DNA of 64,000 nucleotides, from positions 124,001 through 188,000 of IMG/VR virus record IMGVR_UViG_3300032157_000001; one strand, 5' to 3'. Of the stretch, positions 1 to 64,000 are shown piece after piece. The notes under the pieces are model-generated. The model made no database searches. It was not told the DNA's origin and saw only the letters and a list, made by a program, of their open reading frames with translations. The position numbers were made by a program, and so were the translations under genes. The DNA comes from a virus. Each line of letters starts with the position of its first letter. Within the stretch, counting starts at the first letter, position 1.

Positions 1-1
1 T

Positions 2-181
2 TATGGTAATAATACCCCACCAGATAGAGTTTGGAAAGAAGTATATGGTCTCAAAGACGGTAAAATGACACTCCTTGAGGTCATTAAAGGTACACATCAT
101 CAAGCGTATAATGTGTCGGAATCATTTGAATTTGATGATGAAAAAACATCAAAAACCCCCGCAAATAGTAGTGATTTATAG
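2..181 (+). CDS. C-terminal part of an unknown protein (cut by window edge)
   Basis: An open frame enters from the left edge and ends at the TAG at 179-181, giving about 59 residues. The tail reads as a mix of charged and aromatic residues (VWKEVYGLKDGK) followed by an acidic, Ser/Thr-rich end. No family is recognisable from this fragment. It lies directly upstream of the baseplate genes and is separated from them by a terminator, so it probably belongs to the preceding structural operon. Confidence 0.6.
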   Translation, partial: YGNNTPPDRVWKEVYGLKDGKMTLLEVIKGTHHQAYNVSESFEFDDEKTSKTPANSSDL

Positions 182-217
182 TAGTAGTTTATAGTTTCTC
201 GTTTTTTGTTTAGTTAG

Positions 218-243
218 AGTCCGTCAGCAATGATGGACTTTTT
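218..243 (+). terminator. Rho-independent terminator before the baseplate operon
   Basis: Arms AGTCCGTCA (218-226) and TGATGGACT (231-239) pair over 9 bp with one G-T wobble, close on a GCAA tetraloop and are followed by a T run. It ends the partial upstream gene and stands about 10 nt before the GTATTTAT box at 254. Confidence 0.75.
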
Positions 244-253
244 CATTTGTGCG

Positions 254-261
254 GTATTTAT
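254..261 (+). promoter_or_regulatory. GTATTTAT box (putative late promoter) for gp25-like gene
   Basis: The octamer GTATTTAT followed by T sits 12 nt before the ATG at 274 and just after a terminator. The same octamer recurs before many other transcription units in the window. Confidence 0.65.
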
Positions 262-273
262 TACAAACCGAAA

Positions 274-672
274 ATGAAGTCAATAAACATCAAATTTCCG
301 CTAGAAGACGACAAAGAGAAAAACAATTTGTTTGCGTTGAACTATGTGACAAAGAATGCTTTGGTGTCTGATTTAAAGCTCCTTCTCTACACAAAGAAGG
401 GTCAAAGATACTACATGCCCGATTTCGGGACGAATCTTGAAAAATTCCTCTTTCAACCACAAGATAATACAACTGAAGAACAAATCATCGCAGACCTAAG
501 ACAAGCAGTTAGAGACTACATGCCCGAAATAACAATAGCAAAGGTTCAATTCTTTACAAATGAAGATGAAAGCTATAAAGAACTTGAGGATAATGAATTG
601 AGACTCCTGATCAACTTCACTTATGCTGATGATGTGTTCTCAGATAGCGGTACAATAGAACTTGCATTTTAA
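274..672 (+). CDS. Baseplate wedge protein, GPW/gp25 family
   Basis: This 132-residue protein has the size and the central motif of the gp25/GpW lysozyme-like baseplate family: a G-x-R-x-x-x-P-D-F-G-T-N-L segment at about residues 43-55 followed by an F-x-F-x-P-like stretch. In contractile phages this small subunit ties the sheath-initiating ring to the baseplate wedge. The in-frame GTG at 247 lies upstream of, and reads across, the GTATTTAT promoter box, so the ATG at 274 is the better start. The gp6-like gene follows after 11 nt, which is the usual gp25-gp6 neighbourhood and supports the call. Seen: motif and context; known: family role in T4; inferred: same role here. Confidence 0.85.
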   Translation: MKSINIKFPLEDDKEKNNLFALNYVTKNALVSDLKLLLYTKKGQRYYMPDFGTNLEKFLFQPQDNTTEEQIIADLRQAVRDYMPEITIAKVQFFTNEDESYKELEDNELRLLINFTYADDVFSDSGTIELAF

Positions 673-683
673 AATTAAACCAT

Positions 684-2543
684 ATGGCAACAGATAATCC
701 AGTATCATATAACAAACGCACTTTTACAGAAATCCGTGACGAATTGATCACGTACATAAAGAATGCGTATCCAGATACGTTCCAAGACTTTACAGACTCA
801 AGCGTTGGGTCATTGCTCATCGATTTGAATGCGGGTGTTGGTAACAACTTATCTGTGAATACAGACAGAGCGTTCCAAGAAACTCAATTGGATTTCGCAC
901 AACAGAACGACTCTATCCTTGGAATAGCAAAAAATTTGGGTTTTAACATTCCCGGTAAGCGTTCTTCAGTAACTGTTGTTGATTTTTCTGTACAAGTACC
1001 AGCACGTGGTGATAGACCAGACTCTAACTATCTTCCGGTACTGGCCTCTGGTGCTCAGGTTGTCGGTGGTGGTAAAATATTTGAAACCTCTAGCGTTATA
1101 GACTGGAACTCAGATTTCAGCGCACTCGGTGATCCAAACAAAACAGAATTACCTCTTTATGATGGTAATGGTATTATACAAGGGTATCAAGTAACCAAAA
1201 GAGAGGTTGTTATTAATGGTGCTACCAGTATCTTCAAGAAAATTATAAAAGACACCGAGAGTGTTCCATTCTATGAGTTAACTCTTCCCGATAACAACGT
1301 AATTGAGATCGTTAGTGTAATTTCGTTGGTTGGAACAAACTTCTCTGGTAATCCACCAGACGAAGATTTTTTGAATCCAGAGTATCAGTACTATGAAGTG
1401 GATTACTTGGCACAACAGCGTGTTTTTGTTGATGATCCGAACGGAGGGTCAACTTCTTCAACTACCGGTAATACATCCATGAAGGCTGGTAGATGGATTG
1501 ATGTAACTAAGAAATTTGTGAAGGAATTTACCAGTAATGGATTTTGTAAATTAATTTTTGGTGGTGGTAACGGAGACCTTGACATATTCAAGACCGGTAT
1601 GGCTGATGTTGGTGTTACAAATCAGCAATTTTTAAATAACTACTTACTTAACACCTCTTTGGGCGAACAACTTAAAAAGGGTAACACATTATTCGTGAAA
1701 TATAGAACCGGTGGTGGAGTAACATCTAACATTGGTGCCAACAGTCTAACTGCGCTAGGTAATATCACCCTCACAGTTAATGGCCCACGTGCTGACTTCA
1801 ATAACACCGTAACAAGAAGTTTGAGAGTCAACAACCCAATCCCTGCGATTGGTGGTAATGACGGGTTGTCGATCAGTCAAATTCGTAACTTGGTAAGATA
1901 TAACTTCAGTGCTCAAGGAAGAGATGTTACAATCAAGGATTACTTATTCCAAGTATTCAAAATGCCGGGTAAATATGGTTCTCCTTTTAGAGCAAATGCT
2001 TTCAAAGAAAACAACAAGGTTGTTATTTCGATTTTAGGGTTGGGTAGTGATGGTAAGCTTAATAACACCAGCAATAGTCTGCTTAAGGAGAATATTGCAG
2101 AATACTTAAGTGGGTATAGAATGGTCAATGACTACATCGAAGTGAGAGATGGGAAGATATTCAATCTTTCGTTCGACGTTGATCTATTTGTGTCTGACTC
2201 TGTGAATCAGGGAGAATTAGCCAATAACGTAATCAACACCGTGGCTGATTATTTTGATGTTAATGCAGAGCAGATGAATGAAGATATATTTTTGGGTGAT
2301 CTCCAAAACAGCATCAACGATATTAATGGTGTTATAAATATATTGAGCATCAAAGTTTATAATAAAGTGGGGAATGGTTACTCTTTGAATCAGATTGAGC
2401 AGGAATATCTTAATGAAGACACCAGAGAGATTAAATTGATTAACAATACGGTCTATAGTGTTGAAGATTCACTATTTGAGATTAAATATCCAGATCGTGA
2501 CATCAGAGTATATCTTCGTAAGAAGACTGACTTGTTCGTATAA
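684..2543 (+). CDS. Baseplate wedge protein, gp6/J-like
   Basis: The 619-residue product starts with a region typical of baseplate J/gp6 proteins: an N-terminal helix pair (RDELITYIKNAYPDTF), then DSSVGSLLIDLNAGVGN, a run of helices listing earlier subunits (QNDSILGIAKNLGF) and a beta-rich middle. It ends with a SxxNDI-like wedge region and a long beta domain. gp6-type proteins dimerise to form the inner ring of the baseplate. Start ATG at 684. Its last base is the A of the next ATG, so translation is coupled to the 2543 gene. Length agrees with T4 gp6. The call rests on the N-terminal pattern and on the gp25-like gene before it. Confidence 0.8.
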   Translation: MATDNPVSYNKRTFTEIRDELITYIKNAYPDTFQDFTDSSVGSLLIDLNAGVGNNLSVNTDRAFQETQLDFAQQNDSILGIAKNLGFNIPGKRSSVTVVDFSVQVPARGDRPDSNYLPVLASGAQVVGGGKIFETSSVIDWNSDFSALGDPNKTELPLYDGNGIIQGYQVTKREVVINGATSIFKKIIKDTESVPFYELTLPDNNVIEIVSVISLVGTNFSGNPPDEDFLNPEYQYYEVDYLAQQRVFVDDPNGGSTSSTTGNTSMKAGRWIDVTKKFVKEFTSNGFCKLIFGGGNGDLDIFKTGMADVGVTNQQFLNNYLLNTSLGEQLKKGNTLFVKYRTGGGVTSNIGANSLTALGNITLTVNGPRADFNNTVTRSLRVNNPIPAIGGNDGLSISQIRNLVRYNFSAQGRDVTIKDYLFQVFKMPGKYGSPFRANAFKENNKVVISILGLGSDGKLNNTSNSLLKENIAEYLSGYRMVNDYIEVRDGKIFNLSFDVDLFVSDSVNQGELANNVINTVADYFDVNAEQMNEDIFLGDLQNSINDINGVINILSIKVYNKVGNGYSLNQIEQEYLNEDTREIKLINNTVYSVEDSLFEIKYPDRDIRVYLRKKTDLFV

Positions 2544-3382
2544 TGATCAAAAAAACGATCCAAATAATTAGTGGCAGTACTGGCACGACTATTGGTGGCG
2601 TGGCTCAGAATAGACTTTGGGAAATCATAAGAAATCCTGATCGTGATACTCCATTATCTTTGGGTGAGAGATATTACACCACAACCTCATTGATGAGTGA
2701 TGGGTTGTTGTTGTCTGGTACGACCACAGGTGCTACAGCCTCAACGTATACATATTTTATTGGTGGGGCTAAATATATCACACAAATTGTCGGAAGTGTC
2801 ACCGCAACCACCTTCTCCACAAATACCCTTGAATCATTTAATATTAAATTGGGTCTTACGTCAAGAGCAAAGGATTGGGGATGGTTTGACAGTATAACGG
2901 GTGTTACCACGGGTAGTACTGCGGGTGCAACTTATTTGGTCACGGGCACATCCTCAAGCAGGTTGTCTGAATTAAGAAAATACACGGTTAGTGGTACTGT
3001 TTCACAATTATATTTCACATCAACAGGAGCAACGACAGATGGTGTAAATGTGGCCTTAAGCACGGGCACAACTTTTGTTTATTATCTTGGTGGCCTTACA
3101 TATAAGGATGAGGTTGTTGGTACTGGAACCACGACAATTTTTACCTACATATCATCAGGTACGACCGATCCAAATAACTTTATTACTGGTGGTACTTTCC
3201 TAATAAAGCTCGAATCTAAGCAGAACGTCATAGACAATCCATTTATTAACTCAGATGTATTTATTGTAAGACAAGAAATACCCGTTTTTGAGCAGTCTGT
3301 TAGACTTAGAGGCGTTAACAGTTTAAATGATGTGTTAATATACGGTGGTGGGAATTATTTTACGATTTACGAGAATACATAA
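2543..3382 (+). CDS. Ser/Thr/Gly-rich putative baseplate or tail protein
   Basis: The 279-residue product is dominated by short beta-strand-like segments separated by S-G-T-T-T-G turns (for example residues 55-70, 120-140 and 180-205), a composition typical of phage tail and fibre proteins. The C-terminal 60 residues are more ordinary (QSVRLRGVNSLNDVLIYGGG). No family is recognised. It starts on an ATG overlapping the stop of the gp6-like gene and is followed after 3 nt by another unknown tail gene, so it is almost certainly a virion component. A GTATTTAT octamer inside it at 3257-3264 is not followed by a gene start. Confidence 0.6.
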   Translation: MIKKTIQIISGSTGTTIGGVAQNRLWEIIRNPDRDTPLSLGERYYTTTSLMSDGLLLSGTTTGATASTYTYFIGGAKYITQIVGSVTATTFSTNTLESFNIKLGLTSRAKDWGWFDSITGVTTGSTAGATYLVTGTSSSRLSELRKYTVSGTVSQLYFTSTGATTDGVNVALSTGTTFVYYLGGLTYKDEVVGTGTTTIFTYISSGTTDPNNFITGGTFLIKLESKQNVIDNPFINSDVFIVRQEIPVFEQSVRLRGVNSLNDVLIYGGGNYFTIYENT

Positions 3383-3385
3383 AAA

Positions 3386-4300
3386 GTGGCAACTGGAACC
3401 TTTGGTAATATCCGTCCTTCTGACATCAACATAAGCGATCTTGATGTGTTCTATTCTTTTGTACCGAACAGAAACACCATTTCGAATACTTTCTTTAGAT
3501 TGGTTTCAACGGATGTGTTGAGTGAAGTTAAGATTCCTCAAGATGAACAAACCTCTGGTGAGGAAAATTTGCTTGAAGGAATTTATAACCTTAAGTTACC
3601 CGCAACGGTTTTCAATCAAATTGGCATCTACACCATCTACATCAGACCAAAAGTTATTCGTATAACAATTGTGGATTGTGGAGTTCTATCTTCAATTCCA
3701 ACCATTAAAGGTATCGTATTAAATTCTTCAGATTTGCCAACTGATTTGACTGCAAACAATGCATTACAAGGCTACAAAATTGAGTATATTGAAAGCGATG
3801 GTAGCAAAGTTAGAAATACTGTGCGTTATGTGACGACAGCAAACAAGGCAATTCCCGTAACAGAAAATATTGGTAATACAAGTCAGACTGCAGTTAGATA
3901 CAGATTTGATGATGCTGGAAATCTTCTGTTTTTGCAAGTAACACCAAGCAGCGCATCAAACGTGAAACCAAACGTAAATCCATTCATTGGAACTCCGGGT
4001 CAGACAATATTGATCTCAAATACTAACGTAAAACCAGAGGTTATCGAAGTTGAAATGGTTGAAAATACCATCGATACCGTTATTGATTATGTTGGTGGTG
4101 AGCAGATTAAGGATGTCGACAACGGTATCTTGACCAATTATGATAAGGATAGAAATATCATAGGTCAGTCAGACTTATTCGAAATCAAAGACGACTTTAC
4201 TGGTACTTCATTATTCGAAGTTAAGCAGAAAAGAACGACAATAGACACCTCACAAACTTTCGAGAACGTACTTAAAGATGTAGACGGAAATACTGCATAA
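3386..4300 (+). CDS. Putative baseplate/tail structural protein
   Basis: A 304-residue protein of unknown family. It opens with MATGTFGNIRPSDINISDLDVFYSF, then a beta-rich region with LEGIYNLKLPATVFNQIGIY and IYIRPKVIRI, suggesting an immunoglobulin-like or beta-sandwich domain. The start is a GTG at 3386, three bases after the previous stop; no nearby ATG gives the same domain. A terminator hairpin begins at its stop codon. The position between gp6-like and gp7/tail-P2-I-like genes makes a wedge or baseplate-periphery role likely, but this is inference from context only. Confidence 0.55.
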   Translation: MATGTFGNIRPSDINISDLDVFYSFVPNRNTISNTFFRLVSTDVLSEVKIPQDEQTSGEENLLEGIYNLKLPATVFNQIGIYTIYIRPKVIRITIVDCGVLSSIPTIKGIVLNSSDLPTDLTANNALQGYKIEYIESDGSKVRNTVRYVTTANKAIPVTENIGNTSQTAVRYRFDDAGNLLFLQVTPSSASNVKPNVNPFIGTPGQTILISNTNVKPEVIEVEMVENTIDTVIDYVGGEQIKDVDNGILTNYDKDRNIIGQSDLFEIKDDFTGTSLFEVKQKRTTIDTSQTFENVLKDVDGNTA

Positions 4301-4318
4301 AAACAGCCCTCCTGTTTT
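4300..4318 (+). terminator. Hairpin terminator after 3386 gene
   Basis: Arms AAAACAG and CTGTTTT flank a CCCTC loop directly after the TAA stop. The T run is short and the following bases are mostly A, so strength is uncertain. A GTATTTAT promoter box follows at 4329. Confidence 0.55.
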
Positions 4319-4328
4319 AAAAAAATGC

Positions 4329-4336
4329 GTATTTAT
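4329..4336 (+). promoter_or_regulatory. GTATTTAT box (putative late promoter)
   Basis: The octamer lies between the hairpin at 4300-4318 and the TTG start at 4353, 16 nt before it. Confidence 0.65.
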
Positions 4337-4352
4337 ATTAAATTCAACTACA

Positions 4353-7300
4353 TTGGGTAAGGTAAAAGTCATTAATCGAAGACAAGGTTCTGATCTCATT
4401 GGTGCAAACTTTAGAAACGTTGCATCGGAGACTGTATTCACTTTCGGCAGATTCACTGTTGATACAAATTTTGCCGTTAGAAGAATTCGTAATTATGGCG
4501 ACACATTAAGCTCTTTTGTCACCCCAATCACCCTAGAAACACTTAATATTAATGAAACCGATTCGAAGTTAATCTACAACTACAACCAAGAAGTTGTGTT
4601 GAATTTCGATAAGTCTGATCTCACAGCATATGCTAGATTTGGATCATTGAGCGAGTCACTTCGTGTTGCTGTTGAAAACATTATCATTAAATTCCCCGCA
4701 AGCGTATATGTAACGTTCCAAATATCGTCATTTGTGAACTTGATGAGTGTCACAAACTACTCATACGATGTTACAAAAGACACAGCACTATTTACCATTC
4801 CATATCCGGCTTTGGTGAATAAATTTGGAATTGTGATGAATCAAGGTAACAACCAAATTCCTCAAGATGATCCGATAAGAAATTTAAATCTCTCATATCC
4901 AGAATACATAATTTGGAGAGAAGAAAATCCATCCGGAGATACTTTTGAAATCATTGAGTATACCGGTTACACCCAAACATATCCGTTTGTTAATGTAAAA
5001 GTAAAGGGAGACCCATTCCCTGAATTGTCTGCATCAACACAAGGTCAATTCAATTACCACATAAAACCAAAACCTCTATACTACAACAAATTCATAAAGA
5101 ATTTGCCAGCATTAGAGGCGTACATGCTCAACACAAAACTTCCGAAAGGGTATCAAACCGAATTTCAAACCCCTACTGAGCTTGAAGATGGTAGTGTGAG
5201 CTACAACCAACAATTAATTGTTTGGCCAGCGGGTGATGGATACAACATTGATATAGCCGGTTACAATTACGATTTATTTCTTAATCAACTAGGATCAATT
5301 GGTTCTTTGTTTGATCAATTTAAATCTGATCTTATAGCAAGAATGCTTGTGCCGGAATCCATGATGGAAAACGACAACACTGATGAAGGTAAGGTACAAA
5401 AACTGTTAAGAATCTACGGTAAAACATTTGACAATATAAAATTGTACATTGATGCTATCGTTACAATCAATAAACTTTCTTACAACAAAAATAAGAACAT
5501 ACCTGACATACTTGTAAAAAACTTTGCAAGAACATTAGGGTGGGATGTTACCACTTTGGTTGCGGATGACGATCTTCTTGATAGTTTTTTTTCAACACAA
5601 GCAAAAACATCCACAGACCTTTTACCACCAGAAGTGGATATTGAATTGTGGAGAAGAATTTTAATAAACACAAATTACCTCTTCAAAACCAAAGGAACTA
5701 GAGAAGCAATCAAGACTATGTTTCTTATGGTTGGTATTCCTGATCCTTTTATCAACATTAGTGAATACGTCTATACTGTAAGTGGAAAAATTGACCCAAA
5801 TACCGTTACTGTAAGTCTAGCAGACCTACCTTCAGCCTCATTGCCATATAACAGCCTAGGTAATCCGGTTGCCCCAAAAGAAACCAAATCATTCTACTTC
5901 CAAATTAGTGGTAGTACGGATTCTGGTCAGGCATACATGGATAATTTCAGAAACGTTGGTTTTGTTTTAAACCGCACCAATGATAATAAAAAATCTTGGG
6001 TTAAGGCAGGTACTGTCGAAAGAGTTCATTATACCACTCCAAATTATTATCAGGTTGATAGTGATTTGGTACTGAACACAAAAGAAGTTGATGTTACTTT
6101 AGATATTGCACGTGGTATCGAATATGACGTGTATAAATATAACGTGGAGAACAATTTCCCGTTAACAAGTAGTGGAGTAACAGAACCATATCTTTATATC
6201 AACATCCCGTTCACCTATGGTGCGTCTGCAAACACATTCACAATACCGGAAGTACCACAAGGTGATATACAACTCAACTTTAATGGTGTTACGTTAGTTA
6301 GAGGAACATTAAGTGGTGACACTGCAGCAACTGCTGACTACTACATAAATCCATTCAACAGTCAGCAAGCAATTTTATTTAGTGGTGTCGCTCAAACATA
6401 TACTAATGGGTATAAAGACATCATAACGTTGACTTATGGGAAAGATCAGTCTTCTGGTGGAACATACAATCAGGTAGACTATGTTGTTACAAGAGCAACA
6501 TCAAATCCGGGTGGTATAAGTATACCTTTGCTTGAACAACCATTAGGTGAAGTTCAGTTAGTTGTAAATGGTGTAACACTTACAAAAAGTAGTTCATTGT
6601 TTACTGGTGACTATGTTATCAATCCGGGCAATCCTTTGGAGATATTGATTGTGAATAATTCTCTGAAGACATATTTGATTTCGAACCCTATCGTTACGAT
6701 ATGCTATATCAAATCACCAGCCTCTGAACCGATTTTGAAAAAATCTGAGGTGTTTAGAGTTGATAGCTTTTCGTCAGCGAAGTTTTATTTCAATGTTGGT
6801 ATTGGAAAATATGTCTATTTGTTAGATTATGAGCCACCAGACGTAAAGGCTGTCAAGATAGTTATAAATGGGTTTACCCTTCAAAATGGAACTGACTTTA
6901 CGTTGAATTTTTCAAATAGAAAACAAGTATATTTGAATACTTCATCTGTCGGTTTAGGGTACATCATAAACGCATTCTACGTAACCTCAACAGGAACAAC
7001 CACAGGAATAAATTTTGGTAATTACGTGTTGCCAAACATGTCTCAGATAAGTTTCTTGGAATACCTTGAAATTATCAACAGAAGACTTATCAACGTTAAA
7101 AATAGAAAAACGTTGAGTGATCACGAAGGTGGTATATATCCAACGGTTCAAAAAATTTACGAAGAGTATTTGAAGAGAGCTTATGCAGAAGCGCCTATAG
7201 TGCCGAGTCATGGATATACTTTTGGAACAGTATACCCATTCATCAATAGATTCAATTCATTCTTTCATAGATTTATTGAACAATTGTTGAGTGCAACAAT

Positions 7301-7979
7301 CATTCTGAAGAAGGGTGGGGTTCTTATTAGAAATACTGCATTTACTAGACAGAAATTTCCATATAGAAGAGGTGTTAACTTTGATCCATCATTGAACTAC
7401 TTAGGTGATGATGGAAGTGAATTTAGAAAAAAAGTACCGGAGTATGGAATTGATTTTGTGTGGTCAGGATTAACTTGTGTATATGTACCAGATACTGGAA
7501 CAACCACAACCACGACCACAACTTTAATTCCAACGGGGACAACAACCACCACTACAACAACAACGACTACGACCACAACGACTACGACAACCACTACTAC
7601 TACCACTTCGTTGCCAACGCATTTCCTTGAGGGTCAAATTGTTTTCAATGACACCGCAGGTACTGTAGATTATAGAGTTTATTTTGATGCTACAGTTGGT
7701 GATCACACAATCAATTTAAGTGCAGGGTCTATGGGTGCTGACTATGGAAGTTATGGTGGACTACCTCCATCTGGTAGTAATAACGTATATTGTGAAGTTG
7801 AAAAAGAGGATAGTGGTGGTATAGCTGTAGGTAATGTTACTATTGAGTGGTTTGTGAATGGTGCCTCTGTTAATATAGTAAATATAATTGCTGGTAATCC
7901 TGTTGCAACACAAGTCTATACGTTTATTGGATTAACCGGTGGTGAATCACTTAAAGTCGAAATCTTAGAAGAAGTTTAA
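4353..7979 (+). CDS. Large baseplate wedge-like protein with poly-Thr linker
   Basis: This 1208-residue protein probably forms the outer wedge. Around residues 330-480 it has a helical region ending in LWRRILINTNYLFKTKGT, a pattern seen in tail-protein-I-like and gp7-type subunits of contractile tails. The middle is beta-rich with repeated units (QxQLxxNGVTLxxGxxFxxDYxINP-like, near residues 640-690, 725-760 and 830-860). Near residue 1050 there are 8 consecutive Thr, a five-residue spacer and 23 more Thr, then a beta-sandwich-like domain of about 120 residues to the end. The Thr tracts use all four ACN codons. Start is TTG at 4353, placed 16 nt after a GTATTTAT box; no closer ATG is in frame. 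The terminal domain after the Thr linker could be an exposed receptor- or glycan-contacting module. Confidence 0.65.
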   Translation: MGKVKVINRRQGSDLIGANFRNVASETVFTFGRFTVDTNFAVRRIRNYGDTLSSFVTPITLETLNINETDSKLIYNYNQEVVLNFDKSDLTAYARFGSLSESLRVAVENIIIKFPASVYVTFQISSFVNLMSVTNYSYDVTKDTALFTIPYPALVNKFGIVMNQGNNQIPQDDPIRNLNLSYPEYIIWREENPSGDTFEIIEYTGYTQTYPFVNVKVKGDPFPELSASTQGQFNYHIKPKPLYYNKFIKNLPALEAYMLNTKLPKGYQTEFQTPTELEDGSVSYNQQLIVWPAGDGYNIDIAGYNYDLFLNQLGSIGSLFDQFKSDLIARMLVPESMMENDNTDEGKVQKLLRIYGKTFDNIKLYIDAIVTINKLSYNKNKNIPDILVKNFARTLGWDVTTLVADDDLLDSFFSTQAKTSTDLLPPEVDIELWRRILINTNYLFKTKGTREAIKTMFLMVGIPDPFINISEYVYTVSGKIDPNTVTVSLADLPSASLPYNSLGNPVAPKETKSFYFQISGSTDSGQAYMDNFRNVGFVLNRTNDNKKSWVKAGTVERVHYTTPNYYQVDSDLVLNTKEVDVTLDIARGIEYDVYKYNVENNFPLTSSGVTEPYLYINIPFTYGASANTFTIPEVPQGDIQLNFNGVTLVRGTLSGDTAATADYYINPFNSQQAILFSGVAQTYTNGYKDIITLTYGKDQSSGGTYNQVDYVVTRATSNPGGISIPLLEQPLGEVQLVVNGVTLTKSSSLFTGDYVINPGNPLEILIVNNSLKTYLISNPIVTICYIKSPASEPILKKSEVFRVDSFSSAKFYFNVGIGKYVYLLDYEPPDVKAVKIVINGFTLQNGTDFTLNFSNRKQVYLNTSSVGLGYIINAFYVTSTGTTTGINFGNYVLPNMSQISFLEYLEIINRRLINVKNRKTLSDHEGGIYPTVQKIYEEYLKRAYAEAPIVPSHGYTFGTVYPFINRFNSFFHRFIEQLLSATIILKKGGVLIRNTAFTRQKFPYRRGVNFDPSLNYLGDDGSEFRKKVPEYGIDFVWSGLTCVYVPDTGTTTTTTTTLIPTGTTTTTTTTTTTTTTTTTTTTTTTSLPTHFLEGQIVFNDTAGTVDYRVYFDATVGDHTINLSAGSMGADYGSYGGLPPSGSNNVYCEVEKEDSGGIAVGNVTIEWFVNGASVNIVNIIAGNPVATQVYTFIGLTGGESLKVEILEEV
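7500..7607 (+). repeat. ACN codon tract encoding 8 + 23 threonines
   Basis: Bases 7500-7523 encode 8 Thr and 7539-7607 encode 23 Thr, separated by codons for Leu-Ile-Pro-Thr-Gly. ACA, ACC, ACG and ACT are mixed without a simple period, so the tract is conserved at the protein level rather than being a plain trinucleotide microsatellite. The reverse strand reads as a spurious poly-Val frame. Confidence 0.9.
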
Positions 7980-7980
7980 A

Positions 7981-9390
7981 ATGGCACAGGACGGCGCATT
8001 TAGAAGAGCACTCATAATAAAAACGACAACAACAGAAACTGTCGATTTCTTTGGTAATATCATTATTGATACTATAACGGATTACTATGACTTAAAAGAT
8101 GCGTTTTCTGGTACAAGCACAATTACGAACAATCCTATTACATATCCGTTAATTAACGAGTCACAATTAGCAACAATGTCTGATCTTGACTATGACACAA
8201 GACGTGATGATTTTCTTTATAATTTACCAACTATAACTCCATTACAAATAAGTGGATTGACAACAGGTTCTACTGGTATTGATTTATTTGAATGTCCTAT
8301 ATCGACAACAACTACAACAACTACCACTACGACCACGACTACAACAACTACCACTACGACCACAACAGTTGCCCCCGTATTCTTCTGGATAACAAAAGAC
8401 AAAAATGGTATTGTGGAGAGATCAAGTAATGGTGGGGTAACTTGGGTGGATAAGTCAATACCTCCGATTATGATAACTCCGGGTATTAGCGGATTAAATC
8501 TTATTGACATGCGTTTTGTGGGTCAGGTTGGATATTACTTGGGCAGATATAGAACAGGAGGATTTGTGGATATAGCACAACTATTTAAAACTGTGGATGG
8601 TGGCGACACATGGACTGATGTCTCTGCGGGACTAGCATTTATTGGTGGTATTGGTGTACTCTCGTTGTTGACAATGTTTGTTGTAGATGCAAACACTATT
8701 TGGATAGGAACATCGTTAAGCGAAACATTGGTCTACAAAAGCATCGATGGTGGAACAACATTCTCTTCGTTTGTTAAGACCGCATACATGTTTATTAATA
8801 AGTATGAATTCCAATCACCAACTGTTGCATATGCAATTAATCAAAGTCCAATAATTGGCGGCAGCGTTCCTGTTGCAAAATCGTCTGTTGGGGGATTTGC
8901 ATTGGCTGCAACTCCTGCAGCAATATCATCTGCCTTTGACATAGGGGTGTTGGGCAATACCGTCATCGTGGCTGGTGGTACAACAATCATCAAATCTACG
9001 AATGCGGGAGCATCATTTGGCGATCCAATCAATTTACCTGAGCCTAGTTTCTTTATATTTGGATTAAAATATTTATCTGATGGTGTTCTTATAGCGTGTG
9101 GTATTAGTGGTGATGGACTAAACAACAAAATCGCAAGATCGGTTGATGGCGGGTTGAACTGGACGATAACAACAATGGTAATAACTCCCGCAACCGGAGT
9201 TGTACAAAGTTTACCAAACAATAAAGTAATTGAATTCCAAGATAACAATAATGGGGCAATCATATTGTCAAATGGAACGTTGACAAACATATGGTACACT
9301 GTTGATGGTGGGTTGAATTGGATTGTTAGTCCAACAACTTTAGGTAATAATGCCAAAAGCATAAGTACCGCAAGAAATCCTTTGGTATAA
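7981..9390 (+). CDS. Tail protein: poly-Thr linker plus Asp-box (BNR) beta-propeller
   Basis: The 469-residue product has three parts. Residues 1-108 form an N-terminal domain that probably anchors it to the virion. Residues 109-129 are 21 consecutive Thr. The rest carries repeated Asp-box motifs of the S-x-D-G-G-x-x-W/F type: SSNGGVTW, TVDGGDTW, SIDGGTTF, SVDGGLNW and TVDGGLNW, spaced 50-100 residues apart. Such repeats build sialidase/YCF48-like beta-propellers, which in phages often bind or cleave surface glycans; catalytic sialidase residues were not identified, so binding is the safer guess. ATG one base after the preceding stop. The two glycosyltransferase-like genes follow with a 1-base overlap. 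Confidence 0.7.
   Translation: MAQDGAFRRALIIKTTTTETVDFFGNIIIDTITDYYDLKDAFSGTSTITNNPITYPLINESQLATMSDLDYDTRRDDFLYNLPTITPLQISGLTTGSTGIDLFECPISTTTTTTTTTTTTTTTTTTTTTVAPVFFWITKDKNGIVERSSNGGVTWVDKSIPPIMITPGISGLNLIDMRFVGQVGYYLGRYRTGGFVDIAQLFKTVDGGDTWTDVSAGLAFIGGIGVLSLLTMFVVDANTIWIGTSLSETLVYKSIDGGTTFSSFVKTAYMFINKYEFQSPTVAYAINQSPIIGGSVPVAKSSVGGFALAATPAAISSAFDIGVLGNTVIVAGGTTIIKSTNAGASFGDPINLPEPSFFIFGLKYLSDGVLIACGISGDGLNNKIARSVDGGLNWTITTMVITPATGVVQSLPNNKVIEFQDNNNGAIILSNGTLTNIWYTVDGGLNWIVSPTTLGNNAKSISTARNPLV
8305..8367 (+). repeat. ACN tract encoding 21 threonines, built from a duplicated 27-bp unit
   Basis: Codons at 8311-8337 and 8338-8364 are the same nine-codon series apart from one third-position G/A change, showing growth by tandem duplication of 27 bp. 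All four Thr codons occur. Confidence 0.9.
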
Positions 9391-10313
9391 TGAAATTTTT
9401 ATCCGCACAATCTGACAATGACTACAACATATGGCAGCTTCAAGTTCAAATGTACAACTTTAAAAAATTTGGAATTGAAGATAAGTCTATTGTGTTGATC
9501 GGATATAACCCCACAATTGGTGTTAGTGCAAGAGCATTGGACTTTAAAAACACAACAACTGCAATGGTTATATTTTTACCTGATGATCGTGACTTGTCTG
9601 ATAGGTTATACACACCTAGTATTCGACCACATTTAATTAAACAGATTTATAAGCTTTATCCTGATTTATTAGAAAATAGAGCAATTCTTTATCATGACTG
9701 TGACATTATTTTCATAAAATTACCACATGTTAAGGATTTGGTGACCAAAAGAAAAATATATGTTAGTGATATAAATATGTTTACTGCAATAAAACCGGAA
9801 TTACCTCTACTAAAGGAGATGTGTAAAATTGTTGGTATACCATCATCTATGGTCATAAGAAACGAAAAGGGAATGGGTGGTGCACAATACCTGTTTAATT
9901 CTGCACTGAATTTCTCCTATGATTTTTGGGAAAAAATAGAGGTTGATTCAAATAATTTGTATAAATTTCTATTGGTTAGTGGAGAGAAATATGGACAAAA
10001 TATTGTCGACCATGCATGGTCTGCGGATATGTGGGCTATTTTGTGGAATATCTGGTTACTTGGAGTAGACACAGAAGTGAGCAGTGAATTGTCATTCACT
10101 TTAGCAACAAGTCCAATTGATGATTTGGAGAAAAACAATATCTACCACAACGCTGGTGTTGATGCGTCAACCTCTAATGAATTATTTTATAAAAGAAAAT
10201 ACTTGCATGATTCTCCCTTTGATGTAGATTTGTCGTATGTTGATGGTAGATTTTGTTCCTCATTTTATGCGAGAGAAATAATGGAAGCCGGTGAGTATTA
10301 TAAAAATAAGTAA
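9390..10313 (+). CDS. Glycosyltransferase-like protein A (DxD motif)
   Basis: The 307-residue product has the look of a small GT-A enzyme: an N-terminal segment SAQSDNDYNIWQLQVQMYNF, then beta/alpha units and, near residue 103, a hydrophobic strand ending in a D-C-D motif (ILYHDCDIIF), the metal and nucleotide-sugar site of many glycosyltransferases. Later conserved blocks are GGAQYLF, HAWSADMWAILW and IYHNAG. The Y-x-x-W-Q plus F-K-K pattern at the N-terminus recalls, from memory, plant hydroxyproline/serine O-glycosyltransferases (GT95/GT96); this is unverified. It is paralogous to the next gene and overlaps by one base the poly-Thr tail gene. Role inferred: glycosylation of tail threonines. 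Alternative: modification of host glycans. Confidence 0.6.
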   Translation: MKFLSAQSDNDYNIWQLQVQMYNFKKFGIEDKSIVLIGYNPTIGVSARALDFKNTTTAMVIFLPDDRDLSDRLYTPSIRPHLIKQIYKLYPDLLENRAILYHDCDIIFIKLPHVKDLVTKRKIYVSDINMFTAIKPELPLLKEMCKIVGIPSSMVIRNEKGMGGAQYLFNSALNFSYDFWEKIEVDSNNLYKFLLVSGEKYGQNIVDHAWSADMWAILWNIWLLGVDTEVSSELSFTLATSPIDDLEKNNIYHNAGVDASTSNELFYKRKYLHDSPFDVDLSYVDGRFCSSFYAREIMEAGEYYKNK

Positions 10314-10316
10314 ATT

Positions 10317-11240
10317 ATGAAATTCATATCAGCACAACCAGATAGCGACTATTTTGTGTGGCAAGTCAGAGTTCAAATGAACAATTTTAAAAAATTCGAC
10401 ATCGAAAAAGATGCGATTGTTCTATTTGCATATGATAAGAAAATTAATCCCAATGCAAAAAAATTACTCAAGGAAACGAAGGCAACTATCATCTTTATCC
10501 AAGACAAGAGAACTGCAGCGCAAAGAAATTATATTCCTTCAGTAAGACCACACATCATAAAAGAATTTTTCGGAAATTATCGTAATTTAGTTGATGGACA
10601 TGATATTTTTTATCATGATTGTGATATTATATTCTCTTCATTGCCAGATTTTAATACCATGAGCCAAAATGGTGAAATAACTGTTAGTGACACAATTTCA
10701 TATTTAGGTGCTCATTATATTAACTCAAAAGGAAAAGGATTACTAGAAGAGATGTGTTCGGTTGTTGGTATCGAACCAGACTTGGTTGTGAAGAATGAAA
10801 AGAAGACCGGTGGTGCTCAATATTACATCCCATCCTCTGTTACTATGGATTATGTTTTTTGGAATAAGATCGAGCGAGACTCAATTGCTCTTTTTGATTT
10901 AATGGTGAAAACAAGCAAGAAGTACACACCGTCACATCCGATCCAATCATGGACTGCTGATATGTGGGCTTTACTTTGGAGTTTTTGGGCTAAAGGGTAT
11001 GATAGTGTAATTTCAAAAGAACTAGCATTTTCATGGCCAACATTAGAAGTGGAAAAATGGAATGAACAACATATTTTTCATAATGCTGGTGTTACTCCCG
11101 ATAGAGGGGATTTATTCTACAAAGGAGCTTTTATAAAGGCATCACCATTCAATTCAAACCATGAAAACGTGAGTCCAAGATTCTGTTCGATAAAATATGT
11201 GGAGGAAATAATGGAGACTGCGAAACTTCTAAAAAAGTAG
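10317..11240 (+). CDS. Glycosyltransferase-like protein B (DxD motif), paralogue of A
   Basis: Exactly as long as protein A (307 residues) and co-linear with it: SAQPDSDYFVWQVRVQMNNF at the N-terminus, FYHDCDIIF near residue 101, GGAQYYI, SWTADMWALLW, IFHNAG, and a C-terminal SPRFCS-x-x-Y-x-x-E-I-M-E segment. The two differ widely elsewhere, so the duplication is old or the copies have separate acceptors or donors. The ATG lies 3 nt after the stop of gene A. No signal peptide or membrane segment, so action would be in the host cytoplasm before or during virion assembly. The functional assignment rests on the DCD motif and shared architecture. Confidence 0.6.
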   Translation: MKFISAQPDSDYFVWQVRVQMNNFKKFDIEKDAIVLFAYDKKINPNAKKLLKETKATIIFIQDKRTAAQRNYIPSVRPHIIKEFFGNYRNLVDGHDIFYHDCDIIFSSLPDFNTMSQNGEITVSDTISYLGAHYINSKGKGLLEEMCSVVGIEPDLVVKNEKKTGGAQYYIPSSVTMDYVFWNKIERDSIALFDLMVKTSKKYTPSHPIQSWTADMWALLWSFWAKGYDSVISKELAFSWPTLEVEKWNEQHIFHNAGVTPDRGDLFYKGAFIKASPFNSNHENVSPRFCSIKYVEEIMETAKLLKK

Positions 11241-11247
11241 TATTTAT
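11240..11247 (+). promoter_or_regulatory. GTATTTAT box (putative late promoter)
   Basis: The box begins at the last base of the previous stop codon and ends 17 nt before the ATG at 11265. No terminator separates the two genes, so it may add to read-through transcription. Confidence 0.6.
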
Positions 11248-11264
11248 TGTAAACTGTGATCTAA

Positions 11265-12569
11265 ATGTCGTTTATACTCAAAAACAATCCCACGATTATT
11301 AACATAAAGCTTACCAATATTGGTAGACAACTGCTTTCACAAGGTAATTTGTCTGTTACCAAATGGGCTGTTGGGGATAGTGAAATAGACTACACATTCA
11401 ACAAAAACATTTCTTTTGATGCTTTCATGGCCAATATCCTTAGACCAAAAGATCAAAATCCGAATTTTACGTCATTCATCCTTCAAACCAGTACTGATGA
11501 GACAACAAAGTATACTGCACTTCCAACAGTAGTATCAAATACAAACATAATTACCAATACCGCAACTGAAAGAGGGTTTTTCTCAATTAGTGCTGGCACA
11601 GCAACATTGTTAACGGGGCCAGCTATAGCTAGACAAGCAGATATGCAGGTTTTTATAGACACTTTGACCGGAGGAACAACATTAAAAATCAGACAATCAC
11701 CAACATACTTATCAAATCCATACGAACCAGCAATTGGTGACTACTTACTTGTAAAGTGGGCTAATCCTATGGTAACTGGTGGAACTGTAACACCAATCGT
11801 GAATCTTGCCGTACCTTATATCTGGTATAAGCTTGAAGACATAATCTCCGGTGCATTAAGTACGGATGATCTTGAAGTTAAAGTTGATAAGCCATTACCA
11901 GACTTTGATGGTCAGGGTAGTGGTATTGCTGCGGGAGTATTTTGTTATCCAAACAATAATGATAGACTCATCAGCGGGGACTCAATCCAAACATTTTATT
12001 CAGCACCATACGAAACAGATTTCGTTGATGAGAGTGTGATTGCATTCTTAGAAAATTGTATCTGTCCGGTTAGAGACGTTCCGGTTTGGAATATGGCAAT
12101 TGTCTTCACTGAAGAAGTTGCTGGTGTTAAACCAACAGATAGAAATTATTCACAGTACTATACTGCTGGTTTTGGTGGATTCGTACAATATATCGAAAGA
12201 ATTGCTCCGACCGTTAAAAACATCGGTATCATCCACTTCTCGAACACTTCTCCTTCTAATCATTATGGTGAAGGATTCTTTGAGAACACTACCGTACTGG
12301 ATTTACCAACAATCATGTGGCATAAAGAAACTGGTAACACAATCGGACTTAAATTAACGCCTTATGGTGTTGAACAAACTATAACTGGCTTATCTGTAAC
12401 ATACTACGATCTTGCCGACAAGTACGGGTATGTAGTTGGAAAAGTTTTCAATGACTTGAAAGTGTTTGTAATCGAAGATCAGGAATTATTGTTTGCAATG
12501 ACATATAAGTCGAATCGAAGCTGGACATTACCTAAACCAACCATTGGTCTTAACATCTTATTGTGCTAA
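11265..12569 (+). CDS. Tail/fibre-like structural protein
   Basis: The 434-residue product begins with NIKLTNIGRQLLSQG followed by KWAVGDSEIDY. This Leu-Thr-Asn-x-Gly-x-x-x-L ... G-D pattern resembles the N-terminal attachment domain of tail-collar fibre proteins (DUF3751-like). The rest is beta-rich with no recognised enzyme motif. It stands in the tail region, has its own GTATTTAT box and is followed by another probable virion gene after 3 nt. Virion role is likely; the exact position in the tail is unknown. Confidence 0.6.
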   Translation: MSFILKNNPTIINIKLTNIGRQLLSQGNLSVTKWAVGDSEIDYTFNKNISFDAFMANILRPKDQNPNFTSFILQTSTDETTKYTALPTVVSNTNIITNTATERGFFSISAGTATLLTGPAIARQADMQVFIDTLTGGTTLKIRQSPTYLSNPYEPAIGDYLLVKWANPMVTGGTVTPIVNLAVPYIWYKLEDIISGALSTDDLEVKVDKPLPDFDGQGSGIAAGVFCYPNNNDRLISGDSIQTFYSAPYETDFVDESVIAFLENCICPVRDVPVWNMAIVFTEEVAGVKPTDRNYSQYYTAGFGGFVQYIERIAPTVKNIGIIHFSNTSPSNHYGEGFFENTTVLDLPTIMWHKETGNTIGLKLTPYGVEQTITGLSVTYYDLADKYGYVVGKVFNDLKVFVIEDQELLFAMTYKSNRSWTLPKPTIGLNILLC

Positions 12570-12572
12570 TAT

Positions 12573-13352
12573 ATGGCAACAGGGAATACTATATTTGTAA
12601 CGTACTTATTTGAATCTACTCCAATAACCGGAACTAGTGGCCAATCTTATCAGCCGGGAGTGTCTTATGGATACTCAACTGCTCTTCATTGTAACTATGT
12701 TCAAAAGGTTGAGACAACTGATATAGCAAACAAATCAGTGTCGTTGATTTTACCGAACAGTGGTGGATTTCCATTCCTTAGAAGTTCAGCACAGCTTACT
12801 TCGGGAGATGGTACTGGTTGGAGTGCGAAAAAGTTATACATGCTTGCACAAGTTGTTGCTGCAACTGGTGACACCGTTGTTCCGGATGCTGCGAACTGGT
12901 CAATTATCGATGTTACGCCTCAGTTGGATGGATATGAATTTTTCTCAGGTACAACTATACCCCCTGCAGCATTTGACGTGAACACTGTCATCAATGTAAA
13001 GATCGGAGACATTTTAGTTGCCGACATATACGACCTTACCTATTTGAATTATCCAACAGAACTAGATGTTGATGATGAGCGATTAGCTTTTGGCGAAGAG
13101 GCTTTCTTCTTTGGAAATGTAAACACTGAGATAAAAGCTATTGCATATACCACGGACATTTCTATGGTGCTTCCTTTGAACCAATACAATGCAACTACAA
13201 ATCCAACATGGGATGGACTTGTACCGGTTCAGATCAGTGAAGCCGGACTTTTTGATGCCAATAACAACCTAATTGCCGTTGGTAAATTCAACTATCCGAT
13301 AGCCAAAGATTCGACCATTTTCCGTACTGTTCAGTTCAGTATGGACTTCTAA
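12573..13352 (+). CDS. Putative virion structural protein
   Basis: A 259-residue, beta-rich protein with many Gly/Thr/Tyr residues in the first third (for example GTSGQSYQPGVSYGYST) and few charged clusters. No family is recognised. It starts with ATG 3 nt after the preceding tail gene, and ends the structural block; a GTATTTAT box for a small DNA-binding-like gene follows. Context and composition point to a tail or baseplate component. Confidence 0.55.
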   Translation: MATGNTIFVTYLFESTPITGTSGQSYQPGVSYGYSTALHCNYVQKVETTDIANKSVSLILPNSGGFPFLRSSAQLTSGDGTGWSAKKLYMLAQVVAATGDTVVPDAANWSIIDVTPQLDGYEFFSGTTIPPAAFDVNTVINVKIGDILVADIYDLTYLNYPTELDVDDERLAFGEEAFFFGNVNTEIKAIAYTTDISMVLPLNQYNATTNPTWDGLVPVQISEAGLFDANNNLIAVGKFNYPIAKDSTIFRTVQFSMDF

Positions 13353-13390
13353 AAAATCTGTAAAATTTTATTCTTTTCTGGAATTTTTTA

Positions 13391-13398
13391 GTATTTAT
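13391..13398 (+). promoter_or_regulatory. GTATTTAT box inside an AT-rich near-palindrome
   Basis: The octamer is 16 nt before the ATG at 13415. It is part of an imperfect inverted repeat running from GTATTTAT at 13391 to AATAATAC at 13410, so a regulator could bind as a dimer here. Confidence 0.6.
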
Positions 13399-13414
13399 TA
13401 TAAATAATACTAAA

Positions 13415-13633
13415 ATGGAAGAGATTAAAGAAGAGGCTAAATCTAAGCCAAAATCTGCTAAGAAAAGCGACTCCAAATCTGTTATAATCAACGGACAGCT
13501 TCACTCAGAAATGAAAAAATACTGCATGGGCAGTAAGCGTAAAATTGGTGGTATCATCGAGAACTTGATAAGACTGTATTTGTCTAATCCTAAAGAGACT
13601 GAAAATTTGATGGATAACCTGAAGGAGAACTAA
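13415..13633 (+). CDS. Small basic protein, ribbon-helix-helix-like
   Basis: The 72-residue product has a Lys-rich, disordered first 20 residues, then a short strand (SVIINGQ) followed by two helices (HSEMKKYC and IGGIIENLIRLYL). That strand-helix-helix layout with a basic face is typical of Arc/MetJ-type DNA-binding proteins. It would act as a dimer. It has its own GTATTTAT box and is followed 7 nt later by the resolvase-like gene. Function as a phage regulator is inferred. Confidence 0.6.
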   Translation: MEEIKEEAKSKPKSAKKSDSKSVIINGQLHSEMKKYCMGSKRKIGGIIENLIRLYLSNPKETENLMDNLKEN

Positions 13634-13640
13634 GCTATTG

Positions 13641-14255
13641 ATGAGCAGTTTAAATAGATTTTCGTGGTCGTTAGACATCAGTACTACCAACATTGGGATG
13701 ACTCTTTGGAATCAAAGGGGTGGACTTGTTGAAGTTCGTCACCTTAAATTGGATACCGACAAAACAGTCCCTGAAGAGGTCAGATACTTGGACAAAGCCA
13801 ATACGTTTAGGGACTTTGTTGTCAAATTCAAGGAAGAGGTGGAGAAGCAATACGAGTGCGTTATAGAGAACATTTTTGTGGAGGCTCCACTTATGAACAC
13901 CCCGGTAAATATTGAAACCACGGCCAAATTATTGGCCTTTAACGGCATTGCTTGCTACATCCTGCACCAGATATTTGGTATTCCCCCATATCTGATTTCC
14001 GTATACCAATCCCGCAAGCTTTTCTGTCCAGAATTGATTAACACCAAAAAGGTTAAGGGCAAAATTAAGGAGACTTTGAGTTTCCCCAAGGATGTCGATA
14101 AGAAGGTATATATCTGGACTAAGGTCTCGAAACAATACCCAAATATTGTTTGGCACTATAAAAAGGATGGATCGATCAAAGAAACAAGCTATGACATGAG
14201 CGATAGTGTGGCGGTTGGTTTTGCGGGTTTGAAAGTGTTAGGAATTATCAAATAG
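13641..14255 (+). CDS. RuvC-like (RNase H fold) resolvase
   Basis: The 204-residue protein has the acidic residues of RuvC-type nucleases in order: D12 in SWSLDISTTNIG, a Glu in the strand IFVEAPL near residue 76, and paired acids in the C-terminal DMSDSVAVG helix. Such enzymes cut Holliday junctions and branched DNA, needed before packaging of phage concatemers. An in-frame TTG precedes the ATG at 13641; the ATG is preferred. The codons here end in C or G more often than in neighbouring genes, a possible mark of a different origin. Exact substrate is not known. Confidence 0.65.
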   Translation: MSSLNRFSWSLDISTTNIGMTLWNQRGGLVEVRHLKLDTDKTVPEEVRYLDKANTFRDFVVKFKEEVEKQYECVIENIFVEAPLMNTPVNIETTAKLLAFNGIACYILHQIFGIPPYLISVYQSRKLFCPELINTKKVKGKIKETLSFPKDVDKKVYIWTKVSKQYPNIVWHYKKDGSIKETSYDMSDSVAVGFAGLKVLGIIK

Positions 14256-14260
14256 TTTAT

Positions 14261-14268
14261 TATATTTG
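14261..14268 (+). promoter_or_regulatory. Host-type -7 box TATATTTG
   Basis: TATATTTG fits the Bacteroidetes -7 consensus TAnnTTTG and lies 16 nt before the TTG start at 14285. No well-spaced TTTG -33 element is seen, so this is a weak call. Confidence 0.4.
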
Positions 14269-14284
14269 CAATGTACCAACATAG

Positions 14285-14590
14285 TTGAAATCTGTATACT
14301 TATTGCAATCGGACAATGGCCTCTATAAAATTGGAGTGAGCAAGCAACCCACTAAAAGGGTAAAACAGCTTCAGACCGGCAATGGTAATAAGATCAAATT
14401 GATCGTTAGTTTTCAAACCGAAAATGCTTTCCTACTTGAACGAAGTTTAAAGAATAGATTCGAATCACATCGAGTCAATGGAGAGTGGTTCAGTCTACCG
14501 TTAGAAGAAGAAATAAGCTTCATAAAAACATGCCAAACCTTGGACGATAATTTGAAGTTGCTGATAAGTGACGGAAATATTTTTCTATAA
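14285..14590 (+). CDS. GIY-YIG-type protein (T5orf172-like)
   Basis: The 101-residue product shows the T5orf172/GIY-YIG-like pattern: VYLLQSDNGLYKIGVSK, then R-V-K-Q-L-Q-T-G-N and a helix with E-R-S-L-K-N-R-F, ending in GEWFSL. This family includes small phage nucleases and DNA-binding modules. The frame begins with TTG at 14285; no in-frame ATG fits the domain start. It could be a free-standing homing-type nuclease or a DNA processing protein. The position between the resolvase and a metallophosphoesterase suits DNA metabolism. Confidence 0.65.
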   Translation: MKSVYLLQSDNGLYKIGVSKQPTKRVKQLQTGNGNKIKLIVSFQTENAFLLERSLKNRFESHRVNGEWFSLPLEEEISFIKTCQTLDDNLKLLISDGNIFL

Positions 14591-14592
14591 TG

Positions 14593-14626
14593 TTTGGTTT
14601 TTTCAAAGTTTGTTTCTTTATATTTA
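14593..14626 (+). promoter_or_regulatory. Host-type promoter TTTG-N22-TATATTTA
   Basis: TTTG at 14593-14596 and TATATTTA at 14619-14626 match the Bacteroidetes -33/-7 layout with a slightly long spacer. It sits 37 nt before the ATG at 14664. Confidence 0.45.
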
Positions 14627-14663
14627 CGACTAGACCTCATGTGAAACAAAACAACAACAGAGC

Positions 14664-16121
14664 ATGGTTATATTAACTCTTGAAGAGAAGTTCAAAGTGG
14701 GGATGCGAATCCTTGACTATTGTAACAAAGAAAACAAATCGATTACGCAAGGATGCTTTAAGTTTGGAAAGGAAGAAAAATTTCTTCGCAGACTTCGAAG
14801 TGAGACGAACCCCAAAACTGATGATGAGAAAAAGGCTAAAGATGAGTTCTTGAAAAGGTATGATGAATACCGAGGAACGAAGTTAACTCAAGCAACGGGA
14901 GCACTAAATGAAATTGCTGAAATTGACGAACTAGATAAAGACCTTCTTCCGCCAACGACAGTGATTGAAGAAGAGAGCGAAGAGGCTAAAGAGAGTGAGG
15001 ATGGTAAAAGTTTAGAATTAGACTTCCGTGGTAATGAAATCATCAAAACTTCTGACCAACTTATCAAAGCCGCAAAGATTAACCTTGATCTTTGGAAACT
15101 CGAAAGAGAAGTCGCCAACAAATGGGATGTGACGATGAAGGGGCCAGATGGCGATCCGATCACCGCACAAAACTTCCAAGTTAAACTATGGCTGACTAAA
15201 AAGCACGATGCTGCTGCGACATTTGATGCTATTGAAACATTCAAACAACTCGTCAGTGAAATCGAAGTACCCCAACTTCAAAAGGTTGATTACAATTTTT
15301 CTGACCACACAGAAAAGAACCTCCTAGAGATAAACATATTCGACTTACACATTGGTAAGTTGTGTTGGGCTGGTGAAACGGGAGAGAACTACGATGTAAA
15401 GATCGCCGCAAGAAGATTCTTGAGCGCACTTCAAAGATTGCTTTTCAGAGCAAACTCATTCCAATTTGAAAAAATATTATTTCCTATCGGAAATGACTTC
15501 TTTAATGTGGATACCTTATTGAATACAACAACAGAAGGAACACCACAGGATGAAGACTTGCGTTGGCAGAAAACCTTCAAGATCGGCTTTGAATTACTTG
15601 TTCAAGGTATCGAATTGATGAGACAATACGCACCGGTTGATATAATTCTCATTCCGGGTAACCACGATTATATGAAGAATTATTTTCTTGGTCATTCGTT
15701 AGAATCGTGGTATAGAAACACCGAAGAAGTTACTGTTAACAACCATGCAAGTCCAAGAAAGTACTATAAGTACGGGGAAGTGTTGTTGGGACTTACTCAC
15801 GGTAACAATGAGAAAGAAGCTGCATTGCCACAAATCATGGCTGTTGAAAACAGAAAGATGTGGGCATCTACAACATTTCATGAATGGCATTTGGGACATT
15901 TTCATAAAAAGAAAACAGTCAGGTATCAAGTACTTGACGAGAATTTAGGTGTAACGGTTAGATATTTGTCGTCATTGACTGGCAAAGATTCTTGGCACCA
16001 CAAAAAGGGTTATGTCGGTAGTAACAAAGCTGCTGAAGCATTCCTTTGGAACGACACTACCGGCTTCATCGGACAATTCAACGTGAATATTGTCGATGAA
16101 GATAGTGATCCAGCAAATTAA
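14664..16121 (+). CDS. Calcineurin-like metallophosphoesterase
   Basis: In the 485-residue product the C-terminal 270 residues carry all blocks of the superfamily: D-x-H in FDLHIG, G-N-D in PIGNDF, G-N-H-D in IPGNHDY, G-x-T-H-G in LGLTHGNN and G-H-F-H in LGHFHKK. These bind two metal ions. The N-terminal 190 residues are charged and helical, opening with a helix-turn-helix-like segment (ITQGCFKFGKEEKFLRRL), which could direct it to DNA. Nuclease or phosphodiesterase activity is likely; it is distinct from the SbcD-like domain at 44653. The next gene starts 23 nt later. Confidence 0.75.
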   Translation: MVILTLEEKFKVGMRILDYCNKENKSITQGCFKFGKEEKFLRRLRSETNPKTDDEKKAKDEFLKRYDEYRGTKLTQATGALNEIAEIDELDKDLLPPTTVIEEESEEAKESEDGKSLELDFRGNEIIKTSDQLIKAAKINLDLWKLEREVANKWDVTMKGPDGDPITAQNFQVKLWLTKKHDAAATFDAIETFKQLVSEIEVPQLQKVDYNFSDHTEKNLLEINIFDLHIGKLCWAGETGENYDVKIAARRFLSALQRLLFRANSFQFEKILFPIGNDFFNVDTLLNTTTEGTPQDEDLRWQKTFKIGFELLVQGIELMRQYAPVDIILIPGNHDYMKNYFLGHSLESWYRNTEEVTVNNHASPRKYYKYGEVLLGLTHGNNEKEAALPQIMAVENRKMWASTTFHEWHLGHFHKKKTVRYQVLDENLGVTVRYLSSLTGKDSWHHKKGYVGSNKAAEAFLWNDTTGFIGQFNVNIVDEDSDPAN

Positions 16122-16144
16122 TCTTATCGAGATCACACACAATT

Positions 16145-16651
16145 ATGGAAGAAAAGAAAACAACAAAAAAGAAAACTTTGGATGATGCCAAAGTGAAAGA
16201 AGCAAAGAAGAAGATTAACGACCTTCTTGCTGGTACTGGTTTGGAGGACAAAGCAGAAGAAGTGTTCACACCACCAATTCAGGATGAGTACCAACCACCA
16301 AGCAACGCAAATGCAAATGAATGGTTACAGGAGCAGGTGACTGCCCTGACTCAACAAGTTGAAAAATACGAAAAGCTGATTACTCAGCTAAGAGTAGAGA
16401 ATCAAAACTTGATGAATTCATTGAACACATCCGGAGCGGTAACAAGTGATATGGCTTCAGCATCCAGCGAAGCAAAGATCGTTGAAATTTACAAGCACTT
16501 TGAGAATATCTACACGGGTAGAAACCCTATGAGACAGTCATATGATACCGTCAAATTCTCTAATCCTCAACATGGAAATGGTGTTTTGGACGTATTTTTA
16601 CACACCTTTGTATTTCTTAACCAAGTTAAGAACTACAGACACAAAGGTTAA
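16145..16651 (+). CDS. Unknown coiled-coil protein
   Basis: The 168-residue product starts with a very basic segment (KKTTKKKTLDDAKVKEAKKK), continues through a Pro/Asn-rich linker and has a coiled coil near residues 60-95 (QEQVTALTQQVEKYEKLITQ). The C-terminal half is a compact helical domain. No family is recognised. It lies between the metallophosphoesterase and the primase and may be an accessory DNA-metabolism or assembly factor. Confidence 0.55.
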   Translation: MEEKKTTKKKTLDDAKVKEAKKKINDLLAGTGLEDKAEEVFTPPIQDEYQPPSNANANEWLQEQVTALTQQVEKYEKLITQLRVENQNLMNSLNTSGAVTSDMASASSEAKIVEIYKHFENIYTGRNPMRQSYDTVKFSNPQHGNGVLDVFLHTFVFLNQVKNYRHKG

Positions 16652-16661
16652 AAAAAATGCT

Positions 16662-16669
16662 TATATTTG
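16662..16669 (+). promoter_or_regulatory. Host-type -7 box TATATTTG before primase
   Basis: TATATTTG lies 55 nt before the primase ATG and 9 nt before a strong hairpin. No clear TTTG -33 element is present. Confidence 0.4.
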
Positions 16670-16678
16670 AACAAACTG

Positions 16679-16703
16679 AATGCTTTGATAAAATCAAAGC
16701 ATT
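16679..16703 (+). promoter_or_regulatory. Leader hairpin upstream of primase
   Basis: Perfect 11-bp arms AATGCTTTGAT (16679-16689) and ATCAAAGCATT (16693-16703) with an AAA loop. It would form in the primase mRNA leader if transcription starts at the TATATTTG box. It is followed by TGGTGTTTTAAAG, not a clean T run, so a regulatory hairpin is as likely as a terminator. Confidence 0.6.
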
Positions 16704-16724
16704 TGGTGTTTTAAAGAAATATAC

Positions 16725-17732
16725 ATGAAAGGGAATTGGGGTGAATTGACAACGTTGGTATCCCGTATTTTTGACGACATCAAGAATGAGGGTGGAGAAC
16801 AGATACAAGTTAACTGCCCAAGGTGTCAGGAGCAAGCGGAGTTACCGGAACCGGATGGTAAATTCAATCTTGAGATCAATCTTCGTTTGAAGAAATTTAG
16901 ATGCTGGAAGTGTGATGAACCATTCTTCTCAGGCGATCTAAAGTATCTTATTAGGTTGTATGGTAGTACTGACGACATCAAGGAATTCAGAGAGTATGAA
17001 GAGTATAATCTGGACTACCTTGCTGACGACGAAGAGAAGCTTGTAATCAAAGATGTTGAATTGCCGAGTGAGTTCATACCATTCACAAGTCTTAATACCT
17101 CAATTCCCGCACATGTAGAAGCATACAATTACCTTGCTCTTGAGCGTAAGATACCGTTTGAGACAATTATCAAATACCGGTTAGGTTTTTGCATTGAGGG
17201 TAGGTATAAGAAGAAAATCGTTATCCCATCTTTTGATGCCAATGGTAAAATCAACTATTATGCGTCAAGATCGTATGACAAATACGCGAAGATCAAGCAC
17301 GATAACTTGAAATCGAGTAAAGATGCAATAATCTTCAATGAAGGGTATGTTGATTGGGACTCTACAGTGTATTTGGTCGAAGGTGCGTTTGACTTCTTAA
17401 GTTTTAGTGTGAATACGATACCCATCTTGGGTAAGGTGTTGGGTGAGAAATTATTCTTTAAGATAAAAGAGAAAAAACCAGATATTATTGTTATATTAGA
17501 CCCCGATGCATGGAGTAATGCGATGAGTTTGTATCAACAACTATTAGCAATATACGATGACTGCGGCGAAAAGGTTAAAATTGTAAAATTAGATGTAAGT
17601 GGATTGAACGAAAAAGGAAAAATGATTAAGTACGATTTGGATGAGTTAAAAAGATTTCAAGGAATCTCTGCAGTTATCGCTCAGATAAAAGAGGCGAGGC
17701 AGTTAGAAGATGACGATTATCTCGTCAGATAA
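16725..17732 (+). CDS. DNA primase (zinc finger plus TOPRIM)
   Basis: The 335-residue protein has an N-terminal zinc-binding motif C-P-R-C (about residue 31) paired with C-W-K-C (about residue 60), and a TOPRIM domain with the Glu motif VYLVEGAFDF near residue 218 and the Asp motif VILDPDAW near residue 258. This is the DnaG/T4 gp61 layout: it makes short RNA primers on the lagging strand. It is short compared with bacterial DnaG and has no helicase-binding C-terminal domain visible, like phage primases. No replicative helicase lies in this window. The sigma gene follows 23 nt later. Confidence 0.8.
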   Translation: MKGNWGELTTLVSRIFDDIKNEGGEQIQVNCPRCQEQAELPEPDGKFNLEINLRLKKFRCWKCDEPFFSGDLKYLIRLYGSTDDIKEFREYEEYNLDYLADDEEKLVIKDVELPSEFIPFTSLNTSIPAHVEAYNYLALERKIPFETIIKYRLGFCIEGRYKKKIVIPSFDANGKINYYASRSYDKYAKIKHDNLKSSKDAIIFNEGYVDWDSTVYLVEGAFDFLSFSVNTIPILGKVLGEKLFFKIKEKKPDIIVILDPDAWSNAMSLYQQLLAIYDDCGEKVKIVKLDVSGLNEKGKMIKYDLDELKRFQGISAVIAQIKEARQLEDDDYLVR

Positions 17733-17755
17733 CACTTATTGGCACTCGATCATAA

Positions 17756-18325
17756 ATGATCTCAAGACAAGAAAAAGACATTGACCTTATATTAGCAATA
17801 CTCAACACCAACAACACCAAAGCAAGTAACGAATTGTATGGGTTTTATACTGAAGAGATAAAAAAACACATAAAGAAAAAATTCAAACTTACTGAAGAGG
17901 ATGCTGAAGATTTGACGGCAGATACGTTAGTAAAAATGCTATCCTTCTTAACTACCTATGAAAAGGAAAAGGCTAACTTCAGAACATGGGTGATCACTAT
18001 TGCTGACAATATCGTCATTAATCATAAGAAAAAACTATCGAACAATATAGAGCATTATCATTATACTCATATTGAAGACATAGATAAAAATCAATTTATT
18101 GAAATCCCTTCTCAAGAAAGCTACGAAGAGACATATTCAGTAAATCAAACACTCAACTACATCACATCTGATCTGGATGCCGATTCAACAGATATGCTAC
18201 ACAAAAAATATGTTGAGGGTCAAACACATAAAGAGATTGGTGTCCATTACTCACTCACGAGTTCGACCGTCTCTAATAAAATCAATTACATGAAAACTAA
18301 AATGAGGAAGAAGATCGATGATTGA
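17756..18325 (+). CDS. Sigma-70 family (ECF-like) RNA polymerase sigma factor
   Basis: The 189-residue product has a region-2-like block (LTEEDAEDLTADTLVKMLSF, then FRTWVITIADNIVINHKKK) and a region-4-like helix-turn-helix (KKYVEGQTHKEIGVHYSLTSSTVSNKI). The two are joined by an acidic linker. This is the ECF architecture, comparable in role and size to T4 gp55, the late sigma. It would redirect host RNA polymerase to phage promoters. Its last 8 bases overlap the start of the tail-tube-like gene, linking it to late expression. Candidate target: the GTATTTAT boxes. No anti-sigma or sliding-clamp co-activator was recognised in the window. Confidence 0.75.
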   Translation: MISRQEKDIDLILAILNTNNTKASNELYGFYTEEIKKHIKKKFKLTEEDAEDLTADTLVKMLSFLTTYEKEKANFRTWVITIADNIVINHKKKLSNNIEHYHYTHIEDIDKNQFIEIPSQESYEETYSVNQTLNYITSDLDADSTDMLHKKYVEGQTHKEIGVHYSLTSSTVSNKINYMKTKMRKKIDD

Positions 18326-18845
18326 AATTATTGATAGTCTTGTCTCTGCGTTAAGTTTGAATATCTCAAACAAAGAAGATCGAGCAAAATACGATGAGGC
18401 GTATACTGAATTTAGAACTTCGTTGATGGCTAGAAATAACAGCCGTCTTTTTGATGAAAATTCTGCGGAGCCAGTTAGATGTAATCGATTTATCGTTACT
18501 ATGCCGGATGATTTTGGTATACCACCGTGGCAAGTAAATTCATTAATTCTTCCAGAGATGTCCTATAATTGGTTAGGAAGAAAGGTGTGGAGTCCAATGA
18601 ATGTTGTTGTTATCAATATAGTATCACAAAACCTAGAGGTTAATCTTGTTCATTTGAGGGGGAATAAAAAAAACTACCCCATAACACTGCAATTACTTGA
18701 TCCTACGGGCTTTGTTGTCCACCAAATGATAGTAATGGTCGAGAGGATAAATAGGGTTAATTTTGGCTTCTATTCGATGAATGTGGGAGATATTTCAATG
18801 ACACAAATCTCATTTAAAGTCAAAGATTTGCTTGTAAATTATTAA
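18318..18845 (+). CDS. Tail-tube-like protein (gp19/gp54-type fold)
   Basis: In the 175-residue product the segment CNRFIVTMPDDFGIPPW and the later pair of strands (ITLQLLDPTGFVVHQM and DISMTQISFKV) match the general layout of contractile tail tube and tube-associated proteins, whose core is a beta-sandwich with a signature D-x-T/G turn. Sequence identity to known families cannot be judged by eye. The ATG overlaps the sigma gene. It could be the tube, the tube-initiator or a tail terminator. Confidence 0.45.
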   Translation: MIEIIDSLVSALSLNISNKEDRAKYDEAYTEFRTSLMARNNSRLFDENSAEPVRCNRFIVTMPDDFGIPPWQVNSLILPEMSYNWLGRKVWSPMNVVVINIVSQNLEVNLVHLRGNKKNYPITLQLLDPTGFVVHQMIVMVERINRVNFGFYSMNVGDISMTQISFKVKDLLVNY

Positions 18846-18853
18846 AATTTAAA

Positions 18854-18861
18854 TAAATTTG
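18854..18861 (+). promoter_or_regulatory. Host-type -7 box TAAATTTG
   Basis: TAAATTTG lies 6 nt before the ATG at 18868, with a CTATTTAT variant of the late box overlapping downstream (18862-18869). The two signals compete; neither is certain. Confidence 0.3.
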
Positions 18862-18867
18862 CTATTT

Positions 18868-19260
18868 ATGGGTATGGACGAACCGATCACAAAAGGGGCT
18901 ATATTTTGCAATTGCCATTCTTCAGAGCATCAGCTTGTATTAACATATGTTCCGGGCGACACACATGATGAACCGGATGAGGTTTTTATTGAAGTACATT
19001 TGAGAACATCAGATAACTTCTTCAAGAGAATAGTAACAGCAATAAGGTATATTTTTGGATATAAATCAAGATTCGGTGCTTGGGATGAATTTACTGTTAA
19101 ATATGAAGACTGTGATACGCTTATCGATCATTTCACAAGAATGAAAAAAAGCTACGAGAAGAATAAGATCACGTGGGGTGTCACAGATTTTCCACCAACA
19201 TCTATAAGTGGAACAAATATAACGAACATGAGACCCGGAGACACAGCAACTAATAAGTAA
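18868..19260 (+). CDS. Unknown protein with Cys/His N-terminal motif
   Basis: The 130-residue product begins near FCNCHSSEHQLVL, a Cys-x-Cys-His...His cluster that could bind a metal, followed by a beta-rich middle and a helix. It ends in a Thr/Asn-rich tail. An upstream TTG at 18859 is in frame, but the ATG at 18868 or 18874 is better. Similar Cys-His-Ser-Ser-Glu-His proteins are, from memory, common as hypotheticals in Bacteroidetes phages. It overlaps the next gene by one base. Confidence 0.55.
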   Translation: MGMDEPITKGAIFCNCHSSEHQLVLTYVPGDTHDEPDEVFIEVHLRTSDNFFKRIVTAIRYIFGYKSRFGAWDEFTVKYEDCDTLIDHFTRMKKSYEKNKITWGVTDFPPTSISGTNITNMRPGDTATNK

Positions 19261-20384
19261 TGGACTTACTAAAGTATAAGCAACTCAAAACCAAAATTCG
19301 TGATAAGAGTTTTGAAGTCAATTTCAACAAATTGGATTGGGGCTTGTATGTCTTATCTTTTTTAGGTAATGCTGGTGCTATTTTCTTTGCATTCTTCTTA
19401 CTGAATCCCGCACTACAAAAAACAATCTCACAACACCTTGCTGATAACACCTTTTTCCAAATTGTGGGTATTATTTTAACGATCATTATCCTTGTTGGTG
19501 TTGAGTACCTTAAGCGAAGTGTTTTCAAAATTTTTAGTGATGAGTTTATTGAGAATGCATGTCAGTTTGGGAAATCCTCAGTACTGACATTGCTGTTTTT
19601 TAGTACGGTTATATTCGGTGCTAGTTTCTACTTCTCAATTAACGGTGGTATCCTCTTCTCTAAATTAAGTGAAGTGAAGAATGAAGTTGTTGTTAAATCA
19701 AACAACGTGGTGATTGATTCACTGATGAGAGATGCTGAAAGATCAAAGGTGCCGGTTAATGTTGAAATTGCAAACCTCAGAGAGTCAAATAAGACACTTA
19801 GAGATAAGCGTGACAATACCCCGATGAATCAACGTACAAATCGAAATGACTACAATAGATTAATCAACGAAAATGAGGCCTCAATTTCAAAGAAACAACA
19901 AGAATTGGTGCTTATTGATAAAGCATTGAAACTTAAGCTTGACGAGATAAAGGCTAGTGAATCTACACAATTCAAAACAAACGAAGAATCGGATTTCAGT
20001 TCCGTGTTGTTGTTTGTGATCATATCAACCTGTTCTGAACTATTGATTATTGCTGGTATCTACTTCAGAGAATTATATGAACATAAGTCTTTCTATGAAA
20101 ATGAAAACAAACTCGATGTTATTCTCAAAAAACAAGAGAAATACGAGTACTTACTTAAAGTTGTTTTCAAAAACGGTGATGTGAAGTCTGATGAACAAGT
20201 TATCAGTCTGAAAAGGTTGACGGAGCTTGTTCAAAGCAAAGGTGCACAATATCCACCAAAATTTGTCGCTGATTTCTACAGCGAAATGGGCCATCTAGGG
20301 GCATTTAAGGTTTCTGGTAATAAACGATACACGCTTGTTTCGTATGCAGAAGCAAAGAATCTCATTGTAAGTCTACAAGGGTAA
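19260..20384 (+). CDS. Membrane protein with cytoplasmic/periplasmic coiled coil
   Basis: The 374-residue protein has hydrophobic segments near residues 35-60, 65-82, 100-130 and 245-268, with a charged coiled-coil region (about residues 140-240) between the third and fourth. The C-terminal 100 residues are soluble and hold a small helix-rich domain. No family is recognised. It precedes the fibre gene and could be a superinfection or envelope-remodelling protein; this is a guess from topology only. Confidence 0.6.
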   Translation: MDLLKYKQLKTKIRDKSFEVNFNKLDWGLYVLSFLGNAGAIFFAFFLLNPALQKTISQHLADNTFFQIVGIILTIIILVGVEYLKRSVFKIFSDEFIENACQFGKSSVLTLLFFSTVIFGASFYFSINGGILFSKLSEVKNEVVVKSNNVVIDSLMRDAERSKVPVNVEIANLRESNKTLRDKRDNTPMNQRTNRNDYNRLINENEASISKKQQELVLIDKALKLKLDEIKASESTQFKTNEESDFSSVLLFVIISTCSELLIIAGIYFRELYEHKSFYENENKLDVILKKQEKYEYLLKVVFKNGDVKSDEQVISLKRLTELVQSKGAQYPPKFVADFYSEMGHLGAFKVSGNKRYTLVSYAEAKNLIVSLQG

Positions 20385-20413
20385 TTAATTTATTTCTGAT
20401 CAAAAATTTGAGG

Positions 20414-20439
20414 TTCTTCTGTGTATTTATACAGAAGAA
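20414..20439 (+). promoter_or_regulatory. GTATTTAT box framed by a perfect 9-bp inverted repeat
   Basis: GTATTTAT at 20423-20430 is flanked exactly by TTCTTCTGT and ACAGAAGAA. The box is thus the 8-nt loop of a potential stem, or the centre of a dimer operator. The fibre ATG follows 20 nt after the box. Confidence 0.7.
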
Positions 20440-20450
20440 ACGAGAAAATT

Positions 20451-23400
20451 ATGTCAGAAAGAAGTGCTCTACGATTAATTCCGGGAAAAGATGCTTTGTT
20501 GGAATATGCTTCGGGTATATCATATAACGAAAAGACTTATGTTGAATACCGTGGACTAATTTACAAAGCTTTGGTGGACACATCACTTACTTTTGTAAGT
20601 GGTGAGTGGGAATTAATTGCTGATTTACGTGAAATCAGAGTCTCAGACATTGAAGAAAGAAATCTTCTTACTGGTAGTACTTTGACCGGCACAACCCTAT
20701 CTGGTAGCTCTATTCATGTGCCCATTCTTGACAACACCAACGTTCTTGTTTTAAATGCGTCTGGTGACACCCAAGTTGGGGTTGATGAATTTGCTCGTTA
20801 TAACTACAATCAGGGAACAGCATCGTGGCTTCTACTTCAAATAGGAACCGGAGCAACAAGCGCAAGTACAACAGTCTTTTATTCAGCGGTTTTAAATAAA
20901 CCAAGTATTATTAGCGGAGTTACTGTAACTGCTGGTGGTGGTTTGAGTGGTGGTGGAAGTATCTTTGGTACAAACTTAGCTCCATATGCTACTGGTGGCA
21001 CAATTACTGTTGCTCACGCAGACACGTCTTCTCAAGCAGATGTACTTCCAACAGGTCGTACATACACACAACAATTAAAATTTGATACGTATGGACACGT
21101 AACGGGTGCGACAACCTCTACATGGACTCATCCCGACACATCCTCACAACCAACAGTTAACAACAGTGGATATACATATATTCAAAGTGTTCAATTGGAT
21201 GGTGATGGACACGTAGCTGCATTAAGTAGCTCAACTTGGGTTCACCCCGACACATCTTCACAAGCGTCAGTAAACAATACTGGTTCTACTGTGATTCAAA
21301 GTATTTTTGTTGATAGTGATGGACACATTACGGGTATCAACAGTGCTGTAGTAAGTGGTGGAGGTGGAGGAATAAACTTCAATGTTGCTGGTGATGTCGG
21401 TAGCACATATGCTATGCCGAATACTGGTATATTAAGAATTACTGGTGGTACAAACATACAGACAGTAACAACACTTAACGGTATCAATTTAGGACTTAGA
21501 ATTAATGCAGTTCCTTCGGGCCTCAACGGACAAGTACAATATAACAACACTACTTTTGGTGGATCATCAAATTTTGTATTCAGTGCGGGTACATCAACAT
21601 TAAGAGTCAGTAACTTTGTTCTTGGAGCTACACCATCATCTGGTGCAACCACTGATCAATTCATCACTCGAAATTCAACAACAGGTGCACTACAAAGATT
21701 AGGTTTTGCAACAATAACCAGAGCAATCGCTGGCCTACCGTTGAATGCCGTTCAATATAGAGCAGCTAACGGATTTAGTGGTGATTCTCAATACATATTC
21801 GATCCATCAAACAAAGGTTTAACTCTAGGAACCAGAAGTGGTTCAACGGGATCAAACTCATTGGTTGTTGGTGCAACCAATAGAGCGTTTGGTGCTGGTT
21901 CTATAGCTATGGGTAGTAACGCCAAAGCAGATGCTGCACAATCATTTGCGCACGGTTTTAATGTTACTGCGTCTAATCTATATTCAGAAGCTGCAAATTA
22001 TGGTACTATTGCATCCGGTATATATTCACACGCTGAAGGTTATTTCACGGTAGCATCCGGATTAATCGCTCACGCTGAAGGTGGTCTAACCCTAGCATCA
22101 GGTAAATCTACACACGCTGGTGGTTTATCAGATTTCGCAGGTAAGGAAGTTATTGCTGGTGGTCAGGCATCTTTTAATCATTCATATAACAACAACTCAC
22201 AAACTGTTGGACATGGAGCGGCAGCAATTAATTCTGCTATTCTTGGTGGACAAAATCACAATATTGAAGTTGGTAATACTAACGCAGCAATTCTTGGTGG
22301 TAATGCTATAAAATTAACGGGTACATCCTATGTTAATTTTGCTGCAGTATCAAATTTAGCAATTATGACTGCTCCAACTGTTGGTATTGCTGCCGATGAT
22401 GTTCTTGTGAGAAGTTCAACTACGGGTAGAATCAGAAGAGTCACACAAGCATCTTTGGCTGGTGTTGCTGCATCACCCGCTGGTGTAACCGGTTCAGTAC
22501 AAATAAGAAGTGCTGCTGGAACGTTTGGTTCTTCGGCAAATTTAGTATACTCTACGGGTACTAGCGTACTTACAACAACTGCAATACTTTTAACTGCAGC
22601 ATCAAATGCGCTTACATTTAATACAGCACCAGTATCAGGTACTAATGCACAAATATTAACAAGAAACACGAGTACTGGTGTTGTTGAAAGAATTGGTATA
22701 AGTGCAATAGCATCATTACCGTTAAATGCAATTCAATATAGAAGTACTACAGGATTTGGTGGACATGCTGAATGGATATTTGATCCTACGCCAAGAGCAG
22801 TTACTTTGGGTAGTAGAAGTGGCACGACCGGTACGAACAGCTTTACATTGGGTGCTAACAATAGAGCTACTAATACTAACTCAATTGCAATTGGAAATCA
22901 ATCAAGAGCAGATGGACAAAATGCCTTTGCTTCTGGTTTTAAGGCAAGTGCATCAGGAAACCAATCTCATGCTATAGGTACAAATACAATTGCTAGTGGT
23001 ACTGGTTCTCACGCTCAAGGTAGTGGAAGTGTTTCATCTTCTTTTTATTCACACGCTGAGGGTACTAATACAATAGCATCTAATCAACAAGCACATGCTG
23101 AGGGTAGCAGTACTTTAGCATCTGGAAATGCTTCACATGCAGAAGGTAGTAATACTAGTGCCACTGGACAGTCTTCTCATGCACAAGGTGGTTTTACTAA
23201 GGCGTGGGGTTTACAATCACATGCTGAAGGTAGTGGCACTTTAGCTTTAGGATCAAATTCACATGCAAAAGGTACTGGTACTAAAGCCATATCAACCAAT
23301 TCTTATGCTGAAGGAGATACTACTACCGCATCTGGTGGAACTTCTCATGCTGAAGGATATTTTACCAATGCTGGTGCGAATGGTGCTCATGCTGAAGGTG

Positions 23401-24197
23401 GATTAAGTAAAGCATTGAACATATACACACATGCTGAAAACTATAATACAAGAGCACTTGGTCAAGCATCTCATGCAGAAGGTAATGGAACTGTTGCATC
23501 TGGAGATTATTCTCATGCACAAGGTACATTTACATTTGCTACAGGAAATAATTCACATGCTGGTGGTACTGGTTCGGTAACAACTAAACAAATTATTGCG
23601 GGAGGTAGTAGCTCGTTTAATCACTCACTTAATAATGCTGGTCAAACTGTAGGACATGGTGCATTAGCTGATTTTTCGGCAATTCTTGGGGGAACTAACC
23701 ATAACATTGAAGTCGGTAATGTGAGTGCGGCTATTATTGGTGGTGGTTCTATAAAACTTACCGGTACATCATATGTAGCACATACTGCAGTTGCAAACCT
23801 TGCAATAATGACAACACCAACTACTGGTATTGCTGCAGACAATGTTTTGGTTAGAAGTGCAACAACAGGTAGAATAAGAGCAGTTACACAAGCATCTATT
23901 TCTGATGAAAGACTGAAGAAAAATCTAACACCAATAGAAAATGTTGTTAGTAAAATTTCTTCACTGAACACTTATGAACTTCAATATAATGAAAAAACAA
24001 ACGAAGAAAACAGATTTGATTATGGTTTGATTGCTCAAGAAGTAGAAAAATTATTCCCACATGTTGTTAAAAATAATGTGTCTTTCGAAAATGATGACAC
24101 AGTTTACAAGAGTATTGAATATAGAAAATTAATACCAATCTTATTTGCAGCAATAAAAGAATTGAATGATAAGATCAATAAACTAGAAGGTAAATAA
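20451..24197 (+). CDS. Tail fibre with YadA-type repeats and S74 chaperone domain
   Basis: This 1248-residue fibre has: an N-terminal attachment region (1-120); a block of repeats of the form D-T-S-S-Q...D-G-H-V; two similar modules beginning LPLNAVQYR and LPLNAIQYR; long arrays of YadA/Hep_Hag-like repeats (S-H-A-E-G, A-S-G-x-x-S-H-A) forming a trimeric left-handed beta-roll; and, from about residue 1150, an S74 intramolecular chaperone (SDERLKKNLTPI...DYGLIAQEVEKLFP). The S74 domain drives trimerisation and then cuts itself off. An in-frame GTG at 20421 overlaps the promoter box, so the ATG at 20451 is chosen. It is the likely receptor-binding long fibre. The duplicated module suggests growth by internal duplication. 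Confidence 0.85.
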   Translation: MSERSALRLIPGKDALLEYASGISYNEKTYVEYRGLIYKALVDTSLTFVSGEWELIADLREIRVSDIEERNLLTGSTLTGTTLSGSSIHVPILDNTNVLVLNASGDTQVGVDEFARYNYNQGTASWLLLQIGTGATSASTTVFYSAVLNKPSIISGVTVTAGGGLSGGGSIFGTNLAPYATGGTITVAHADTSSQADVLPTGRTYTQQLKFDTYGHVTGATTSTWTHPDTSSQPTVNNSGYTYIQSVQLDGDGHVAALSSSTWVHPDTSSQASVNNTGSTVIQSIFVDSDGHITGINSAVVSGGGGGINFNVAGDVGSTYAMPNTGILRITGGTNIQTVTTLNGINLGLRINAVPSGLNGQVQYNNTTFGGSSNFVFSAGTSTLRVSNFVLGATPSSGATTDQFITRNSTTGALQRLGFATITRAIAGLPLNAVQYRAANGFSGDSQYIFDPSNKGLTLGTRSGSTGSNSLVVGATNRAFGAGSIAMGSNAKADAAQSFAHGFNVTASNLYSEAANYGTIASGIYSHAEGYFTVASGLIAHAEGGLTLASGKSTHAGGLSDFAGKEVIAGGQASFNHSYNNNSQTVGHGAAAINSAILGGQNHNIEVGNTNAAILGGNAIKLTGTSYVNFAAVSNLAIMTAPTVGIAADDVLVRSSTTGRIRRVTQASLAGVAASPAGVTGSVQIRSAAGTFGSSANLVYSTGTSVLTTTAILLTAASNALTFNTAPVSGTNAQILTRNTSTGVVERIGISAIASLPLNAIQYRSTTGFGGHAEWIFDPTPRAVTLGSRSGTTGTNSFTLGANNRATNTNSIAIGNQSRADGQNAFASGFKASASGNQSHAIGTNTIASGTGSHAQGSGSVSSSFYSHAEGTNTIASNQQAHAEGSSTLASGNASHAEGSNTSATGQSSHAQGGFTKAWGLQSHAEGSGTLALGSNSHAKGTGTKAISTNSYAEGDTTTASGGTSHAEGYFTNAGANGAHAEGGLSKALNIYTHAENYNTRALGQASHAEGNGTVASGDYSHAQGTFTFATGNNSHAGGTGSVTTKQIIAGGSSSFNHSLNNAGQTVGHGALADFSAILGGTNHNIEVGNVSAAIIGGGSIKLTGTSYVAHTAVANLAIMTTPTTGIAADNVLVRSATTGRIRAVTQASISDERLKKNLTPIENVVSKISSLNTYELQYNEKTNEENRFDYGLIAQEVEKLFPHVVKNNVSFENDDTVYKSIEYRKLIPILFAAIKELNDKINKLEGK

Positions 24198-24200
24198 ACT

Positions 24201-24689
24201 ATGAATATACTTGCCATCGTACAAGCATTTTTCTTCTTCGGGTATGTTGCATACCTATGGATCAAATTGGGGGTAATAAAATCGATAAGTGAGTCTTGGT
24301 ATGCATTAGCACCATTTAAAAAATCGCAATTATTCAATGTATTTGCAGCCGGTGTTAGTTTGCCGATGTGGATGTTTGAATTATATATAGACAACGGATT
24401 TGCCCAATTATTTTTTGCGGCATCAGCTTTTTTTATGTTTGGGTTGAGTATTGCATCCACATTTAAAACAGACAAAATGGTATCATCAATTCATTATGGG
24501 TGCACACTTTTTGCAATTGGGTTTGCTATTCTTGGTATTAAAAGTGAATTTAATGATCCATATTTTTGGCATATGTTCGGTGCTACTGCAATCGGTACAA
24601 TATTGATAGCGTTGTTATGCAAAAATAAAATTTGGTGGATCGAAATATTTGTTTTCACACTTATCATTGCACGTCTAATTCTTAATTAA
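24201..24689 (+). CDS. Polytopic membrane protein, unknown
   Basis: The 162-residue product is almost entirely hydrophobic, with about five to six membrane segments (near residues 4-22, 45-62, 70-88, 98-112, 120-136 and 142-160). It starts 3 nt after the fibre stop. No transporter motif is recognisable. Possible roles are immunity to superinfection or lysis assistance, but nothing in the sequence decides this. Confidence 0.55.
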   Translation: MNILAIVQAFFFFGYVAYLWIKLGVIKSISESWYALAPFKKSQLFNVFAAGVSLPMWMFELYIDNGFAQLFFAASAFFMFGLSIASTFKTDKMVSSIHYGCTLFAIGFAILGIKSEFNDPYFWHMFGATAIGTILIALLCKNKIWWIEIFVFTLIIARLILN

Positions 24690-24722
24690 GACAGACGTAA
24701 TATTTCTCAAAAATTTTAAGAA

Positions 24723-24746
24723 AAATAATCTTACGTAAGATTATTT
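24723..24746. promoter_or_regulatory. Perfect 24-bp palindrome, operator-like
   Basis: Arms AAATAATCTTAC and GTAAGATTATTT meet without a spacer around TTACGTAA. It lies in a 163-bp non-coding stretch (24690-24852) and has no T run, so it looks like a binding site rather than a terminator. Confidence 0.6.
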
Positions 24747-24806
24747 CCCTCTCAAAACCCTTCAAATCGTCGATTTTAAAGGTCGTCCATATCATCTATG
24801 GTTACT

Positions 24807-24840
24807 TTAACGTATAATAAGTAAATTTACCTTACGTTAA
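24807..24840 (+). promoter_or_regulatory. CGTATAAT box between inverted TTAACGTA/TACGTTAA arms
   Basis: CGTATAAT at 24811-24818 begins inside the left arm TTAACGTA (24807-24814); the mirror arm TACGTTAA is at 24833-24840. The ATG at 24853 follows 12 nt later. The box matches the one found upstream of four - strand units. Confidence 0.5.
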
Positions 24841-24852
24841 CATTAACTTTAT

Positions 24853-25560
24853 ATGAAAAGGAAGATTTTACTTACATCAATAGTTTTCTTAGGTATGGGT
24901 GTTGCGGAGCTATTAACTAGTCTCACAAGTTTTGTCGAAGGACATGTTGTGACTGCAGCACCAAAACTTAGGAAAAAATACCTGTATACAGAAGAGGTTC
25001 TTTATTCAGACGTTAGGGGCACTGTATACCATGCAATAGAGGAACAAACCGACGACACTCCGTTGATTACTGCAGACGGGTCTTTGATTGATACGACAAG
25101 AGTCAATGAATTACGTTGGATCGCTATTAGCCGCGACATGGTTAAATTAAAAACATCAAGATATAATTTCAAGGGTAAAATCACATTGGGTGATACTGTG
25201 TGGATTTCCTACGACAAGATTCTAGTTATGAAAATGGCTGAACAACAAAGTCGCGTTTCAGTTGAGGAATTTATAAGTAAGTATGAGAAGATAGCTGGTT
25301 GGTGGATCGTGAGAGACACTATGGGTGACTATCATTGGGGCTATGAAGGATCGGACTCCACAGCCATTGCTCATGCAAAATCTGCACCCACTGAGTATAA
25401 GATTGAAAATGGGCGGGTTTATCGAAAAAACTACCAGAGAAATTGGATTGATTTTTTACAACATCCCAAGACCGGAATGTTGGAATATTGGAATAAAAGT
25501 CTTATTATTACCAAAAAAAGAAGAGTTCCAGAAAATAACCTTGCTGCAAATGGCGTGTAA
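24853..25560 (+). CDS. Exported or membrane-anchored protein with double-psi-barrel-like (3D/RlpA) region
   Basis: The 235-residue product has a basic start and a hydrophobic segment (MKRKILLTSIVFLGMGVAELL), consistent with export or N-terminal anchoring. Residues 50-125 contain TDDTPLITADGSLID, RWIAISRDM and ITLGDTVWIS, matching the conserved turns of 3D/RlpA-like double-psi beta-barrels, which act on peptidoglycan glycan strands or bind the wall. The C-terminal part is unknown and Trp/Tyr-rich. Its own promoter region with palindromes suggests regulated expression. A wall-directed role is inferred. Confidence 0.55.
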   Translation: MKRKILLTSIVFLGMGVAELLTSLTSFVEGHVVTAAPKLRKKYLYTEEVLYSDVRGTVYHAIEEQTDDTPLITADGSLIDTTRVNELRWIAISRDMVKLKTSRYNFKGKITLGDTVWISYDKILVMKMAEQQSRVSVEEFISKYEKIAGWWIVRDTMGDYHWGYEGSDSTAIAHAKSAPTEYKIENGRVYRKNYQRNWIDFLQHPKTGMLEYWNKSLIITKKRRVPENNLAANGV

Positions 25561-25824
25561 ATGAGTAAACAGATTGTTAGAATTTCAGAGTTTTTAGTTA
25601 AAGTAATGCTGGCTGAATTTGCCGGAGTAGTGTTTCTAACAGTCGTTGCTCTATTAACAACTAACACATTTGTGTTGTATTCCCTCGCATTTCTTCTTGT
25701 GGTGTTACTCTTTACAACAATAATCGCATTTATTGCTAATATGGTGTGGATGGGTATATATCTAAATCAATTAATTGATAATCTCTTGAAGCAGTATGAT
25801 GGGCCTTCTAAAAAAACTACTTAG
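25561..25824 (+). CDS. Small membrane protein (two segments)
   Basis: The 87-residue product has two hydrophobic stretches, about residues 14-34 and 37-65, with charged ends. It starts directly after the stop of the barrel-like gene and its last 29 bases overlap the next gene, so the three form one operon. Size and topology resemble small envelope or holin-like proteins; no family is recognised. Confidence 0.5.
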   Translation: MSKQIVRISEFLVKVMLAEFAGVVFLTVVALLTTNTFVLYSLAFLLVVLLFTTIIAFIANMVWMGIYLNQLIDNLLKQYDGPSKKTT

Positions 25825-26125
25825 TCTTTTCAAGAGGAAACCAAAGCCAATTCCTCCGCCAGTAAGAACTGAGCAAGAAATAGCCAACGACAAACACAGA
25901 GCTAAGTATAGGTTGGAGTACCTTGAAAATGTTTACTTTGTGCAGTACCATTTTAATGGTGATTGGTGGTTCTTGAGAAGATGGGACGATGATTATATAC
26001 TTGAAGAAAGACGTGGAATGGGCCTTCGTATAACCGACCAAAATTATTTGGAAGATGTTATAACAAAACATCAGGAGTGGCTTGCCGGTGGTAGATTTTT
26101 CATGGCATACAAGTATGATAGATAA
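25796..26125 (+). CDS. Unknown basic-N-terminus protein
   Basis: The 109-residue product opens with an amphipathic, basic-hydrophobic helix (GLLKKLLSLFKRKPK) and a Pro-rich stretch, which may attach to the inner membrane. The rest (GDWWFLRRWDDDYILEERRG) is a compact, charged domain. A second ATG at 25799 is also possible. It overlaps the genes on both sides. No family is recognised. Confidence 0.5.
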   Translation: MMGLLKKLLSLFKRKPKPIPPPVRTEQEIANDKHRAKYRLEYLENVYFVQYHFNGDWWFLRRWDDDYILEERRGMGLRITDQNYLEDVITKHQEWLAGGRFFMAYKYDR

Positions 26126-26450
26126 GCGGTATCAAGTCATCAAAGACAGACTCTCAAATCTACAGAGGAATGAAATTGAGAGGATCATAATTAACGCCGA
26201 TTTGCTTTGTTTGGATGAATTCAATTATGACGAACAGAACAAAAAATATTGTCCTCTTGCAATTGGAATGAATTTACACAACACTGTCGATAACCCAACA
26301 GATCAAAAAATCAAAAGAGAAATATCAAAGAGATTCACACCAGTAAACGTCATCGCTGGTGTTGATGGTAGTTTCTATCGAAACAACAGAAAGGATGACA
26401 TATTAAAAGTTTGTAAAGAAATATTAAGCAATGAGCTATATAGTAGTTGA
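26115..26450 (+). CDS. Unknown protein
   Basis: The 111-residue frame begins with an ATG at 26115 overlapping the previous stop; a TTG at 26082 is in frame but lies deep inside the upstream gene. The product is helical at the start (RYQVIKDRLSNLQRNEIERI) and ends with a Lys/Glu-rich helix. It overlaps the exonuclease gene by 20 bases. No family is recognised. Confidence 0.5.
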   Translation: MIDKRYQVIKDRLSNLQRNEIERIIINADLLCLDEFNYDEQNKKYCPLAIGMNLHNTVDNPTDQKIKREISKRFTPVNVIAGVDGSFYRNNRKDDILKVCKEILSNELYSS

Positions 26451-26952
26451 CATAGAAGCAGACGGCCCAATACCACACCCATATTCAATGGTGTGTTTTG
26501 GTGCCATAATCGTAGAACCTTCATTAAGTAAAACGTTCTACGGACAAACAAAACCAATAAGCGATAAATGGATACCAGAAGCGTTAGCCATCTCAGGAAT
26601 TAGCAGAAAAGAGCATGAGTGGTTTAACGATCCGGGCGTTGTCATGGATCAGTTTGATCAGTGGATTAAAGCCAATAGTGTTGGACATCCAATTTTCATA
26701 TCTGACAATCTTGCATTTGATTGGCAGTGGATCAACTGGTATTTTCACACGTACCTTGGAAAAAATCCTTTTGGATATTCGGGTAGACGTATTGGAGATA
26801 TGTATGCGGGGCTTAAAAAGGATACTTATGTTAAGTGGAAGCACTTGCGTAAGACTGTTCACACGCACCATCCTGTTGATGATGCAAAGGGTAATGCTGA
26901 GGTGTTACTTCATATGAAAAATGATTTGGGACTAAATATCAAATTGGTATGA
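26431..26952 (+). CDS. DEDDh 3'-5' exonuclease
   Basis: The 173-residue product shows the three exonuclease motifs: Exo I with D7 and E9 in VVDIEADG, Exo II with Asp in SDNLAFDWQW, and Exo III with H-H-P-V-D-D-A near residue 145. The full length is one domain, like RNase T or a stand-alone proofreading subunit. It removes 3' nucleotides from DNA or RNA; the substrate is not decided by sequence. It overlaps the next gene by 4 bases (ATGA type). A second, PolB-type exonuclease is at 39302. Confidence 0.75.
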   Translation: MSYIVVDIEADGPIPHPYSMVCFGAIIVEPSLSKTFYGQTKPISDKWIPEALAISGISRKEHEWFNDPGVVMDQFDQWIKANSVGHPIFISDNLAFDWQWINWYFHTYLGKNPFGYSGRRIGDMYAGLKKDTYVKWKHLRKTVHTHHPVDDAKGNAEVLLHMKNDLGLNIKLV

Positions 26953-27716
26953 TCAAAATATACAACAACAAAATTACCTACATCAATAGGGAGGAAAAAG
27001 AAAAACCAATCAAGACTAGTGAACTTCTTTCATATCTGGATTGTCCGTTGGAATTGGATGGTAAGGTTACCTTCTCAACCATTATGTCCTTGTTATATTT
27101 AAACAAGGATATGGTAAACTTTTTATTTCGCCACACTATGGGTGGTGTAGATTTCCAAGATTTCTACGACGACATGATGTATGGGAAAGTTGAAAAGGAC
27201 GAAGAAAACGATTATAAATCGGATTACCTTGAAGTATACCAATGTCCAGACATTTGGATTTTTAAAAAAGATAAGGGTGTGGCAGAATTCAATCATTCTT
27301 ATGATTTTCACCTGATTAAACCATCTGAAGACATTGCATATGGTATTTCATTTTCAAAACTTAGTGGTCTCAAAGATTATCGAATCAAGATAAAAATGGA
27401 AATGGATGTCTATGTTAATGACACCACCAAGAAAATAGAAAAAGATTATAAGCCAATGCTCAAAGCTAAATTGGGGTCTTTTAGACTATATGATTTCTTG
27501 TGGGCAATCTTGTATGAGATCAGTTGGTTTGGTTCTCCAACAAATAGAGACGCAGAAAGTGAAAAACTTGTGAATATTGTTCATGAGTATGAAGAGGATA
27601 AAAAAGACGGAAAGGTTATCAAAACTTACACGCTGAATGAAGTATTGGATAAACTAAAACCAAAGAAAAAGAAAAAGAAAACACCTCTGAAAAAAAGAGC
27701 TAAAAGGAAGAAATAA
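26949..27716 (+). CDS. Unknown protein with poly-Lys tail
   Basis: The 255-residue product has a mixed alpha/beta body and ends in about 25 residues that are nearly all Lys/Arg/Pro, suggesting nucleic-acid binding. No enzyme motif is seen. The ATG overlaps the exonuclease stop. It is the last gene of the operon and is followed by a bidirectional terminator. Confidence 0.55.
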   Translation: MIKIYNNKITYINREEKEKPIKTSELLSYLDCPLELDGKVTFSTIMSLLYLNKDMVNFLFRHTMGGVDFQDFYDDMMYGKVEKDEENDYKSDYLEVYQCPDIWIFKKDKGVAEFNHSYDFHLIKPSEDIAYGISFSKLSGLKDYRIKIKMEMDVYVNDTTKKIEKDYKPMLKAKLGSFRLYDFLWAILYEISWFGSPTNRDAESEKLVNIVHEYEEDKKDGKVIKTYTLNEVLDKLKPKKKKKKTPLKKRAKRKK

Positions 27717-27746
27717 AAAAGGCCGACCTTACAGGGTCGGCTTTTT
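27716..27746. terminator. Bidirectional terminator between converging operons
   Basis: GCCGACC (27722-27728) pairs with GGTCGGC (27735-27741). A-tract before and T-tract after let it work on both strands, ending the 26949 gene on + and the 27801 gene on -. Confidence 0.8.
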
Positions 27747-27800
27747 AGATTGAGAAATAATATTAAAGATACTATAAATACTGGCTGCGGATACGAAAAA

Positions 27801-28640
27801 TTATCGTTTGCAGCGGAAATCTACAGACCATCCTTCCGGCATGAATTTTGGCTTCATAGTCTCAATGAAGTGTGTTCTCCATCCCTTAATAAAGAATTCG
27901 AAGTCCTCGTGTGATTTAAATTGCTTCACAACGACATTGCCGTGGTAGTAGTCATTGATGCTTAAGATGTCTCTCTTCTCTTTAGCTATGGATTTGTCCA
28001 GCTTGTTTAAAATCTTTTCCAACTCAAGAAAGGTTTTGTTCATTACGTTGAACCTAACCATGCTAGACAACTCAGCGCCGATAACCTCAATCTTACTGCT
28101 TGGTATTTCATTGAAGTTATCGATGATCGTACCAAGAAGCTTACTGATCTTAAACTTACGCCTAAGACGCTCCACAACCGTAGAGATGTATTCGTTGTTC
28201 AATTCTTCGATTGTACCAACACCATACCTTCTTGCAATGATCGTCTTATAATCCTTTGCAATCATCTCATATTGTTCGTGGTGCTCTCTGCAGATCAATA
28301 CAACGTCATGGTGATTCCTTGACTTATATTCAACCGGCATGAATTTACGATAGTGGTATGGAACTACGTGGTGTCTTTGAAGATTGTCGATAGCAGCACA
28401 AACAACGCACCGATTGATACGTGGAAGCAAACCAAAGATTTCGTCCTCAGCAAAGCCCTCCCCTTTCGGTTTCTTTGTTAGCTGAACTTCGTTCACGCCA
28501 ACAACGACACCTAGATTTTTCTTCAAATACCATTCGGCTTTTCTTTGACTCGTGGTAAACATGTGCTTACCATTCGGGTGAAATATTTTCCAGTTATCAT
28601 TGGTATCGAATTTCCGGCTCCCTGACTGTAATACCTGCAT
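27801..28640 (-). CDS. HNH-type endonuclease-like protein
   Basis: Near residues 75-120 of this 279-residue protein stands a zinc/HNH block: C-V-V-C, then QRHHVVPYHYR, NHHDVVLICREHHEQY. The His-His pair and the later H-x-x-x-H-H fit the beta-beta-alpha-metal fold. The C-terminal half is helical and unknown. Such genes are common free-standing nucleases in large phages, either homing-like or packaging-linked. The ATG overlaps the stop of the 28640-29137 gene by one base. It is the last gene of a three-gene - strand operon. Confidence 0.65.
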   Translation of the reverse strand: MQVLQSGSRKFDTNDNWKIFHPNGKHMFTTSQRKAEWYLKKNLGVVVGVNEVQLTKKPKGEGFAEDEIFGLLPRINRCVVCAAIDNLQRHHVVPYHYRKFMPVEYKSRNHHDVVLICREHHEQYEMIAKDYKTIIARRYGVGTIEELNNEYISTVVERLRRKFKISKLLGTIIDNFNEIPSSKIEVIGAELSSMVRFNVMNKTFLELEKILNKLDKSIAKEKRDILSINDYYHGNVVVKQFKSHEDFEFFIKGWRTHFIETMKPKFMPEGWSVDFRCKR

Positions 28641-29137
28641 TAACTTAGCGGTTGTCTTAGTATTTTATGGAACTCGATAACTCTTCTCTCCGAGCTTATC
28701 GACTTAGCTCCAAATTTATCAATAATATCTTGTTTCCAAAACAATTTCAACCCAATTCGCTTGCAATCGTTGATAAAATCATCAACAGTATCTGGATGGG
28801 TGGGAAATTTGTACTCCTTCTTCCCAAGGGTGACCGTGTAGGCATTAAATTCAAACATGATCGTTTCCTCACCGGACAAGCTTGTCGCCAATTGCCAATG
28901 CTTCATGTCTTTTATTTTCCACCCATCAAAAATAACTTCGTTCTCGGCCATTCTCCATGCACGAAGTCTCTTCGCATATGCGGCCTCAGTTTCATTGAAG
29001 TCAACACCCATTATGGGCATGTCTCCCTTTATATTACCAAGGTGTTCAGTTTTGAAAAATTGTAAGTAGATGTTATTGCGAACATTAATGTCTCCATCCG
29101 TATTCAAATACGGTGGTGCTTCGATTCGTTGTCCCAT
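28640..29137 (-). CDS. Unknown protein
   Basis: The 165-residue product has no recognisable family. It contains RLRAWRMAENEVIFDGW and a hydrophobic-aromatic core. It lies between the exported protein (1 nt gap) and the HNH gene (1-base overlap), so all three are co-transcribed leftward. Confidence 0.5.
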   Translation of the reverse strand: MGQRIEAPPYLNTDGDINVRNNIYLQFFKTEHLGNIKGDMPIMGVDFNETEAAYAKRLRAWRMAENEVIFDGWKIKDMKHWQLATSLSGEETIMFEFNAYTVTLGKKEYKFPTHPDTVDDFINDCKRIGLKLFWKQDIIDKFGAKSISSERRVIEFHKILRQPLS

Positions 29138-29138
29138 T

Positions 29139-30170
29139 TTATTTTGAAATTGAAATTAGTTTATTGCCATTGCCACCAGAACTCAGGTAGTATATGTTAT
29201 CGTTCGTGTTGTTAACAACAATCTGATTGTTTACAACCGGACTGAACATTATTATCCATCTGGTAGTGTCATTGTTCGATGAGTTTTTGAAAACAAACTC
29301 TGTTGGCTTATCACCAAGTTTCATTTCATACTTTTGAATATTTTCGGGCGTTGGCGCAATAACGCCATGCTTAACCATCATCAACGTTTCTTCATCAATT
29401 TTTGCAAGAGAAAAGAATTTCTTCTTTGGATTCTCAATAGTATCTTGTATGGTTGTGGTGGTCTTGTTTGACTTCATGTTATGGTTGTAGTAGTTTTCCC
29501 TACCATCGTAAGACACTACGTTCGTCGCATTATCCATCAGATAGCTATAGACCTCAAACGATCTGCTTGTGGTCAGTACATGCGTCATATCTGTGATATT
29601 CTTAGATGTAGCTATAAACAACTTCTTAACCTTGCGATCTGAGGTCATGGATTCATCCCATTGGCCAAGCAAGAATTTATCGGTTGAATAGTCGTAGTCA
29701 AGGATACTGAAAGATGATGCAACTTTTACGATTTTGCTACCGGTCTTCTGATACACGTTCTTGAAAGTTGAAATGAACTTACCGTTTTGTGTAAACCATA
29801 CTTTCATTGCACCATCACCAGTACTGGCCGGTATTCTGAAGCTATCAACCACAGTCAACGACTTTTGTCCGAAGATATGTACTCTATACTGATCATCAGA
29901 ATAGGCTCCGAAAGCACCATCCATATCTAACTGGATAGTACCTTTATTTTTGAAGCTGAATGTTTTGACAATAGAATCACTGTCATTAAGTGCAATCATT
30001 TTTCCGCTTGTTGTTGATGTGAACAGGAAATGAGAATGACCGGAATAGGCAACCGAAATAAATTGCTCATTCTGAGCAGCTTTCAGAACCTCTTTTCCAC
30101 GGAAATCTGATTTCTGTGCATAAGCCCCAAAATTGAGGGTTATAAGGGCTAAAATGATGACTTTTTTCAT
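29139..30170 (-). CDS. Exported protein, possible beta-propeller
   Basis: The 343-residue product starts with a classic signal peptide: MKK, a hydrophobic core and the cleavage-like A-Y-A-Q. The mature part has repeating beta-strand units with F-x-F-x-S/T-x-D patterns, resembling WD/NHL-type propellers, but no clear repeat signature. A phage gene for an exported host-envelope protein is unusual; it may modify the periplasm or surface during infection. It is first in the - strand operon, with a CGTATAAG box 15 nt before the ATG. Confidence 0.55.
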   Translation of the reverse strand: MKKVIILALITLNFGAYAQKSDFRGKEVLKAAQNEQFISVAYSGHSHFLFTSTTSGKMIALNDSDSIVKTFSFKNKGTIQLDMDGAFGAYSDDQYRVHIFGQKSLTVVDSFRIPASTGDGAMKVWFTQNGKFISTFKNVYQKTGSKIVKVASSFSILDYDYSTDKFLLGQWDESMTSDRKVKKLFIATSKNITDMTHVLTTSRSFEVYSYLMDNATNVVSYDGRENYYNHNMKSNKTTTTIQDTIENPKKKFFSLAKIDEETLMMVKHGVIAPTPENIQKYEMKLGDKPTEFVFKNSSNNDTTRWIIMFSPVVNNQIVVNNTNDNIYYLSSGGNGNKLISISK

Positions 30171-30185
30171 ATATTTACTTTTCTA

Positions 30186-30193
30186 CTTATACG
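30186..30193 (-). promoter_or_regulatory. CGTATAAG box for the 30170 operon
   Basis: Reading leftward, CGTATAAG lies 15 nt before the ATG. It is one of four such boxes in front of - strand operons. Confidence 0.5.
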
Positions 30194-30201
30194 CAAAAAA
30201 C

Positions 30202-30225
30202 CCACAAAATGTTGTGATTTTGTGG
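30202..30225. promoter_or_regulatory. Inverted repeat between divergent promoters
   Basis: Arms CCACAAAAT (30202-30210) and ATTTTGTGG (30217-30225) with a GTTGTG loop. It overlaps the first base of the GTATTTAT box and sits next to the leftward CGTATAAG box, so it may control both directions or insulate them. Confidence 0.55.
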
Positions 30226-30232
30226 TATTTAT
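30225..30232 (+). promoter_or_regulatory. GTATTTAT box before amidase
   Basis: The octamer ends only 6 nt before the ATG at 30239, so the mRNA would be nearly leaderless. Confidence 0.6.
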
Positions 30233-30238
30233 AAACAT

Positions 30239-30883
30239 ATGGAAACATTATCACCAATAGGAATGGCCTCTTTTGAGATCGATAAAAGGTCTCACAAGGT
30301 GGATTCGAAAAATTACTACCCGACTAAGAGTAAAAAAAGTCAAATAGTACTGGCGGGTAGTCTACGTGCTGGCAGCAATCATTTGCTTCGTCTGAAGAAG
30401 AAAGATTTTGGACTAACGAAGACTTGGCCGATGTTTACTATTCGCAGGGATGGTAAAATATTCCAGCATTTTGACCCTAATTACAGTAGTGACTTCATGG
30501 GCAATAAGGATGCTGATAAGAAAGCCATCACGGTTGTTCTTGAAAACATGGGTATGTTGTCATATGACTTCGAGAAAAACAAATACATTAATTGGGTAAA
30601 CGAAGAGTGTGAGGATAGTAAAGTGTTTGAAAAATTGTGGAAAGGCAATAGATATTGGGAGAGTTACACCGAACAACAATTGATGGCGTGTGTTAATCTC
30701 TGCGTGTACCTGTGTCGTAATTATGGTGTTAAACAGGACTGTTTAGGATACTACGTTTCGCATGAAGGAGCATCGATTTATAATGGAATTTTAACAAGAG
30801 GAAATTATAATTCTGACTATTGTGACTTGAACCCATCATTCGACTTCAAGAGATTTTTGAAGGAGTTAAGTATTTTTGTGTAA
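30239..30883 (+). CDS. Putative N-acetylmuramoyl-L-alanine amidase (endolysin)
   Basis: The 214-residue product contains segments typical of amidase_2 lysins: a QIVLAGS strand, FTIRRDGKIFQHF (the substrate loop after I-x-x-D-G-x-I), and ITVVLENMGML (the G-I-E-L-E-N-like strand). Zinc ligands are not all clear: the His after HLLRLKKK and a late H in SHEGA are candidates. It cuts the bond between muramic acid and L-Ala. It is a single domain without a signal peptide, so it would need a holin. Driven by a GTATTTAT box, consistent with late expression. Confidence 0.6.
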   Translation: METLSPIGMASFEIDKRSHKVDSKNYYPTKSKKSQIVLAGSLRAGSNHLLRLKKKDFGLTKTWPMFTIRRDGKIFQHFDPNYSSDFMGNKDADKKAITVVLENMGMLSYDFEKNKYINWVNEECEDSKVFEKLWKGNRYWESYTEQQLMACVNLCVYLCRNYGVKQDCLGYYVSHEGASIYNGILTRGNYNSDYCDLNPSFDFKRFLKELSIFV

Positions 30884-30889
30884 TAATTT

Positions 30890-30897
30890 GTATTTAT
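30890..30897 (+). promoter_or_regulatory. GTATTTAT box
   Basis: The octamer lies 7 nt after the amidase stop and 16 nt before the ATG at 30914. Confidence 0.65.
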
Positions 30898-30913
30898 TAG
30901 ATATTATTTAACC

Positions 30914-31390
30914 ATGCGTAAAGATATTTTACAACAAATTGCCGACAGAACCAAGAAATTCGAACAGCATTATGGCGAATTCGGTAACAAGAAGAAGGTT
31001 GTTAAGGAAATGTCTGTAAGAGAAATGTTGGGCGTTGTTCGCAAGGCTCTCAATGAAGATGACGCACCTCGTGCAGTCAATCAAACTGAAATAGATAGAG
31101 AACAGGAAAAAATGTTGAATTATTTTGCTGATGACAATGTTGACATCCAGTTTGAACCTCTTCAAATTTATCCTAATGGTGTTTTCTTAAGCGGTAGCAT
31201 TGATGGACAATTGCTATTTGCATATAAGGTCGCTCCCGAAGAAAAAGACAGTGGGGTTGAAGTAAAATACCTAGACGGATTTGATCCATCTGATCCGGAT
31301 AATGACAAAGTCATCAAGAAGGTTCAGGCTTATTATAATGACTTCTATAAGTATTGGAGAGATAATGAATTACAATTAAGTGGGGCTTAA
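30914..31390 (+). CDS. Unknown protein, possibly virion
   Basis: The 158-residue product has a helical N-terminal half rich in Lys/Glu and a beta-rich C-terminal half (FEPLQIYPNGVFLSGSIDGQL) that looks like a small folded domain. No family is recognised. It has its own late-type box, like the structural genes. Confidence 0.5.
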   Translation: MRKDILQQIADRTKKFEQHYGEFGNKKKVVKEMSVREMLGVVRKALNEDDAPRAVNQTEIDREQEKMLNYFADDNVDIQFEPLQIYPNGVFLSGSIDGQLLFAYKVAPEEKDSGVEVKYLDGFDPSDPDNDKVIKKVQAYYNDFYKYWRDNELQLSGA

Positions 31391-31393
31391 TCT

Positions 31394-31600
31394 ATGTCAA
31401 CATCAAATTACATCAAATCTTTCTTTGAAAGAGGCAGAATCATCATCAATGAGAAGACCATAGCTGAAAACAAAAGAATGTTCAAGTCTGTTTTGATCAA
31501 ACTAAACACCGAGCATGAAAAATTTGTGCAAGAGTGTACCAAAGAAAACATCCTCAAAATTGACCACAAGAACATGATCATCGAAGTGGTGGTTTTATAA
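31394..31600 (+). CDS. Small unknown protein
   Basis: The 68-residue product is basic and mostly helical. It starts 3 nt after the previous stop and is separated from the next gene by a new promoter. No family is recognised. Confidence 0.45.
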   Translation: MSTSNYIKSFFERGRIIINEKTIAENKRMFKSVLIKLNTEHEKFVQECTKENILKIDHKNMIIEVVVL

Positions 31601-31610
31601 AAATTTATAA

Positions 31611-31640
31611 TTTGTGTATTTATATGAAACAGTACACAAA
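31611..31640 (+). promoter_or_regulatory. GTATTTAT box framed by TTTGTGTA/TACACAAA arms
   Basis: The box is at 31616-31623. Perfect 8-bp arms at 31611-31618 and 31633-31640 run up to the A of the ATG, so the mRNA start region could fold or be bound by a dimer. Confidence 0.6.
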
Positions 31641-32392
31641 TGCTTCTCAACATAAACACCGATAAGAAAAACATAGTCATTGTTGTTCTTATCATCCTTC
31701 TACTTCTCCTTGGCTACTATCATTTCAATATGAACGGCAAACATAAGGACGAATTACAAAACCAGAGAAATCTACATCTCGCCCTCACAGACAGTTTGAA
31801 GACCTACCGTAATGAAAAGAACGAATGGGTAAACGAAAAGCTAACCATCCAAGCTGAGACCAAAGACCTTAAAGATAAGAACATAAAGCTAACCGAGAAT
31901 CAGACTGAATTGATTAAACGAGTTGACCAGATCAATAAGAGTAATCAAGTTATTGCTGCAGCCTTAATTCAGATGGGTGTCAAGCTGGATGGTGTTATCA
32001 ATAACCAACCGGTTATCAAAAACGATAGCACAATTCAGTTCGCATCTAAAACAGATACGTTAGATTATGAATTTTTAGTACACAACGTTAAGCCATTTGA
32101 GGCGAAGTTACCAGTACTGGAATTCAAGAAGTTCTCACTTCCTAACACACAGCTTATTGAGTTTCATTGGAAAGACGATAGAAAGGAAGGATACCCAATA
32201 TCATTCACCGTTACCAACAGCAATCCATATTACAAGGTTTATAACCTAGACAGCTATGCGATTCCGGAACTTGAAAAAGAGAAGATTAAACCAACCTTCT
32301 GGAATAAATTAGGGAATTTTAGTAAGTCAACAGGGGGAAAGATCGTGATTTTTGGTGCTGGTTTTATCGCTGGTGGTCTATTAATCCAATAA
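31640..32392 (+). CDS. Spanin-like candidate: N- and C-terminal membrane segments with coiled coil
   Basis: The 250-residue product has a strong hydrophobic helix at residues 11-28, a long coiled coil (residues 32-100), a beta-rich domain (about 130-200) and a second hydrophobic, Gly-rich helix at the extreme C-terminus. This topology could span the periplasm, as spanins do to fuse membranes at lysis, and the amidase is three genes upstream. No lipobox is visible. Another possibility is a general envelope protein. The assignment is by topology only. Confidence 0.4.
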   Translation: MLLNINTDKKNIVIVVLIILLLLLGYYHFNMNGKHKDELQNQRNLHLALTDSLKTYRNEKNEWVNEKLTIQAETKDLKDKNIKLTENQTELIKRVDQINKSNQVIAAALIQMGVKLDGVINNQPVIKNDSTIQFASKTDTLDYEFLVHNVKPFEAKLPVLEFKKFSLPNTQLIEFHWKDDRKEGYPISFTVTNSNPYYKVYNLDSYAIPELEKEKIKPTFWNKLGNFSKSTGGKIVIFGAGFIAGGLLIQ

Positions 32393-32415
32393 TATTTCAT
32401 TTGGCAATTAAAGGC

Positions 32416-32444
32416 AAAGCACGTTCAAAAGACGTGCTTTTTTT
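32416..32444 (+). terminator. Strong rho-independent terminator
   Basis: AAAGCACGT (32416-32424) and ACGTGCTTT (32432-32440) form a 9-bp stem with a TCAAAAG loop, followed by more T. It ends the unit from 31640 and is followed by a GTATTTAT box. Confidence 0.9.
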
Positions 32445-32456
32445 CGTTATCTGGAA

Positions 32457-32464
32457 GTATTTAT
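32457..32464 (+). promoter_or_regulatory. GTATTTAT box
   Basis: The octamer is 12 nt after the terminator T run and 13 nt before the ATG at 32478. Confidence 0.7.
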
Positions 32465-32477
32465 AAGGTATAAAGTC

Positions 32478-32681
32478 ATGAGCACCACAGAAGTCAAAGA
32501 AATTGTACGAGATGAAGTAAAAAAGGTCATCAAAGATGAGCTTCTCAAACATATCAGAACTTCCATGAAAAGTGGTGAGATGAAAAAGGATACAAATCAG
32601 TTGATAAAGAATGCTTTGAACGATCTCTACAAATTTATGTGGAACCGCAAGAGTGTTTGGCAAAGTGAGATCGGTAAGTAA
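32478..32681 (+). CDS. Small charged helical protein
   Basis: The 67-residue product is almost entirely helical and charged (VKEIVRDEVKKVIKDELLKHI). Its stop overlaps the ATG of the 1262-residue gene by one base, so they are made together; it may be a chaperone or scaffold-like partner of that protein. No family is recognised. Confidence 0.5.
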   Translation: MSTTEVKEIVRDEVKKVIKDELLKHIRTSMKSGEMKKDTNQLIKNALNDLYKFMWNRKSVWQSEIGK

Positions 32682-35600
32682 TGGGAGAGTTAGATTCAAA
32701 TTTTAAAATCTCAAAACCAACACTGAAGCCACCATCAGAAATGGGGAAAAAGATTGATACTCAATTTAAGACTAAAATGCGCAATGTCGGTGTGAATATG
32801 AACACGATCAAAGAAGATGACGAAAAGAAAAAAGAACCTTCATTAAAAAAGAAGATTTTTAGCCTTCCAAAGATGGAGACTCTTGTGATGACCGACGAGT
32901 ACCTTTCAAACATTTTCAACAAATTGAAAAAGGATGCTCAGGAAACTTATGGGTATCACTGGAACGAGACCATTATGAACATCATGTTCAATGAGTACGT
33001 TCTTAACGACAATGCATATCTTCAAAAATATAAAAACACCAAAACTTATAACAAAAAAAGAAGAGGTGAAGAGGGTGTTGAAGAACTTGAAAAGAATCTT
33101 CAGGATAAAATTGATACCAAATCTGATGATGAAACACCAGAGTTTGATAGAGACGAAAAAATGTCTGATATTGAAACCAATAAGGACGAATTAGATAATT
33201 TCAAACAAGAGCTTAAGAAAGAAAAAATGAAAGACTCTGAAAACGAAGTTGCAGAACAAATGAAAAAAGTTCTTGCTGAAGATGAGGCTATGAATGAGCT
33301 ATTTGGTTTTGGAAAACCACCAGTACCATTGACTACTCATAAGGCAAGCAAGAACGATACATATTTGGTACGTAAGAAAGACAATAGTGCGGTTGGTGTT
33401 ATATCACCCAACCTATCTCCACAAGTAAATCAAGATACAGCAACTAAGTTTGCTGATCCTAATCAATACACAAGAATGCCTTGGTACATGGCCGTTAAGA
33501 ACGGTGTTAAGGGAGTTCCACCAGAAGTGCAAGATGCTGTTCCGGGTGAATTTGATGCTCTCCAACAAAAGTATGCTGGTGTTCCAGCACTTGGCGAAAC
33601 AAAGGGGGTAAAAATGACCGCTGGCGATGGCTTCGAGTTGCAATTCGGAACAACAACTCCCGCAGAAGCAGAGAAGGCAGCTAATGTTGACTCAACATAC
33701 CAGAACGATCTTATTTACCAAAACGAAACAACAACATCTGCAAGTAGCGGTGCATATGTTGGCCCATTCCCCGGTAAGAGAAAGCCAGTACTTGATAAAC
33801 CTTTGTGGCATGGTGGTGTTATCTTGAAAGAAAATAAAGACTATATAACCAATCCGGCAAACTTCAAGAAGTATGTGTTGATGGTTGAGAGCGTTGATAA
33901 GCTTCAAGAAATGATCAACACAGAAGGTGCTGGTATATCAATGGAGCAGCATGCTAAAAACATTTTAGCTCAATTGGATAGAATGAAAGCTGAAAATCCT
34001 GATTTGAGTAAACTACCTGAATTCGGAGGATTAGTAAAACATTACAGCGAGTTGATGCAAGGAGGTCAACCACAACAACAATCAGCCGTTGTACAGCAAC
34101 CTCAAGTAAGTGAACACCATCTTAATTCAAGAGAAGATAAGATAGCGTTTATAGCACAAAATGGTGGTCGTGATCAAGCATCCCTAGCGTCTCTTGGTGA
34201 TGATGAGATTGATTCAATCTATCGCGAAACTGAGAGTGGAATGGGTATCAACGAGAGCAACTACAAAGAAGCGATGAAGACAGATTTAAAGGACAACGGA
34301 AAATCTGTTTCTAAAGATGCAACAGAAAAAGAGTTGGAGTCTAAGGAAGGATTGTTCAAGGGTAGATGGAATGAAAACCTAAATGAAAAAGCTGAATCAA
34401 AATCTCAACAAAGATTTATGGGTATGGTTCATGCAGCACAAAAGGGTGAATTGGAAAATCCTAGTTCAGCAGTGGCTAAGGCCGCAGACTCTATGTCAGA
34501 TAAGGACGCAAAAGATTTTGCATCAACAAAACATAAGGGGTTGCCAAATCATGTGAAGGAAGATGAAATACCAGCACAAGGTGGTGAAGATATTTATGCA
34601 AAAATAGGTAGTCTTGTTTTACCTGATAGTGGTAAAAGACCTGAAGAAGTTGCAGAATTTGCTAAAGGATTCCTTAGAGATTTCATGAACAACATGAATC
34701 CTGAACAAGCATATAAAATTTTGAGTGATAATTTAAAAGAGTTGAACCTTGCAGAAGCAATGAACGGAAACACAGAACCAGACAAATTTCAATATTTTGC
34801 AGATACATTTGCAAACGGACAATTTGGTCAATTAAGACAATTATTATCAGACATAAGAAAGTCTGGTGAACTAAAAGAACTAAGAGTATATCTCGACGAA
34901 TTAGGATTGGAAGATGCTAAGAATTGGGCGTTCGATAATCTTGCTGAAAGCATGATTGATGATCAACCAGATTCAATGGCTCGTACAATGGATTCTCCTG
35001 AATTGAACACATCTGGTACGGGTGGTGGTTCATCTTCATCATCTGCTTCGGTTAGTGAGAACGATCTTGATGTTGAAACACCAGCACAAGGGGATAGACA
35101 AGACCCACAAGCTGCTGCAGACGCTGCAAAATTCAGAGAATTTCTTAAGTCAAAATATGGTGTTGAAAGTGTTGCTGATTTAGCACCAGCACAAAAGAGA
35201 CAAATCATGAAAGATTTGGCTGCTGCTAAAGCTGGATCAGAGCCAGTAGCACCTGAAGAAAAGCCCGATATGGATTTTAAAAATTTTGCTGCTACTGATG
35301 CACAAAGAGCAGAGTTCCAAGGAAAAGATAACAAGCAATTGAGTTTCGTTGCAGCAAACGATGCAAACATAAACACGTTGCAAGATTATGTTGCTCTTGA
35401 AAAACAATATGCTGAACAGAATGGCGAAAAAATGTTCCATCCTATGGCAATCCTTGCATCAATTCAAACAATGGCTCCCGACCAAAGAGCAAAATTCTCT
35501 AACGTAGAGAGAGTATTGACTTCAAGAATGAAGGGTGGTATTGAAGAATCAAAGAAAACGACAAAAAATAAAGGTATGAATGAAGAAAGATTAACACCTT

Positions 35601-36469
35601 CACAACTTAATTTACAGAACATCAAAAAAGAGACTGCTAAATTAACGCAGAAGGACATGGCCGATGCTGACGCTTTGAAGCAAGCAAAGGTATATCCAAA
35701 CCCTGATGAATTCTACATCGAACAAGATGAGGATAAAATCCAAGACTTTAAGACTGCAGAAGATTTAGAGAAGGAGGCACTTAAGAAAATGGAGGAAAAA
35801 CAAGCACTTCAAAATGCTGGTAACTCAACAAACAACAGTGGTAAAGAAATCACAAAAAGAAATCTTTCAAAAGAAGAAATGTTGAGATTAGCTATGGACA
35901 GAGGTGATGGTATGCATAACATTGTCTATGACAACAAGCCTTCTGAAAAATTTGAGAAGAGACTTGAAAAAGACATGGGCGAAGATCAATATAAATTAAG
36001 ACAAGAAAAAATGGAATACAGAGAAGACGCACCTATGTACAACAAGGACACTCAACCCACAGATAAGGGTGAAGATACGTTGCAGGACAACAAATACAAG
36101 GTTGGTTACAACGAAGCATTTACTGGCAAGTATACCGATGACTATGGCAAGAGCCGATTAGTTGAATTCATCATTGGAAGCGTTGAAGAAGTTCCTCTTG
36201 TTGAAGAAGGATTCAAATTAAACCTTGAAGGTTTGGGTAACAAGTATACTGTGAAAATTAATGAGAATGAAATCTTTGCAGATGTTGTTAACAAATTTGA
36301 TTACTACCTAGTAGAAAATAAGGTAGTTAAGGTTAAGGTTGGTGCTAAGAAGGAAGCGGCTAAGGATGCTGCAAGTGCTATCCTTGAAGACAGCATGAAC
36401 AGAATGTCTAAATTGATTAACTACAAAGCTGGCGATTTTGTTAATTCTAAAAAATCACTCAAGTTCTAA
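32681..36469 (+). CDS. Very large unknown protein, low-complexity and helical
   Basis: The 1262-residue product is rich in Lys, Glu, Gln, Ala and Asn. It has an N-terminal helical region with ETYGYHWNETIMNIMFNEY, several long linkers with Gln or Ser runs (for example near residues 465-475 and 780-790), Lys/Glu coiled-coil-like stretches, and a compact C-terminal domain (about 1145-1262, including KYTVKINENEIFADVV). No enzyme motif is seen. The strong late-type promoter and the size suggest an abundant virion or internal-head protein, or a protein injected with DNA. The start overlaps the small charged gene; the thioredoxin gene follows after 1 nt. Confidence 0.55.
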   Translation: MGELDSNFKISKPTLKPPSEMGKKIDTQFKTKMRNVGVNMNTIKEDDEKKKEPSLKKKIFSLPKMETLVMTDEYLSNIFNKLKKDAQETYGYHWNETIMNIMFNEYVLNDNAYLQKYKNTKTYNKKRRGEEGVEELEKNLQDKIDTKSDDETPEFDRDEKMSDIETNKDELDNFKQELKKEKMKDSENEVAEQMKKVLAEDEAMNELFGFGKPPVPLTTHKASKNDTYLVRKKDNSAVGVISPNLSPQVNQDTATKFADPNQYTRMPWYMAVKNGVKGVPPEVQDAVPGEFDALQQKYAGVPALGETKGVKMTAGDGFELQFGTTTPAEAEKAANVDSTYQNDLIYQNETTTSASSGAYVGPFPGKRKPVLDKPLWHGGVILKENKDYITNPANFKKYVLMVESVDKLQEMINTEGAGISMEQHAKNILAQLDRMKAENPDLSKLPEFGGLVKHYSELMQGGQPQQQSAVVQQPQVSEHHLNSREDKIAFIAQNGGRDQASLASLGDDEIDSIYRETESGMGINESNYKEAMKTDLKDNGKSVSKDATEKELESKEGLFKGRWNENLNEKAESKSQQRFMGMVHAAQKGELENPSSAVAKAADSMSDKDAKDFASTKHKGLPNHVKEDEIPAQGGEDIYAKIGSLVLPDSGKRPEEVAEFAKGFLRDFMNNMNPEQAYKILSDNLKELNLAEAMNGNTEPDKFQYFADTFANGQFGQLRQLLSDIRKSGELKELRVYLDELGLEDAKNWAFDNLAESMIDDQPDSMARTMDSPELNTSGTGGGSSSSSASVSENDLDVETPAQGDRQDPQAAADAAKFREFLKSKYGVESVADLAPAQKRQIMKDLAAAKAGSEPVAPEEKPDMDFKNFAATDAQRAEFQGKDNKQLSFVAANDANINTLQDYVALEKQYAEQNGEKMFHPMAILASIQTMAPDQRAKFSNVERVLTSRMKGGIEESKKTTKNKGMNEERLTPSQLNLQNIKKETAKLTQKDMADADALKQAKVYPNPDEFYIEQDEDKIQDFKTAEDLEKEALKKMEEKQALQNAGNSTNNSGKEITKRNLSKEEMLRLAMDRGDGMHNIVYDNKPSEKFEKRLEKDMGEDQYKLRQEKMEYREDAPMYNKDTQPTDKGEDTLQDNKYKVGYNEAFTGKYTDDYGKSRLVEFIIGSVEEVPLVEEGFKLNLEGLGNKYTVKINENEIFADVVNKFDYYLVENKVVKVKVGAKKEAAKDAASAILEDSMNRMSKLINYKAGDFVNSKKSLKF

Positions 36470-36470
36470 T

Positions 36471-36797
36471 ATGAGCAAAGTAAGAGAGGTTAGCGACGAA
36501 GAATTACAATCACTACTGATCGATAGTGATAAACCGATATTCATTGATTTTTGGGCAGAATGGTGTGGGCCATGTAAAATGGTTGGGCCGGTTATTGATG
36601 AGTTATCAAATGATTTCAACTCATCAATGGAATTTGTAAAAGTTAATGTTGATGAGTATCCAAATTATGCTGCTCATTATGGGGTTAGAAGTATTCCAAC
36701 ATTCATTGTTATAAAAGACAATGAATTAGTATATCGTCACTCAGGTGCAGCACCAAAATCTTTCTTTGTTGAAAAAATTAGTTCATTGATAGGGTAA
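36471..36797 (+). CDS. Thioredoxin
   Basis: The 108-residue protein is a complete thioredoxin fold: a FIDFWAEWCGPCKMVGPV active site with W-C-G-P-C-K near residue 31, the cis-Pro in RSIPTF near residue 76 and a C-terminal helix. It reduces disulfides in the cytoplasm; in T7 the host version is a DNA polymerase clamp, and phage copies often feed ribonucleotide reductase. No polymerase or reductase is visible in this window. The in-frame start at 36438 lies inside the previous gene; ATG 36471 gives the normal length. Confidence 0.9.
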   Translation: MSKVREVSDEELQSLLIDSDKPIFIDFWAEWCGPCKMVGPVIDELSNDFNSSMEFVKVNVDEYPNYAAHYGVRSIPTFIVIKDNELVYRHSGAAPKSFFVEKISSLIG

Positions 36798-36823
36798 AAC
36801 AGTTAAAAATATTTTTTCTAAAG

Positions 36824-36847
36824 AAGGTGTTTTTAAACACCTTTTTT
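36824..36847 (+). terminator. Rho-independent terminator after thioredoxin
   Basis: AAGGTGTTT and AAACACCTT form a 9-bp stem with a 2-nt TT apex (effective loop is larger by fraying), followed by TTTT. Confidence 0.8.
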
Positions 36848-36868
36848 GTTTTATATTGAGGTACAAAA

Positions 36869-36876
36869 GTATTTAT
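36869..36876 (+). promoter_or_regulatory. GTATTTAT box, long leader
   Basis: The octamer lies 40 nt before the ATG at 36917, longer than the usual 12-21 nt. The leader is AT-rich. Confidence 0.5.
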
Positions 36877-36916
36877 TGGGGTAGGGGAATAAATTTTTAT
36901 TTGAAAATTTGACACC

Positions 36917-37402
36917 ATGAAAAACAACAAAGTCAGAATTGACACAGTGTATAAAGATAATGATGGATATAATGAAATAGAACTCATGAAAGAACTCAAA
37001 GCAAACAACGTCATCAAAGAGAGACTCGAACTTTATAGAGACTTCGTTGTCAATTTGATTTGCTATGCTCATACAACATACTTTGGTCGCGAATTTCTTA
37101 AGAAGAATGAAGACATCAAAGGACACTTTGATTGGGCATTCAATAAGGTGATTGCAGAATTTAAACAAGAAGGAATTAAGTTCCACCACACTGAAGAACT
37201 TCGTGAATACTTCTTTGAATACTTCACGCAGCAATTCTATAATTTTGACACCGTACCTCCAATAAAACAATATATGTCATTCTGGAATGACATCTTTAAT
37301 GTTCACCCAAAAAAGCAGAAGAACATTATGAAGGTTTTGGTTGATTTATATCAAATTTTCGACAATTCTTTGGAGAATAAAAAAAGCTTGGTTGCGGCAT
37401 AA
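36917..37402 (+). CDS. Unknown helical protein
   Basis: The 161-residue product is all-helical by appearance, with aromatic-rich helices (YFFEYFTQQFYNF). No motif is recognised. It is a single-gene unit between a late-type box and a host-type promoter. Confidence 0.5.
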   Translation: MKNNKVRIDTVYKDNDGYNEIELMKELKANNVIKERLELYRDFVVNLICYAHTTYFGREFLKKNEDIKGHFDWAFNKVIAEFKQEGIKFHHTEELREYFFEYFTQQFYNFDTVPPIKQYMSFWNDIFNVHPKKQKNIMKVLVDLYQIFDNSLENKKSLVAA

Positions 37403-37407
37403 TAATG

Positions 37408-37438
37408 TTTGGATAATTCGATTATTTGGTTATATTTA
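37408..37438 (+). promoter_or_regulatory. Host-type promoter TTTG-N19-TATATTTA
   Basis: TTTG at 37408-37411 and TATATTTA at 37431-37438 have the standard Bacteroidetes spacing. The gene starts at 37475. Confidence 0.6.
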
Positions 37439-37474
37439 CACCTTAATAATCTTATTGTAACAATATATGTCAAA

Positions 37475-37732
37475 ATGGACATTCGTATTATCAAAAACGA
37501 TGTACTCACAGAGCTACGGAGTAAAATTTATTTTAATGAGCTTGAAATAAATAGATTATTTACATCAGAAGTGTGTTCACACAAGAAAACAGTCAAACGT
37601 CTAACCAAGCTGATTAAAGAAACTTCAAAATTTTATAACGCCATTGGCCTATTAGATCAATACGTTCCAGATAAGAAAATTGAGGCGGTACAGCCGGAAG
37701 TTCCACAATCAGAACCAACACAACCACAGTAA
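37475..37732 (+). CDS. Small unknown protein
   Basis: The frame is open from 37409, but that region holds the promoter, so the ATG at 37475 (85 residues) is chosen. The product is basic and helical with a Pro/Gln/Glu-rich tail (EVPQSEPTQPQ). No family is recognised. First gene of a five-gene cluster. Confidence 0.5.
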   Translation: MDIRIIKNDVLTELRSKIYFNELEINRLFTSEVCSHKKTVKRLTKLIKETSKFYNAIGLLDQYVPDKKIEAVQPEVPQSEPTQPQ

Positions 37733-37734
37733 GC

Positions 37735-37926
37735 ATGAGCCTAGAAGAGACATATCAATTGTTATTTATTTGTAGCACATTATATCTGCTATATCATACG
37801 TTTTTCTTTACATATAGATTGATTCGAAGAGTTCGCTATGGGTTAGAAACATCCTATGAAATAGGTAAGAGTGGTCTTGTGTTAATATGGATTAGCTTGA
37901 GTATATTCTTAGCATACCTGATTTAA
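37735..37926 (+). CDS. Small membrane protein
   Basis: The 63-residue product has two hydrophobic segments (about residues 8-27 and 45-63). It begins 2 nt after the previous stop. No family is recognised. Confidence 0.45.
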   Translation: MSLEETYQLLFICSTLYLLYHTFFFTYRLIRRVRYGLETSYEIGKSGLVLIWISLSIFLAYLI

Positions 37927-37932
37927 CGTCAA

Positions 37933-38622
37933 ATGATCGAAATAGGAAATTTATCGGAAGCAGAAATCGAAATGCTCAAATTGCATTTTTTGGAAAATCG
38001 CATTATACAAATAAAGGATATACTCAAACCAATAGATGAGTATTTTTGGAAATTTGATTTTAATGCAGAGACTCAAACATATGAGTTGTTCTTGGGTGTA
38101 CCAAAGGATTGGTTACACGACATGAAAATGGAAAACTATAAGATTGATCTCGTTAATGAAAATGAAAATGGGAAAATTGTAAAGATTGTCTTGTCTTCAG
38201 AAGAACATGTTGGCGACCTTGATGAGATGGTGCTTTTTGCTATCGACATCATTCAAAGGAATAACGCCATATTAGCAAAGATCAGAGAGAAGGAGAGTGA
38301 ACTTCAAATCATGAAAGATAAAATGGTTGAAGTGCAAATGGCTCTTGATCGTGAAATTGAAAAATTGAAAGAAATCAAGAGTGGTAATGAACCAGAGGTG
38401 GAAGAAATAGATGATAGTATTGGCACTAATGAACCTGTTGAATGGAGTGCTGAGAAACTGGCGGCAGTACAGAATCATATCAAAACGGTGACTGAAAAGA
38501 AAAGGGCGAAAAAGGAAGAAACAAAAATAGAGACCACAGATACAACTTATGTTGCACCGATAAGTATGTCTCAAGAAGAAGCCGATAAGTTTGTTGAACT
38601 TGTTAGAAATGGAAAAGGTTGA
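37933..38622 (+). CDS. Unknown protein with coiled coil
   Basis: The 229-residue product has an alpha/beta first half, then a coiled coil (about residues 110-155: IREKESELQIMKDKMVEVQ) and an acidic linker to a Lys/Glu-rich C-terminus. No family is recognised. It overlaps the next gene by 14 bases. Confidence 0.5.
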   Translation: MIEIGNLSEAEIEMLKLHFLENRIIQIKDILKPIDEYFWKFDFNAETQTYELFLGVPKDWLHDMKMENYKIDLVNENENGKIVKIVLSSEEHVGDLDEMVLFAIDIIQRNNAILAKIREKESELQIMKDKMVEVQMALDREIEKLKEIKSGNEPEVEEIDDSIGTNEPVEWSAEKLAAVQNHIKTVTEKKRAKKEETKIETTDTTYVAPISMSQEEADKFVELVRNGKG

Positions 38623-38854
38623 GAAAAAGATTGCAATCGATGCCAAAAAAATAAAGCAAGCTAATTTCGAAATAGAGAAAGCACACTATAATGAGATTGA
38701 GCTAGAAAAAAAAACTATAAATGAAGAACTTGAGAGAAGTAAAAGGTATTTAGTTGAAGAGGTACTTCAAGATGGGGAATCTCTACTTGCAGAGATAGAT
38801 CGCAAGGAAAAGAAATCATTCTTGAGTAGGCTTATAGACTTCATATTCAAATGA
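38609..38854 (+). CDS. Small coiled-coil protein
   Basis: The ATG at 38609 is preferred over an in-frame TTG at 38591. The 81-residue product is a nearly continuous Lys/Glu/Ile helix and ends with a hydrophobic-basic patch (SFLSRLIDFIFK), possibly a membrane contact. It overlaps the next gene by 4 bases. It may partner with the coiled coil upstream. Confidence 0.5.
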   Translation: MEKVEKKIAIDAKKIKQANFEIEKAHYNEIELEKKTINEELERSKRYLVEEVLQDGESLLAEIDRKEKKSFLSRLIDFIFK

Positions 38855-39270
38855 AAATCACATTCAACATTGATGAAGAAATTAACAAAATTAAAACCGG
38901 AGACACAGTATTGATTGCTGGCTTATATGGTAAAAATTTTTCATTCATCAACAACAGATGTGGTATAATTAAAGCAATCTTCGTTAGAGTTGAAAATGGT
39001 GTTGTCATCCCTCTTGCAAATGTTGCCATGCTCGATACTGGCATGGAGTACATCATAAACTTCGATTTCATCTATAGTCTCAATTTCAATAGAATAGTAG
39101 ATACTCCATCACAACACATTTTCACTATTGAAAATCCTTTCGTTTACTACGTTCGTAGAAAGAACATTAAACACACCATGCATTTTCAAGATGAGATCGG
39201 GCAATGGATGGGTATCGGTGTGGATAAAAATAGCAAATCTCACGTTATATTGCTTTCTGGTATCAATTAA
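38851..39270 (+). CDS. Unknown beta-rich protein
   Basis: The 139-residue product begins with an SH3/KOW-like segment (IKTGDTVLIAGLYGKNF then GIIKAIFV) and is beta-rich throughout. A binding role is possible. The next gene has its own host-type -7 box. Confidence 0.45.
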   Translation: MKITFNIDEEINKIKTGDTVLIAGLYGKNFSFINNRCGIIKAIFVRVENGVVIPLANVAMLDTGMEYIINFDFIYSLNFNRIVDTPSQHIFTIENPFVYYVRRKNIKHTMHFQDEIGQWMGIGVDKNSKSHVILLSGIN

Positions 39271-39275
39271 TTTCA

Positions 39276-39303
39276 TATATTTGTTGTTCAAATAGCAACA
39301 AAT
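39276..39303 (+). promoter_or_regulatory. TATATTTG box overlapped by ATTTGTTG/CAACAAAT inverted repeat
   Basis: TATATTTG at 39276-39283 has the host -7 sequence. Arms ATTTGTTG (39279-39286) and CAACAAAT (39296-39303) run from inside the box into the ATG at 39302. Confidence 0.5.
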
Positions 39304-40066
39304 GACAAACTACTCGTACACAAACATTTCAAAGACTCTTTTTCTTGATATAGAGTCAGTAAGAGAATACCCCACTTTTGAAGAGTTTCTTAAGCACAAA
39401 AACTTTGACAACTGGAAGAGGGTTGCAGCAAAATATTATGCTGACGCACTTAAAGATGGTGAAGACTTGACCGATGAGCAGATATACTATAACAAGTCTG
39501 CTCTGCATGGTGAATACGCTAAGGTTGTTTGTGTTGGTTTAGGTAAGGCTGCAATTAACTTGTCAGAGACACCGATTATCAGCGCAAAATACAATGACTT
39601 CACGTCACATAATGAGGCATATATTTTGAACATGCTTGCCAAACAACTTGAAAAGTTATACTTGGAAGAACCGGGAACATATATTTGTGGGCACAATATC
39701 ATTGAGTATGACATTCCGTTTTTAATCAAACGGATGATCAAACACAAAATCAAAATACCTCAAATCTTTGTAAATTTTTTGAACGCAAAGCCTTGGGATG
39801 TTAAAATTATTGATACTATGAAAGACTGGAAGATGAACACCAGCAAGATCGTATCACTTGATGTTATCTGTGAGTTCTTGGGTATACCCACATCCAAAGA
39901 TGGTGAAGTTAACGGAAAGTCTCTTGGTAATCATTACTGGTCGAATCAAAATATTTGGACTCCAAATGATCGAACTGCTGATCCAGTACTAGCATCAATC
40001 GCCGAATACTGCAAGAAGGATGTAAGAAATGTCGTTGAAATTTGTGCATATTTAGCAACAGTTTAA
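39302..40066 (+). CDS. 3'-5' exonuclease, PolB-exonuclease-like
   Basis: The 254-residue product has Exo I with D16 and E18 in LFLDIESV, Exo II in GHNIIEYDIPFL (Asp after the N-x-x-x-Y) and Exo III in YCKKDVRNVV. This matches the stand-alone PolB-type proofreading exonuclease family (PF10108-like) known in bacteria and phages. It degrades single-stranded DNA from the 3' end. It has its own promoter. It differs from the RNase-T-like exonuclease at 26431. Confidence 0.75.
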   Translation: MTNYSYTNISKTLFLDIESVREYPTFEEFLKHKNFDNWKRVAAKYYADALKDGEDLTDEQIYYNKSALHGEYAKVVCVGLGKAAINLSETPIISAKYNDFTSHNEAYILNMLAKQLEKLYLEEPGTYICGHNIIEYDIPFLIKRMIKHKIKIPQIFVNFLNAKPWDVKIIDTMKDWKMNTSKIVSLDVICEFLGIPTSKDGEVNGKSLGNHYWSNQNIWTPNDRTADPVLASIAEYCKKDVRNVVEICAYLATV

Positions 40067-40090
40067 AAATATTTGGCTTGGCGTGGCGAG

Positions 40091-40122
40091 AGGCTTTCAG
40101 GGAAACTTGAAGGCCTTTTTTA
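40091..40122 (+). terminator. Rho-independent terminator after exonuclease
   Basis: AGGCTTTCA (40091-40099) pairs with TGAAGGCCT (40108-40116) with one G-T wobble, followed by a run of T. A GTATTTAT box follows at 40135. Confidence 0.75.
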
Positions 40123-40134
40123 TTCTAATGGTTA

Positions 40135-40142
40135 GTATTTAT
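40135..40142 (+). promoter_or_regulatory. GTATTTAT box before holin-like genes
   Basis: The octamer is 15 nt before the ATG at 40158 and after a terminator. Confidence 0.7.
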
Positions 40143-40157
40143 AAGAAACACAACACT

Positions 40158-40376
40158 ATGTCAGAAGCAAATAAAAACACAGTAAAAACGCTTTCAATCG
40201 TTTTAGGGGCGTTTGGAGCATATTGGGCATTTGCCGAATTTGTACCTGAAGGTACTATAGCAAAAACCGTAATGGCCTACCTAATGGGTGCTGCTCTCAT
40301 ATTCGGTATCGTCTTCTTTACCGGTCTCGGAAATCCAATAAAGAAGCTCTATAGAAAAATCAGAGGCATCAAATAA
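40158..40376 (+). CDS. Small two-segment membrane protein (class II holin-like)
   Basis: The 72-residue product has membrane helices at about residues 10-27 and 35-53 and a basic tail (IKKLYRKIRGIK), the usual topology of class II holins. The in-frame GTG at 40083 would read through the terminator and promoter and is rejected. The stop overlaps the next ATG. A holin role is inferred from size, topology and late promoter; endolysin is some 10 kb away. Confidence 0.5.
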   Translation: MSEANKNTVKTLSIVLGAFGAYWAFAEFVPEGTIAKTVMAYLMGAALIFGIVFFTGLGNPIKKLYRKIRGIK

Positions 40377-40942
40377 TGTTGCTTTCATTTCTCATAGCGT
40401 TTGTTCAGAGAGTAATGTCCGGAGCCGTAAATGGGTTTGGGTATGCTAAAAATTTCTTTTGGCTACATGTCGTTTCTGCAGCTATGATTGTACTCCCGTT
40501 TTTGATGGATACTCCCCACAACTGGTTCTTCTACGTAATCATTCCAGCCTATATTATCTCAGTAGCAATGAAGGTCGTTAGCTTTGACGACCAGATTAAG
40601 GGGTGGATAGGCAAGTTTAAAGACATCCACCTTTGGGAAAGCATTGTGACCGGTCTTTTTACGCTATTCCTTGCCCTTACGGGGCACAATCTCTTGATGT
40701 TGGTATTCTCGGTCTATCCGGCTCTAATCGTCCATAAAGGCCTTATAAACATCGGTAGCAAGCTCTCCTTTTTTGCTGAAGCCACAGACGATCCTACAGG
40801 TAAAACCTACGGAATTCCTCTTCTAAAAATTAAGATAAAAAGATCAGGTACTAAATTCAGATTGATCCTAGCTGGCCTATCGATTGTGGGCGCAGTACTG
40901 GTCTACTTATTGGGGATCAACATTAACTTGTCATTAGTTTAA
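40376..40942 (+). CDS. Polytopic membrane protein
   Basis: The 188-residue product has about four membrane segments (near residues 22-42, 48-66, 90-125 and 160-182). Translation is coupled to the holin-like gene. It uses C/G-ended codons more than its neighbours. It may assist lysis or alter the host membrane; no family is recognised. Confidence 0.5.
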   Translation: MLLSFLIAFVQRVMSGAVNGFGYAKNFFWLHVVSAAMIVLPFLMDTPHNWFFYVIIPAYIISVAMKVVSFDDQIKGWIGKFKDIHLWESIVTGLFTLFLALTGHNLLMLVFSVYPALIVHKGLINIGSKLSFFAEATDDPTGKTYGIPLLKIKIKRSGTKFRLILAGLSIVGAVLVYLLGININLSLV

Positions 40943-40947
40943 TCAAA

Positions 40948-41097
40948 ATGACCATGAAAAAAATACCATTAAGTCAATTATCAATTGAGGATAGAATTTC
41001 CGCTAAACAAAGTGGTATAGTTTTAAATGATCGTTATCCATATCCTCCATTTAAAATGGAATATGTGTTTGAATCAGATTTGAAGAAAGTAAAATAA
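40948..41097 (+). CDS. Small protein of 49 residues
   Basis: ATG at 40948 opens a 49-codon frame ending with TAA at 41095-41097; the product begins MTMKKIPLSQLSIEDRIS and has a Pro/Tyr patch (RYPYPPF). It starts 5 nt after the previous stop and ends just before the converging terminator repeats, so it fits as the last gene of this unit. It could also be non-coding. Confidence 0.4.
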   Translation: MTMKKIPLSQLSIEDRISAKQSGIVLNDRYPYPPFKMEYVFESDLKKVK

Positions 41098-41104
41098 TGA
41101 TTTG

Positions 41105-41150
41105 GTGTTATTTTACACCATCATTTACTCCCTCACTTACACCATCATTT
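41105..41150. terminator. Convergent terminator region with direct repeat
   Basis: GGTGT and ACACC bracket TATTTT just after the + unit, and the 14-base unit TTACACCATCATTT occurs twice (41113-41126 and 41137-41150), the second overlapping the end of the - strand gene. Confidence 0.45.
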
Positions 41151-41360
41151 TAAAAGAAAATCTTGATCGACAACAATCTTGATTGGGCCAATAAGATCGA
41201 TATTTTTAAATGACTGCTTCATTATCTGGTCAACGAATTCATTCGCAAAAAATTGATGTACTTCCATGCTGTCTGAAGGAAGATTGAGCACAACCTTATT
41301 TGTTGATATTTGCACGAATTTAACATTTAGACGTGCGGTGGTTTTCATGTATTTTTTCAT
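41145..41360 (-). CDS. Small unknown protein
   Basis: The 71-residue product is mixed alpha/beta (ARLNVKFVQISTNKVVLNL). An ATG at 41348 is an alternative start. It overlaps the end of the SbcDC fusion by 4 bases and is co-transcribed with it. No family is recognised. Confidence 0.5.
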   Translation of the reverse strand: MKKYMKTTARLNVKFVQISTNKVVLNLPSDSMEVHQFFANEFVDQIMKQSFKNIDLIGPIKIVVDQDFLLK

Positions 41361-44300
41361 ACCTCTAATGTAATGGTTGATATTTTATTACTGTCGACAA
41401 CAGCAGAGATAACATAATCTGGTTGAATCTCGTGGTTTTGTTCTATGATGATCAATTTTCTGACTTTGGTCTTTATGATCTTAATGAACTCCAAAAACTC
41501 ATCAACACTTTCCTCCTTCAATTTACCCATAACTTCGTCAAGCATAAATAAGCTCGGCTTCGATTTTTGATTAATCTCATTAAGAGCAACCTTTAGTGAG
41601 ATACTTGAGAATGTGCGTTCCTTACCTGAACCACCAAGACATTCGATGACGGCATTTGGGTGTGTCGCATACGACATCTTAAGTCTCAGATCAACCTCAT
41701 CAAGCCATACGTTGAAATCAACCGGTTGTAAAAAGTCGGATAATGTGTTGTTGATTTTTGGGAGAAGATAGTTGCGCAAAATTTGTGTTGGTACACCGTC
41801 TCTATGAACACAATCCATATAGATGTCCATTACTCTATCGTCCTTCTCTTGCTGGTTAAATCTTTTGATCAAATCTTTTTTGGATATGATTTGTCTTGTG
41901 TTGAATGAGATGTCTCCTTCGGCCTGACTCACTAACGACATTGATGAGTCGCGATCTCTTTTCAAGTTATCAAGAACACTGTCATGAGTAGACACGATCT
42001 TTTCTATTTCTTTGTTTTCGCGGATTTTATCCTGAAGCTCTGTGTACTTTTCAATTTTAGATTCATCAGAAGCTATCTTAAGGAGAAGATTTTCAATCTT
42101 TACCGGAAATGAATTAAGCTCTGCGGAGAGCTTTTCCCTCTTTTCCGCCTCCTGCTTGTCGTTATTTAATTGACCAATTTCAACGGTGATACTTTCAAAT
42201 CCAATTGACTTGTTACTTATTGTTTGTTCAATATTAGCAATTGATTTCTTTAGTTCCTCAATTTTGAGTTGGAAACTATTGTCTGCTGCTTTAAGCTTTA
42301 TTTTATCGGCAATAGCATACATCTCTGTACTTATCTCTTGAATTTTCTTTTCAATATTGACTATTGTCTCAGCACTTTTTTCTTGACCACATGTTGGACA
42401 GTTTTTGCTGTTTGTTAATGTAGCGATCTCGTCTTTCTTTGATTTACCATCTCGCTTCATCATCTCAATTTCGCCATTGTGTTTATGGTGTAACGACATG
42501 GTTTGCTCAATGGCAAGTCTATGTTGGTTAATTTCAGTTCTTAGCTTGAATTCTTCGTTCTTATGATTATCTCTCTCTGAAATAAGAGTAGCTAATCTGG
42601 TTGAGTCATAGGTTCCCTTCAAGGAATTAATGATGGTATTTAGTTGATCTTCTTCCTTTTGCAGGGCTATGATTTGCTGATTATATGTGGTAATGTTTTT
42701 TTGTAATGATTGAATATCAAGCTTTGCAATACTTTGATCTATTTGATGAATCTTTCTTAACTCTTCAGATTTTTTGTCTTGTGCTCTTTTTATATCATCA
42801 TCGATATTTTGAACTAATGCCTTGGCGTTAGTAATTGCCTCATTTTTTCGAATAATCTGTCTTTCCAATTCCGCAATAGCCAATGCCTCATTCTCAAGAT
42901 TGCATACAACACGATCCTTTGCTATAAGCTCTTTTTTATAGAGTTTAAATTCTTTCAGTCTTTGATCAAAAACATCCAACCCCGAATCAGCAAGGATAGC
43001 ATCAAGAAATTCAGAATTGTCTGTAGTCAGAACTGTATTCAATGAATCCGCCGTAGTCAAGGTTATGCGAACAAAATTATCATACGTGCCAATAATCTCA
43101 TCAATGCGCTTTTGTGTTTTGATACGATCACCTTCGTTAAGTTTGTTTAGATCGTTTTCTTCAGTGAACTTATCATCAGGTGAGTTTAATTTAAAATAGT
43201 TAACAACAGTGCTTGCCTTTGAAATCTCACCGTCTTTGCTTCTTGAAATACTTGTAACACGCTTAATACCGTAATATTCACCACTGCACTCAATGATTAA
43301 TCCACCTTCACAGCTATTTGCGTTTGATCGATTGTTAACAAATCTGGCATCACCATTCTTCTTCCTAGAGTCAGTCTCGATAGTCTTGCCGTGTTGAATG
43401 TATGAAAGTAGTTGTATTATGGATGACTTACCGGCAGTATTCTTACCTGTTATCTGGTAAAGACCGTCCATGTCTCTCCAATCAATATCTACTGACTTTA
43501 TGTTGCGGAAATTACGACCCCAAAACTTAACGATAGACCATTGTATGTTAGTTAAGTGCTCAATCACAAGCCTAGACTCAACTATTTCATCTAATTTAAG
43601 AACGGCTTCAATTATATCGTCTTCATGACCAATCTTTTTAAGGTAGTCAGTAAAGATGGTGTGAAGAACCTCTCTCTTTGTGATGTTTTCAAAAATGCTG
43701 ATCTCTTGGGAATCGATCTTGTTTTCTTCGACAAATTCGTTTTTATGTTTATAAGAAAGGGGTGAAAATTTATCAGAAAGATATTTCCATAACTTTCTCT
43801 CGTTCTCCGTATTTTTTATTGCTGGTAGAGTTTGCCACTTAACCCTAATTGAGGGCTTAGGTGAGATATTTGGAATATCAATGTTTAGTGAATCAAAATC
43901 TGTAAATCTGTTAACAACAACCGTGTGAAAATTGTAGTTGTTTTTGACTCTGATGGCTTGATGCTCTCCATTTAAAACATTCCACATTATGTAGCCGTGG
44001 AATTCATCATCTCCTTCAGAATAGTTCTGTGCTATAAGTGATCCTGAGTATGCCTTAGTCTCACCGATGAAATATTGGTGCTTATGAATATCACCAAAGA
44101 ATGAAAAATCGCCCTTGAATTCGGAGAGTGATCGATATGTTTTGCTTTCAAATTCATATCCATTTGGATCAACACATCCGTTTATTGGATCATGAAATAA
44201 ATCGATATAAATTTTTGTTGGGTCTTTTACAAAATCTTTTGGCCAAGGATTGTTTCTCTTCTCACCATGCTTCCAAACACACCACACAATATTGTCGTCG

Positions 44301-44653
44301 CTAAACATAGCACTAGTATTGAGATACGTAATGCTTGAATTTGCGATAGACTCAACGATAGCCTGAATTGAATCAATCCTATTGTGTGCCGCTTTCAATA
44401 TGTCGTGATTACCGCGAGTAATAACTACCGGAGCGATCTTTGTCAGTGCATTCAAAAATTTCGTAACCAACACAAGGAGTTCGCCCTCAATCTTGATATA
44501 GTCGTTGAATAAATCACCAACTATTACAATTCTGTCTGGTTTCTGAGAACGTAACGAAATAATCAGTTCGTTGAATACGTGTTTGTATTCTTCGTGTCGC
44601 TTGATTGATTTGTGTATATGAATGTCCGCAAGGTGAGCAATCTTTACAACCAT
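41357..44653 (-). CDS. SbcD-SbcC (Mre11-Rad50, gp47-gp46) single-chain fusion
   Basis: One 1098-residue frame joins both subunits of this DNA-end-processing nuclease. Residues 1-340 are the Mre11/SbcD phosphoesterase with D-x-H (ADIHIH), G-D (VGDLFND), G-N-H-D (RGNHDIL), the H of LFHDP and G-D-I-H-x-H (FFGDIHKHQ). From about 385 the Rad50/SbcC ATPase begins, with Walker A GKNTAGKSS near 408, long coiled coils, a zinc hook C-P-T-C near 753, an ABC-signature-like GGSGKERTFSS near 1008 and Walker B FMLDEVMG near 1038. In T4 the two are separate genes; here there is no stop or frame change between them. Role: recombination, replication fork and end processing. Operon continues both sides. Confidence 0.9.
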   Translation of the reverse strand: MVVKIAHLADIHIHKSIKRHEEYKHVFNELIISLRSQKPDRIVIVGDLFNDYIKIEGELLVLVTKFLNALTKIAPVVITRGNHDILKAAHNRIDSIQAIVESIANSSITYLNTSAMFSDDNIVWCVWKHGEKRNNPWPKDFVKDPTKIYIDLFHDPINGCVDPNGYEFESKTYRSLSEFKGDFSFFGDIHKHQYFIGETKAYSGSLIAQNYSEGDDEFHGYIMWNVLNGEHQAIRVKNNYNFHTVVVNRFTDFDSLNIDIPNISPKPSIRVKWQTLPAIKNTENERKLWKYLSDKFSPLSYKHKNEFVEENKIDSQEISIFENITKREVLHTIFTDYLKKIGHEDDIIEAVLKLDEIVESRLVIEHLTNIQWSIVKFWGRNFRNIKSVDIDWRDMDGLYQITGKNTAGKSSIIQLLSYIQHGKTIETDSRKKNGDARFVNNRSNANSCEGGLIIECSGEYYGIKRVTSISRSKDGEISKASTVVNYFKLNSPDDKFTEENDLNKLNEGDRIKTQKRIDEIIGTYDNFVRITLTTADSLNTVLTTDNSEFLDAILADSGLDVFDQRLKEFKLYKKELIAKDRVVCNLENEALAIAELERQIIRKNEAITNAKALVQNIDDDIKRAQDKKSEELRKIHQIDQSIAKLDIQSLQKNITTYNQQIIALQKEEDQLNTIINSLKGTYDSTRLATLISERDNHKNEEFKLRTEINQHRLAIEQTMSLHHKHNGEIEMMKRDGKSKKDEIATLTNSKNCPTCGQEKSAETIVNIEKKIQEISTEMYAIADKIKLKAADNSFQLKIEELKKSIANIEQTISNKSIGFESITVEIGQLNNDKQEAEKREKLSAELNSFPVKIENLLLKIASDESKIEKYTELQDKIRENKEIEKIVSTHDSVLDNLKRDRDSSMSLVSQAEGDISFNTRQIISKKDLIKRFNQQEKDDRVMDIYMDCVHRDGVPTQILRNYLLPKINNTLSDFLQPVDFNVWLDEVDLRLKMSYATHPNAVIECLGGSGKERTFSSISLKVALNEINQKSKPSLFMLDEVMGKLKEESVDEFLEFIKIIKTKVRKLIIIEQNHEIQPDYVISAVVDSNKISTITLEV

Positions 44654-44656
44654 TGA

Positions 44657-45037
44657 CTAGTACTTTTTACCGTGGAGCTTATTTCTAGTCGCATTGAAGT
44701 TCATCTTGTGACGAATGTGATACTCAAGGTCGACGTTCATCTTGCCAGCAAGATCAAATAGTCTGATGATGGCATCCGCCATTTCATCCTCAAAGGAATC
44801 CTTCAGATTTTCTTTGAAAGCTGCAACATAACCCTCTTCGGTAAATGTCTCTGTGTTGTGAAGAAATTGATTGAACTTCTCCTTGTTGGCGTACTTGTCT
44901 GTACGGTCGGCTTCGAGTGCTTCTCCTAATTCAGAGGTAACTAGCATTAGCTTTTCCCCCAAATTCCACTCCTTATCCCAAAATCCTTTTGTTACTGCTG
45001 TATTGTGCGCTTCAGCAATCGCTTCATTAATGTGCAT
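44657..45037 (-). CDS. MazG-like nucleotide pyrophosphohydrolase
   Basis: The 126-residue product shows the MazG-fold pattern: LMLVTSELGEALEADR (E-x-x-E metal site) and FEDEMADAIIRLFDLAG (E-x-x-D site). It hydrolyses NTPs or (p)ppGpp-like substrates to monophosphates, and in phages is thought to adjust host nucleotide pools or alarmone signalling. It ends 3 nt before the SbcDC fusion. The catalytic acids are all visible. Confidence 0.8.
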   Translation of the reverse strand: MHINEAIAEAHNTAVTKGFWDKEWNLGEKLMLVTSELGEALEADRTDKYANKEKFNQFLHNTETFTEEGYVAAFKENLKDSFEDEMADAIIRLFDLAGKMNVDLEYHIRHKMNFNATRNKLHGKKY

Positions 45038-45111
45038 CTATATCATTGTTCATGATAAGATTATTTCTAATGGCCTATTGACCTGTAGAAGCAAACATAC
45101 CCAAATATGGG

Positions 45112-45507
45112 TCAATTAGCAAACGAATTTTCGTTATTTATTTCTTGAGCGGGTTGCTCGTATGGTTCTTGGGGTCGTCCGTCACGGACTCCACGGCGGG
45201 AACGTTCTCTTAGAACCTCAATCGGAATTTTATCTTCTTCAAGCTGTGCTCTGTAGTTATTACAAAGAGAGCAACAAAGTATATACTCTTGCTTTTCGGT
45301 ATTTCGTAACGGATTGTAACGCGAATATTTGTGGTCTATCGTTGCTGTGTTCGGCGGAGTTTTGAGACCCTTTAAATTGAGATCATCAATAAGAATTGTT
45401 TCAACACCACAATACTGACAGTGTGGGTTTTTAAGCCACATTTTTAGTTTGTAGTATCGGAGATATATTTGTTCGTTTCTCCGCTCTTGTTTTTGATGCA
45501 TTGCCAC
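45112..45507 (-). CDS. HNH endonuclease
   Basis: The 131-residue product has a Cys pair C-Q-Y-C near residue 30, TIDHKYSRYNP (the D-H of the HNH motif) near residue 57 and L-C-C-S-L-C-N-N near residue 78, a complete zinc-bound HNH domain. The tail is Arg/Pro/Glu-rich. The start is GTG at 45507, or ATG at 45501. It immediately follows the stop of the next upstream gene. Probably a homing or processing nuclease. Confidence 0.75.
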   Translation of the reverse strand: MAMHQKQERRNEQIYLRYYKLKMWLKNPHCQYCGVETILIDDLNLKGLKTPPNTATIDHKYSRYNPLRNTEKQEYILCCSLCNNYRAQLEEDKIPIEVLRERSRRGVRDGRPQEPYEQPAQEINNENSFAN

Positions 45508-45801
45508 TTAACGCAAAGATGGTGTGTTTGGACTTGTTTTTATAAATTCGTCGCATTTGCGAAGAATAAAATCGTCGTAACTTTCTGTTGTGGTATAGGG
45601 GATAAACAGAAACTTCTTCTGTACCGGTTGAAGGTCGTGAAGTATACCAGAAGGAAGCACACCCAAACATTGTAGCAATGCTTCCATACCTCCCAACCAT
45701 CTATTCTTGTCGGAACTACGTAGTTGTACTTGTGATTCTGGTCTCATATAGAACATATAGGTTCTATACAGATTGCGTAATGCTGATTCTGGCTCTTCCA
45801 T
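45508..45801 (-). CDS. Unknown small protein
   Basis: The 97-residue product has no recognised family. It is first in the operon that includes HNH, MazG and SbcDC, with a CGTATAAT box 5 nt before its ATG. An overlapping 89-residue frame (45431-45700) has no promoter or start support and is taken as a shadow. Confidence 0.5.
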   Translation of the reverse strand: MEEPESALRNLYRTYMFYMRPESQVQLRSSDKNRWLGGMEALLQCLGVLPSGILHDLQPVQKKFLFIPYTTTESYDDFILRKCDEFIKTSPNTPSLR

Positions 45802-45806
45802 GACAC

Positions 45807-45814
45807 ATTATACG
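45807..45814 (-). promoter_or_regulatory. CGTATAAT box for the recombination operon
   Basis: Reading leftward, CGTATAAT ends 5 nt before the ATG at 45801. The short distance implies a leaderless or nearly leaderless mRNA, or a later start. Confidence 0.5.
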
Positions 45815-45833
45815 TAAAAAAGGAACCGTTTGT

Positions 45834-45995
45834 TTAAAAAAATAGAAATTTTTCTAGGATAATTCTACTAAAAAACAGTGAAAAAAAGCCAAGTAATGGT
45901 CTAACATAGAACATCACCGTTATTAAAATTATCAACAAAAACAGTAAAAAAAATACCTTATAGTCTGGCGGTATTGGTGCACGAAGCTTCTTCAT
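45834..45995 (-). CDS. Small membrane protein of 53 residues
   Basis: The frame runs from the ATG at 45995 to the TAA at 45834. The product starts MKKLRAPIPPDYK and continues with a hydrophobic segment (FFLLFLLIILITVMFY), then further hydrophobic residues to the end. A GGAG ribosome-site-like sequence is 8-12 nt upstream and a GTATTTAT box on the same strand lies 21 nt before. It fills an otherwise empty gap. It could be a holin- or signal-type peptide. Confidence 0.55.
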   Translation of the reverse strand: MKKLRAPIPPDYKVFFLLFLLIILITVMFYVRPLLGFFSLFFSRIILEKFLFF

Positions 45996-46016
45996 CTCTC
46001 ATTTCTCCTTTCTGTT

Positions 46017-46024
46017 GATAAATA
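46017..46024 (-). promoter_or_regulatory. GTATTTAT box on the - strand
   Basis: The only - strand copy with a gene correctly placed after it; it ends 21 nt before the ATG at 45995. Confidence 0.6.
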
Positions 46025-46061
46025 CAAATCAACGTGCCAGAATGTATGGAGATGCAAAAAT

Positions 46062-46337
46062 TTATTCTCTTAATTTCTCTTCAGTACGTTGATTAATTTC
46101 TTCTCGCAGTGTTACTATTTTGATGAGTGTCTCATCAACATTTTCGGCAGCACTTAATTGAAACATACTCTCAAGAATGGCCATAGCCTCAAGCTCTTCA
46201 AGACCCCCAATATTGTCATTACCGGTAACGATCTCGCGCTGGCGTTGTTCAAGTCTTATTTGAACTAGTCTTTCTTTTTTTTGGTCGTCAGACATGCCAA
46301 CTACTTTAGTTAACATACCCTTAATTGATGAAAACAT
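46062..46337 (-). CDS. Unknown small helical protein
   Basis: The ATG at 46337 is preferred to an in-frame TTG at 46352 that overlaps the promoter. The 91-residue product is helical and charged (DDQKKERLVQIRLEQRQREI). No family is recognised. Single-gene unit with a CGTATAAT box. Confidence 0.5.
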   Translation of the reverse strand: MFSSIKGMLTKVVGMSDDQKKERLVQIRLEQRQREIVTGNDNIGGLEELEAMAILESMFQLSAAENVDETLIKIVTLREEINQRTEEKLRE

Positions 46338-46351
46338 AGAATATTTTCTCA

Positions 46352-46359
46352 ATTATACG
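46352..46359 (-). promoter_or_regulatory. CGTATAAT box
   Basis: Reading leftward, the box is 14 nt before the ATG at 46337. A rightward host-type promoter starts 15 nt away, so the two operons diverge. Confidence 0.5.
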
Positions 46360-46373
46360 AAAATTTTTCCACT

Positions 46374-46405
46374 TTTGTTTAATTGGAGGAATTTCCTTAT
46401 TTTTG
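46374..46405 (+). promoter_or_regulatory. Host-type promoter TTTG-N20-TATTTTTG for the accessory operon
   Basis: TTTG at 46374-46377 and TATTTTTG at 46398-46405 match the Bacteroidetes -33/-7 pattern. The first gene begins at 46424. This may be the main promoter for much of the long + strand accessory operon. Confidence 0.6.
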
Positions 46406-46423
46406 TCTTATAAACCGGCTGGC

Positions 46424-46774
46424 ATGAATATCCTATTCCTATTTCTATCGCATTACATTGCTGACTTTGTTTTTCAGTCAAGAAAAATGGGCGAAAATAA
46501 AAGCACCAGTTTCAAATGGCTTGTCATGCACGTTATAGTATATGGCGCGACAATGGGCATATTAACAGCACCTCTCTTTTCAAATTTTGATCTTTATCTT
46601 ATTTGGTTTGGTGTTAATGTCTTTTTACATTTGGGTACGGACTTTATAACCAGCAAACTGAGCGGCTATTTTTACCAAAAGAAAAACATGCGAATGTTCT
46701 GGAATGTAATTGGAATCGATCAAACAATTCATTTCCTGACGCTATACTATAGCTACCAACATATAAATGGGTAA
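46424..46774 (+). CDS. DUF3307-like membrane protein
   Basis: The 116-residue product starts with a membrane segment followed by HYIADFVFQSRKMGENKS, a pattern typical of the DUF3307 phage/bacterial membrane family, and has a second His cluster (FLHLGTDFITSKL, then TIHFLTLYY). About three to four membrane segments. The ATG at 46424 is preferred over a TTG at 46403 inside the promoter. Function of the family is unknown. Confidence 0.65.
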   Translation: MNILFLFLSHYIADFVFQSRKMGENKSTSFKWLVMHVIVYGATMGILTAPLFSNFDLYLIWFGVNVFLHLGTDFITSKLSGYFYQKKNMRMFWNVIGIDQTIHFLTLYYSYQHING

Positions 46775-46988
46775 GATTAAAATTTTCAAATCGTTAGATG
46801 AACAAACAACTGACGATAAATTCAAAGGGAGCTTTGGCCTTGGAACGATTCAATACGTTTCTTGGGAAACCATAATGCCATATGTTGAGCATTGTATCAC
46901 AAAAGATGTTAACGACAAAGTTGAGGGAATTAAAATCGACGAAAAGGGAATACACGTTAAAATAGTTAAAAATGAAAGTAGAAGATAA
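46767..46988 (+). CDS. Small unknown protein
   Basis: The 73-residue product overlaps the DUF3307-like gene by 8 bases and the next gene by 17. It has a basic C-terminus. No family is recognised. Confidence 0.45.
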   Translation: MGKIKIFKSLDEQTTDDKFKGSFGLGTIQYVSWETIMPYVEHCITKDVNDKVEGIKIDEKGIHVKIVKNESRR

Positions 46989-47172
46989 AGTCGAGGTTGA
47001 AATTTCAAAAAAGGAATTAACCAAAATAATTATTGATTATTTGAGGGAGAGAGGTATTGGGACAGACGACATATGCTACAATGTTAAAAATGTCTACAGT
47101 GGTGGATATGGAGATCGTGATGATGGTTCTCCTGAACTGGTTAGTGTTAGTTGTGTTGGTAAACGAGTATGA
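46972..47172 (+). CDS. Small unknown protein
   Basis: The 66-residue product begins with a charged helix (VEVEISKKELTKIIIDYLRERG) and ends beta-rich. It overlaps both neighbours (17 and 4 bases). No family is recognised. Confidence 0.45.
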   Translation: MKVEDKVEVEISKKELTKIIIDYLRERGIGTDDICYNVKNVYSGGYGDRDDGSPELVSVSCVGKRV

Positions 47173-47564
47173 AAAAAAAAGATGATGATTTCATCGACAA
47201 GAGAATTGAGGAAATGATTTCTGAGGAACAGAACCTTGAGAAAAAGATATTTCTTCAAAATAGTTTAACTAACATGTCGCCAAGCGAAAGAATAACCTTT
47301 ATTCTTAGGAGCATTGATCAAAACAAGAAAGAAAAAGATAGTAGGTCACCATTTCAAAAATTTTATTGGGATTGTAATTCGGTCGAACGAGTTTTTCTTA
47401 CGCTTGGTATGATTGGTAGTTGTATATACCCAATAGTGTTAGTGATGGCAATTAAAAATCCATCATATGAAGGGTTGATTGGTGCTATCTCAATAATGAT
47501 GGTAATCACAATAACGGGATTTTCAATTAGTAAAATTATGAAGAATGAAAGACGCAACAATTGA
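47169..47564 (+). CDS. Small membrane protein with charged N-terminal helix
   Basis: The 131-residue product has a highly charged N-terminal 60 residues and two hydrophobic helices at about residues 77-96 and 100-122. It overlaps the RNA ligase start by 20 bases. No family is recognised. Confidence 0.5.
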   Translation: MKKKDDDFIDKRIEEMISEEQNLEKKIFLQNSLTNMSPSERITFILRSIDQNKKEKDSRSPFQKFYWDCNSVERVFLTLGMIGSCIYPIVLVMAIKNPSYEGLIGAISIMMVITITGFSISKIMKNERRNN

Positions 47565-48540
47565 GGTGATCGGTGCAATACTGCCGCACCCAAATGCAGA
47601 TAGATTAGACCTTGCAATGATATTGGGATACCAATGTGTTGTCCAAAAGGGATTATACAAAGGTGGTGAAACTATAGTGTACATCAGACCCGATTCTTTA
47701 TTGCCGATAGAGAAATGGACTGAAGACTATCGTAAGTATTCTCCCAAAAGAATCAAAGCAGTAAAACTTCGTGATCAATGGAGTGAAGGAATTATTGTGC
47801 CGTTTGAAATCCTTCCGGACAACATAAGAGAGCACCTTCCAAAATTTGAAGTTGGCGACGATGTGTCTGCGTTGATTGGCGTTACTCACTATGAGCCACC
47901 AGCACCTAACGACATTCAAGCAAAGGGTGGTCTTCCTTTTGACATTCCTAAAACGGATGAAGAGCGTTGGGAGAACTATAGTGAAGGTAAATTACCATAT
48001 GGTGAATTGTGTGATTTCTTCTTGAAATTTGATGGACAGAGTGCAAGCTATGGTGTAATTTTGGAGGATATGAGATTTATCATCTTGGGACGCACTCTTG
48101 AACTCCACGAAATCTTCACCAATAACTACACGGCCAATATTGAAAGATATGATTTGAAAAATAAGTTGCTTAAATTTTGTCAGGAGAATGGAGTATCACT
48201 TTGTCTTCGTGGTGAGAGTTATGGTGAAGGTATACAATCCTTTGAATTGAATCCACAAGCAAAGTTGCCAAAAGGATGGGCATTGTTTTCAGTGTACAAC
48301 ATCAAAGAACGAAAATACGAAAGAAAGGGGAGCGACCTGTATTTTGTTAATGTTGCAAAAAAATTGGATTTGCCATTTGTTGATATGGTTGAAGAGAATG
48401 TTATTCTGACAAAAGAGTTGATTGAAAAATACTCCACGGGGATTACTGAGATAAATGGAAAGCCATTTGAGGGTGTTGTCGTACAACATGCGAATGGAAG
48501 CTTCAAGATCATAAACAAGTATTATGACTCTAAAAAATAA
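47545..48540 (+). CDS. RNA ligase with N-terminal OB-like domain (Rnl5/DRB0094-like)
   Basis: The 331-residue product has an N-terminal beta domain (EVIGAILPHPNADRLDLA) and a nucleotidyltransferase domain with motif I K-F-D-G-Q-S near residue 160, a later GESYGEG, motif IV FEGVVVQ and motif V FKIINKYY. This OB-first arrangement matches the Deinococcus RNA ligase type, which seals nicks with a 3'-OH RNA strand. It forms a covalent Lys-AMP. A second, shorter ligase lies 1.2 kb downstream. The operon context with end-modifying enzymes points to RNA repair. Overlaps genes on both sides. Confidence 0.75.
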   Translation: MKDATIEVIGAILPHPNADRLDLAMILGYQCVVQKGLYKGGETIVYIRPDSLLPIEKWTEDYRKYSPKRIKAVKLRDQWSEGIIVPFEILPDNIREHLPKFEVGDDVSALIGVTHYEPPAPNDIQAKGGLPFDIPKTDEERWENYSEGKLPYGELCDFFLKFDGQSASYGVILEDMRFIILGRTLELHEIFTNNYTANIERYDLKNKLLKFCQENGVSLCLRGESYGEGIQSFELNPQAKLPKGWALFSVYNIKERKYERKGSDLYFVNVAKKLDLPFVDMVEENVILTKELIEKYSTGITEINGKPFEGVVVQHANGSFKIINKYYDSKK

Positions 48541-48787
48541 ACAGAGGCCTAAGCGCAAGAGGATTACGAAAGGGTATCTCTTCTGGAAGGAAGAATGGTA
48601 CTCTATCTGTAGTCGACACTACGACAACAATCCGCTGTGTGATCTTTGTAACACCGGTCGTTGGTGTAACGTGTGGTTAGGCGCTGCTGGTCATGTTGTA
48701 TTCAAATGGTTTCCGAAACTATGGATATGGTGGGCAAACTTACCATTCAAGAAAAAGAATTTTTTAAACTTTACCAAACTAAAATGA
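48524..48787 (+). CDS. Unknown Trp/Cys-rich small protein
   Basis: The 87-residue product is basic with several Trp and four Cys (SICSRHYD, LCDLCNTGRWC), possibly zinc-binding. It overlaps the ligase by 17 bases and the YqhA-like gene by 4. No family is recognised. Confidence 0.45.
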   Translation: MTLKNKQRPKRKRITKGYLFWKEEWYSICSRHYDNNPLCDLCNTGRWCNVWLGAAGHVVFKWFPKLWIWWANLPFKKKNFLNFTKLK

Positions 48788-49323
48788 ACCGCTTAAAAAA
48801 AACCGTAGAAAAACTTTTGTTTGATTCGAAAGGAATACTTGTATTCTTTTATTTCGGATTGATCATTGGAATGTGTTGTTATGCGTGGGTGTATGGTAAG
48901 GAGGTATATCATCTTCTTATTGAAGTAAACAACTACAGTAAGGAGACAATGATGTTGGGTTTGCTTGAACTCGTTGATATGGTTATGATCGCATGGCTGG
49001 TCAGATCAATCATAACGGGATCATACAATTCTGCAGTCTCTAAAGATCATGGGTTTACGGGTGAGAACATTTCCAGCGGATTGCTAAAAGTCAAAATGAG
49101 TACGTCTATGATAAGTGTCAGTACGATATTGATGCTTCAGTCTTACATCAATGCTGGTCATGTAACGTGGGACTATCTTTTAAAGCAAGTTATGGTTCAT
49201 ATGGTTTTCTTGGCTACTGGCGTTGTCTTAGCGTATGCAGAATACCTACACGATCTTGGTGATTCAATCAATCCACATGATACTGATGGCGTAAAACCAC
49301 ATCGGAAAACTGACAACCACTAA
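48784..49323 (+). CDS. YqhA/UPF0114-like membrane protein
   Basis: The 179-residue product (ATG 48784, in an ATGA overlap) has four membrane segments and the family blocks FFYFGLIIGM, LLELVDMVMIAWLVRSII, LKVKMSTSMISVS and a C-terminal A-Y-A-E-Y. UPF0114 proteins are integral membrane proteins of unclear function. An open frame upstream to 48673 is not needed. Its presence in a phage operon is unusual. Confidence 0.65.
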   Translation: MNRLKKTVEKLLFDSKGILVFFYFGLIIGMCCYAWVYGKEVYHLLIEVNNYSKETMMLGLLELVDMVMIAWLVRSIITGSYNSAVSKDHGFTGENISSGLLKVKMSTSMISVSTILMLQSYINAGHVTWDYLLKQVMVHMVFLATGVVLAYAEYLHDLGDSINPHDTDGVKPHRKTDNH

Positions 49324-49709
49324 TGGGAGACAAAATTATTATAGTCGATAATGAAAATGAGGCAATGCATAACAGAAGAGAATTGCATATGGCTGATTAT
49401 GTGTTTTATGTGGGTGAAACATACCGTCCCACAACCTCTATTATTGTAAATGTGTTAAAAAGTAGAACACACACATTAGAGGTTCTCCACGTAGTCGTTA
49501 GAAATATTGCTGAAAGATATAAATATCTTTATGAGGTGTCGCTTTTTTGTGAGACTATTTTAACGAATGGATCGTTGAACTTTAAAGCTTATTTTGAAAA
49601 AGAAATTAGTGAAGCGTTGTTTCTTCTTGATTTCAGAAAATGGACGAAGCAGGAGGATGAGTATAAAAGATTGGAGATGGAGCCATTTCAGTATAGGGGA
49701 GGTAGATAA
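49323..49709 (+). CDS. Unknown protein
   Basis: The 128-residue product is alpha/beta, with no enzyme motif visible. It starts on the last base of the previous stop. No family is recognised. Confidence 0.5.
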   Translation: MGDKIIIVDNENEAMHNRRELHMADYVFYVGETYRPTTSIIVNVLKSRTHTLEVLHVVVRNIAERYKYLYEVSLFCETILTNGSLNFKAYFEKEISEALFLLDFRKWTKQEDEYKRLEMEPFQYRGGR

Positions 49710-49712
49710 TAT

Positions 49713-50360
49713 ATGAAACAGTACGACACGATAGATTATTATGGAGACCATTGGGGTTTACCAGTACTTGCTTTTGATAAGCTAGACGGATCGAATATAC
49801 GTGTCGAGTATTCTCATAAGCGCGGATTTTATAAATTCGGAACTCGAAAGATGATGATTGATCAGAACACTCAACCGTTTGGTGTTGCTGTCAATTTGTT
49901 TCTTGAGAAGTACAACGAATCCCTCTCAAGAGTTTTTAAAAGCAAAGAGTATCGAAACATTCTTTCTTTTGTTTGCTTTGCTGAATTCGTCGGAAAGAAG
50001 TCTGCCTTTGGTATGCACGACTTTCAAAACGATACTTTCGACATCGTGTTGTTTGATGTTGACCAATATAAGAAGGGTTTTATACCGCCAAAGCAGTTTG
50101 TCAAAGATTTTGTAGAGTGTGGTATTCCACGGATAGTATATGAGGGTAATTTGAACCGAGAGTTTGTCGGCAGAGTAAAAGATAACGACTTCAATCTTTC
50201 AGAGGGTGTGGTGGCGAAGGGTTTAATAAAGACAAAGAAGGGTGTGCCACAAATATACTCCTGTAAGATAAAAACCAACGATTGGTTCGAGAGACTAAAA
50301 AATAAAAGCCCGGAAATGTTTGATGAAGAAATCAAACAAGTTAACTTAGCCGCTGTATGA
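49713..50360 (+). CDS. RNA ligase-family nucleotidyltransferase
   Basis: The 215-residue product has motif I F-D-K-L-D-G-S-N with catalytic K23, then FAEFVGKKSAFG (motif III-like), LSEGVVAKG (motif IV) and CSCKIKTNDW-like motif V (YSCKIKTN). This is the core of the ligase superfamily without a visible extra domain, as in T4 Rnl2-type enzymes. It follows another ligase and precedes the macro-like gene with a 4-base overlap. Substrate (RNA nicks or tRNA breaks) is inferred. Confidence 0.75.
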   Translation: MKQYDTIDYYGDHWGLPVLAFDKLDGSNIRVEYSHKRGFYKFGTRKMMIDQNTQPFGVAVNLFLEKYNESLSRVFKSKEYRNILSFVCFAEFVGKKSAFGMHDFQNDTFDIVLFDVDQYKKGFIPPKQFVKDFVECGIPRIVYEGNLNREFVGRVKDNDFNLSEGVVAKGLIKTKKGVPQIYSCKIKTNDWFERLKNKSPEMFDEEIKQVNLAAV

Positions 50361-50767
50361 CATTCACTCCCCATGATATAAATGATTTGTTTCCTCTTGC
50401 AGAGAATGAGGTTTTAGTGTTCTCTTCAAATATTGAAGGAAGGCATGGAAAGGGTTTGGCGTTACTTGCTCTACAAAAAGCCGGAGCTAAATATGGACGA
50501 GCGAGAGGTTTGCAAGGACAATCATATGCTATTGTGACGAAGGATTTGAGGCTCGGTGAGCGATCTATTTCATTAGAGGAAATTAAGATCGACGTTTTAA
50601 AATTTTATGAATTTGCCACCGAAAATTCAAACCTCAAATTTTATGTTGGTAAAATTGGATGCAGTCTTGCTGGTTATACTGTTGAAGAGATGGCATCTGT
50701 TTTTCGTTCCATTGAAGTTAGACGACCGAATAATGTAATTTTACCTGTAGAATTTTCCTATCCGTGA
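50357..50767 (+). CDS. Macro-domain-like protein (A1S_2505-type)
   Basis: The 136-residue product has V-L-V-F-S-S-N-I-E-G-R-H-G-K-G near residues 19-33, then a Q-G-x-S-Y-A-I-V-T-K strand. This is a strand-N-G-x-G-K-G layout like ADP-ribose-binding macro domains and the A1S_2505 phage family. Macro domains bind or remove ADP-ribose; DarG-type ones remove it from thymidine in DNA. It overlaps the NADAR gene by 4 bases (GTGA), so the two are made together. Family call is by eye. Confidence 0.65.
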   Translation: MTFTPHDINDLFPLAENEVLVFSSNIEGRHGKGLALLALQKAGAKYGRARGLQGQSYAIVTKDLRLGERSISLEEIKIDVLKFYEFATENSNLKFYVGKIGCSLAGYTVEEMASVFRSIEVRRPNNVILPVEFSYP

Positions 50768-51231
50768 TTGTACACTTCAAATCCATAGAGCATAAATTTT
50801 TATCTAATTTCTACAAGGTAGATGTTGAGTATGATGGTGTTATTTATCCCTCAAGCGAACATGCATACATGAGCGCCAAATCTGACGAAGAAGTTGAAAT
50901 TGATGGAAAAACCTACAAATGGAAGGAATTTTGTCAAAATTCAACAATAAAACCGAGCAAGGTAAAGGGTGAAAGTAGATTTTTAACTTTAGTTGATCAG
51001 TGGGATGAAATTAAGGTTGAAGTTATGTATCTTTGCTTGGTGAGCAAGTTCCGACAGGAACCGCTCAGGAGTAGACTACTGGCGACAGGACTTCAAAATA
51101 TTCAAGAGGGTAATTGGCACGGAGACACCTTTTGGGGTGTTGACTTGCGGGTTAATCCTAATGTTGGTGAGAACAATTTGGGTAGACTATTAATGCGTGT
51201 AAGAGATGAGCTTAGAAGAGGCAATTACTAG
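50764..51231 (+). CDS. NADAR (YbiA-like) domain protein
   Basis: The 155-residue product contains the full NADAR pattern: FLSNFYKVDVEYDG, YPSSEHAYMSAKS, LRSRLLATG and the C-terminal FWGVDLRVNPNVGENNLGRLLM. NADAR proteins act on N-glycosidic bonds; some remove ADP-ribose from guanine in DNA. Start GTG at 50764 overlaps the macro-like stop. The pair could undo two kinds of DNA ADP-ribosylation. The overlap with the next gene (26 bases) keeps it in the operon. Confidence 0.85.
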   Translation: MIVHFKSIEHKFLSNFYKVDVEYDGVIYPSSEHAYMSAKSDEEVEIDGKTYKWKEFCQNSTIKPSKVKGESRFLTLVDQWDEIKVEVMYLCLVSKFRQEPLRSRLLATGLQNIQEGNWHGDTFWGVDLRVNPNVGENNLGRLLMRVRDELRRGNY

Positions 51232-51436
51232 ATCGGAAAAACTTCGTGCTACGTGGGGAATGGACATTCATGTAATGAATGACACTCCTGAAGGTGAAGA
51301 AAATTTTGAGCGTGGTTATTTTTGTGTGCTCGACATAAATCTTTACATTTACACCAGACACAACTACTCAAAAAATCATAAGGTGTATCATAGCACTTCA
51401 CAAATCATTTTTGAACTAAAAAAATTGTTTGCGTGA
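51206..51436 (+). CDS. Small unknown protein
   Basis: The 76-residue product overlaps NADAR by 26 bases and the HAD gene by 4. It has an aromatic C-terminal half (LDINLYIYTRHNY). No family is recognised. Confidence 0.45.
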   Translation: MSLEEAITRSEKLRATWGMDIHVMNDTPEGEENFERGYFCVLDINLYIYTRHNYSKNHKVYHSTSQIIFELKKLFA

Positions 51437-51906
51437 AAATAATCTACGTAGACATCGATGGGCCACTAGCAACTGATGACAGTGCTAAAATTGTGGAAAA
51501 AACAAAGTGGCATCCGAAACTCTATCGTATGGATTCAAAATGTGTGACTGTATTAAATGAGATTATTACAGAAACAGGGTGCGAATTGGTTGTTTCTTCA
51601 GATTGGAGAGTTCATTTTAATCTAACCGAACTTGGTGAAATATTCGAATGGAATGGTGTCATCAAAAAACCGGTTAATGTAACGCCACAGGAATGTATAT
51701 CTTTCAGTGACAAAGCAAGGAACAGAATACATCAAATCAAATTATCAATCAATGAAATTAAACCCGAAAAATGGGTTAGCATTGACGACCTTCCATTAGG
51801 TCAGCAGTACTACAGTACTGGTCTACCATGCTTTGTTGAGTGTGAGCCAATAGCTGGAATTAGTCGTGAGGGAATCAAAGAGTCGATATTAAAGTTTTTG
51901 AATTAA
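51433..51906 (+). CDS. HAD-family phosphatase, RNA-repair type
   Basis: The 157-residue product has HAD motif I D7-I-D9-G-P-L, motif II VVSSDWR (near residue 55) and motif IV SIDDLP (near residue 116). The S-S-D-W-R block is typical of the HAD domain found in Swiss-army-knife RNA repair proteins (PF18143-like), which is thought to remove terminal phosphates. Start is GTG at 51433 overlapping the previous stop. With two ligases close by, RNA end-healing is the likely job. Confidence 0.75.
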   Translation: MKIIYVDIDGPLATDDSAKIVEKTKWHPKLYRMDSKCVTVLNEIITETGCELVVSSDWRVHFNLTELGEIFEWNGVIKKPVNVTPQECISFSDKARNRIHQIKLSINEIKPEKWVSIDDLPLGQQYYSTGLPCFVECEPIAGISREGIKESILKFLN

Positions 51907-51919
51907 ACAAAAGCGATAC

Positions 51920-52927
51920 ATGTACGGAGGAAAAAAAAGACCACAAATTGTAAGTAGTGGCACTGTATCAACACAATCTGACCAATCGGAGGCACCAATA
52001 CCAGTCGATAAGCAGAACAATCTTGTTGACGATACACCAAAATTCATTCAATGGAGTACTCGCGGTAGCAATCTCTATTATCCCGAATTCCAAATCCAGT
52101 TAACTCCGGAGATACCAACAGGGTATTATTCAATAGCATATGATGGAAATGTTGGAAAGTATTTCGTAAGAAAAACTCATTATATCACCGATAACATCTT
52201 GGAGTTACCAATGACAGAAACGGGAGATATTATCAAGGACATTACAACATTTTGGGACAATGAAGATAAATTTCATGAGTATGGTCTCACCTATAAAAGA
52301 GGTGTTCTTATGTATGGCCCTCCGGGATGTGGCAAATCTCACATAATACAACTTATCATTAAGTATCTAATTAATGATCAAAAGGGTGTTGTTTTCAAAA
52401 TAGAAACTGCAGATGATGTTCAGAACTACAGTAACTTCATGCAATCAACGTTCAAAATAATTGAAAACAATAGAAGGATTGTTACCATTATTGAAGATAT
52501 TGATGGTCTCTTCCAGTCCGGTAAGGCGACTGAGACTCTTCTTTTAAATATACTTGATGGGATGGGACATATGGATAATATCGTCTATGTGGCAACGACA
52601 AACCATCCAGAAGAACTTGAAGATCGCGTCATCAATAGACCCTCAAGATTTGATAGAAGATACAAAATTGACTTGCCGAATGACGCTGTTCGAAGATTTT
52701 ATTTTGAGAACACACTAAAAGAAAAAGATTTGAAAACTATTGATCTTGATCTTTGGGTTAAAGAAAGTGACAAACTATCAATTGCGCATTTGCGGGAAAT
52801 TATTGTATCCACAATCATTTTGGGAAATCCATTTGAAAAGACTATGGCCATGATGAAGGATTTAAACGAACATAAGCCAACATCAAAAACTTTTGGTGGT
52901 AAAGGACGTATTGGATTTGGCAGCTAA
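51920..52927 (+). CDS. AAA+ ATPase
   Basis: The 335-residue product has Walker A G-P-P-G-C-G-K-S near residue 132, Walker B VTIIEDIDG near residue 190, a sensor-1 Asn in VYVATTNHPEEL and a second-region-of-homology Arg pair in RPSRFDRRYKI. The N-terminal 100 residues are unknown and probably bind a partner. Closest in style to BCS1/FtsH-like AAA proteins. Possible unfoldase, helicase loader or nucleic-acid remodeler. The next small gene begins 12 nt later. Confidence 0.8.
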   Translation: MYGGKKRPQIVSSGTVSTQSDQSEAPIPVDKQNNLVDDTPKFIQWSTRGSNLYYPEFQIQLTPEIPTGYYSIAYDGNVGKYFVRKTHYITDNILELPMTETGDIIKDITTFWDNEDKFHEYGLTYKRGVLMYGPPGCGKSHIIQLIIKYLINDQKGVVFKIETADDVQNYSNFMQSTFKIIENNRRIVTIIEDIDGLFQSGKATETLLLNILDGMGHMDNIVYVATTNHPEELEDRVINRPSRFDRRYKIDLPNDAVRRFYFENTLKEKDLKTIDLDLWVKESDKLSIAHLREIIVSTIILGNPFEKTMAMMKDLNEHKPTSKTFGGKGRIGFGS

Positions 52928-52939
52928 ACTGAGATCAAA

Positions 52940-53269
52940 ATGAGCATAGCGGACGGAGACGGGAATGTATACACAATTCAAAAGCCCGAAGAACTTTTAA
53001 AGACCATTGATAAGGACAGTATGTTGTCTGTATTACAGACCACATATGTTGCAAAATGCACCAATGAAAATATTTCTGCTATGATCAAAATGGGGCTGAT
53101 CGAAAGAGTTAATGGTGATGCAAATGAAGATGTGTTTGCAACCTCATTGGGTGAGGGTGTTGAATTTCTTAAAGCTCATTTGATTGAAGTTTTTAATATT
53201 GAAACAGTTGAGGCTGCAATTAAGGAGGCTCACGAGAATATATACGGTAGCAATGAGAGCGAAAAATAA
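52940..53269 (+). CDS. Unknown protein
   Basis: The 109-residue product is mostly helical and acidic. No family is recognised. It overlaps the next gene by 17 bases and follows the AAA+ gene, so it may be its partner. Confidence 0.45.
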   Translation: MSIADGDGNVYTIQKPEELLKTIDKDSMLSVLQTTYVAKCTNENISAMIKMGLIERVNGDANEDVFATSLGEGVEFLKAHLIEVFNIETVEAAIKEAHENIYGSNESEK

Positions 53270-53570
53270 GTCAATACTCTCTGTAATGTTTGTATCTCTA
53301 ATCATGCATTCACTTTGCTGTGTCATGCCGGTGGTCTGTTTTTTTATAGGACTAACGAGTGCTGGTCAGTTTTTTGGCGCTTTTCACAGATACGAGAGCA
53401 TTTTTATCGTGCTTAACTTGGTCTCAATTGCGTTCGGATACTATATGTATTACTTGCACAAATATTCGACCTGTAACCACAGACATTGTCACCCAAATAA
53501 AAAACCTTTTTGGATTATTAGTGGAATATCACTATTTTTAATGGTTCTTCCACATCTTTTAACCCGCTAA
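53253..53570 (+). CDS. Small membrane protein, MerC/MerT-like Cys pattern
   Basis: The 105-residue product (ATG 53253 preferred) has three membrane segments and paired Cys (HSLCCVMPVVCFF) plus a Cys/His loop (TCNHRHCH). This resembles mercury-type small transporters (MerC/MerT), which use Cys pairs to pass metal ions. The match is loose; a redox or metal role is inferred. Confidence 0.4.
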   Translation: MRAKNKSILSVMFVSLIMHSLCCVMPVVCFFIGLTSAGQFFGAFHRYESIFIVLNLVSIAFGYYMYYLHKYSTCNHRHCHPNKKPFWIISGISLFLMVLPHLLTR

Positions 53571-53571
53571 T

Positions 53572-54063
53572 ATGCAACGCGAAATCGAAAGAAAATTTTT
53601 GGTATCTCCTGAGAATTTTTCTCTAACCAAAGATGGAATGTTAATTGCTGAACTTAACATCACACAAGGTTACCTATCAAAAGTTGCTGGTCGAATTGTT
53701 AGAGTTCGACATACAGTATCAGCTACAGCATCGGTTGGTAAGAAAACCTCATCAGCTAAAATGACTTTTAAATTGAAGGATGGTGCTGATAGTGGTGTTG
53801 GTATTGATGAGTATGAATATGAAATTCCGGAGAATGATGGAATTAACATACTCAAGCATTGCGAAGCTCCATTAATCGAAAAAACCAGATACCTCATTCT
53901 AAAAGAAAATTCGCTGTGGGAGGTTGATGTTTTTCATGGGCATAAAGAGGGACTTATTGTCGCAGAGATTGAGTTGAAAGATATTAATGATCCTATTGAT
54001 ATGCCAACGTGGATCGGCGAAGAAGTCACAGGAGTCAAAGAGTACAGTAACGCAAACATGTAA
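53572..54063 (+). CDS. CYTH / triphosphate tunnel metalloenzyme
   Basis: The 163-residue product opens with the defining E-I-E-R-K-F-L motif (residues 4-10) and has the alternating basic/acidic strands of the tunnel (RIVRVRHT, KMTFKLKDG, DEYEYEIP, LIEKTRYLI, EVDVFHG, VAEIELK). CYTH enzymes hydrolyse triphosphates (thiamine triphosphate, polyphosphate or RNA 5' ends) or make cAMP. Given RNA ligases and a HAD phosphatase nearby, an RNA 5'-triphosphatase role is possible. It overlaps the next gene by one base. Confidence 0.85.
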   Translation: MQREIERKFLVSPENFSLTKDGMLIAELNITQGYLSKVAGRIVRVRHTVSATASVGKKTSSAKMTFKLKDGADSGVGIDEYEYEIPENDGINILKHCEAPLIEKTRYLILKENSLWEVDVFHGHKEGLIVAEIELKDINDPIDMPTWIGEEVTGVKEYSNANM

Positions 54064-54287
54064 TGAAAGAACATTATGTCTATTTTGAAATCTTCGGGAA
54101 GAAGATGAAAGTGAGAGTCAAAACAGATTCTCCGATTGAGGCAACGACACACGTGAAAAACTCCGTGAAGATAATAAAGGTAGAAGAAGCAAAACCTGAG
54201 CAATCCAAATCCAAGAGTGATTTTATTGATGACCTTCTTAAAGATATGGGTATGGAGGGTTTTGATGATTTCTTTAAAAGAAAATAA
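54063..54287 (+). CDS. Small unknown protein
   Basis: The 74-residue product has a beta-rich start (VYFEIFGKKMKVRVKT), a Lys/Glu linker and a C-terminal amphipathic helix (FIDDLLKDMGMEGFDDFF). The end resembles a short partner-binding helix. No family is recognised. Confidence 0.45.
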   Translation: MKEHYVYFEIFGKKMKVRVKTDSPIEATTHVKNSVKIIKVEEAKPEQSKSKSDFIDDLLKDMGMEGFDDFFKRK

Positions 54288-54302
54288 ACAACAACTACAC
54301 AT

Positions 54303-54527
54303 ATGATTCTAGGTTTTATTGGGGACATCAATAACGATACCCACAGAGTTCTTCTAACTCGTCTTGCCAATCAAAAAATCAACTTCAGAAGTACCAAATC
54401 AACACAAAGTCCAAGCCAGTACACGATTCTCTTTGAGACAGAATCGGACTACAAGAATGCACAGAAGGTTGCTAAAGTCATGGCAGCAACCTTTATCGAA
54501 AAGATACCCTTATTTGACACAATATGA
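54303..54527 (+). CDS. Small unknown protein
   Basis: The 74-residue product is alpha/beta. It starts 15 nt after the previous stop and overlaps the next gene by 4 bases. No family is recognised. Confidence 0.45.
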   Translation: MILGFIGDINNDTHRVLLTRLANQKINFRSTKSTQSPSQYTILFETESDYKNAQKVAKVMAATFIEKIPLFDTI

Positions 54528-55486
54528 GCACCAAAATTTACAATGGATATAAATTCAAGAAAGCAACGTCCTTGAATGAAATCCATAGCTTTTGCCACAA
54601 ACTTCGTGACAAGGTAAAACCAATTGCCGAAAAGCTTTATTATCAACAATTCATAAATGAAGCAGTTGGACTCTACGACAAGAACCAATATGGATTCTAT
54701 GAAGAATCCATGTACTTTGTGAACAAAGAAGGAAATAAAGAATTGTTTTGGGGAATTGATCGTTATATGCACATCAGGATGAACCACATTAAGGCAACAA
54801 ACCAAAGAGACCCTGAAGTGGATTTTGGATTCAGCATATCAATTCTTCCACTCAAGAAGCGTAAAGATGTGTTAGTTCTTTTGTACACAGAAAAAAGAGA
54901 ACTTGCTAATGTCTTTAAGAAACTACCAGAAGTCGAGGATTATCATTACCAAAATCAATCAGACAAACCCAACAACATTTCAGAAAAGAAATGGGATCAA
55001 AGAAGATCAGATTGGGATGATGCGTTGGGTGGTGACGGACATAGTACGCCTATGGAATGTGGATTCACCTATCAACCATATTCAGAGAATAGGTTGTCAT
55101 TATTCTGGATGGAAGACAAAGAAAAGAAAAAATTGAACAAACTTTTCCCATCATTAGATGAACGAGCTAAAGTTATCGCCAGAAACCTCATGAGTAAAGT
55201 ATATGAGGAAAAAAATCCTCTACCATCATTGCCGGAGGATGCAACCAAAGAGCAAAAGGAAGAGCGTTATAGTGAGTTAAATAAACAGTACTGGATGTAC
55301 ATTGATTACATGAAGTCTGATGAAGGTAAAAGGGAAACTGCTATACAGCATGAAATCGTAAAACCAACTCTTCGTCCATTCAATGAAATCGGCGATCTTC
55401 GTATACAAATTGAGTTTCATGAGAAGATAAAATCGGTACTTGAAAAGCCGGAGGGCGGAAAACCGTACTGGCTGAGAGAAAGATAA
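54524..55486 (+). CDS. Unknown 320-residue protein
   Basis: The protein is alpha/beta with no visible catalytic motif; a Gly-Gly-Asp-Gly-His (GGDGHS) turn near residue 168 and several His residues are the only striking spots. Last gene before a strong terminator. Confidence 0.5.
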   Translation: MSTKIYNGYKFKKATSLNEIHSFCHKLRDKVKPIAEKLYYQQFINEAVGLYDKNQYGFYEESMYFVNKEGNKELFWGIDRYMHIRMNHIKATNQRDPEVDFGFSISILPLKKRKDVLVLLYTEKRELANVFKKLPEVEDYHYQNQSDKPNNISEKKWDQRRSDWDDALGGDGHSTPMECGFTYQPYSENRLSLFWMEDKEKKKLNKLFPSLDERAKVIARNLMSKVYEEKNPLPSLPEDATKEQKEERYSELNKQYWMYIDYMKSDEGKRETAIQHEIVKPTLRPFNEIGDLRIQIEFHEKIKSVLEKPEGGKPYWLRER

Positions 55487-55506
55487 TAGGATAAACAACA
55501 GACTGG

Positions 55507-55540
55507 AAACCCTGATTTTAGCACAAAATCAGGGTTTTTT
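55507..55540 (+). terminator. Strong rho-independent terminator
   Basis: A 13-bp stem (AAACCCTGATTTT with AAAATCAGGGTTT) closes on AGCAC and is followed by T. It ends the first half of the accessory operon. Confidence 0.9.
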
Positions 55541-55560
55541 AATTTGTATCAAATTTTGCG

Positions 55561-55580
55561 TATATTTGATGGGTATTTAT
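55561..55580 (+). promoter_or_regulatory. Double promoter: TATATTTG and GTATTTAT
   Basis: A host-type TATATTTG (55561-55568) is followed 4 nt later by GTATTTAT (55573-55580). The ATG at 55618 is 37 nt downstream, so the unit could be used both early and late. Confidence 0.55.
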
Positions 55581-55617
55581 CATAAGAAATTATCTCATTG
55601 TTTAAGAGGGTGATATT

Positions 55618-55917
55618 ATGATAACAAAGCTAAAGGAAAAAATTAAGGAGGCATTTGCAAAACACAAAAAAAATGTGGGATGGTTGTTACTTGGTGCTGC
55701 GTTTATTCTTATCGTTTCTTTTGTGAGTAACAAAACCAACGACGAATTGATGGGGACAAATAAGGAGTTAAGAACTGAAATGCTTCGAGATAAAATGAGA
55801 ATCGAATTGATGTACTACATCATCGGCATACAGGCAGACTCTTTATCGATGTACAAAACAAGATTGATTAATTGTCAAGAAACACAAATAACCAATGAAG
55901 GTAGTAGAACGAAATAG
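55618..55917 (+). CDS. Small membrane-anchored coiled-coil protein
   Basis: The 99-residue product has a Lys-rich N-terminus, one membrane helix (about residues 20-37) and a coiled-coil tail. This is the topology of inner-membrane spanins or envelope tethers. It overlaps the next gene by 23 bases. Role is not determined. Confidence 0.45.
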   Translation: MITKLKEKIKEAFAKHKKNVGWLLLGAAFILIVSFVSNKTNDELMGTNKELRTEMLRDKMRIELMYYIIGIQADSLSMYKTRLINCQETQITNEGSRTK

Positions 55918-56083
55918 AATAGCAAAAAAAATCGTTGACGACATCGTGAAGGATTTACTTGAAAAAACTGAACTTGGATTAGTAGCAGATAATTGGGATG
56001 ATGGAGACGACGATGATAAAAAGGAAGCAATCGAAAGATGGATGAATATAGTGAAACGACATATTGTCGTTGATAATAAATAA
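55895..56083 (+). CDS. Small acidic protein
   Basis: The 62-residue product has an acidic patch (DNWDDGDDDDKKE). It could be a DNA mimic or a partner protein. No family is recognised. Confidence 0.4.
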   Translation: MKVVERNRIAKKIVDDIVKDLLEKTELGLVADNWDDGDDDDKKEAIERWMNIVKRHIVVDNK

Positions 56084-56087
56084 TTTT

Positions 56088-56630
56088 ATGATAAACATTG
56101 AAATACTGTTAAGTCCAGAAACAGAACTGGAAAAAAAGATCGTTAGAGATCAAGAATTTATTCGTGGTGCCCTTTTCGGCAAACCACGCCCCGGACACCC
56201 CGAAGGTGAAGTAGCACACCACATTGCTGAGGTGCTTTTAAACATTGAAAAGTATGCCACACCCGATGATCGTGCAGAACTAAGACTAGTGGCGCTAATT
56301 CACGATACATTCAAGCATAAGGTTGACAACACAAAACCGAAATTTGGTGCAAATCATCATGCAATGATTGCACGTAGGTTTGCTGAAAAATACAAACTAA
56401 ATGACGACATTCTTGATGTTATCGAATTACACGATGAAGCATATAATGCTTGGTCTGTTGGATTTAGGAAAAATAATTGGAGAGAGGCTGAGAAAAGAAT
56501 CGAAAGATTGTTGTTGCGTCTTACTGACCAAAACTATTCTCTCTACAAAAAATTCTATAGATGTGACAACGAAACCGGCGATAAGACACAAGAAAACTAC
56601 AAATGGTTTTGCAATTACGTTGGTGAGTAA
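56088..56630 (+). CDS. HD-domain phosphohydrolase-like protein
   Basis: The 180-residue product has EVAHHIAEVL (first His), LVALIHDTFKH (the H-D pair) and a later H-x-x-x-x-A-R-R helix with ELHDEAYN. This fits an HD-type phosphohydrolase acting on nucleotides or cyclic signals. The ATG at 56088 is preferred over an in-frame upstream start within the small gene. It overlaps the next gene by 8 bases. Confidence 0.6.
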   Translation: MINIEILLSPETELEKKIVRDQEFIRGALFGKPRPGHPEGEVAHHIAEVLLNIEKYATPDDRAELRLVALIHDTFKHKVDNTKPKFGANHHAMIARRFAEKYKLNDDILDVIELHDEAYNAWSVGFRKNNWREAEKRIERLLLRLTDQNYSLYKKFYRCDNETGDKTQENYKWFCNYVGE

Positions 56631-57012
56631 GAAGAAACATAGAAATGGGGTCGTATACAAATTTATAGAATTAGACCCCAACATAACGTTTGTTGAGGCA
56701 AGCGATATGTTGTGGGAAACAATAGGTTATTGGGATGTGTTAGTCAAACGATTCTCTCTAAAGGGAGAGGATGATAACAGGGCAATTCAGAAATGTCAAT
56801 TTTATGCCAAAAATTTAATCAAAAAACATCCCAAACTTGAACACACTCACCTTAAAAATTATTACGACGAAGCTGTGTGTGAATTTGCTGGCTTGAAATA
56901 TGTCGTTCGAAGAGATGGATTAGCTCAAGAAAAAGCAGGATTTTCTCCCGTTATATTTGAGGGAAAAAGACTATATTTATTCCCGACTAACAATGAAGAA
57001 GATACCCCTTAA
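56623..57012 (+). CDS. Unknown protein
   Basis: A GTG at 56623 overlapping the HD gene stop gives 129 residues; the frame is open further upstream but that part is inside the HD gene. The product is alpha/beta with no recognised family. Confidence 0.45.
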   Translation: MSKKKHRNGVVYKFIELDPNITFVEASDMLWETIGYWDVLVKRFSLKGEDDNRAIQKCQFYAKNLIKKHPKLEHTHLKNYYDEAVCEFAGLKYVVRRDGLAQEKAGFSPVIFEGKRLYLFPTNNEEDTP

Positions 57013-57310
57013 AATGAGAACATCTGGCTCCACTCCCGTAATGAAGTGGATCAATTTGGTAAATAAGTGGAATAGTTGTGTTGATTTTCCCGACAGTCCA
57101 TACTCACGACAAAGGATGATTTTTGTTAAAGCTGAGGCTGCAGATTTATTGATACAATATCCAGCATTGAAAATAGCAATTCAGATGCATGATGAACTTG
57201 ACACACATCAAATTGAAGCATTACGTTATGGTGATTATAAATTTGAATTTGATTTGCCAAACAATTGTCCTAAAGCATGTGTGATTGGTGGATTTACTTT
57301 ACTAGATTAA
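56993..57310 (+). CDS. Unknown protein
   Basis: The ATG at 56993 overlaps the previous stop; an ATG at 57014 is an alternative. The 105-residue product is alpha/beta. No family is recognised. Confidence 0.45.
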   Translation: MKKIPLKMRTSGSTPVMKWINLVNKWNSCVDFPDSPYSRQRMIFVKAEAADLLIQYPALKIAIQMHDELDTHQIEALRYGDYKFEFDLPNNCPKACVIGGFTLLD

Positions 57311-57316
57311 ATATTG

Positions 57317-57844
57317 ATGAAGACTTACAACATATTTGGTGTTACAAAAAATGAGTATGTTATTTTTAAAGAGGATACGAGATATATCTCTTTTAATGAT
57401 GTTTCAGAAATGTGTGACACGTTTTGTATACACATTAGGAAGATCACAAAACCAGTACGTGGTATGGTAAAAGTTTATTTTGACATACCCACCCGTTCTG
57501 ATGGTGACAAGAAAACCTATATCATTATATACGATGATACAATTTATAAGTTTCCACCAAATCTGTTTTTTGGTGCTTATCCGATTAGTTCACTAGACGA
57601 AATCCTGATTGACATAAAATCTTTTAAAATGTTCAAAAAAATGGTGAAGGTAGTAGATGAACTTTTTATTGCGCGAAAAGCTAAAGATGAAATGGAGACT
57701 AGATACTATAGGACAAAAGATAATATGACTTCCTTGAGCACCAAGATGGATCGTATAGCCAATGAAATGATTATTGAACAGAGAGACAAAAAATTATATA
57801 ACAAAGAAATCCTAGAGTATGCCGCACAAAAAGAAAAAAACTAA
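57317..57844 (+). CDS. Unknown protein with C-terminal coiled coil
   Basis: The ATG at 57317 is preferred over a TTG at 57314. The 175-residue product is alpha/beta and ends in a Lys/Glu coiled coil. It overlaps the next gene by 26 bases. No family is recognised. Confidence 0.45.
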   Translation: MKTYNIFGVTKNEYVIFKEDTRYISFNDVSEMCDTFCIHIRKITKPVRGMVKVYFDIPTRSDGDKKTYIIIYDDTIYKFPPNLFFGAYPISSLDEILIDIKSFKMFKKMVKVVDELFIARKAKDEMETRYYRTKDNMTSLSTKMDRIANEMIIEQRDKKLYNKEILEYAAQKEKN

Positions 57845-58142
57845 AACACCAACCCTTGACACGGGATTTCCTTCAAAGAAGGCCGCAGAGGCGCTTGGAT
57901 ATATTGCTGGAACCATCGAGCGTTTGTCCGATGGCGCTGTTCTGACCCTTAATTCAGACCATGAGACCTACTCCTTCTCCAAAGAGTTTACCAAGGGTGG
58001 ATTGAGTCCCAAATACACCTACGAGCGTCTAATGGAGGATTCTAGGGCAAAGGGTGCCTTCGTGGTACGTGGGTGGATCAAAAACTTCAACGCAGAAAAT
58101 TTTGTCAAATTCCTCAATAAGGAGGAAAAAAATCCCGAATAA
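57819..58142 (+). CDS. Unknown protein, GC-richer than neighbours
   Basis: The 107-residue product starts PHKKKKTKTP and has an alpha/beta body. Its codons end in C or G far more often than in the genes around it, a sign of a different origin or of selection. No family is recognised. Confidence 0.5.
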   Translation: MPHKKKKTKTPTLDTGFPSKKAAEALGYIAGTIERLSDGAVLTLNSDHETYSFSKEFTKGGLSPKYTYERLMEDSRAKGAFVVRGWIKNFNAENFVKFLNKEEKNPE

Positions 58143-58148
58143 ATCTTT

Positions 58149-58156
58149 AAATTTGG
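58149..58156 (+). promoter_or_regulatory. Host-type -7 box TAAATTTG
   Basis: TAAATTTG sits 9 nt before the ATG at 58166. No clear -33 element. Confidence 0.3.
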
Positions 58157-58165
58157 TTCTGATTT

Positions 58166-58348
58166 ATGAGCAAAGACAAGGCTATATGTTGCGATTGTGG
58201 TGGGAAGCTAACCACATATGAACTAAACGATAACATATATGCTGGCATCAACGATCAAAATTATCTTTGTTATGCTTGTCAACCAACACAGAGTTTTGTT
58301 GTGGATGACAATCCATATGAGGATGATGAAGATGATGACGATTTTTAA
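58166..58348 (+). CDS. Small zinc-ribbon-like protein
   Basis: The 60-residue product has C-C-D-C-G near residue 9 and C-Y-A-C near residue 38, a four-Cys zinc ribbon, and a strongly acidic end (DDNPYEDDEDDDDF). The acidic tail may mimic nucleic acid. No family is recognised. Confidence 0.55.
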   Translation: MSKDKAICCDCGGKLTTYELNDNIYAGINDQNYLCYACQPTQSFVVDDNPYEDDEDDDDF

Positions 58349-58359
58349 ACTATAAAAGA

Positions 58360-58800
58360 ATGAAAGGATACGTACTTGGATTCATGTTTTCTGAAGATCA
58401 CAAACATGTTGTTCTTATTAGAAAGAACAAACCTGTGTGGCAAGCTGGAAGTATGAATGGTGTTGGTGGAAAGATTGAAGAGGGGGAGGAACCGCTCGAT
58501 GCAATGATCAGAGAATTTACAGAAGAGACCGGATGTTATCATGAAAATTGGAGACACTTTGCTTCGATGACAAATAGCCAATTCATTGTGTATTGTTATG
58601 TGGCATTTGCTTCTGGTGTTCAAATTGAAAGCAAGACTGATGAAATTGTTTTTAAGGTTAAGGTTGATGAAATTTTAACTAATGAATATAAAACCATCGC
58701 CAATTTGAAATGGCTTATCTGTATGGCTCTCGACAAAGGTTTTGAGCCGGTAGTCATAAATTACGAAGAAGCAGACAAGTATAAAGAACCAGTAAAGTAA
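58360..58800 (+). CDS. Nudix hydrolase
   Basis: The 146-residue product contains a complete Nudix box from G37 to G58 (GGKIEEGEEP then REFTEETG), with the R-E-x-x-E-E metal site. Nudix enzymes split nucleoside diphosphates linked to another group, such as ADP-ribose, dNTPs, NAD or RNA caps. In this operon it may process ADP-ribose or 5' ends. It overlaps the next gene by one base. Confidence 0.9.
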   Translation: MKGYVLGFMFSEDHKHVVLIRKNKPVWQAGSMNGVGGKIEEGEEPLDAMIREFTEETGCYHENWRHFASMTNSQFIVYCYVAFASGVQIESKTDEIVFKVKVDEILTNEYKTIANLKWLICMALDKGFEPVVINYEEADKYKEPVK

Positions 58801-59348
58801 TGGAAATAATAAAACCAACGTTAGAGACGGGTCATCGTGTTAGACTGAATAACACCAACGGCATTAATGTGTTTCTTGCTGGATCAATTGAGATGGGTGT
58901 TGCTGAGAATTGGCAAGATCGAATGAGCAACCACTTCAAAGACTACAACATCACATTCTTGAACCCTAGAAGAGACGAATGGGACAATACGTGGATTCAA
59001 AGTATTGATAACAAAGTTTTTCGTGATCAGGTTGAATGGGAATTGAACGGTTTATCCGAAGCTGACTATGTGGTAATGTATTTTGATCCTAAAACAAAAT
59101 CACCAATTAGTTTGTTGGAGCTTGGATTGATGGCATATACTGGTAGAATCGTTGTTTGTTGTCCGGATGATTTTTACAGAAGAGCAAATGTTGAGATCGT
59201 TTGTAACAGATTTGATATTCCAATGTATAATAATTGGGATGAGTTTGTGATGGTGCTTGATCATAGATTCAAGAAGGTGCTTCGTAACAAGGAGTATGCA
59301 AAAGGCATGGATGAGAAATGGGATAACGCAATAAAAGGTAAAGTCTAA
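58800..59348 (+). CDS. Nucleoside 2-deoxyribosyltransferase-like protein
   Basis: The 182-residue product has VFLAGSIEMG (the strand-G-S loop), RDEW, a D-x-x-x-E-W-E-L helix with DQVEWELNGLSEADYVVMYF and SLLELGLMAY. These fit the nucleoside deoxyribosyltransferase fold, which breaks and re-forms N-glycosidic bonds or binds NAD-like ligands. It overlaps genes on both sides by one base, so it is tied to Nudix and the 2H-like gene. Confidence 0.75.
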   Translation: MEIIKPTLETGHRVRLNNTNGINVFLAGSIEMGVAENWQDRMSNHFKDYNITFLNPRRDEWDNTWIQSIDNKVFRDQVEWELNGLSEADYVVMYFDPKTKSPISLLELGLMAYTGRIVVCCPDDFYRRANVEIVCNRFDIPMYNNWDEFVMVLDHRFKKVLRNKEYAKGMDEKWDNAIKGKV

Positions 59349-59737
59349 TGAAAATTTTATATCACGCCCTGTTTGTAGATAATGTTAATGAATTGATGGG
59401 TATGTTCCCACCTGTTCATCCTAATATTTTTTATCATCACTCCACCATTGAATTTGCGCCGAAAGATGCGTCAAATATTGAAGTGGGCAAAAAGATGCGT
59501 CTACAAATTGTTGGTAGAATTACAACAGACAGAGTTGATGCACTGATCGTGGCTAATTTAAAATCGAAAAATCGTCACCCACACATCACACTTTCGACAG
59601 CACTTGGTGTTAAGCCTTTTGAGAGCAACACTGAGCTAGAGAAGCACCCCGCATTGATAAAAGTGATTTCGACACCACAGTATATCGATACCACAGAAGG
59701 ATACATGGATGGGACAAACACAAAAAGAGTTAGCTAA
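59348..59737 (+). CDS. 2H phosphoesterase-like protein
   Basis: The 129-residue product has two His motifs about 60-65 residues apart, YHHSTIEF and HPHITLS, consistent with the H-x-T/S pair of 2H phosphoesterases. Such enzymes open 2',3'- or ADP-ribose 1'',2''-cyclic phosphates, or degrade cyclic oligonucleotide signals. It is short for the family, so it might be a minimal version. Overlaps both neighbours by one base. Confidence 0.6.
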   Translation: MKILYHALFVDNVNELMGMFPPVHPNIFYHHSTIEFAPKDASNIEVGKKMRLQIVGRITTDRVDALIVANLKSKNRHPHITLSTALGVKPFESNTELEKHPALIKVISTPQYIDTTEGYMDGTNTKRVS

Positions 59738-60003
59738 TGAATCCGTTTGATTACTACATAATACTCTTTTCGATAATTGCGTCGATAATCGGATTGATTG
59801 TCGCAGTTGAATTAAGAAGAGAGGTTAAATATAAAAAGAATCATAGATGCGTCTACTGTGGATTCAGACATGGAAATAGATTCACCATGTCTTATGGATT
59901 TCCCGGTACGCTTCGAATATACAAATGTCGTAGATGGTGGTGTACGCTGCTCAAAAGATTAGGTTATCTTGAGCCAAAGAATCACAACAAAGAAGAACTA
60001 TAA
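59737..60003 (+). CDS. Membrane-anchored Cys-rich small protein
   Basis: The 88-residue product has one membrane helix (residues 6-26) and a zinc-like part with C-V-Y-C and C-x-x-x-x-C. No family is recognised. Confidence 0.45.
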   Translation: MNPFDYYIILFSIIASIIGLIVAVELRREVKYKKNHRCVYCGFRHGNRFTMSYGFPGTLRIYKCRRWWCTLLKRLGYLEPKNHNKEEL

Positions 60004-60021
60004 AATGAGGAAAGGGTAAGT

Positions 60022-60255
60022 ATGTACGTTTTATTTTATCACCCAACAGATTCAATTTCAAAACTTGGAACCACTTCTTTAGATGATATAAAGAAGTATG
60101 GTAACTATCGTTTTTTTGGAAAGGTAATTGAGGATCGTGGTTATGAATACCTCGTTCGTTGCAAATATCGTTATCCAGATATGGATCATACGGGTAGAAT
60201 GAAATTGAGCGTACCGAAGGGATGGAATGTTATCAAGGTCTTTAATTACGATTAG
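60022..60255 (+). CDS. Small unknown protein
   Basis: The 77-residue product is beta-rich and aromatic (YVLFYHPTDS; YEYLVRCKYRYPDMD). It starts with ATG after a GGGTAAGT leader. No family is recognised. Confidence 0.4.
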   Translation: MYVLFYHPTDSISKLGTTSLDDIKKYGNYRFFGKVIEDRGYEYLVRCKYRYPDMDHTGRMKLSVPKGWNVIKVFNYD

Positions 60256-60256
60256 C

Positions 60257-60514
60257 GTGAAGGTAGATTACTTTGGCGATGATTTGGGTTTGTGTATGTA
60301 CACGTTCAGAAACTGTACTTACAAAGATGTAATAAACTACATCCTCAATATCAAATCGCTTATTGAAAATTATAAAATAACTGGTGTTATCGTTTCACGA
60401 AAGTACTGGTTGTTTGGAGCACTTACTGTGAAGGTTATTCTTGAAACAGAAGAAGCAATCAAAAGATATGGTGGCTCAGGAGAAGAAGCTGTATATAAAA
60501 TGTGGATGTCATGA
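60257..60514 (+). CDS. Small unknown protein
   Basis: GTG at 60257 gives 85 residues, two bases after the previous stop; the open frame upstream overlaps that gene. It is alpha/beta. No family is recognised. Confidence 0.4.
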   Translation: MKVDYFGDDLGLCMYTFRNCTYKDVINYILNIKSLIENYKITGVIVSRKYWLFGALTVKVILETEEAIKRYGGSGEEAVYKMWMS

Positions 60515-60873
60515 AAAAGAAATCATCGAAACGAATCCCAATCTCTGCAGCATCTGAGATTGGAAAGAAGTACGACAAGGATCAAGTCATTTTAGTGACT
60601 TGGAATAAGGAGCATGGTGACATTTGGGTAACTACGTGGGGAAAGACTCTCACCGATTGCTCACAAGCTGCTGAGGGTGGGAATTTTGTTAAGAAAGCTC
60701 TTGGGTGGCCAAATGAATTAACTGAAGCAAAGCCAGCACGTGAGAAGAAGTTGCGTAAGAAAATCATTGGTGAGATTTTGGATAAAATTCTCAAACTAGA
60801 TAAAGACAATTATGTTGGACTTGACACCGTTGCGGTTCGCGACATAAGAGAGTTGCTAACCGAAAAAGAATAA
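60511..60873 (+). CDS. Unknown basic protein
   Basis: The ATG at 60511 (ATGA overlap) gives 120 residues; it has a basic start (MKKKSSKRIP), then VILVTWNKEHGDIWVTTWG and a helical, basic end. No family is recognised. Confidence 0.45.
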   Translation: MKKKSSKRIPISAASEIGKKYDKDQVILVTWNKEHGDIWVTTWGKTLTDCSQAAEGGNFVKKALGWPNELTEAKPAREKKLRKKIIGEILDKILKLDKDNYVGLDTVAVRDIRELLTEKE

Positions 60874-60874
60874 G

Positions 60875-61261
60875 ATGGAAGATAAGAATGATAAAGACTT
60901 TTTTGATAAGTTAGATAAACTTTTTGGTAGATCATCCGAAAAAGTGGGGGAGAATAATGGGCTGCAAAAAAGTGACATCGTTACTTTAGATGGAACAGGC
61001 TCTATCGTTGGTAGTGGAGTGGGTGAAATCATCTCTGGTACAAGATCATTATATGATGCATTCTATGGAATGGTGGATGATGTAAAAAGTAAAGAAACAT
61101 TAACATATAACGAAAGGATGAATACCTTAAAATTCTCTATGGAAGACATCGAAAACTTATTCGCTGTACTTAGTTTAGGGTTGGGTGATTCTACAGATCG
61201 GAAAGCTCTTGATACTATGTTTACCAATTGGAAAAATGACCAACTCGCTAAAATCAAATGA
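60875..61261 (+). CDS. Unknown protein
   Basis: The 128-residue product is mixed, with a long Gly/Ser stretch (TGSIVGSGVGEIISG). It follows the previous stop by one base. No family is recognised. Confidence 0.45.
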   Translation: MEDKNDKDFFDKLDKLFGRSSEKVGENNGLQKSDIVTLDGTGSIVGSGVGEIISGTRSLYDAFYGMVDDVKSKETLTYNERMNTLKFSMEDIENLFAVLSLGLGDSTDRKALDTMFTNWKNDQLAKIK

Positions 61262-61529
61262 GACAACAAAACGTAATTGTACTGCATGTACATTTCTGCG
61301 TAATGGCGTTAAAACAAGAAAATCAATACCACACACATGTGGATTAAGTAATAAAGAAATTATGAAAATAATCAAAAAAGGAATAAACCCCGCACATAAA
61401 CCGACTAGAAAGACATGTGGTAAATGTGGGTGTGTGTTTGAATACACCAGAGCAGACATGCAGTCGGATCGTGATGGTGCTTATGTTGTTTGTCCCACCG
61501 AAGGGTGCCGTTCATTTATCTCAGTATAA
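61236..61529 (+). CDS. Zinc-finger-like small protein
   Basis: The ATG at 61236 is used; the frame is open upstream within the previous gene. The 97-residue product has C-T-A-C, C-G-K-C-G-C and C-P-x-x-G-C, enough Cys for one or two zinc sites. It might bind nucleic acid. It overlaps the next gene by one base. Confidence 0.5.
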   Translation: MTNSLKSNETTKRNCTACTFLRNGVKTRKSIPHTCGLSNKEIMKIIKKGINPAHKPTRKTCGKCGCVFEYTRADMQSDRDGAYVVCPTEGCRSFISV

Positions 61530-61810
61530 TGAAAAAAAGAAAACCAATATTCGACATTGAAAATTACGGAAATATGACGGGTTTTACATCATTTATAGGT
61601 GGGCCACTTTACAACGCCGAGTATGATCCAGACCGGGACTATAATAAGAAGGTGTACAGCAAAAAAAATATGGACGATGTCTTCGAAATGCTGACGCTTC
61701 TTGTTAAGAATAAGGCATTAAGGAAAACACTTAATGAGTCCTATCAAAACTGGAAGGACAGTGAATGGGAAAGAGAAAAAGAAAATGATGATTATGATGA
61801 TTTGCCTTAG
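61529..61810 (+). CDS. Unknown small protein
   Basis: The ATG at 61529 overlaps the previous stop. The 93-residue product ends in a very acidic tail (REKENDDYDDLP). No family is recognised. Confidence 0.45.
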   Translation: MKKRKPIFDIENYGNMTGFTSFIGGPLYNAEYDPDRDYNKKVYSKKNMDDVFEMLTLLVKNKALRKTLNESYQNWKDSEWEREKENDDYDDLP

Positions 61811-61812
61811 TT

Positions 61813-62457
61813 ATGAATTTACAATATCTAGCATCGAAAGTTTTGGGTGACATAAAGGTAAGCGACTTGGTTGCTGTATATCCATACGGGTCAAGAGTTT
61901 ATGGAACCGCTACGAAGAACTCGGACTATGATTATATTGTCATTCTTAAAAAGAAAAAATCACAACAATACTCAGATAATCTGATCAACATAAATTTCTA
62001 CACACCAGAAGAACATCAAAAAAGATTAGACGATCATGAAATATCTGCCCTAGAGTGTTACTTCTTGCCACGAGAAATGGTACTCTTTACCGCCAATCAT
62101 CCACTGAACAAAGAGAACGTCGAGTTTAAATTCAAACTTGACTTAGGCAAACTCAGACACTCTCTATCGGCTAAGTCATCAAACAGTTGGGTTAAAGCAA
62201 AAAAGAAACTTACTGTTGAAAAGGATTATGATGTCAACATCGGAAAGAAGAGTTTATTTCATGCCATGCGAATAATCACCTTCGGCATCCAGATCGCAAT
62301 GACTGGTCGTATCGTTGATTATGGTGCTTGCAATCACATCAATCATAGCATCTCTCTTCAGTCAGATATGTGGCCAGAATTGTTTGAGACGTATAAAAAA
62401 TATTACAACAGACTACTATCTGATTTCCGGGTAGTTGCTCCGAAAGAAATTGCATGA
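61813..62457 (+). CDS. RlaP-like DNA polymerase beta-type nucleotidyltransferase
   Basis: The 214-residue product has G26-S27-R and D38-Y-D40 in YPYGSRVYGTATKNSDYDY, the catalytic pattern of the DNA polymerase beta superfamily, and a C-terminal helical part (LFHAMRIITFGIQ). It best matches the PF10127/RlaP type, a family linked to RNA repair. It could add nucleotides to RNA 3' ends. It closes the set of RNA-repair-like genes and overlaps the next gene by 4 bases. Confidence 0.75.
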   Translation: MNLQYLASKVLGDIKVSDLVAVYPYGSRVYGTATKNSDYDYIVILKKKKSQQYSDNLININFYTPEEHQKRLDDHEISALECYFLPREMVLFTANHPLNKENVEFKFKLDLGKLRHSLSAKSSNSWVKAKKKLTVEKDYDVNIGKKSLFHAMRIITFGIQIAMTGRIVDYGACNHINHSISLQSDMWPELFETYKKYYNRLLSDFRVVAPKEIA

Positions 62458-62885
62458 CACTCCAAGAAGAACGGTTGACCTTTCTTAATGACATGGTGTA
62501 CTACTACGGGAGCAACGTTAAACGTAGAGCCGTTTTTGGTGAACCACATTTTCGTCAATCAAAGTACAAAACTGAGGATGGGCGTTGTTGTCCTGTTGGT
62601 AGATTCATACCCAAAGAAAAGAATCCGGAAAAGTTGAATGGTAGCTTAAAGAATCTTTGGATAAGCAATCCAGAAAATAACACAAGAATTTTTGTTGAAG
62701 CTGTAGATTATGTACCTCATAAAATTTATATGTTGGGGCCAAAATTCTTGGACGCTGTGACAGGACTCCATGATACTGATTCGTATTGGTATAAGTTTGG
62801 TTTAAATTATTTGGGTCAGATGCGTTACAATCAAATAGTCAAAGATTATTGTGATATTGTACTGGACTATGAAAATTACTTCTAA
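62454..62885 (+). CDS. Unknown protein
   Basis: The 143-residue product is alpha/beta with a Cys-Cys pair (GRCCPVGRF). It overlaps neighbours by 4 and 1 bases. No family is recognised. Confidence 0.45.
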   Translation: MTLQEERLTFLNDMVYYYGSNVKRRAVFGEPHFRQSKYKTEDGRCCPVGRFIPKEKNPEKLNGSLKNLWISNPENNTRIFVEAVDYVPHKIYMLGPKFLDAVTGLHDTDSYWYKFGLNYLGQMRYNQIVKDYCDIVLDYENYF

Positions 62886-63349
62886 TGTATATTAATGATC
62901 AGAGCATTACTGCGGGTAATAAAAGCATAGCAACTTTCTTGGGGTATGAGTATGTTCCAAACAATTCGTCCAACCGTGGAAATCCAACCTATCAAGATGG
63001 TACTCTGATGCTACATGGATTCTGGCGTAGAAAATATACGAGTTTGACCGATTTGGTTTTCACATCAAAAGATGGTCTTCCACTAACGATATACACACCA
63101 AAACTATTATATCATAATAGTTGGGATGATCTCATGAGGATTGTCGTAAGATTAGAGAATTTGTCCGACTATGTTGTTGAAGTTACAATGGATAAGGTTC
63201 ATGTTGAATTGAGAGCAACACACGAAGATGAGGACAGGTCATTCCATATCTCAGTCCAGTACAAGAAGAATGATTTCTTCGAGAGAAGAAAGACACTGTG
63301 GTATTGTGTTGCTAACTTCTGTGAGCACTACAATAAGCAATTCAATTAA
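62885..63349 (+). CDS. Unknown protein
   Basis: The 154-residue product is beta-rich with Trp/Tyr-rich turns. Its stop converges with, and overlaps by 8 bases, the end of the - strand gene; no terminator is seen between them. Confidence 0.45.
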   Translation: MYINDQSITAGNKSIATFLGYEYVPNNSSNRGNPTYQDGTLMLHGFWRRKYTSLTDLVFTSKDGLPLTIYTPKLLYHNSWDDLMRIVVRLENLSDYVVEVTMDKVHVELRATHEDEDRSFHISVQYKKNDFFERRKTLWYCVANFCEHYNKQFN

Positions 63350-63590
63350 AGACTCGGTGATACATCTCGTATGGCCATTCAATCTGAAGGTCATACACAC
63401 AGTCCCAAATTTTTTCGACGATAGCCTTATGCTTACCGTATTTGAAAATAAGGTCGTTTTTCTTGATGGGTGTTTTGCGCAGGTTGGAGTAGTAGATTTC
63501 CTGCCATATCTTAATTAAGAGCATCATTTTTTGACGATCAAATGTCTCCCCGGATGGTTTCACATCCTTGTAGCTAACTCCCTTTTTCAT
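63342..63590 (-). CDS. Unknown small protein
   Basis: The 82-residue product is basic and helical (MLLIKIWQEIYYSNLRKTPIK). It starts 3 nt after the upstream - strand gene. No family is recognised. Confidence 0.45.
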   Translation of the reverse strand: MKKGVSYKDVKPSGETFDRQKMMLLIKIWQEIYYSNLRKTPIKKNDLIFKYGKHKAIVEKIWDCVYDLQIEWPYEMYHRVFN

Positions 63591-63593
63591 GAC

Positions 63594-63890
63594 TTAGTAT
63601 TTGGGTTTTTTGGAAGCCTTTATTTTCCTCGTTGGCACCTTGCAGAAGGCAACGACATCGTTCAAATTTCCCCCGTTTTCAAGCGTCAGGTAAAGCTTTC
63701 TCAAAGAGTCCACTCTAGGGTTGTTTACATACTGAAGATCGCTCAGGATCGTTTCTAGGCCTTTTAGAAGGTCAGGTTTCGCTGGCTCTACTTTTTTGGC
63801 CACAACAGCCCTCGGTTTCGCGATTTTAACGGGATTTTGAACCAGTACTGGCTCTTTTGGGGTGATTCCGATGTTGAAGATATTGAACAT
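63594..63890 (-). CDS. Unknown small protein
   Basis: The 98-residue product has a Lys/Pro/Ala-rich linker (AKPRAVVAKKVEPAKP) and a helical body. GC-rich codons set it apart from nearby genes. A CGTATAAG box lies 5 nt before the ATG. Confidence 0.5.
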   Translation of the reverse strand: MFNIFNIGITPKEPVLVQNPVKIAKPRAVVAKKVEPAKPDLLKGLETILSDLQYVNNPRVDSLRKLYLTLENGGNLNDVVAFCKVPTRKIKASKKPKY

Positions 63891-63895
63891 ACTAC

Positions 63896-63903
63896 CTTAT
63901 ACG
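63896..63903 (-). promoter_or_regulatory. CGTATAAG box
   Basis: Reading leftward, CGTATAAG is 5 nt before the ATG at 63890. Confidence 0.45.
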
Positions 63904-63955
63904 CGATTTTGGCGCTTAAGGTTTCACTCAGGTTGGAGAAATGTAATAAAATAGG

Positions 63956-64000
63956 ATGACAAACATCGTCACTATGAGGTATGCCGTTGCTGCACCGATC
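63956..64000 (+). CDS. Possible gene start cut by the window edge
   Basis: An ATG at 63956 opens a frame of 15 codons (MTNIVTMRYAVAAPI) with no stop before the edge, divergent from the - strand genes. A GGAG lies about 18 nt upstream. Too short to identify. Confidence 0.3.
   Translation, partial: MTNIVTMRYAVAAPI

Follow-up and report, generated by a model that had tools for sequence, protein, structure and literature searches.

The window (the whole stretch of 64,000 nucleotides analysed here, part of a 371.5-kb IMG/VR record) encodes two adjacent tail proteins with pure threonine tracts, directly followed by two enzymes of the phage protein family phrog_4417. This family was found in many unrelated phages and almost only in those whose capsid or tail proteins carry Thr tracts. 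The arrangement is best explained by a phage-encoded virion O-glycosylation module, in which the phrog_4417 glycosyltransferase (GT) would attach sugars to the Thr tracts of structural proteins. We hold this explanation with considerable confidence. It draws on the sequence anatomy of the genes, the predicted fold of the enzyme, the conservation of its catalytic residues and a tight co-occurrence of GT and Thr tracts, also within single protein families.

Threonine tracts in two adjacent tail proteins

The tail genes and their Thr tracts are located as follows.

4353-7979, plus strand: tail/baseplate-region protein of 1208 residues with core, Thr tracts and C-terminal domain; proposed acceptor
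7500-7523, plus strand: 8-Thr tract in ORF 4353-7979
7539-7607, plus strand: 23-Thr tract with mixed Thr codons in ORF 4353-7979
7981-9390, plus strand: tail protein of 469 residues with virion domain, Thr linker and beta-propeller; proposed acceptor
8305-8367, plus strand: 21-Thr tract in ORF 7981-9390
8380-9387 (approximate limits), plus strand: BNR/YCF48-like beta-propeller domain; proposed tip or adhesin

ORF 4353-7979 lies downstream of genes for T4-gp25-like and gp6-like baseplate wedge proteins. Its product starts with a conserved core of ~1030 residues, for which no match was found in the cultured phages searched, followed by the Thr tracts and a C-terminal domain of ~120 residues. In the product of ORF 7981-9390, an N-terminal virion domain of ~105 residues is followed by a Thr linker and the beta-propeller; the linker (residues 107-129) is predicted to be disordered with a pLDDT below 50. 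The runs of 8, 23 and 21 Thr which the first-pass annotation had placed in these two genes proved exact. Its description of the tracts as linkers before a C-terminal domain was retained as well, and the domain behind the 21-Thr linker could be refined to the propeller named above.

All four Thr codons are intermixed in the tracts, matching the rest of both genes; the 23-Thr run consists of ACA (7), ACT (7), ACC (5) and ACG (4). Therefore, the tracts are not a simple triplet microsatellite, and triplet-repeat slippage was ruled out as their origin. Given a Thr frequency of 8-11% outside the tracts, the runs of 21 and 23 Thr are not a product of chance. Elsewhere in the record, eight consecutive ACN codons occur at a single site (~240160, minus strand), namely as T8 inside an ORF of 549 residues.

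Two phrog_4417 paralogues with a predicted GT-A fold

Two paralogous enzymes, here called GT-alpha and GT-beta, are encoded directly behind the tail genes.

9390-10313, plus strand: GT-alpha, phrog_4417 glycosyltransferase-like paralogue of 307 residues, by profile match and predicted fold
9696-9704, plus strand: DxD (D-C-D, residues 103-105) of GT-alpha
10317-11240, plus strand: GT-beta, phrog_4417 glycosyltransferase of 307 residues, with every family-invariant residue kept
10617-10625, plus strand: DxD (D-C-D, residues 101-103) of GT-beta

The ATG of GT-alpha shares one base with the stop codon of the preceding tail gene, and a gap of 3 nt separates GT-alpha from GT-beta. Two 307-residue paralogues with a D-C-D motif, overlapping or almost touching the tail gene, were thus found as first described; they share 43% identity. 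Both ORFs matched the phrog_4417 profile at full length, with E-values of 3e-50 and 2.4e-62 over residues 1-300 and 1-301, respectively. This is a family to which PHROGs, Pfam and NCBIfam assign no function.

The AlphaFold2 model of the window enzyme (pLDDT 95.7, pTM 0.92) has the fold of a GT-A glycosyltransferase, which bears out the initial reading of these genes as glycosyltransferases. A Foldseek search against the PDB returned glycogenin (E ~2e-6), UGGT, XXYLT1 and ABO-type GTs with E-values from 2e-6 to 2e-5 and a probability of 1.00. There were 135 structural matches at E <0.001, and the best 50 of these 135 were all GT-A enzymes. The DxD motif is positioned between the strands 99-101 and 106-108 of the model. 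D103 and D105 were each kept in 185 of 186 alignable relatives and belong, together with W15, G164, Q166 and H253, to the near-invariant residues across 189 relatives. No PDB sequence matched the family profile at E-values up to 10. Direct sequence homology to solved GTs, including GT8/glycogenin, was rejected on this basis, and the likeness is one of fold only. The resemblance to plant hydroxyproline glycosyltransferases noted earlier was traceable as a Pfam match to HPAT (PF23452) over residues 7-120 (E=0.0038), but its 17.1 bits remained under the gathering cut-off of 23.9 and the profile was matched by only two of 67 relatives. Membership in the HPAT family was thus dismissed.

The two paralogues differ in the state of their conserved residues. 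GT-alpha has an intact DxD, but Phe131 replaces a near-invariant Tyr, a substitution seen in the window's GT-alpha alone among alignable family members, and the loop segment behind Ser126-Asp127 is shortened. Among relatives from the alpha clade, the orthologue at locus L320 has lost the second Asp of the DxD and the His (DCQ and Tyr instead), the alpha gene at L321 has lost Gln166 and His253, and the one at L027, which ends at the contig end, has lost Gln166. The alpha-type enzyme at L319 is intact and present as a single copy without partner. All key residues are retained in GT-beta of the window and in the beta enzymes at L320, L321 and L325. By sequence, GT-beta is the likelier of the two to be the main active enzyme, and GT-alpha may have an altered specificity or act as an accessory pseudo-enzyme. 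Two adjacent paralogues are present, but the term "paired enzymes" may overstate the case because the clade of the paralogue at 9390 degenerates in relatives.

Co-occurrence of phrog_4417 and threonine tracts

The first-pass annotation had suggested a survey of poly-Thr genes and this GT family in related phages, and their association was evident both across loci and in matched controls. A run of at least five Thr was located nearby in 112 of 125 phage-context loci of phrog_4417. All 619 Thr runs near the GT were encoded on the same strand as the enzyme, mostly upstream of it and at a median distance of 313 nt. Among runs of at least six identical residues near these GTs, 474 consisted of Thr compared to 17 for all other residues. 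The phage relatives adjoin genes whose capsid, tail-tube or decoration-like products are Thr-tailed. In bacilli prophages, a single phage can have C-terminal Thr tails on its capsid, connector and tail-tube proteins alike, which are unrelated to one another. In the nearest relative, both GTs are present and a TTAPATTAP linker occupies the corresponding site.

The association was also observed within single protein families, counted as proteins with Thr tail and GT, tail only, GT only or neither. One capsid family gave 15/0/1/72 distinct proteins (p=5e-16) and one tail-tube family 17/0/0/54 (p=1e-16). In the sole capsid exception, with GT only, the gene is frame-split and its C-terminal part does end with TTTTTTTSA. 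Relatives of the tail protein from the window gave 13/1/3/25 (p=2.8e-7). At least 9-10 coupled switches of Thr tail and GT were counted on the trees, and independent pairs on well-supported branches were concordant in 7/7 and 5/5 cases.

Exceptions were found in both directions. A Thr run is missing next to the GT at L027 in the window's own lineage and next to the first GT of L321, as well as at the other phage loci L040, L047, L057 and L077; chromosomal homologues from Bacteroidota are mostly without Thr tracts. Conversely, Thr runs occur at L358, in a relative of the tail protein, with no GT in the vicinity. The reverse association is weak: a scan covered 95 IMG/VR loci that encode at least 11 consecutive Thr in frame, and a phrog_4417 GT was present in the retrieved stretch of only 12. 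Thus, poly-Thr also exists without phrog_4417, and the notion that it is always accompanied by this GT was ruled out. A Pfam and PHROG scan of 75 genes located downstream of poly-Thr loci that lack the GT gave mainly endolysins and further structural or lysis genes, with GT2 in three cases and a GlcNAc-transferase domain in one.

Proposed module and alternative explanations

From these data we infer catalysis by a metal-dependent (DxD), probably retaining GT-A enzyme, which would use a nucleotide-sugar to glycosylate the Thr hydroxyls of dense tracts in virion structural proteins. In the window, the putative acceptors would be the disordered Thr linkers that connect a virion-anchored core with a C-terminal tip domain in the two adjacent tail proteins. 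Elsewhere, the candidate acceptors are the Thr tails that accompany the GT at the C-termini of major capsid, head-tail connector and tail-tube proteins. The product could be a stiff, hydrated coat that resists proteases or shields receptors; the first-pass annotation had likewise named stiffness and protection from proteases as possible benefits, and mimicry of host glycans as another. The original suggestion that the phage glycosylates its own tail linkers is supported by the predicted GT-A fold and the co-occurrence.

Thr tails were found on various virion proteins alongside one GT family, and the Thr tract may therefore be a portable tag. More tentatively, and with somewhat more doubt than conviction, poly-Thr could be a homopolymeric "glyco-tag" for any surface-exposed virion protein which a dedicated, hitherto unrecognised GT family reads without further context, the degenerating paralogue of phages with two GTs being a non-catalytic partner. 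This reading would span jumbo phages, Herelleviridae, siphophages and prophages of Bacillota and Bacteroidota.

The Thr tracts might instead be plain flexible spacers or low-complexity junctions for domain swapping, while the GT targets host surface glycans or phage DNA. DNA-glucosylating phage GTs are well known (PMC12619734), 83 of the 95 poly-Thr loci do without a phrog_4417 GT and in the window's lineage the tracts are situated exactly between swappable modules. However, spacers are not expected to track a GT, and Thr-tailed proteins with and without GT numbered 20/0 loci for the capsid and 21/0 for the tail-tube family (15/0 and 17/0 distinct proteins). Furthermore, of the 25 tail-protein relatives that lack the GT, most join C-terminal modules to the same core with no Thr run at all, and the C-terminal tails of capsid proteins link nothing, so that we regard this explanation as unlikely. 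Hitchhiking, in which the adjacent GT gene and the Thr-tail-encoding 3' end of a virion gene move as one recombination cassette with no enzyme-substrate relation, appears more improbable still. The GT is indeed usually a few nucleotides away from a Thr-tailed gene, but in most of the prophages concerned the capsid gene is ~2.1 kb and several genes apart from the GT, and the Thr tail of the capsid protein follows the presence of the GT just as well. At L234, the GT is located behind the capsid gene instead, and Thr tails are still carried by the connector and by a tail-tube-like protein that is unrelated. Jumbo, Herelleviridae and bacilli phages differ in the neighbours of the GT and have the Thr tract in common.

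A variant compatible with virion O-glycosylation is that GT-alpha and GT-beta form an obligate pair with a non-catalytic or acceptor-binding GT-alpha. Streptococcal GtfA-GtfB, an O-GlcNAc transferase complex, is a model for such a partner. The lost catalytic residues in the three alpha-clade relatives (L320, L321, L027) and the unique Phe131 and shortened loop of the window's GT-alpha, next to betas with all key residues, would fit this arrangement. It is nevertheless rather doubtful, as the L319 enzyme is intact and alone, the window's GT-alpha keeps its DxD and most phages of the family have a single GT.

If virion O-glycosylation by phrog_4417 is correct, it would provide a role both for a phage protein family that lacks an annotated function and for the pure-Thr tracts, so far a puzzle, of some phage proteins. 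It would extend virion glycosylation beyond mycobacteriophages to many more hosts, which would matter for particle stability, for adsorption and for how the immune system recognises therapeutic phages. The co-occurrence points to a widespread, previously undescribed way in which phages sugar-coat their own particles. A GT recognising Thr tails would be a useful tool for glycoengineering; under the glyco-tag reading, GT and tag would constitute a minimal transferable protein-glycosylation system. Phages of Lactococcus, Enterococcus, Lactobacillus and Chryseobacterium that can be cultured make the claim testable; one of them is Lactococcus phage CHPC836 (GT product QGT53126.1), in which capsid and tail tube are Thr-tailed.

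Comparison with known systems

Virion glycosylation is known from mycobacteriophages, where phage-encoded GTs decorate virion proteins including the C-termini of capsid and tail-tube proteins (Freeman et al. 2023, as described in the citing papers PMC12619734 and PMC11600133). In phages with phrog_4417, Thr tails on capsid and tail-tube proteins track the GT, and these proteins would be acceptors here as well. A tblastn search with the window's GT matched 74 phage records, none of them of Mycobacterium. The literature search found nothing on poly-Thr phage tags or the function of phrog_4417; the enzyme family and the Thr tag appear to be undescribed.

Glycogenin (GT8), UGGT (GT24) and XXYLT1 (GT8) resemble phrog_4417 in fold, in a DxD between core strands and in a conserved His near the C-terminal part. 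With TM-scores mostly of ~0.4-0.55 and 9-13% identity, phrog_4417 is, judged by sequence, a family separate from the solved retaining GT-A enzymes. Plant HPAT (PF23452) acts on repetitive hydroxyl-bearing peptide tracts, as is proposed for phrog_4417. In Lactococcus and Enterococcus phages, the family is annotated as "prophage pi2 protein 34". The window differs from these in being from a jumbo phage with T4-like baseplate genes, in its two GT copies and in the use of Thr tracts as internal linkers.

Gene order and predicted enzyme fold

The virus record (371.5 kb, window at 124001-188000) carries T4-gp25-like and gp6-like baseplate wedge genes, which precede two tail ORFs with pure threonine tracts. 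Two paralogues with 43% identity to each other follow directly:

4353-7979, tail ORF, Thr runs of 8 and 23
7981-9390, tail ORF, Thr run of 21
9390-10313, 307-residue paralogue (alpha), D-C-D motif
10317-11240, 307-residue paralogue (beta), D-C-D motif

This arrangement bears out the anatomy of the tail O-glycosylation module proposed in the first-pass annotation. The tracts are encoded by mixed Thr codons, and no homopolymer of more than six residues other than Thr was found in the window's long ORFs. In the predicted model of the 7981-9390 product (model confidence moderate, mean pLDDT 72), the N-terminal domain is joined to a beta-propeller by a Thr linker that appears disordered (pLDDT <50 at residues 107-129); the propeller's nearest structural match is YCF48. 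A third tract of the phage, T8, lies distant from the glycosyltransferase-like (GT) genes:

L522:1344-2993 (-), about 239840-241490 of the whole phage record, 549-residue virion-like ORF with T8

Both paralogues matched phrog_4417 (function unknown) over their full length. The fold of alpha was predicted with a pLDDT of 95.7 using 67 relatives as alignment. Among the PDB matches listed, all were GT-A glycosyltransferases, namely glycogenin, UGGT, xyloside xylosyltransferase and ABO-type enzymes (E 2e-6 to 2e-5, probability 1.00, TM mostly about 0.4-0.55), in support of the glycosyltransferase identity suggested earlier. As these are retaining enzymes, the sugar may reasonably be guessed to be alpha-linked. 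At sequence level, the family had no match among solved structures. The proposed likeness to plant hydroxyproline glycosyltransferases was seen as an HPAT match, but only below threshold. D103, D105, G164, Q166, W15 and H253 were near-invariant across 189 relatives.

Divergence of alpha and beta

In the tree, the alpha orthologues (window, L320, L319, L321, L027) and the beta orthologues (window, L320, L321, L325) formed separate groups, both with moderate support, and the duplication is old. Beta enzymes retained all key residues. Window alpha keeps its DxD, but its Phe131 is unique and one of its loops is shortened. Catalytic residues were lost in three alpha members:

L320 alpha, DCQ, His to Tyr
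L321 alpha, Gln to Thr, His to Asn
L027 alpha (truncated sequence), Gln to Ala

In L320, beta has a GT2-like domain fused at its C-terminus (L320:12929-14650 (+), just under the Pfam cut-off), which suggests glycan extension. GT2-family matches above the cut-off occur elsewhere in the window's phage (51548-51883 and 53177-53632 (+) of the whole phage record) and are possibly glycan-extension or unrelated enzymes. A phage contig of 299 kb encodes a fusion of the GT domain with a radical SAM-SPASM domain (L374:14153-16141 (+)), with T11 and T8 runs upstream.

Association of the GT family with threonine tracts

GT relatives were drawn from viral contigs, bacterial genomes and annotated phages. 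A Thr run of at least five was present at 112 of 125 phage-context GT loci, the viral-contig loci being best-scoring, non-random matches with several near-duplicates. All 619 runs at phage-context loci were on the strand of the GT, mostly upstream within a few kb (median nearest distance 313 nt). Runs of at least six identical residues near GTs comprised 474 of Thr versus 17 of all other residues combined. The tagged proteins are mutually unrelated (major capsid, head-tail connector, tail-tube, decoration-like and long tail proteins), and the tag was C-terminal in 95 and internal in 97 of 192 ORFs.

For matched controls, homologues of one capsid family and one tail-tube family were retrieved with their cores only, without Thr tails or GT.

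Thr and GT states in three virion protein families (Thr+GT / Thr only / GT only / neither)
Capsid, loci: 20/0/1/83
Capsid, distinct proteins: 15/0/1/72, p=5e-16
Tail-tube, loci: 21/0/0/64
Tail-tube, distinct proteins: 17/0/0/54, p=1e-16
Window tail protein: 13/1/3/25, p=2.8e-7

The co-occurrence expected in relatives was recovered in the loci and the controls alike. The sole GT-only capsid case (L283) is a frame-split gene whose second piece terminates in TTTTTTTSA. The three GT-only tail proteins are Thr-rich with no run of five; two (L048, L325) are the same phage twice and carry PTTTEAPTTTEPP repeats, and L320, the window's closest relative, has TTAPATTAP repeats.

Both states switched jointly at least 10 times on the capsid tree and at least nine times on the tail-tube tree. 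Independent pairs on well-supported branches were concordant in 7/7 (capsid) and 5/5 cases (tail-tube, too few for 0.05 alone). Simple hitchhiking of GT and Thr tail is argued against by the distance of about 2.1 kb between capsid gene and GT in most capsid-family loci with both. In L234, moreover, the GT is located after the capsid gene, yet an unrelated tail-tube-like protein keeps its Thr tail. The association of the predicted GT with Thr tracts reaches far beyond the window phage, and virion O-glycosylation is well supported as a proposal by anatomy, predicted fold and comparative genomics. Phage-encoded virion glycosylation as such is known from mycobacteriophages, as cited in PMC12619734 and PMC11600133. 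In the literature searched, neither the phrog_4417 enzyme family nor the Thr-homopolymer tag seems to have been described.

The association is one-sided. Long poly-Thr loci (≥11) in viral contigs had a GT of this family in the fetched stretch in only 12 of 95 cases; therefore, poly-Thr also occurs with other or no local GTs. Long tracts without a nearby phrog_4417 gene are common in phage proteins (L402-L521). Conversely, the tract is absent at some GT loci, and Bacteroidota chromosomal homologues are longer, two-domain proteins mostly without Thr tracts. Adjacent to one chromosomal member in Sphingobacterium bovisgrunnientis (L121:5992-7572), on its upstream side, lies a small GG-leader, RiPP-precursor-like ORF (L121:5606-5854 (+)) with TTTTTTSS soon after the GG, possibly encoding a glycosylated peptide outside phages.

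Follow-up and report, generated by a model that had tools for sequence, protein, structure and literature searches.

Candidate RNA end-repair, ADP-ribose-removing and nucleotide-sanitising enzymes in a gene block of a jumbo-phage genome

The window analysed here is a stretch of 64,000 nucleotides corresponding to positions 124001-188000 of the 371.5-kb jumbo-phage record IMGVR_UViG_3300032157_000001. The block under study spans positions 47545-62457 of this window (window coordinates are used unless genome positions are indicated) and all of its listed genes lie on the + strand. Megablast of the 15-kb block gave no match among named phages. The Bacteroidota-type promoter pattern is only marginally enriched (7 occurrences versus 3.7 expected, with 8 of 100 shuffles as high), so that the host is not fixed from the promoters. 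Most of the family assignments made in a preliminary description hold in HMM searches with scores above curated Pfam cut-offs: the two RNA ligases, the RNA-repair-type HAD phosphatase, the CYTH triphosphate enzyme, and the HD, Nudix and deoxyribosyltransferase-like proteins all belong where they had been placed.

The first gene encodes an Rnl5-type (DraRnl/NgrRnl-like) ATP-dependent RNA ligase (47545-48540), in which, as is characteristic of this type, an N-terminal OB domain is followed by an adenylyltransferase domain with a KxDG motif, here KFDG. The PHA02142 OB-fold and RNA_ligase models both score above their cut-offs (PF21189, E 8.7e-14; PF09414, E 2.3e-9), and the best PDB match is the Naegleria RNA ligase NgrRnl (5cot, E 4.8e-25). 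The NCBI equivalog model TIGR02306 matches with E 6.7e-32 and 110.7 bits, short of its cut-off of 151.15, which makes the protein a relative rather than an equivalog. Its counterpart in the phage contig L023 is 76% identical; a scan of species genomes reaching close relatives only returned no relative. After a UPF0114 membrane protein (48673-49323; PF03350, E 1.7e-11) comes a short Rnl2-like RNA ligase (49713-50360) that consists of the adenylyltransferase domain only, with KLDG and EGVVAK motifs and a PF09414 score above cut-off (E 3.1e-8). It is 82% identical to its L023 counterpart, and related proteins occur in XacN1, in Lak phages and in further huge phages.

The preliminary description overlooked an adjacent pair of genes, encoding a macrodomain (50357-50767) and a NADAR protein (50764-51231), which overlap by 4 bp and whose products are both predicted ADP-ribose-removing enzymes. 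The former belongs to the A1S_2505 family (NF049995, E 1.2e-34), which is matched in 289 phage records. Its AF2 model (pLDDT 96) retrieves macrodomains as top Foldseek hits, TARG1/DarG among these (E 1.4e-4), with VIA Z-scores of 12.5 against TARG1 (over 127 residues) and 12.1 against DarG. The model thus points to a divergent, TARG1/DarG-like macrodomain fold, while the Pfam Macro model (PF01661) finds no match at E<=0.01 anywhere in the genome, this protein included. K62, which aligns with the lysine of the TARG1 motif YYLITKK, is kept in 42 of 47 sequences, and the family has Ala where TARG1 has the Asp of IGCGLD. The modelled fold makes the protein a predicted ADP-ribosylhydrolase. One deposited A1S_2505 relative, from Agrobacterium phage Milano, already bears the name macro domain protein. 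The NADAR protein, a predicted guanine-ADP-ribose hydrolase, scores 77.7 bits against a cut-off of 35.1 (PF08719, E 1.6e-21) and matches YbiA (2b3w, E 4.4e-10) and a NADAR structure (8bau, E 6.1e-6) in the PDB.

Further along, a HAD_SAK_2 phosphatase of the RNA-repair type (51433-51906; PF18143, E 5.9e-18, 66 bits versus a cut-off of 27.5) is a predicted end phosphatase with the DxDG, SSDW (S/T) and DD motifs, and has counterparts of 52-55% identity in both relatives used for comparison, namely L023 and a sister phage (contig L035). An AAA+ ATPase (51920-52927; PF00004, E 7e-16) is kept in both at 68-73% identity. It is followed by a CYTH (triphosphate tunnel) enzyme (53572-54063; PF01928, E 6.2e-10, above cut-off; PDB matches 3typ/2fbl, E 2e-10) and by a 320-aa phage protein of the MSTKIYN family (54524-55486), which both L023 and L035 retain together with the block. 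The latter yields a confident AF2 model (pLDDT 92), for which a fold search of the PDB gave no match below E 0.6; scattered weak rows suggesting Rep/HUH (E 0.1-9, inconsistent alignments) were rejected as noise.

Next come an HD-domain phosphohydrolase (56064-56630; PF01966, E 3.7e-6, above cut-off; 64% identity to its L023 counterpart), a Nudix hydrolase with an intact Nudix box (58360-58800; PF00293, E 3e-12, above cut-off) and a nucleoside 2-deoxyribosyltransferase-like protein (Nuc_deoxyri_tr2, 58800-59348; PF15891, E 6.7e-36, 123 bits), the last two having sister-phage counterparts of 58% and 56% identity, respectively. The CYTH, HD, AAA+, deoxyribosyltransferase-like and 320-aa proteins have no demonstrated link to RNA repair, which counts against a counter-defence role. 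A provisional, probable 2H phosphoesterase (59348-59737) carries two H-x-[ST] motifs (HHST and PHIT), both kept in the sister phage (63% identity), but its score against tRNA_lig_CPD (PF08302, E 2.1e-4, 21.3 bits) falls just under the cut-off of 23, and sequence searches of the PDB gave no useful match. This sub-threshold score likewise counts against the counter-defence reading.

The last gene (61813-62457) encodes a compact pol-beta nucleotidyltransferase (PF01909, E 5.5e-8) with the motifs GSRVYG..SDYD and an invariant SNSWVKAKKK. It had been described as an RlaP-like polymerase; it fails the RlaP gathering cut-off (PF10127, 13.3 bits versus 23), a model that matches only 3 of its 22 relatives at E<=0.01 (best 9e-4), but is tied to RlaP by hhalign (87.6%), by phrog_388, which all 22 relatives share with the true RlaP of the genome, and by gene context. 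In 9 of 21 contigs, versus 1.76 expected, the compact nucleotidyltransferase gene has an RNA ligase or RlaP gene no more than 4 kb away, a number reached in none of 20,000 randomisations. The protein is thus a compact relative of RlaP, not RlaP proper.

The core of the RNA repair equipment lies elsewhere in the genome, where a bacterial-type Hen1-Pnkp-RlaP cassette, a T4-type Pnkp, a T4-type Rnl1 and about 48 tRNA genes are found outside the window. The cassette (genome 10.6-17.8 kb) comprises the true RlaP (genome 10646-11905, E 4.6e-14), a 935-aa kinase-phosphoesterase-ligase protein in which AAA_33, Metallophos and PNKP_ligase (E 6.8e-32) score over cut-offs, and Hen1 (Hen1_N over cut-off, E 5.6e-59). 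The closest PDB entry to the ligase part is the Rnl of the Pnkp1-Rnl-Hen1 complex (4xru, E 9e-55). T4-type Pnkp and Rnl1 are identified by HAD_PNKP (E 1.9e-40) and phrog_505 (E 2.2e-78), and by RNA_lig_T4_1 (E 5.8e-16) and phrog_562 (E 1e-70), respectively. KptA and RtcB have no match in the genome at E<=0.01. Healing of 5' ends, which had been attributed to the block, is not confirmed there: no polynucleotide 5'-kinase of the AAA_33 family was detected in it, the only matches to this family being at genome 14980 and 334996, outside the window. Judged by its gene content, the block does not appear to be a self-sufficient healing-and-sealing cassette.

The families, folds, conserved gene order and context statistics shown here, together with the complementary repair genes elsewhere in the genome, make it reasonably likely that we are dealing with an accessory region for counter-defence, which combines partial RNA end repair with ADP-ribose removal and nucleotide sanitising. 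Counter-defence through RNA repair and the clean-up of nucleotide and ADP-ribose products is the best reading, in part supported, and agrees with what has been predicted for these families in jumbo phages (PMC7824862, PMC9503650). An answer to tRNA-cutting or cyclic-nucleotide defences had been proposed before; its repair and clean-up side is retained, but the cyclic-oligonucleotide part has no specific support, as the clean-up enzymes (macrodomain, NADAR, Nudix) point to ADP-ribose instead.

Substrates, order of steps, time of expression and purpose are what we infer in the following scheme. Once activated by infection, host RNases would cleave tRNAs as well as other RNAs and so produce 2',3'-cyclic phosphate and 5'-OH ends. 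The cyclic phosphate would be opened by the 2H protein of the block and by the Pnkp phosphoesterase encoded elsewhere, and terminal phosphates removed by HAD_SAK_2 in the block and by the distant T4-type Pnkp. The two kinases outside the window would re-phosphorylate 5' ends, while RlaP and, in the block, its compact relative may put back lost nucleotides. Different kinds of breaks could then be sealed by the Rnl5-type and Rnl2-like ligases of the block and by Rnl1 and the Pnkp ligase domain from other loci, and Hen1, also encoded elsewhere, would 2'-O-methylate the repaired end. In parallel, macrodomain and NADAR might strip ADP-ribose from nucleic acids or act on ADP-ribose metabolites, with Nudix degrading the product that they release.

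Gene order was compared in two independent phage contigs, L023 and the sister phage. The former keeps the series Rnl5-type ligase, Rnl2-like ligase, macrodomain, NADAR, HAD, AAA+, CYTH, 320-aa protein and HD (32-82% identity), the latter the series HAD, AAA+, CYTH, 320-aa protein, Nudix, deoxyribosyltransferase-like, 2H and nucleotidyltransferase. This conservation indicates that the clustering is not due to chance. Neither outcome that was to refute the preliminary description has come about: most of the proteins fall within the families named at the outset, and their neighbourhood recurs. The sister locus lacks both ligases, NADAR and HD; the repair part is therefore not an obligate unit, and the sister phage has RNA ligases, RlaP and NADAR of its own at other places in its genome. 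The run of genes had been taken for one long operon, a view contradicted by a terminator-like hairpin (55505-55539, + strand; 15-bp stem, then a T-run), with a different hairpin and T-run at the equivalent place in L023, and by gaps of 131, 146 and 217 bp. From the sequence, the block is probably not one operon. The hairpin and the depleted sister locus count against the counter-defence reading and, with the gaps, are what one would expect if this were an ordinary accessory block of a jumbo phage, its small enzymes gathered singly in a tolerant region with no joint pathway and RNA repair left mainly to the Hen1-Pnkp-RlaP cassette and the T4-type genes; most loci found by single genes have just that gene in common. 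However, the long conserved gene orders and the association of the nucleotidyltransferase with repair genes above chance argue against this possibility, which we consider a minority explanation.

About equally doubtful is the view that the block acts above all against ADP-ribose-based defence (DarT-type ADP-ribosylation of DNA or RNA, or NAD-derived signals) through macrodomain, NADAR, Nudix and the deoxyribosyltransferase-like protein, with only an incidental part for the ligases. NADARs, that of T4 included, undo guanine ADP-ribosylation in DNA and RNA (PMC11833690), and DarTG is an anti-phage system whose antitoxins are macrodomains or NADARs (PMC11481870). Moreover, besides the overlap of the two genes here, the two families again stand side by side in three further contigs (G036, G061 and G069), out of seven in which A1S_2505 and a NADAR are both present. 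However, in the sister phage the NADAR gene lies at 220 kb, away from the macrodomain gene, the macrodomain family, whose catalysis is only predicted, lacks the TARG1 aspartate, and most genes of the block have no link to ADP-ribose. It is improbable that the block serves chiefly as nucleotide-pool housekeeping for phage DNA synthesis, as the CYTH, Nudix, HD and deoxyribosyltransferase-like families and a nearby MazG-like match at 44657 (below its cut-off) might suggest, CYTH/MazG possibly degrading unmodified NTPs (PMC7824862); this leaves the two ligases, HAD_SAK_2, 2H, NADAR and the RlaP relative unexplained. Even less probable is that the left half (47.5-55.5 kb) works as one coupled module. 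Here, macrodomain and NADAR would de-ADP-ribosylate RNA bases or ends and thereby allow the adjacent Rnl5-type and Rnl2-like ligases and the HAD phosphatase to reseal the same molecules, in answer to RNA-directed ADP-ribosyltransferase toxins.

Counter-defence by RNA repair and clean-up thus remains the preferred reading, and it has precedents. RNA-repair and NAD/ADP-ribose arsenals of jumbo phages were published between 2018 and 2022, for XacN1 (PMC5852040) and by Iyer et al. in 2021 (PMC7824862) and 2022 (PMC9503650), and the present phage is an unusually complete example of them. The arsenals of Iyer et al. share ATP-grasp ligases, the HAD Swiss-army-knife phosphatase, 2H, RlaP, CYTH, Nudix, NADAR, macrodomain, tRNAs and the predicted purpose; the present genome differs by the above-mentioned lack of KptA and RtcB matches, by four ligase types plus a bacterial Hen1, and by a macrodomain of the A1S_2505 family that the Pfam Macro model misses. 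Xanthomonas phage XacN1 likewise has Pnkp-Hen1, many tRNA genes, the same compact nucleotidyltransferase and an Rnl2-like ligase, and groups NADAR (DUF1768), the nucleotidyltransferase and Pnkp-Hen1 inside 11 kb, but its gene order is different and it possesses NAD-salvage genes. No A1S_2505 match was found in the stretches of XacN1 examined; its ORF214, which adjoins NADAR, was a suspected macrodomain but is not an A1S_2505 protein.

The phage kinase-phosphoesterase-ligase and Hen1 resemble the bacterial Pnkp/Hen1 and Pnkp1-Rnl-Hen1 repair systems (PMC4411300), except that kinase, phosphoesterase and ligase are fused in one protein encoded outside the window. Pnkp and Rnl1 types are common to T4 and the present genome, whereas the ligases of the window are Rnl5- and Rnl2-like; that the set is broader than that of T4 is confirmed. 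As in the reversal of DarT by the macrodomain DarG or by NADAR (PMC11543638, PMC11481870), one protein of each enzyme type is present, here from overlapping genes, but general family searches identified no DarT toxin among the block proteins and the activity is predicted only.

The toolkit probably reverses damage inflicted by bacteria as a defence of last resort. Jumbo phages with toolkits of this kind have been described before; here the breadth is unusual and the RNA-repair core lies elsewhere in the genome. The structural link between A1S_2505 and macrodomains offers a testable function for many 'hypothetical' proteins. If the functions hold, one genome would join Hen1-Pnkp-RlaP, T4-type Pnkp and Rnl1, two further ligases, a compact RlaP relative and two types of ADP-ribose-removing enzyme. 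The phage would then be a good test case for the specialisation of ligase families on different host RNases, and for a possible coupling of RNA repair to ADP-ribose reversal.

Judged against the curated cut-offs of the profile models, the plus-strand gene run at 47545-62457 (genome 171545-186457) does carry the two RNA ligases ascribed to it in the preliminary description, at 47545 (an RNA ligase with an OB domain) and 49713, together with the RNA-repair-type HAD phosphatase (HAD_SAK_2, 51433), CYTH enzyme (53572), HD protein (56064), Nudix protein (NUDIX, 58360) and deoxyribosyltransferase-like protein (Nuc_deoxyri_tr2, 58800) listed there. By sequence, the first ligase groups with the DraRnl/NgrRnl (Rnl5) type: it matches TIGR02306 at E 6.7e-32, yet under the equivalog cut-off, and its best solved-structure match is the Naegleria ligase. 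The second, of only 215 aa, consists of a lone adenylyltransferase domain and retains the KLDG and EGVVAK motifs. The CYTH protein matches structures 2fbl/3typ. The 2H-like phosphoesterase at 59348 is retained as probable: two H-x-[ST] motifs are present, both also found in the version of a sister phage (63 % identity), but its tRNA_lig_CPD score is 21.3 against 23 bits.

The gene at 61813-62457, described as an RlaP-like polymerase, may fairly be labelled RlaP-related but not RlaP, its Pfam score of 13.3 bits falling short of the cut-off (23). It is a member of a distinct compact nucleotidyltransferase family marked by a pol-beta signature (GSRVYG...SDYD) and an invariant SNSWVKAKKK motif. 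PF10127 touches 3 of 22 relatives; phrog_388 is common to all 22 and to true RlaP, and profile comparison with the latter gives a probability of 87.6 %. An RlaP or RNA ligase gene lies within 4 kb in 9 of 21 contigs bearing the family, against 1.76 expected from random placement; none of 20,000 randomisations reached 9, a P value that is indicative since some of these contigs may be mutually related.

Two adjacent genes overlapping by 4 bp had been overlooked: a NADAR (50764-51231, E 1.6e-21) and an A1S_2505-family protein without a Pfam name (50357-50767). The predicted structure of the latter (pLDDT 96) matches macrodomains, with human TARG1, yeast Poa1p and DarG heading the Foldseek list and VIA Z scores of 12.5 to TARG1 and 12.1 to M. 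tuberculosis DarG. Lys62, kept in 42 of 47 relatives, falls opposite the lysine of TARG1 YYLITKK in the profile of these relatives, at a sub-threshold E of 0.13. Since Ala replaces the Asp of the TARG1 IGCGLD motif, catalytic activity is a prediction. The family occurs widely among phages (289 records), and its profile weakly matches, on a stretch of phage G, an annotated Appr-1-p (macro) protein, gp122. Because one relative, from Agrobacterium phage Milano, already bears a macro domain annotation, the assignment is not entirely new. In three of the seven A1S_2505 contigs with NADAR the two genes adjoin, although two of these three contigs appear related.

The neighbourhood is conserved. A 60.5 kb fragment of a relative (L023) keeps the order Lig5-Rnl2L-macro-NADAR-HAD-AAA-CYTH-320aa-HD at 32-82 % identity (AAA, the AAA+ ATPase at 51920; 320aa, the protein at 54524), and the 366-kb sister phage keeps macro-HAD-AAA-CYTH-320aa-Nudix-NDT2-2H-NTase, its locus lacking both ligases, NADAR and HD. 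The neighbourhood is therefore real, with the ligases as the part that varies. In the sister, the position immediately upstream of the conserved genes, occupied in our phage by the two ligases, has a second HAD_SAK_2 (7687-8307 of its stretch L035). RNA ligase genes lie elsewhere in the sister, at 111 and 233 kb, as do RlaP (59 kb) and NADAR (220 kb); Hen1 was sought in it and not found. The run was also described as one long operon. However, a 15-bp hairpin and T-run lie 3' of 55486, followed by gaps of 131, 146 and 217 bp, and L023 has another hairpin and T-run at the same position, so that the genes probably belong to two or more transcription units. The gene ending there (54524-55486) encodes a phage protein of the MSTKIYN family whose fold, predicted with confidence (pLDDT 92), has no counterpart among solved structures; relatives occur in further large phage contigs, in one case near CYTH and Rnl1-like genes.

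A complete pathway including 5' end healing does not hold for the block, where an AAA_33-family search detected no 5' kinase; both AAA_33 matches of the genome lie outside. Genome 10646-17759 (minus strand) encodes a complete RNA repair cassette of bacterial type: RlaP (E 4.6e-14), a Pnkp of 935 aa that combines a kinase, a calcineurin-type phosphoesterase and a ligase domain (PNKP_ligase E 6.8e-32), an HD_4 protein, and Hen1 (E 5.6e-59). Such a cassette is rare in named phages, where Hen1 is matched in 5 records. Near its RlaP and Pnkp, 11907-12299 (genome, minus strand) has a sub-threshold S-AdoMet lyase match (27.4 against 28 bits). In addition, a T4-type Pnkp (genome 334948-335874, plus strand; HAD_PNKP E 1.9e-40) lies near a tRNA cluster, and a T4-type Rnl1 (genome 191310-192359, minus strand) beside a small one just beyond the window's right end. 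Counting the window ligases, the phage thus carries ATP-grasp RNA ligases or ligase domains of four types; KptA and RtcB were not detected in the genome.

The 371,504-base virus record, of which the window is 124001-188000, reads as a jumbo tailed phage, to which megablast found no close relative among named phages. About 48 tRNA genes are present, none within the window. Weak hints point toward a Bacteroidota host: the replicative helicase is nearest to those of Flavobacterium phages, and the Pnkp ligase domain to the Rnl of the Pnkp1-Rnl-Hen1 complex. The structural-gene region includes two large proteins (4353-7979 and 7981-9390) with threonine runs of ~20-25 residues. By eye, 17756-18325 resembles a sigma factor of the ECF type and might thus act on phage-specific promoters. 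The product of 41357-44653 (minus strand), 1098 aa long and shared with the sister phage, apparently joins an SbcD-like metallophosphoesterase and an SbcC-like part in one chain.

Breaks made by metal-independent RNases have 2',3'-cyclic phosphate and 5'-OH ends. The former are opened by 2H or Pnkp phosphoesterases, phosphates are cleared by HAD phosphatases and 5' phosphates restored by kinases; lost nucleotides are replaced by enzymes of the RlaP type, the break is sealed by ATP-grasp ligases, and the site of repair is methylated by Hen1. On the parsimonious reading, these genes make up a toolbox for counter-defence with parts across at least three genome regions, to which the block would contribute the ligases, one phosphatase, the probable 2H enzyme, the nucleotidyltransferase and the ADP-ribose-removing pair. 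NADARs reverse guanine ADP-ribosylation of DNA and RNA (PMC11833690), and the anti-phage toxin DarT is reversed by macrodomain or NADAR antitoxins (PMC11481870). Countering of cyclic oligonucleotide defences, also suggested previously, finds no specific support. The presence of Rnl1, Rnl2, HAD_SAK, 2H, RlaP, CYTH, Nudix and NADAR in jumbo phages was described by Iyer et al. 2021 (PMC7824862), who proposed the same purpose; the survey of Iyer et al. 2022 (PMC9503650) discusses how macrodomains, NADAR and Nudix co-occur in DNA viruses, as well as RNA repair by jumbo phages. Pnkp and Hen1 are reported in XacN1 (PMC5852040), where we find the compact nucleotidyltransferase and NADAR within 11 kb of them; all four are common to both phages. 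Given these published sets and the likeness to XacN1, the phage is of a kind already known, and is an unusually complete example of jumbo-phage repair arsenals.
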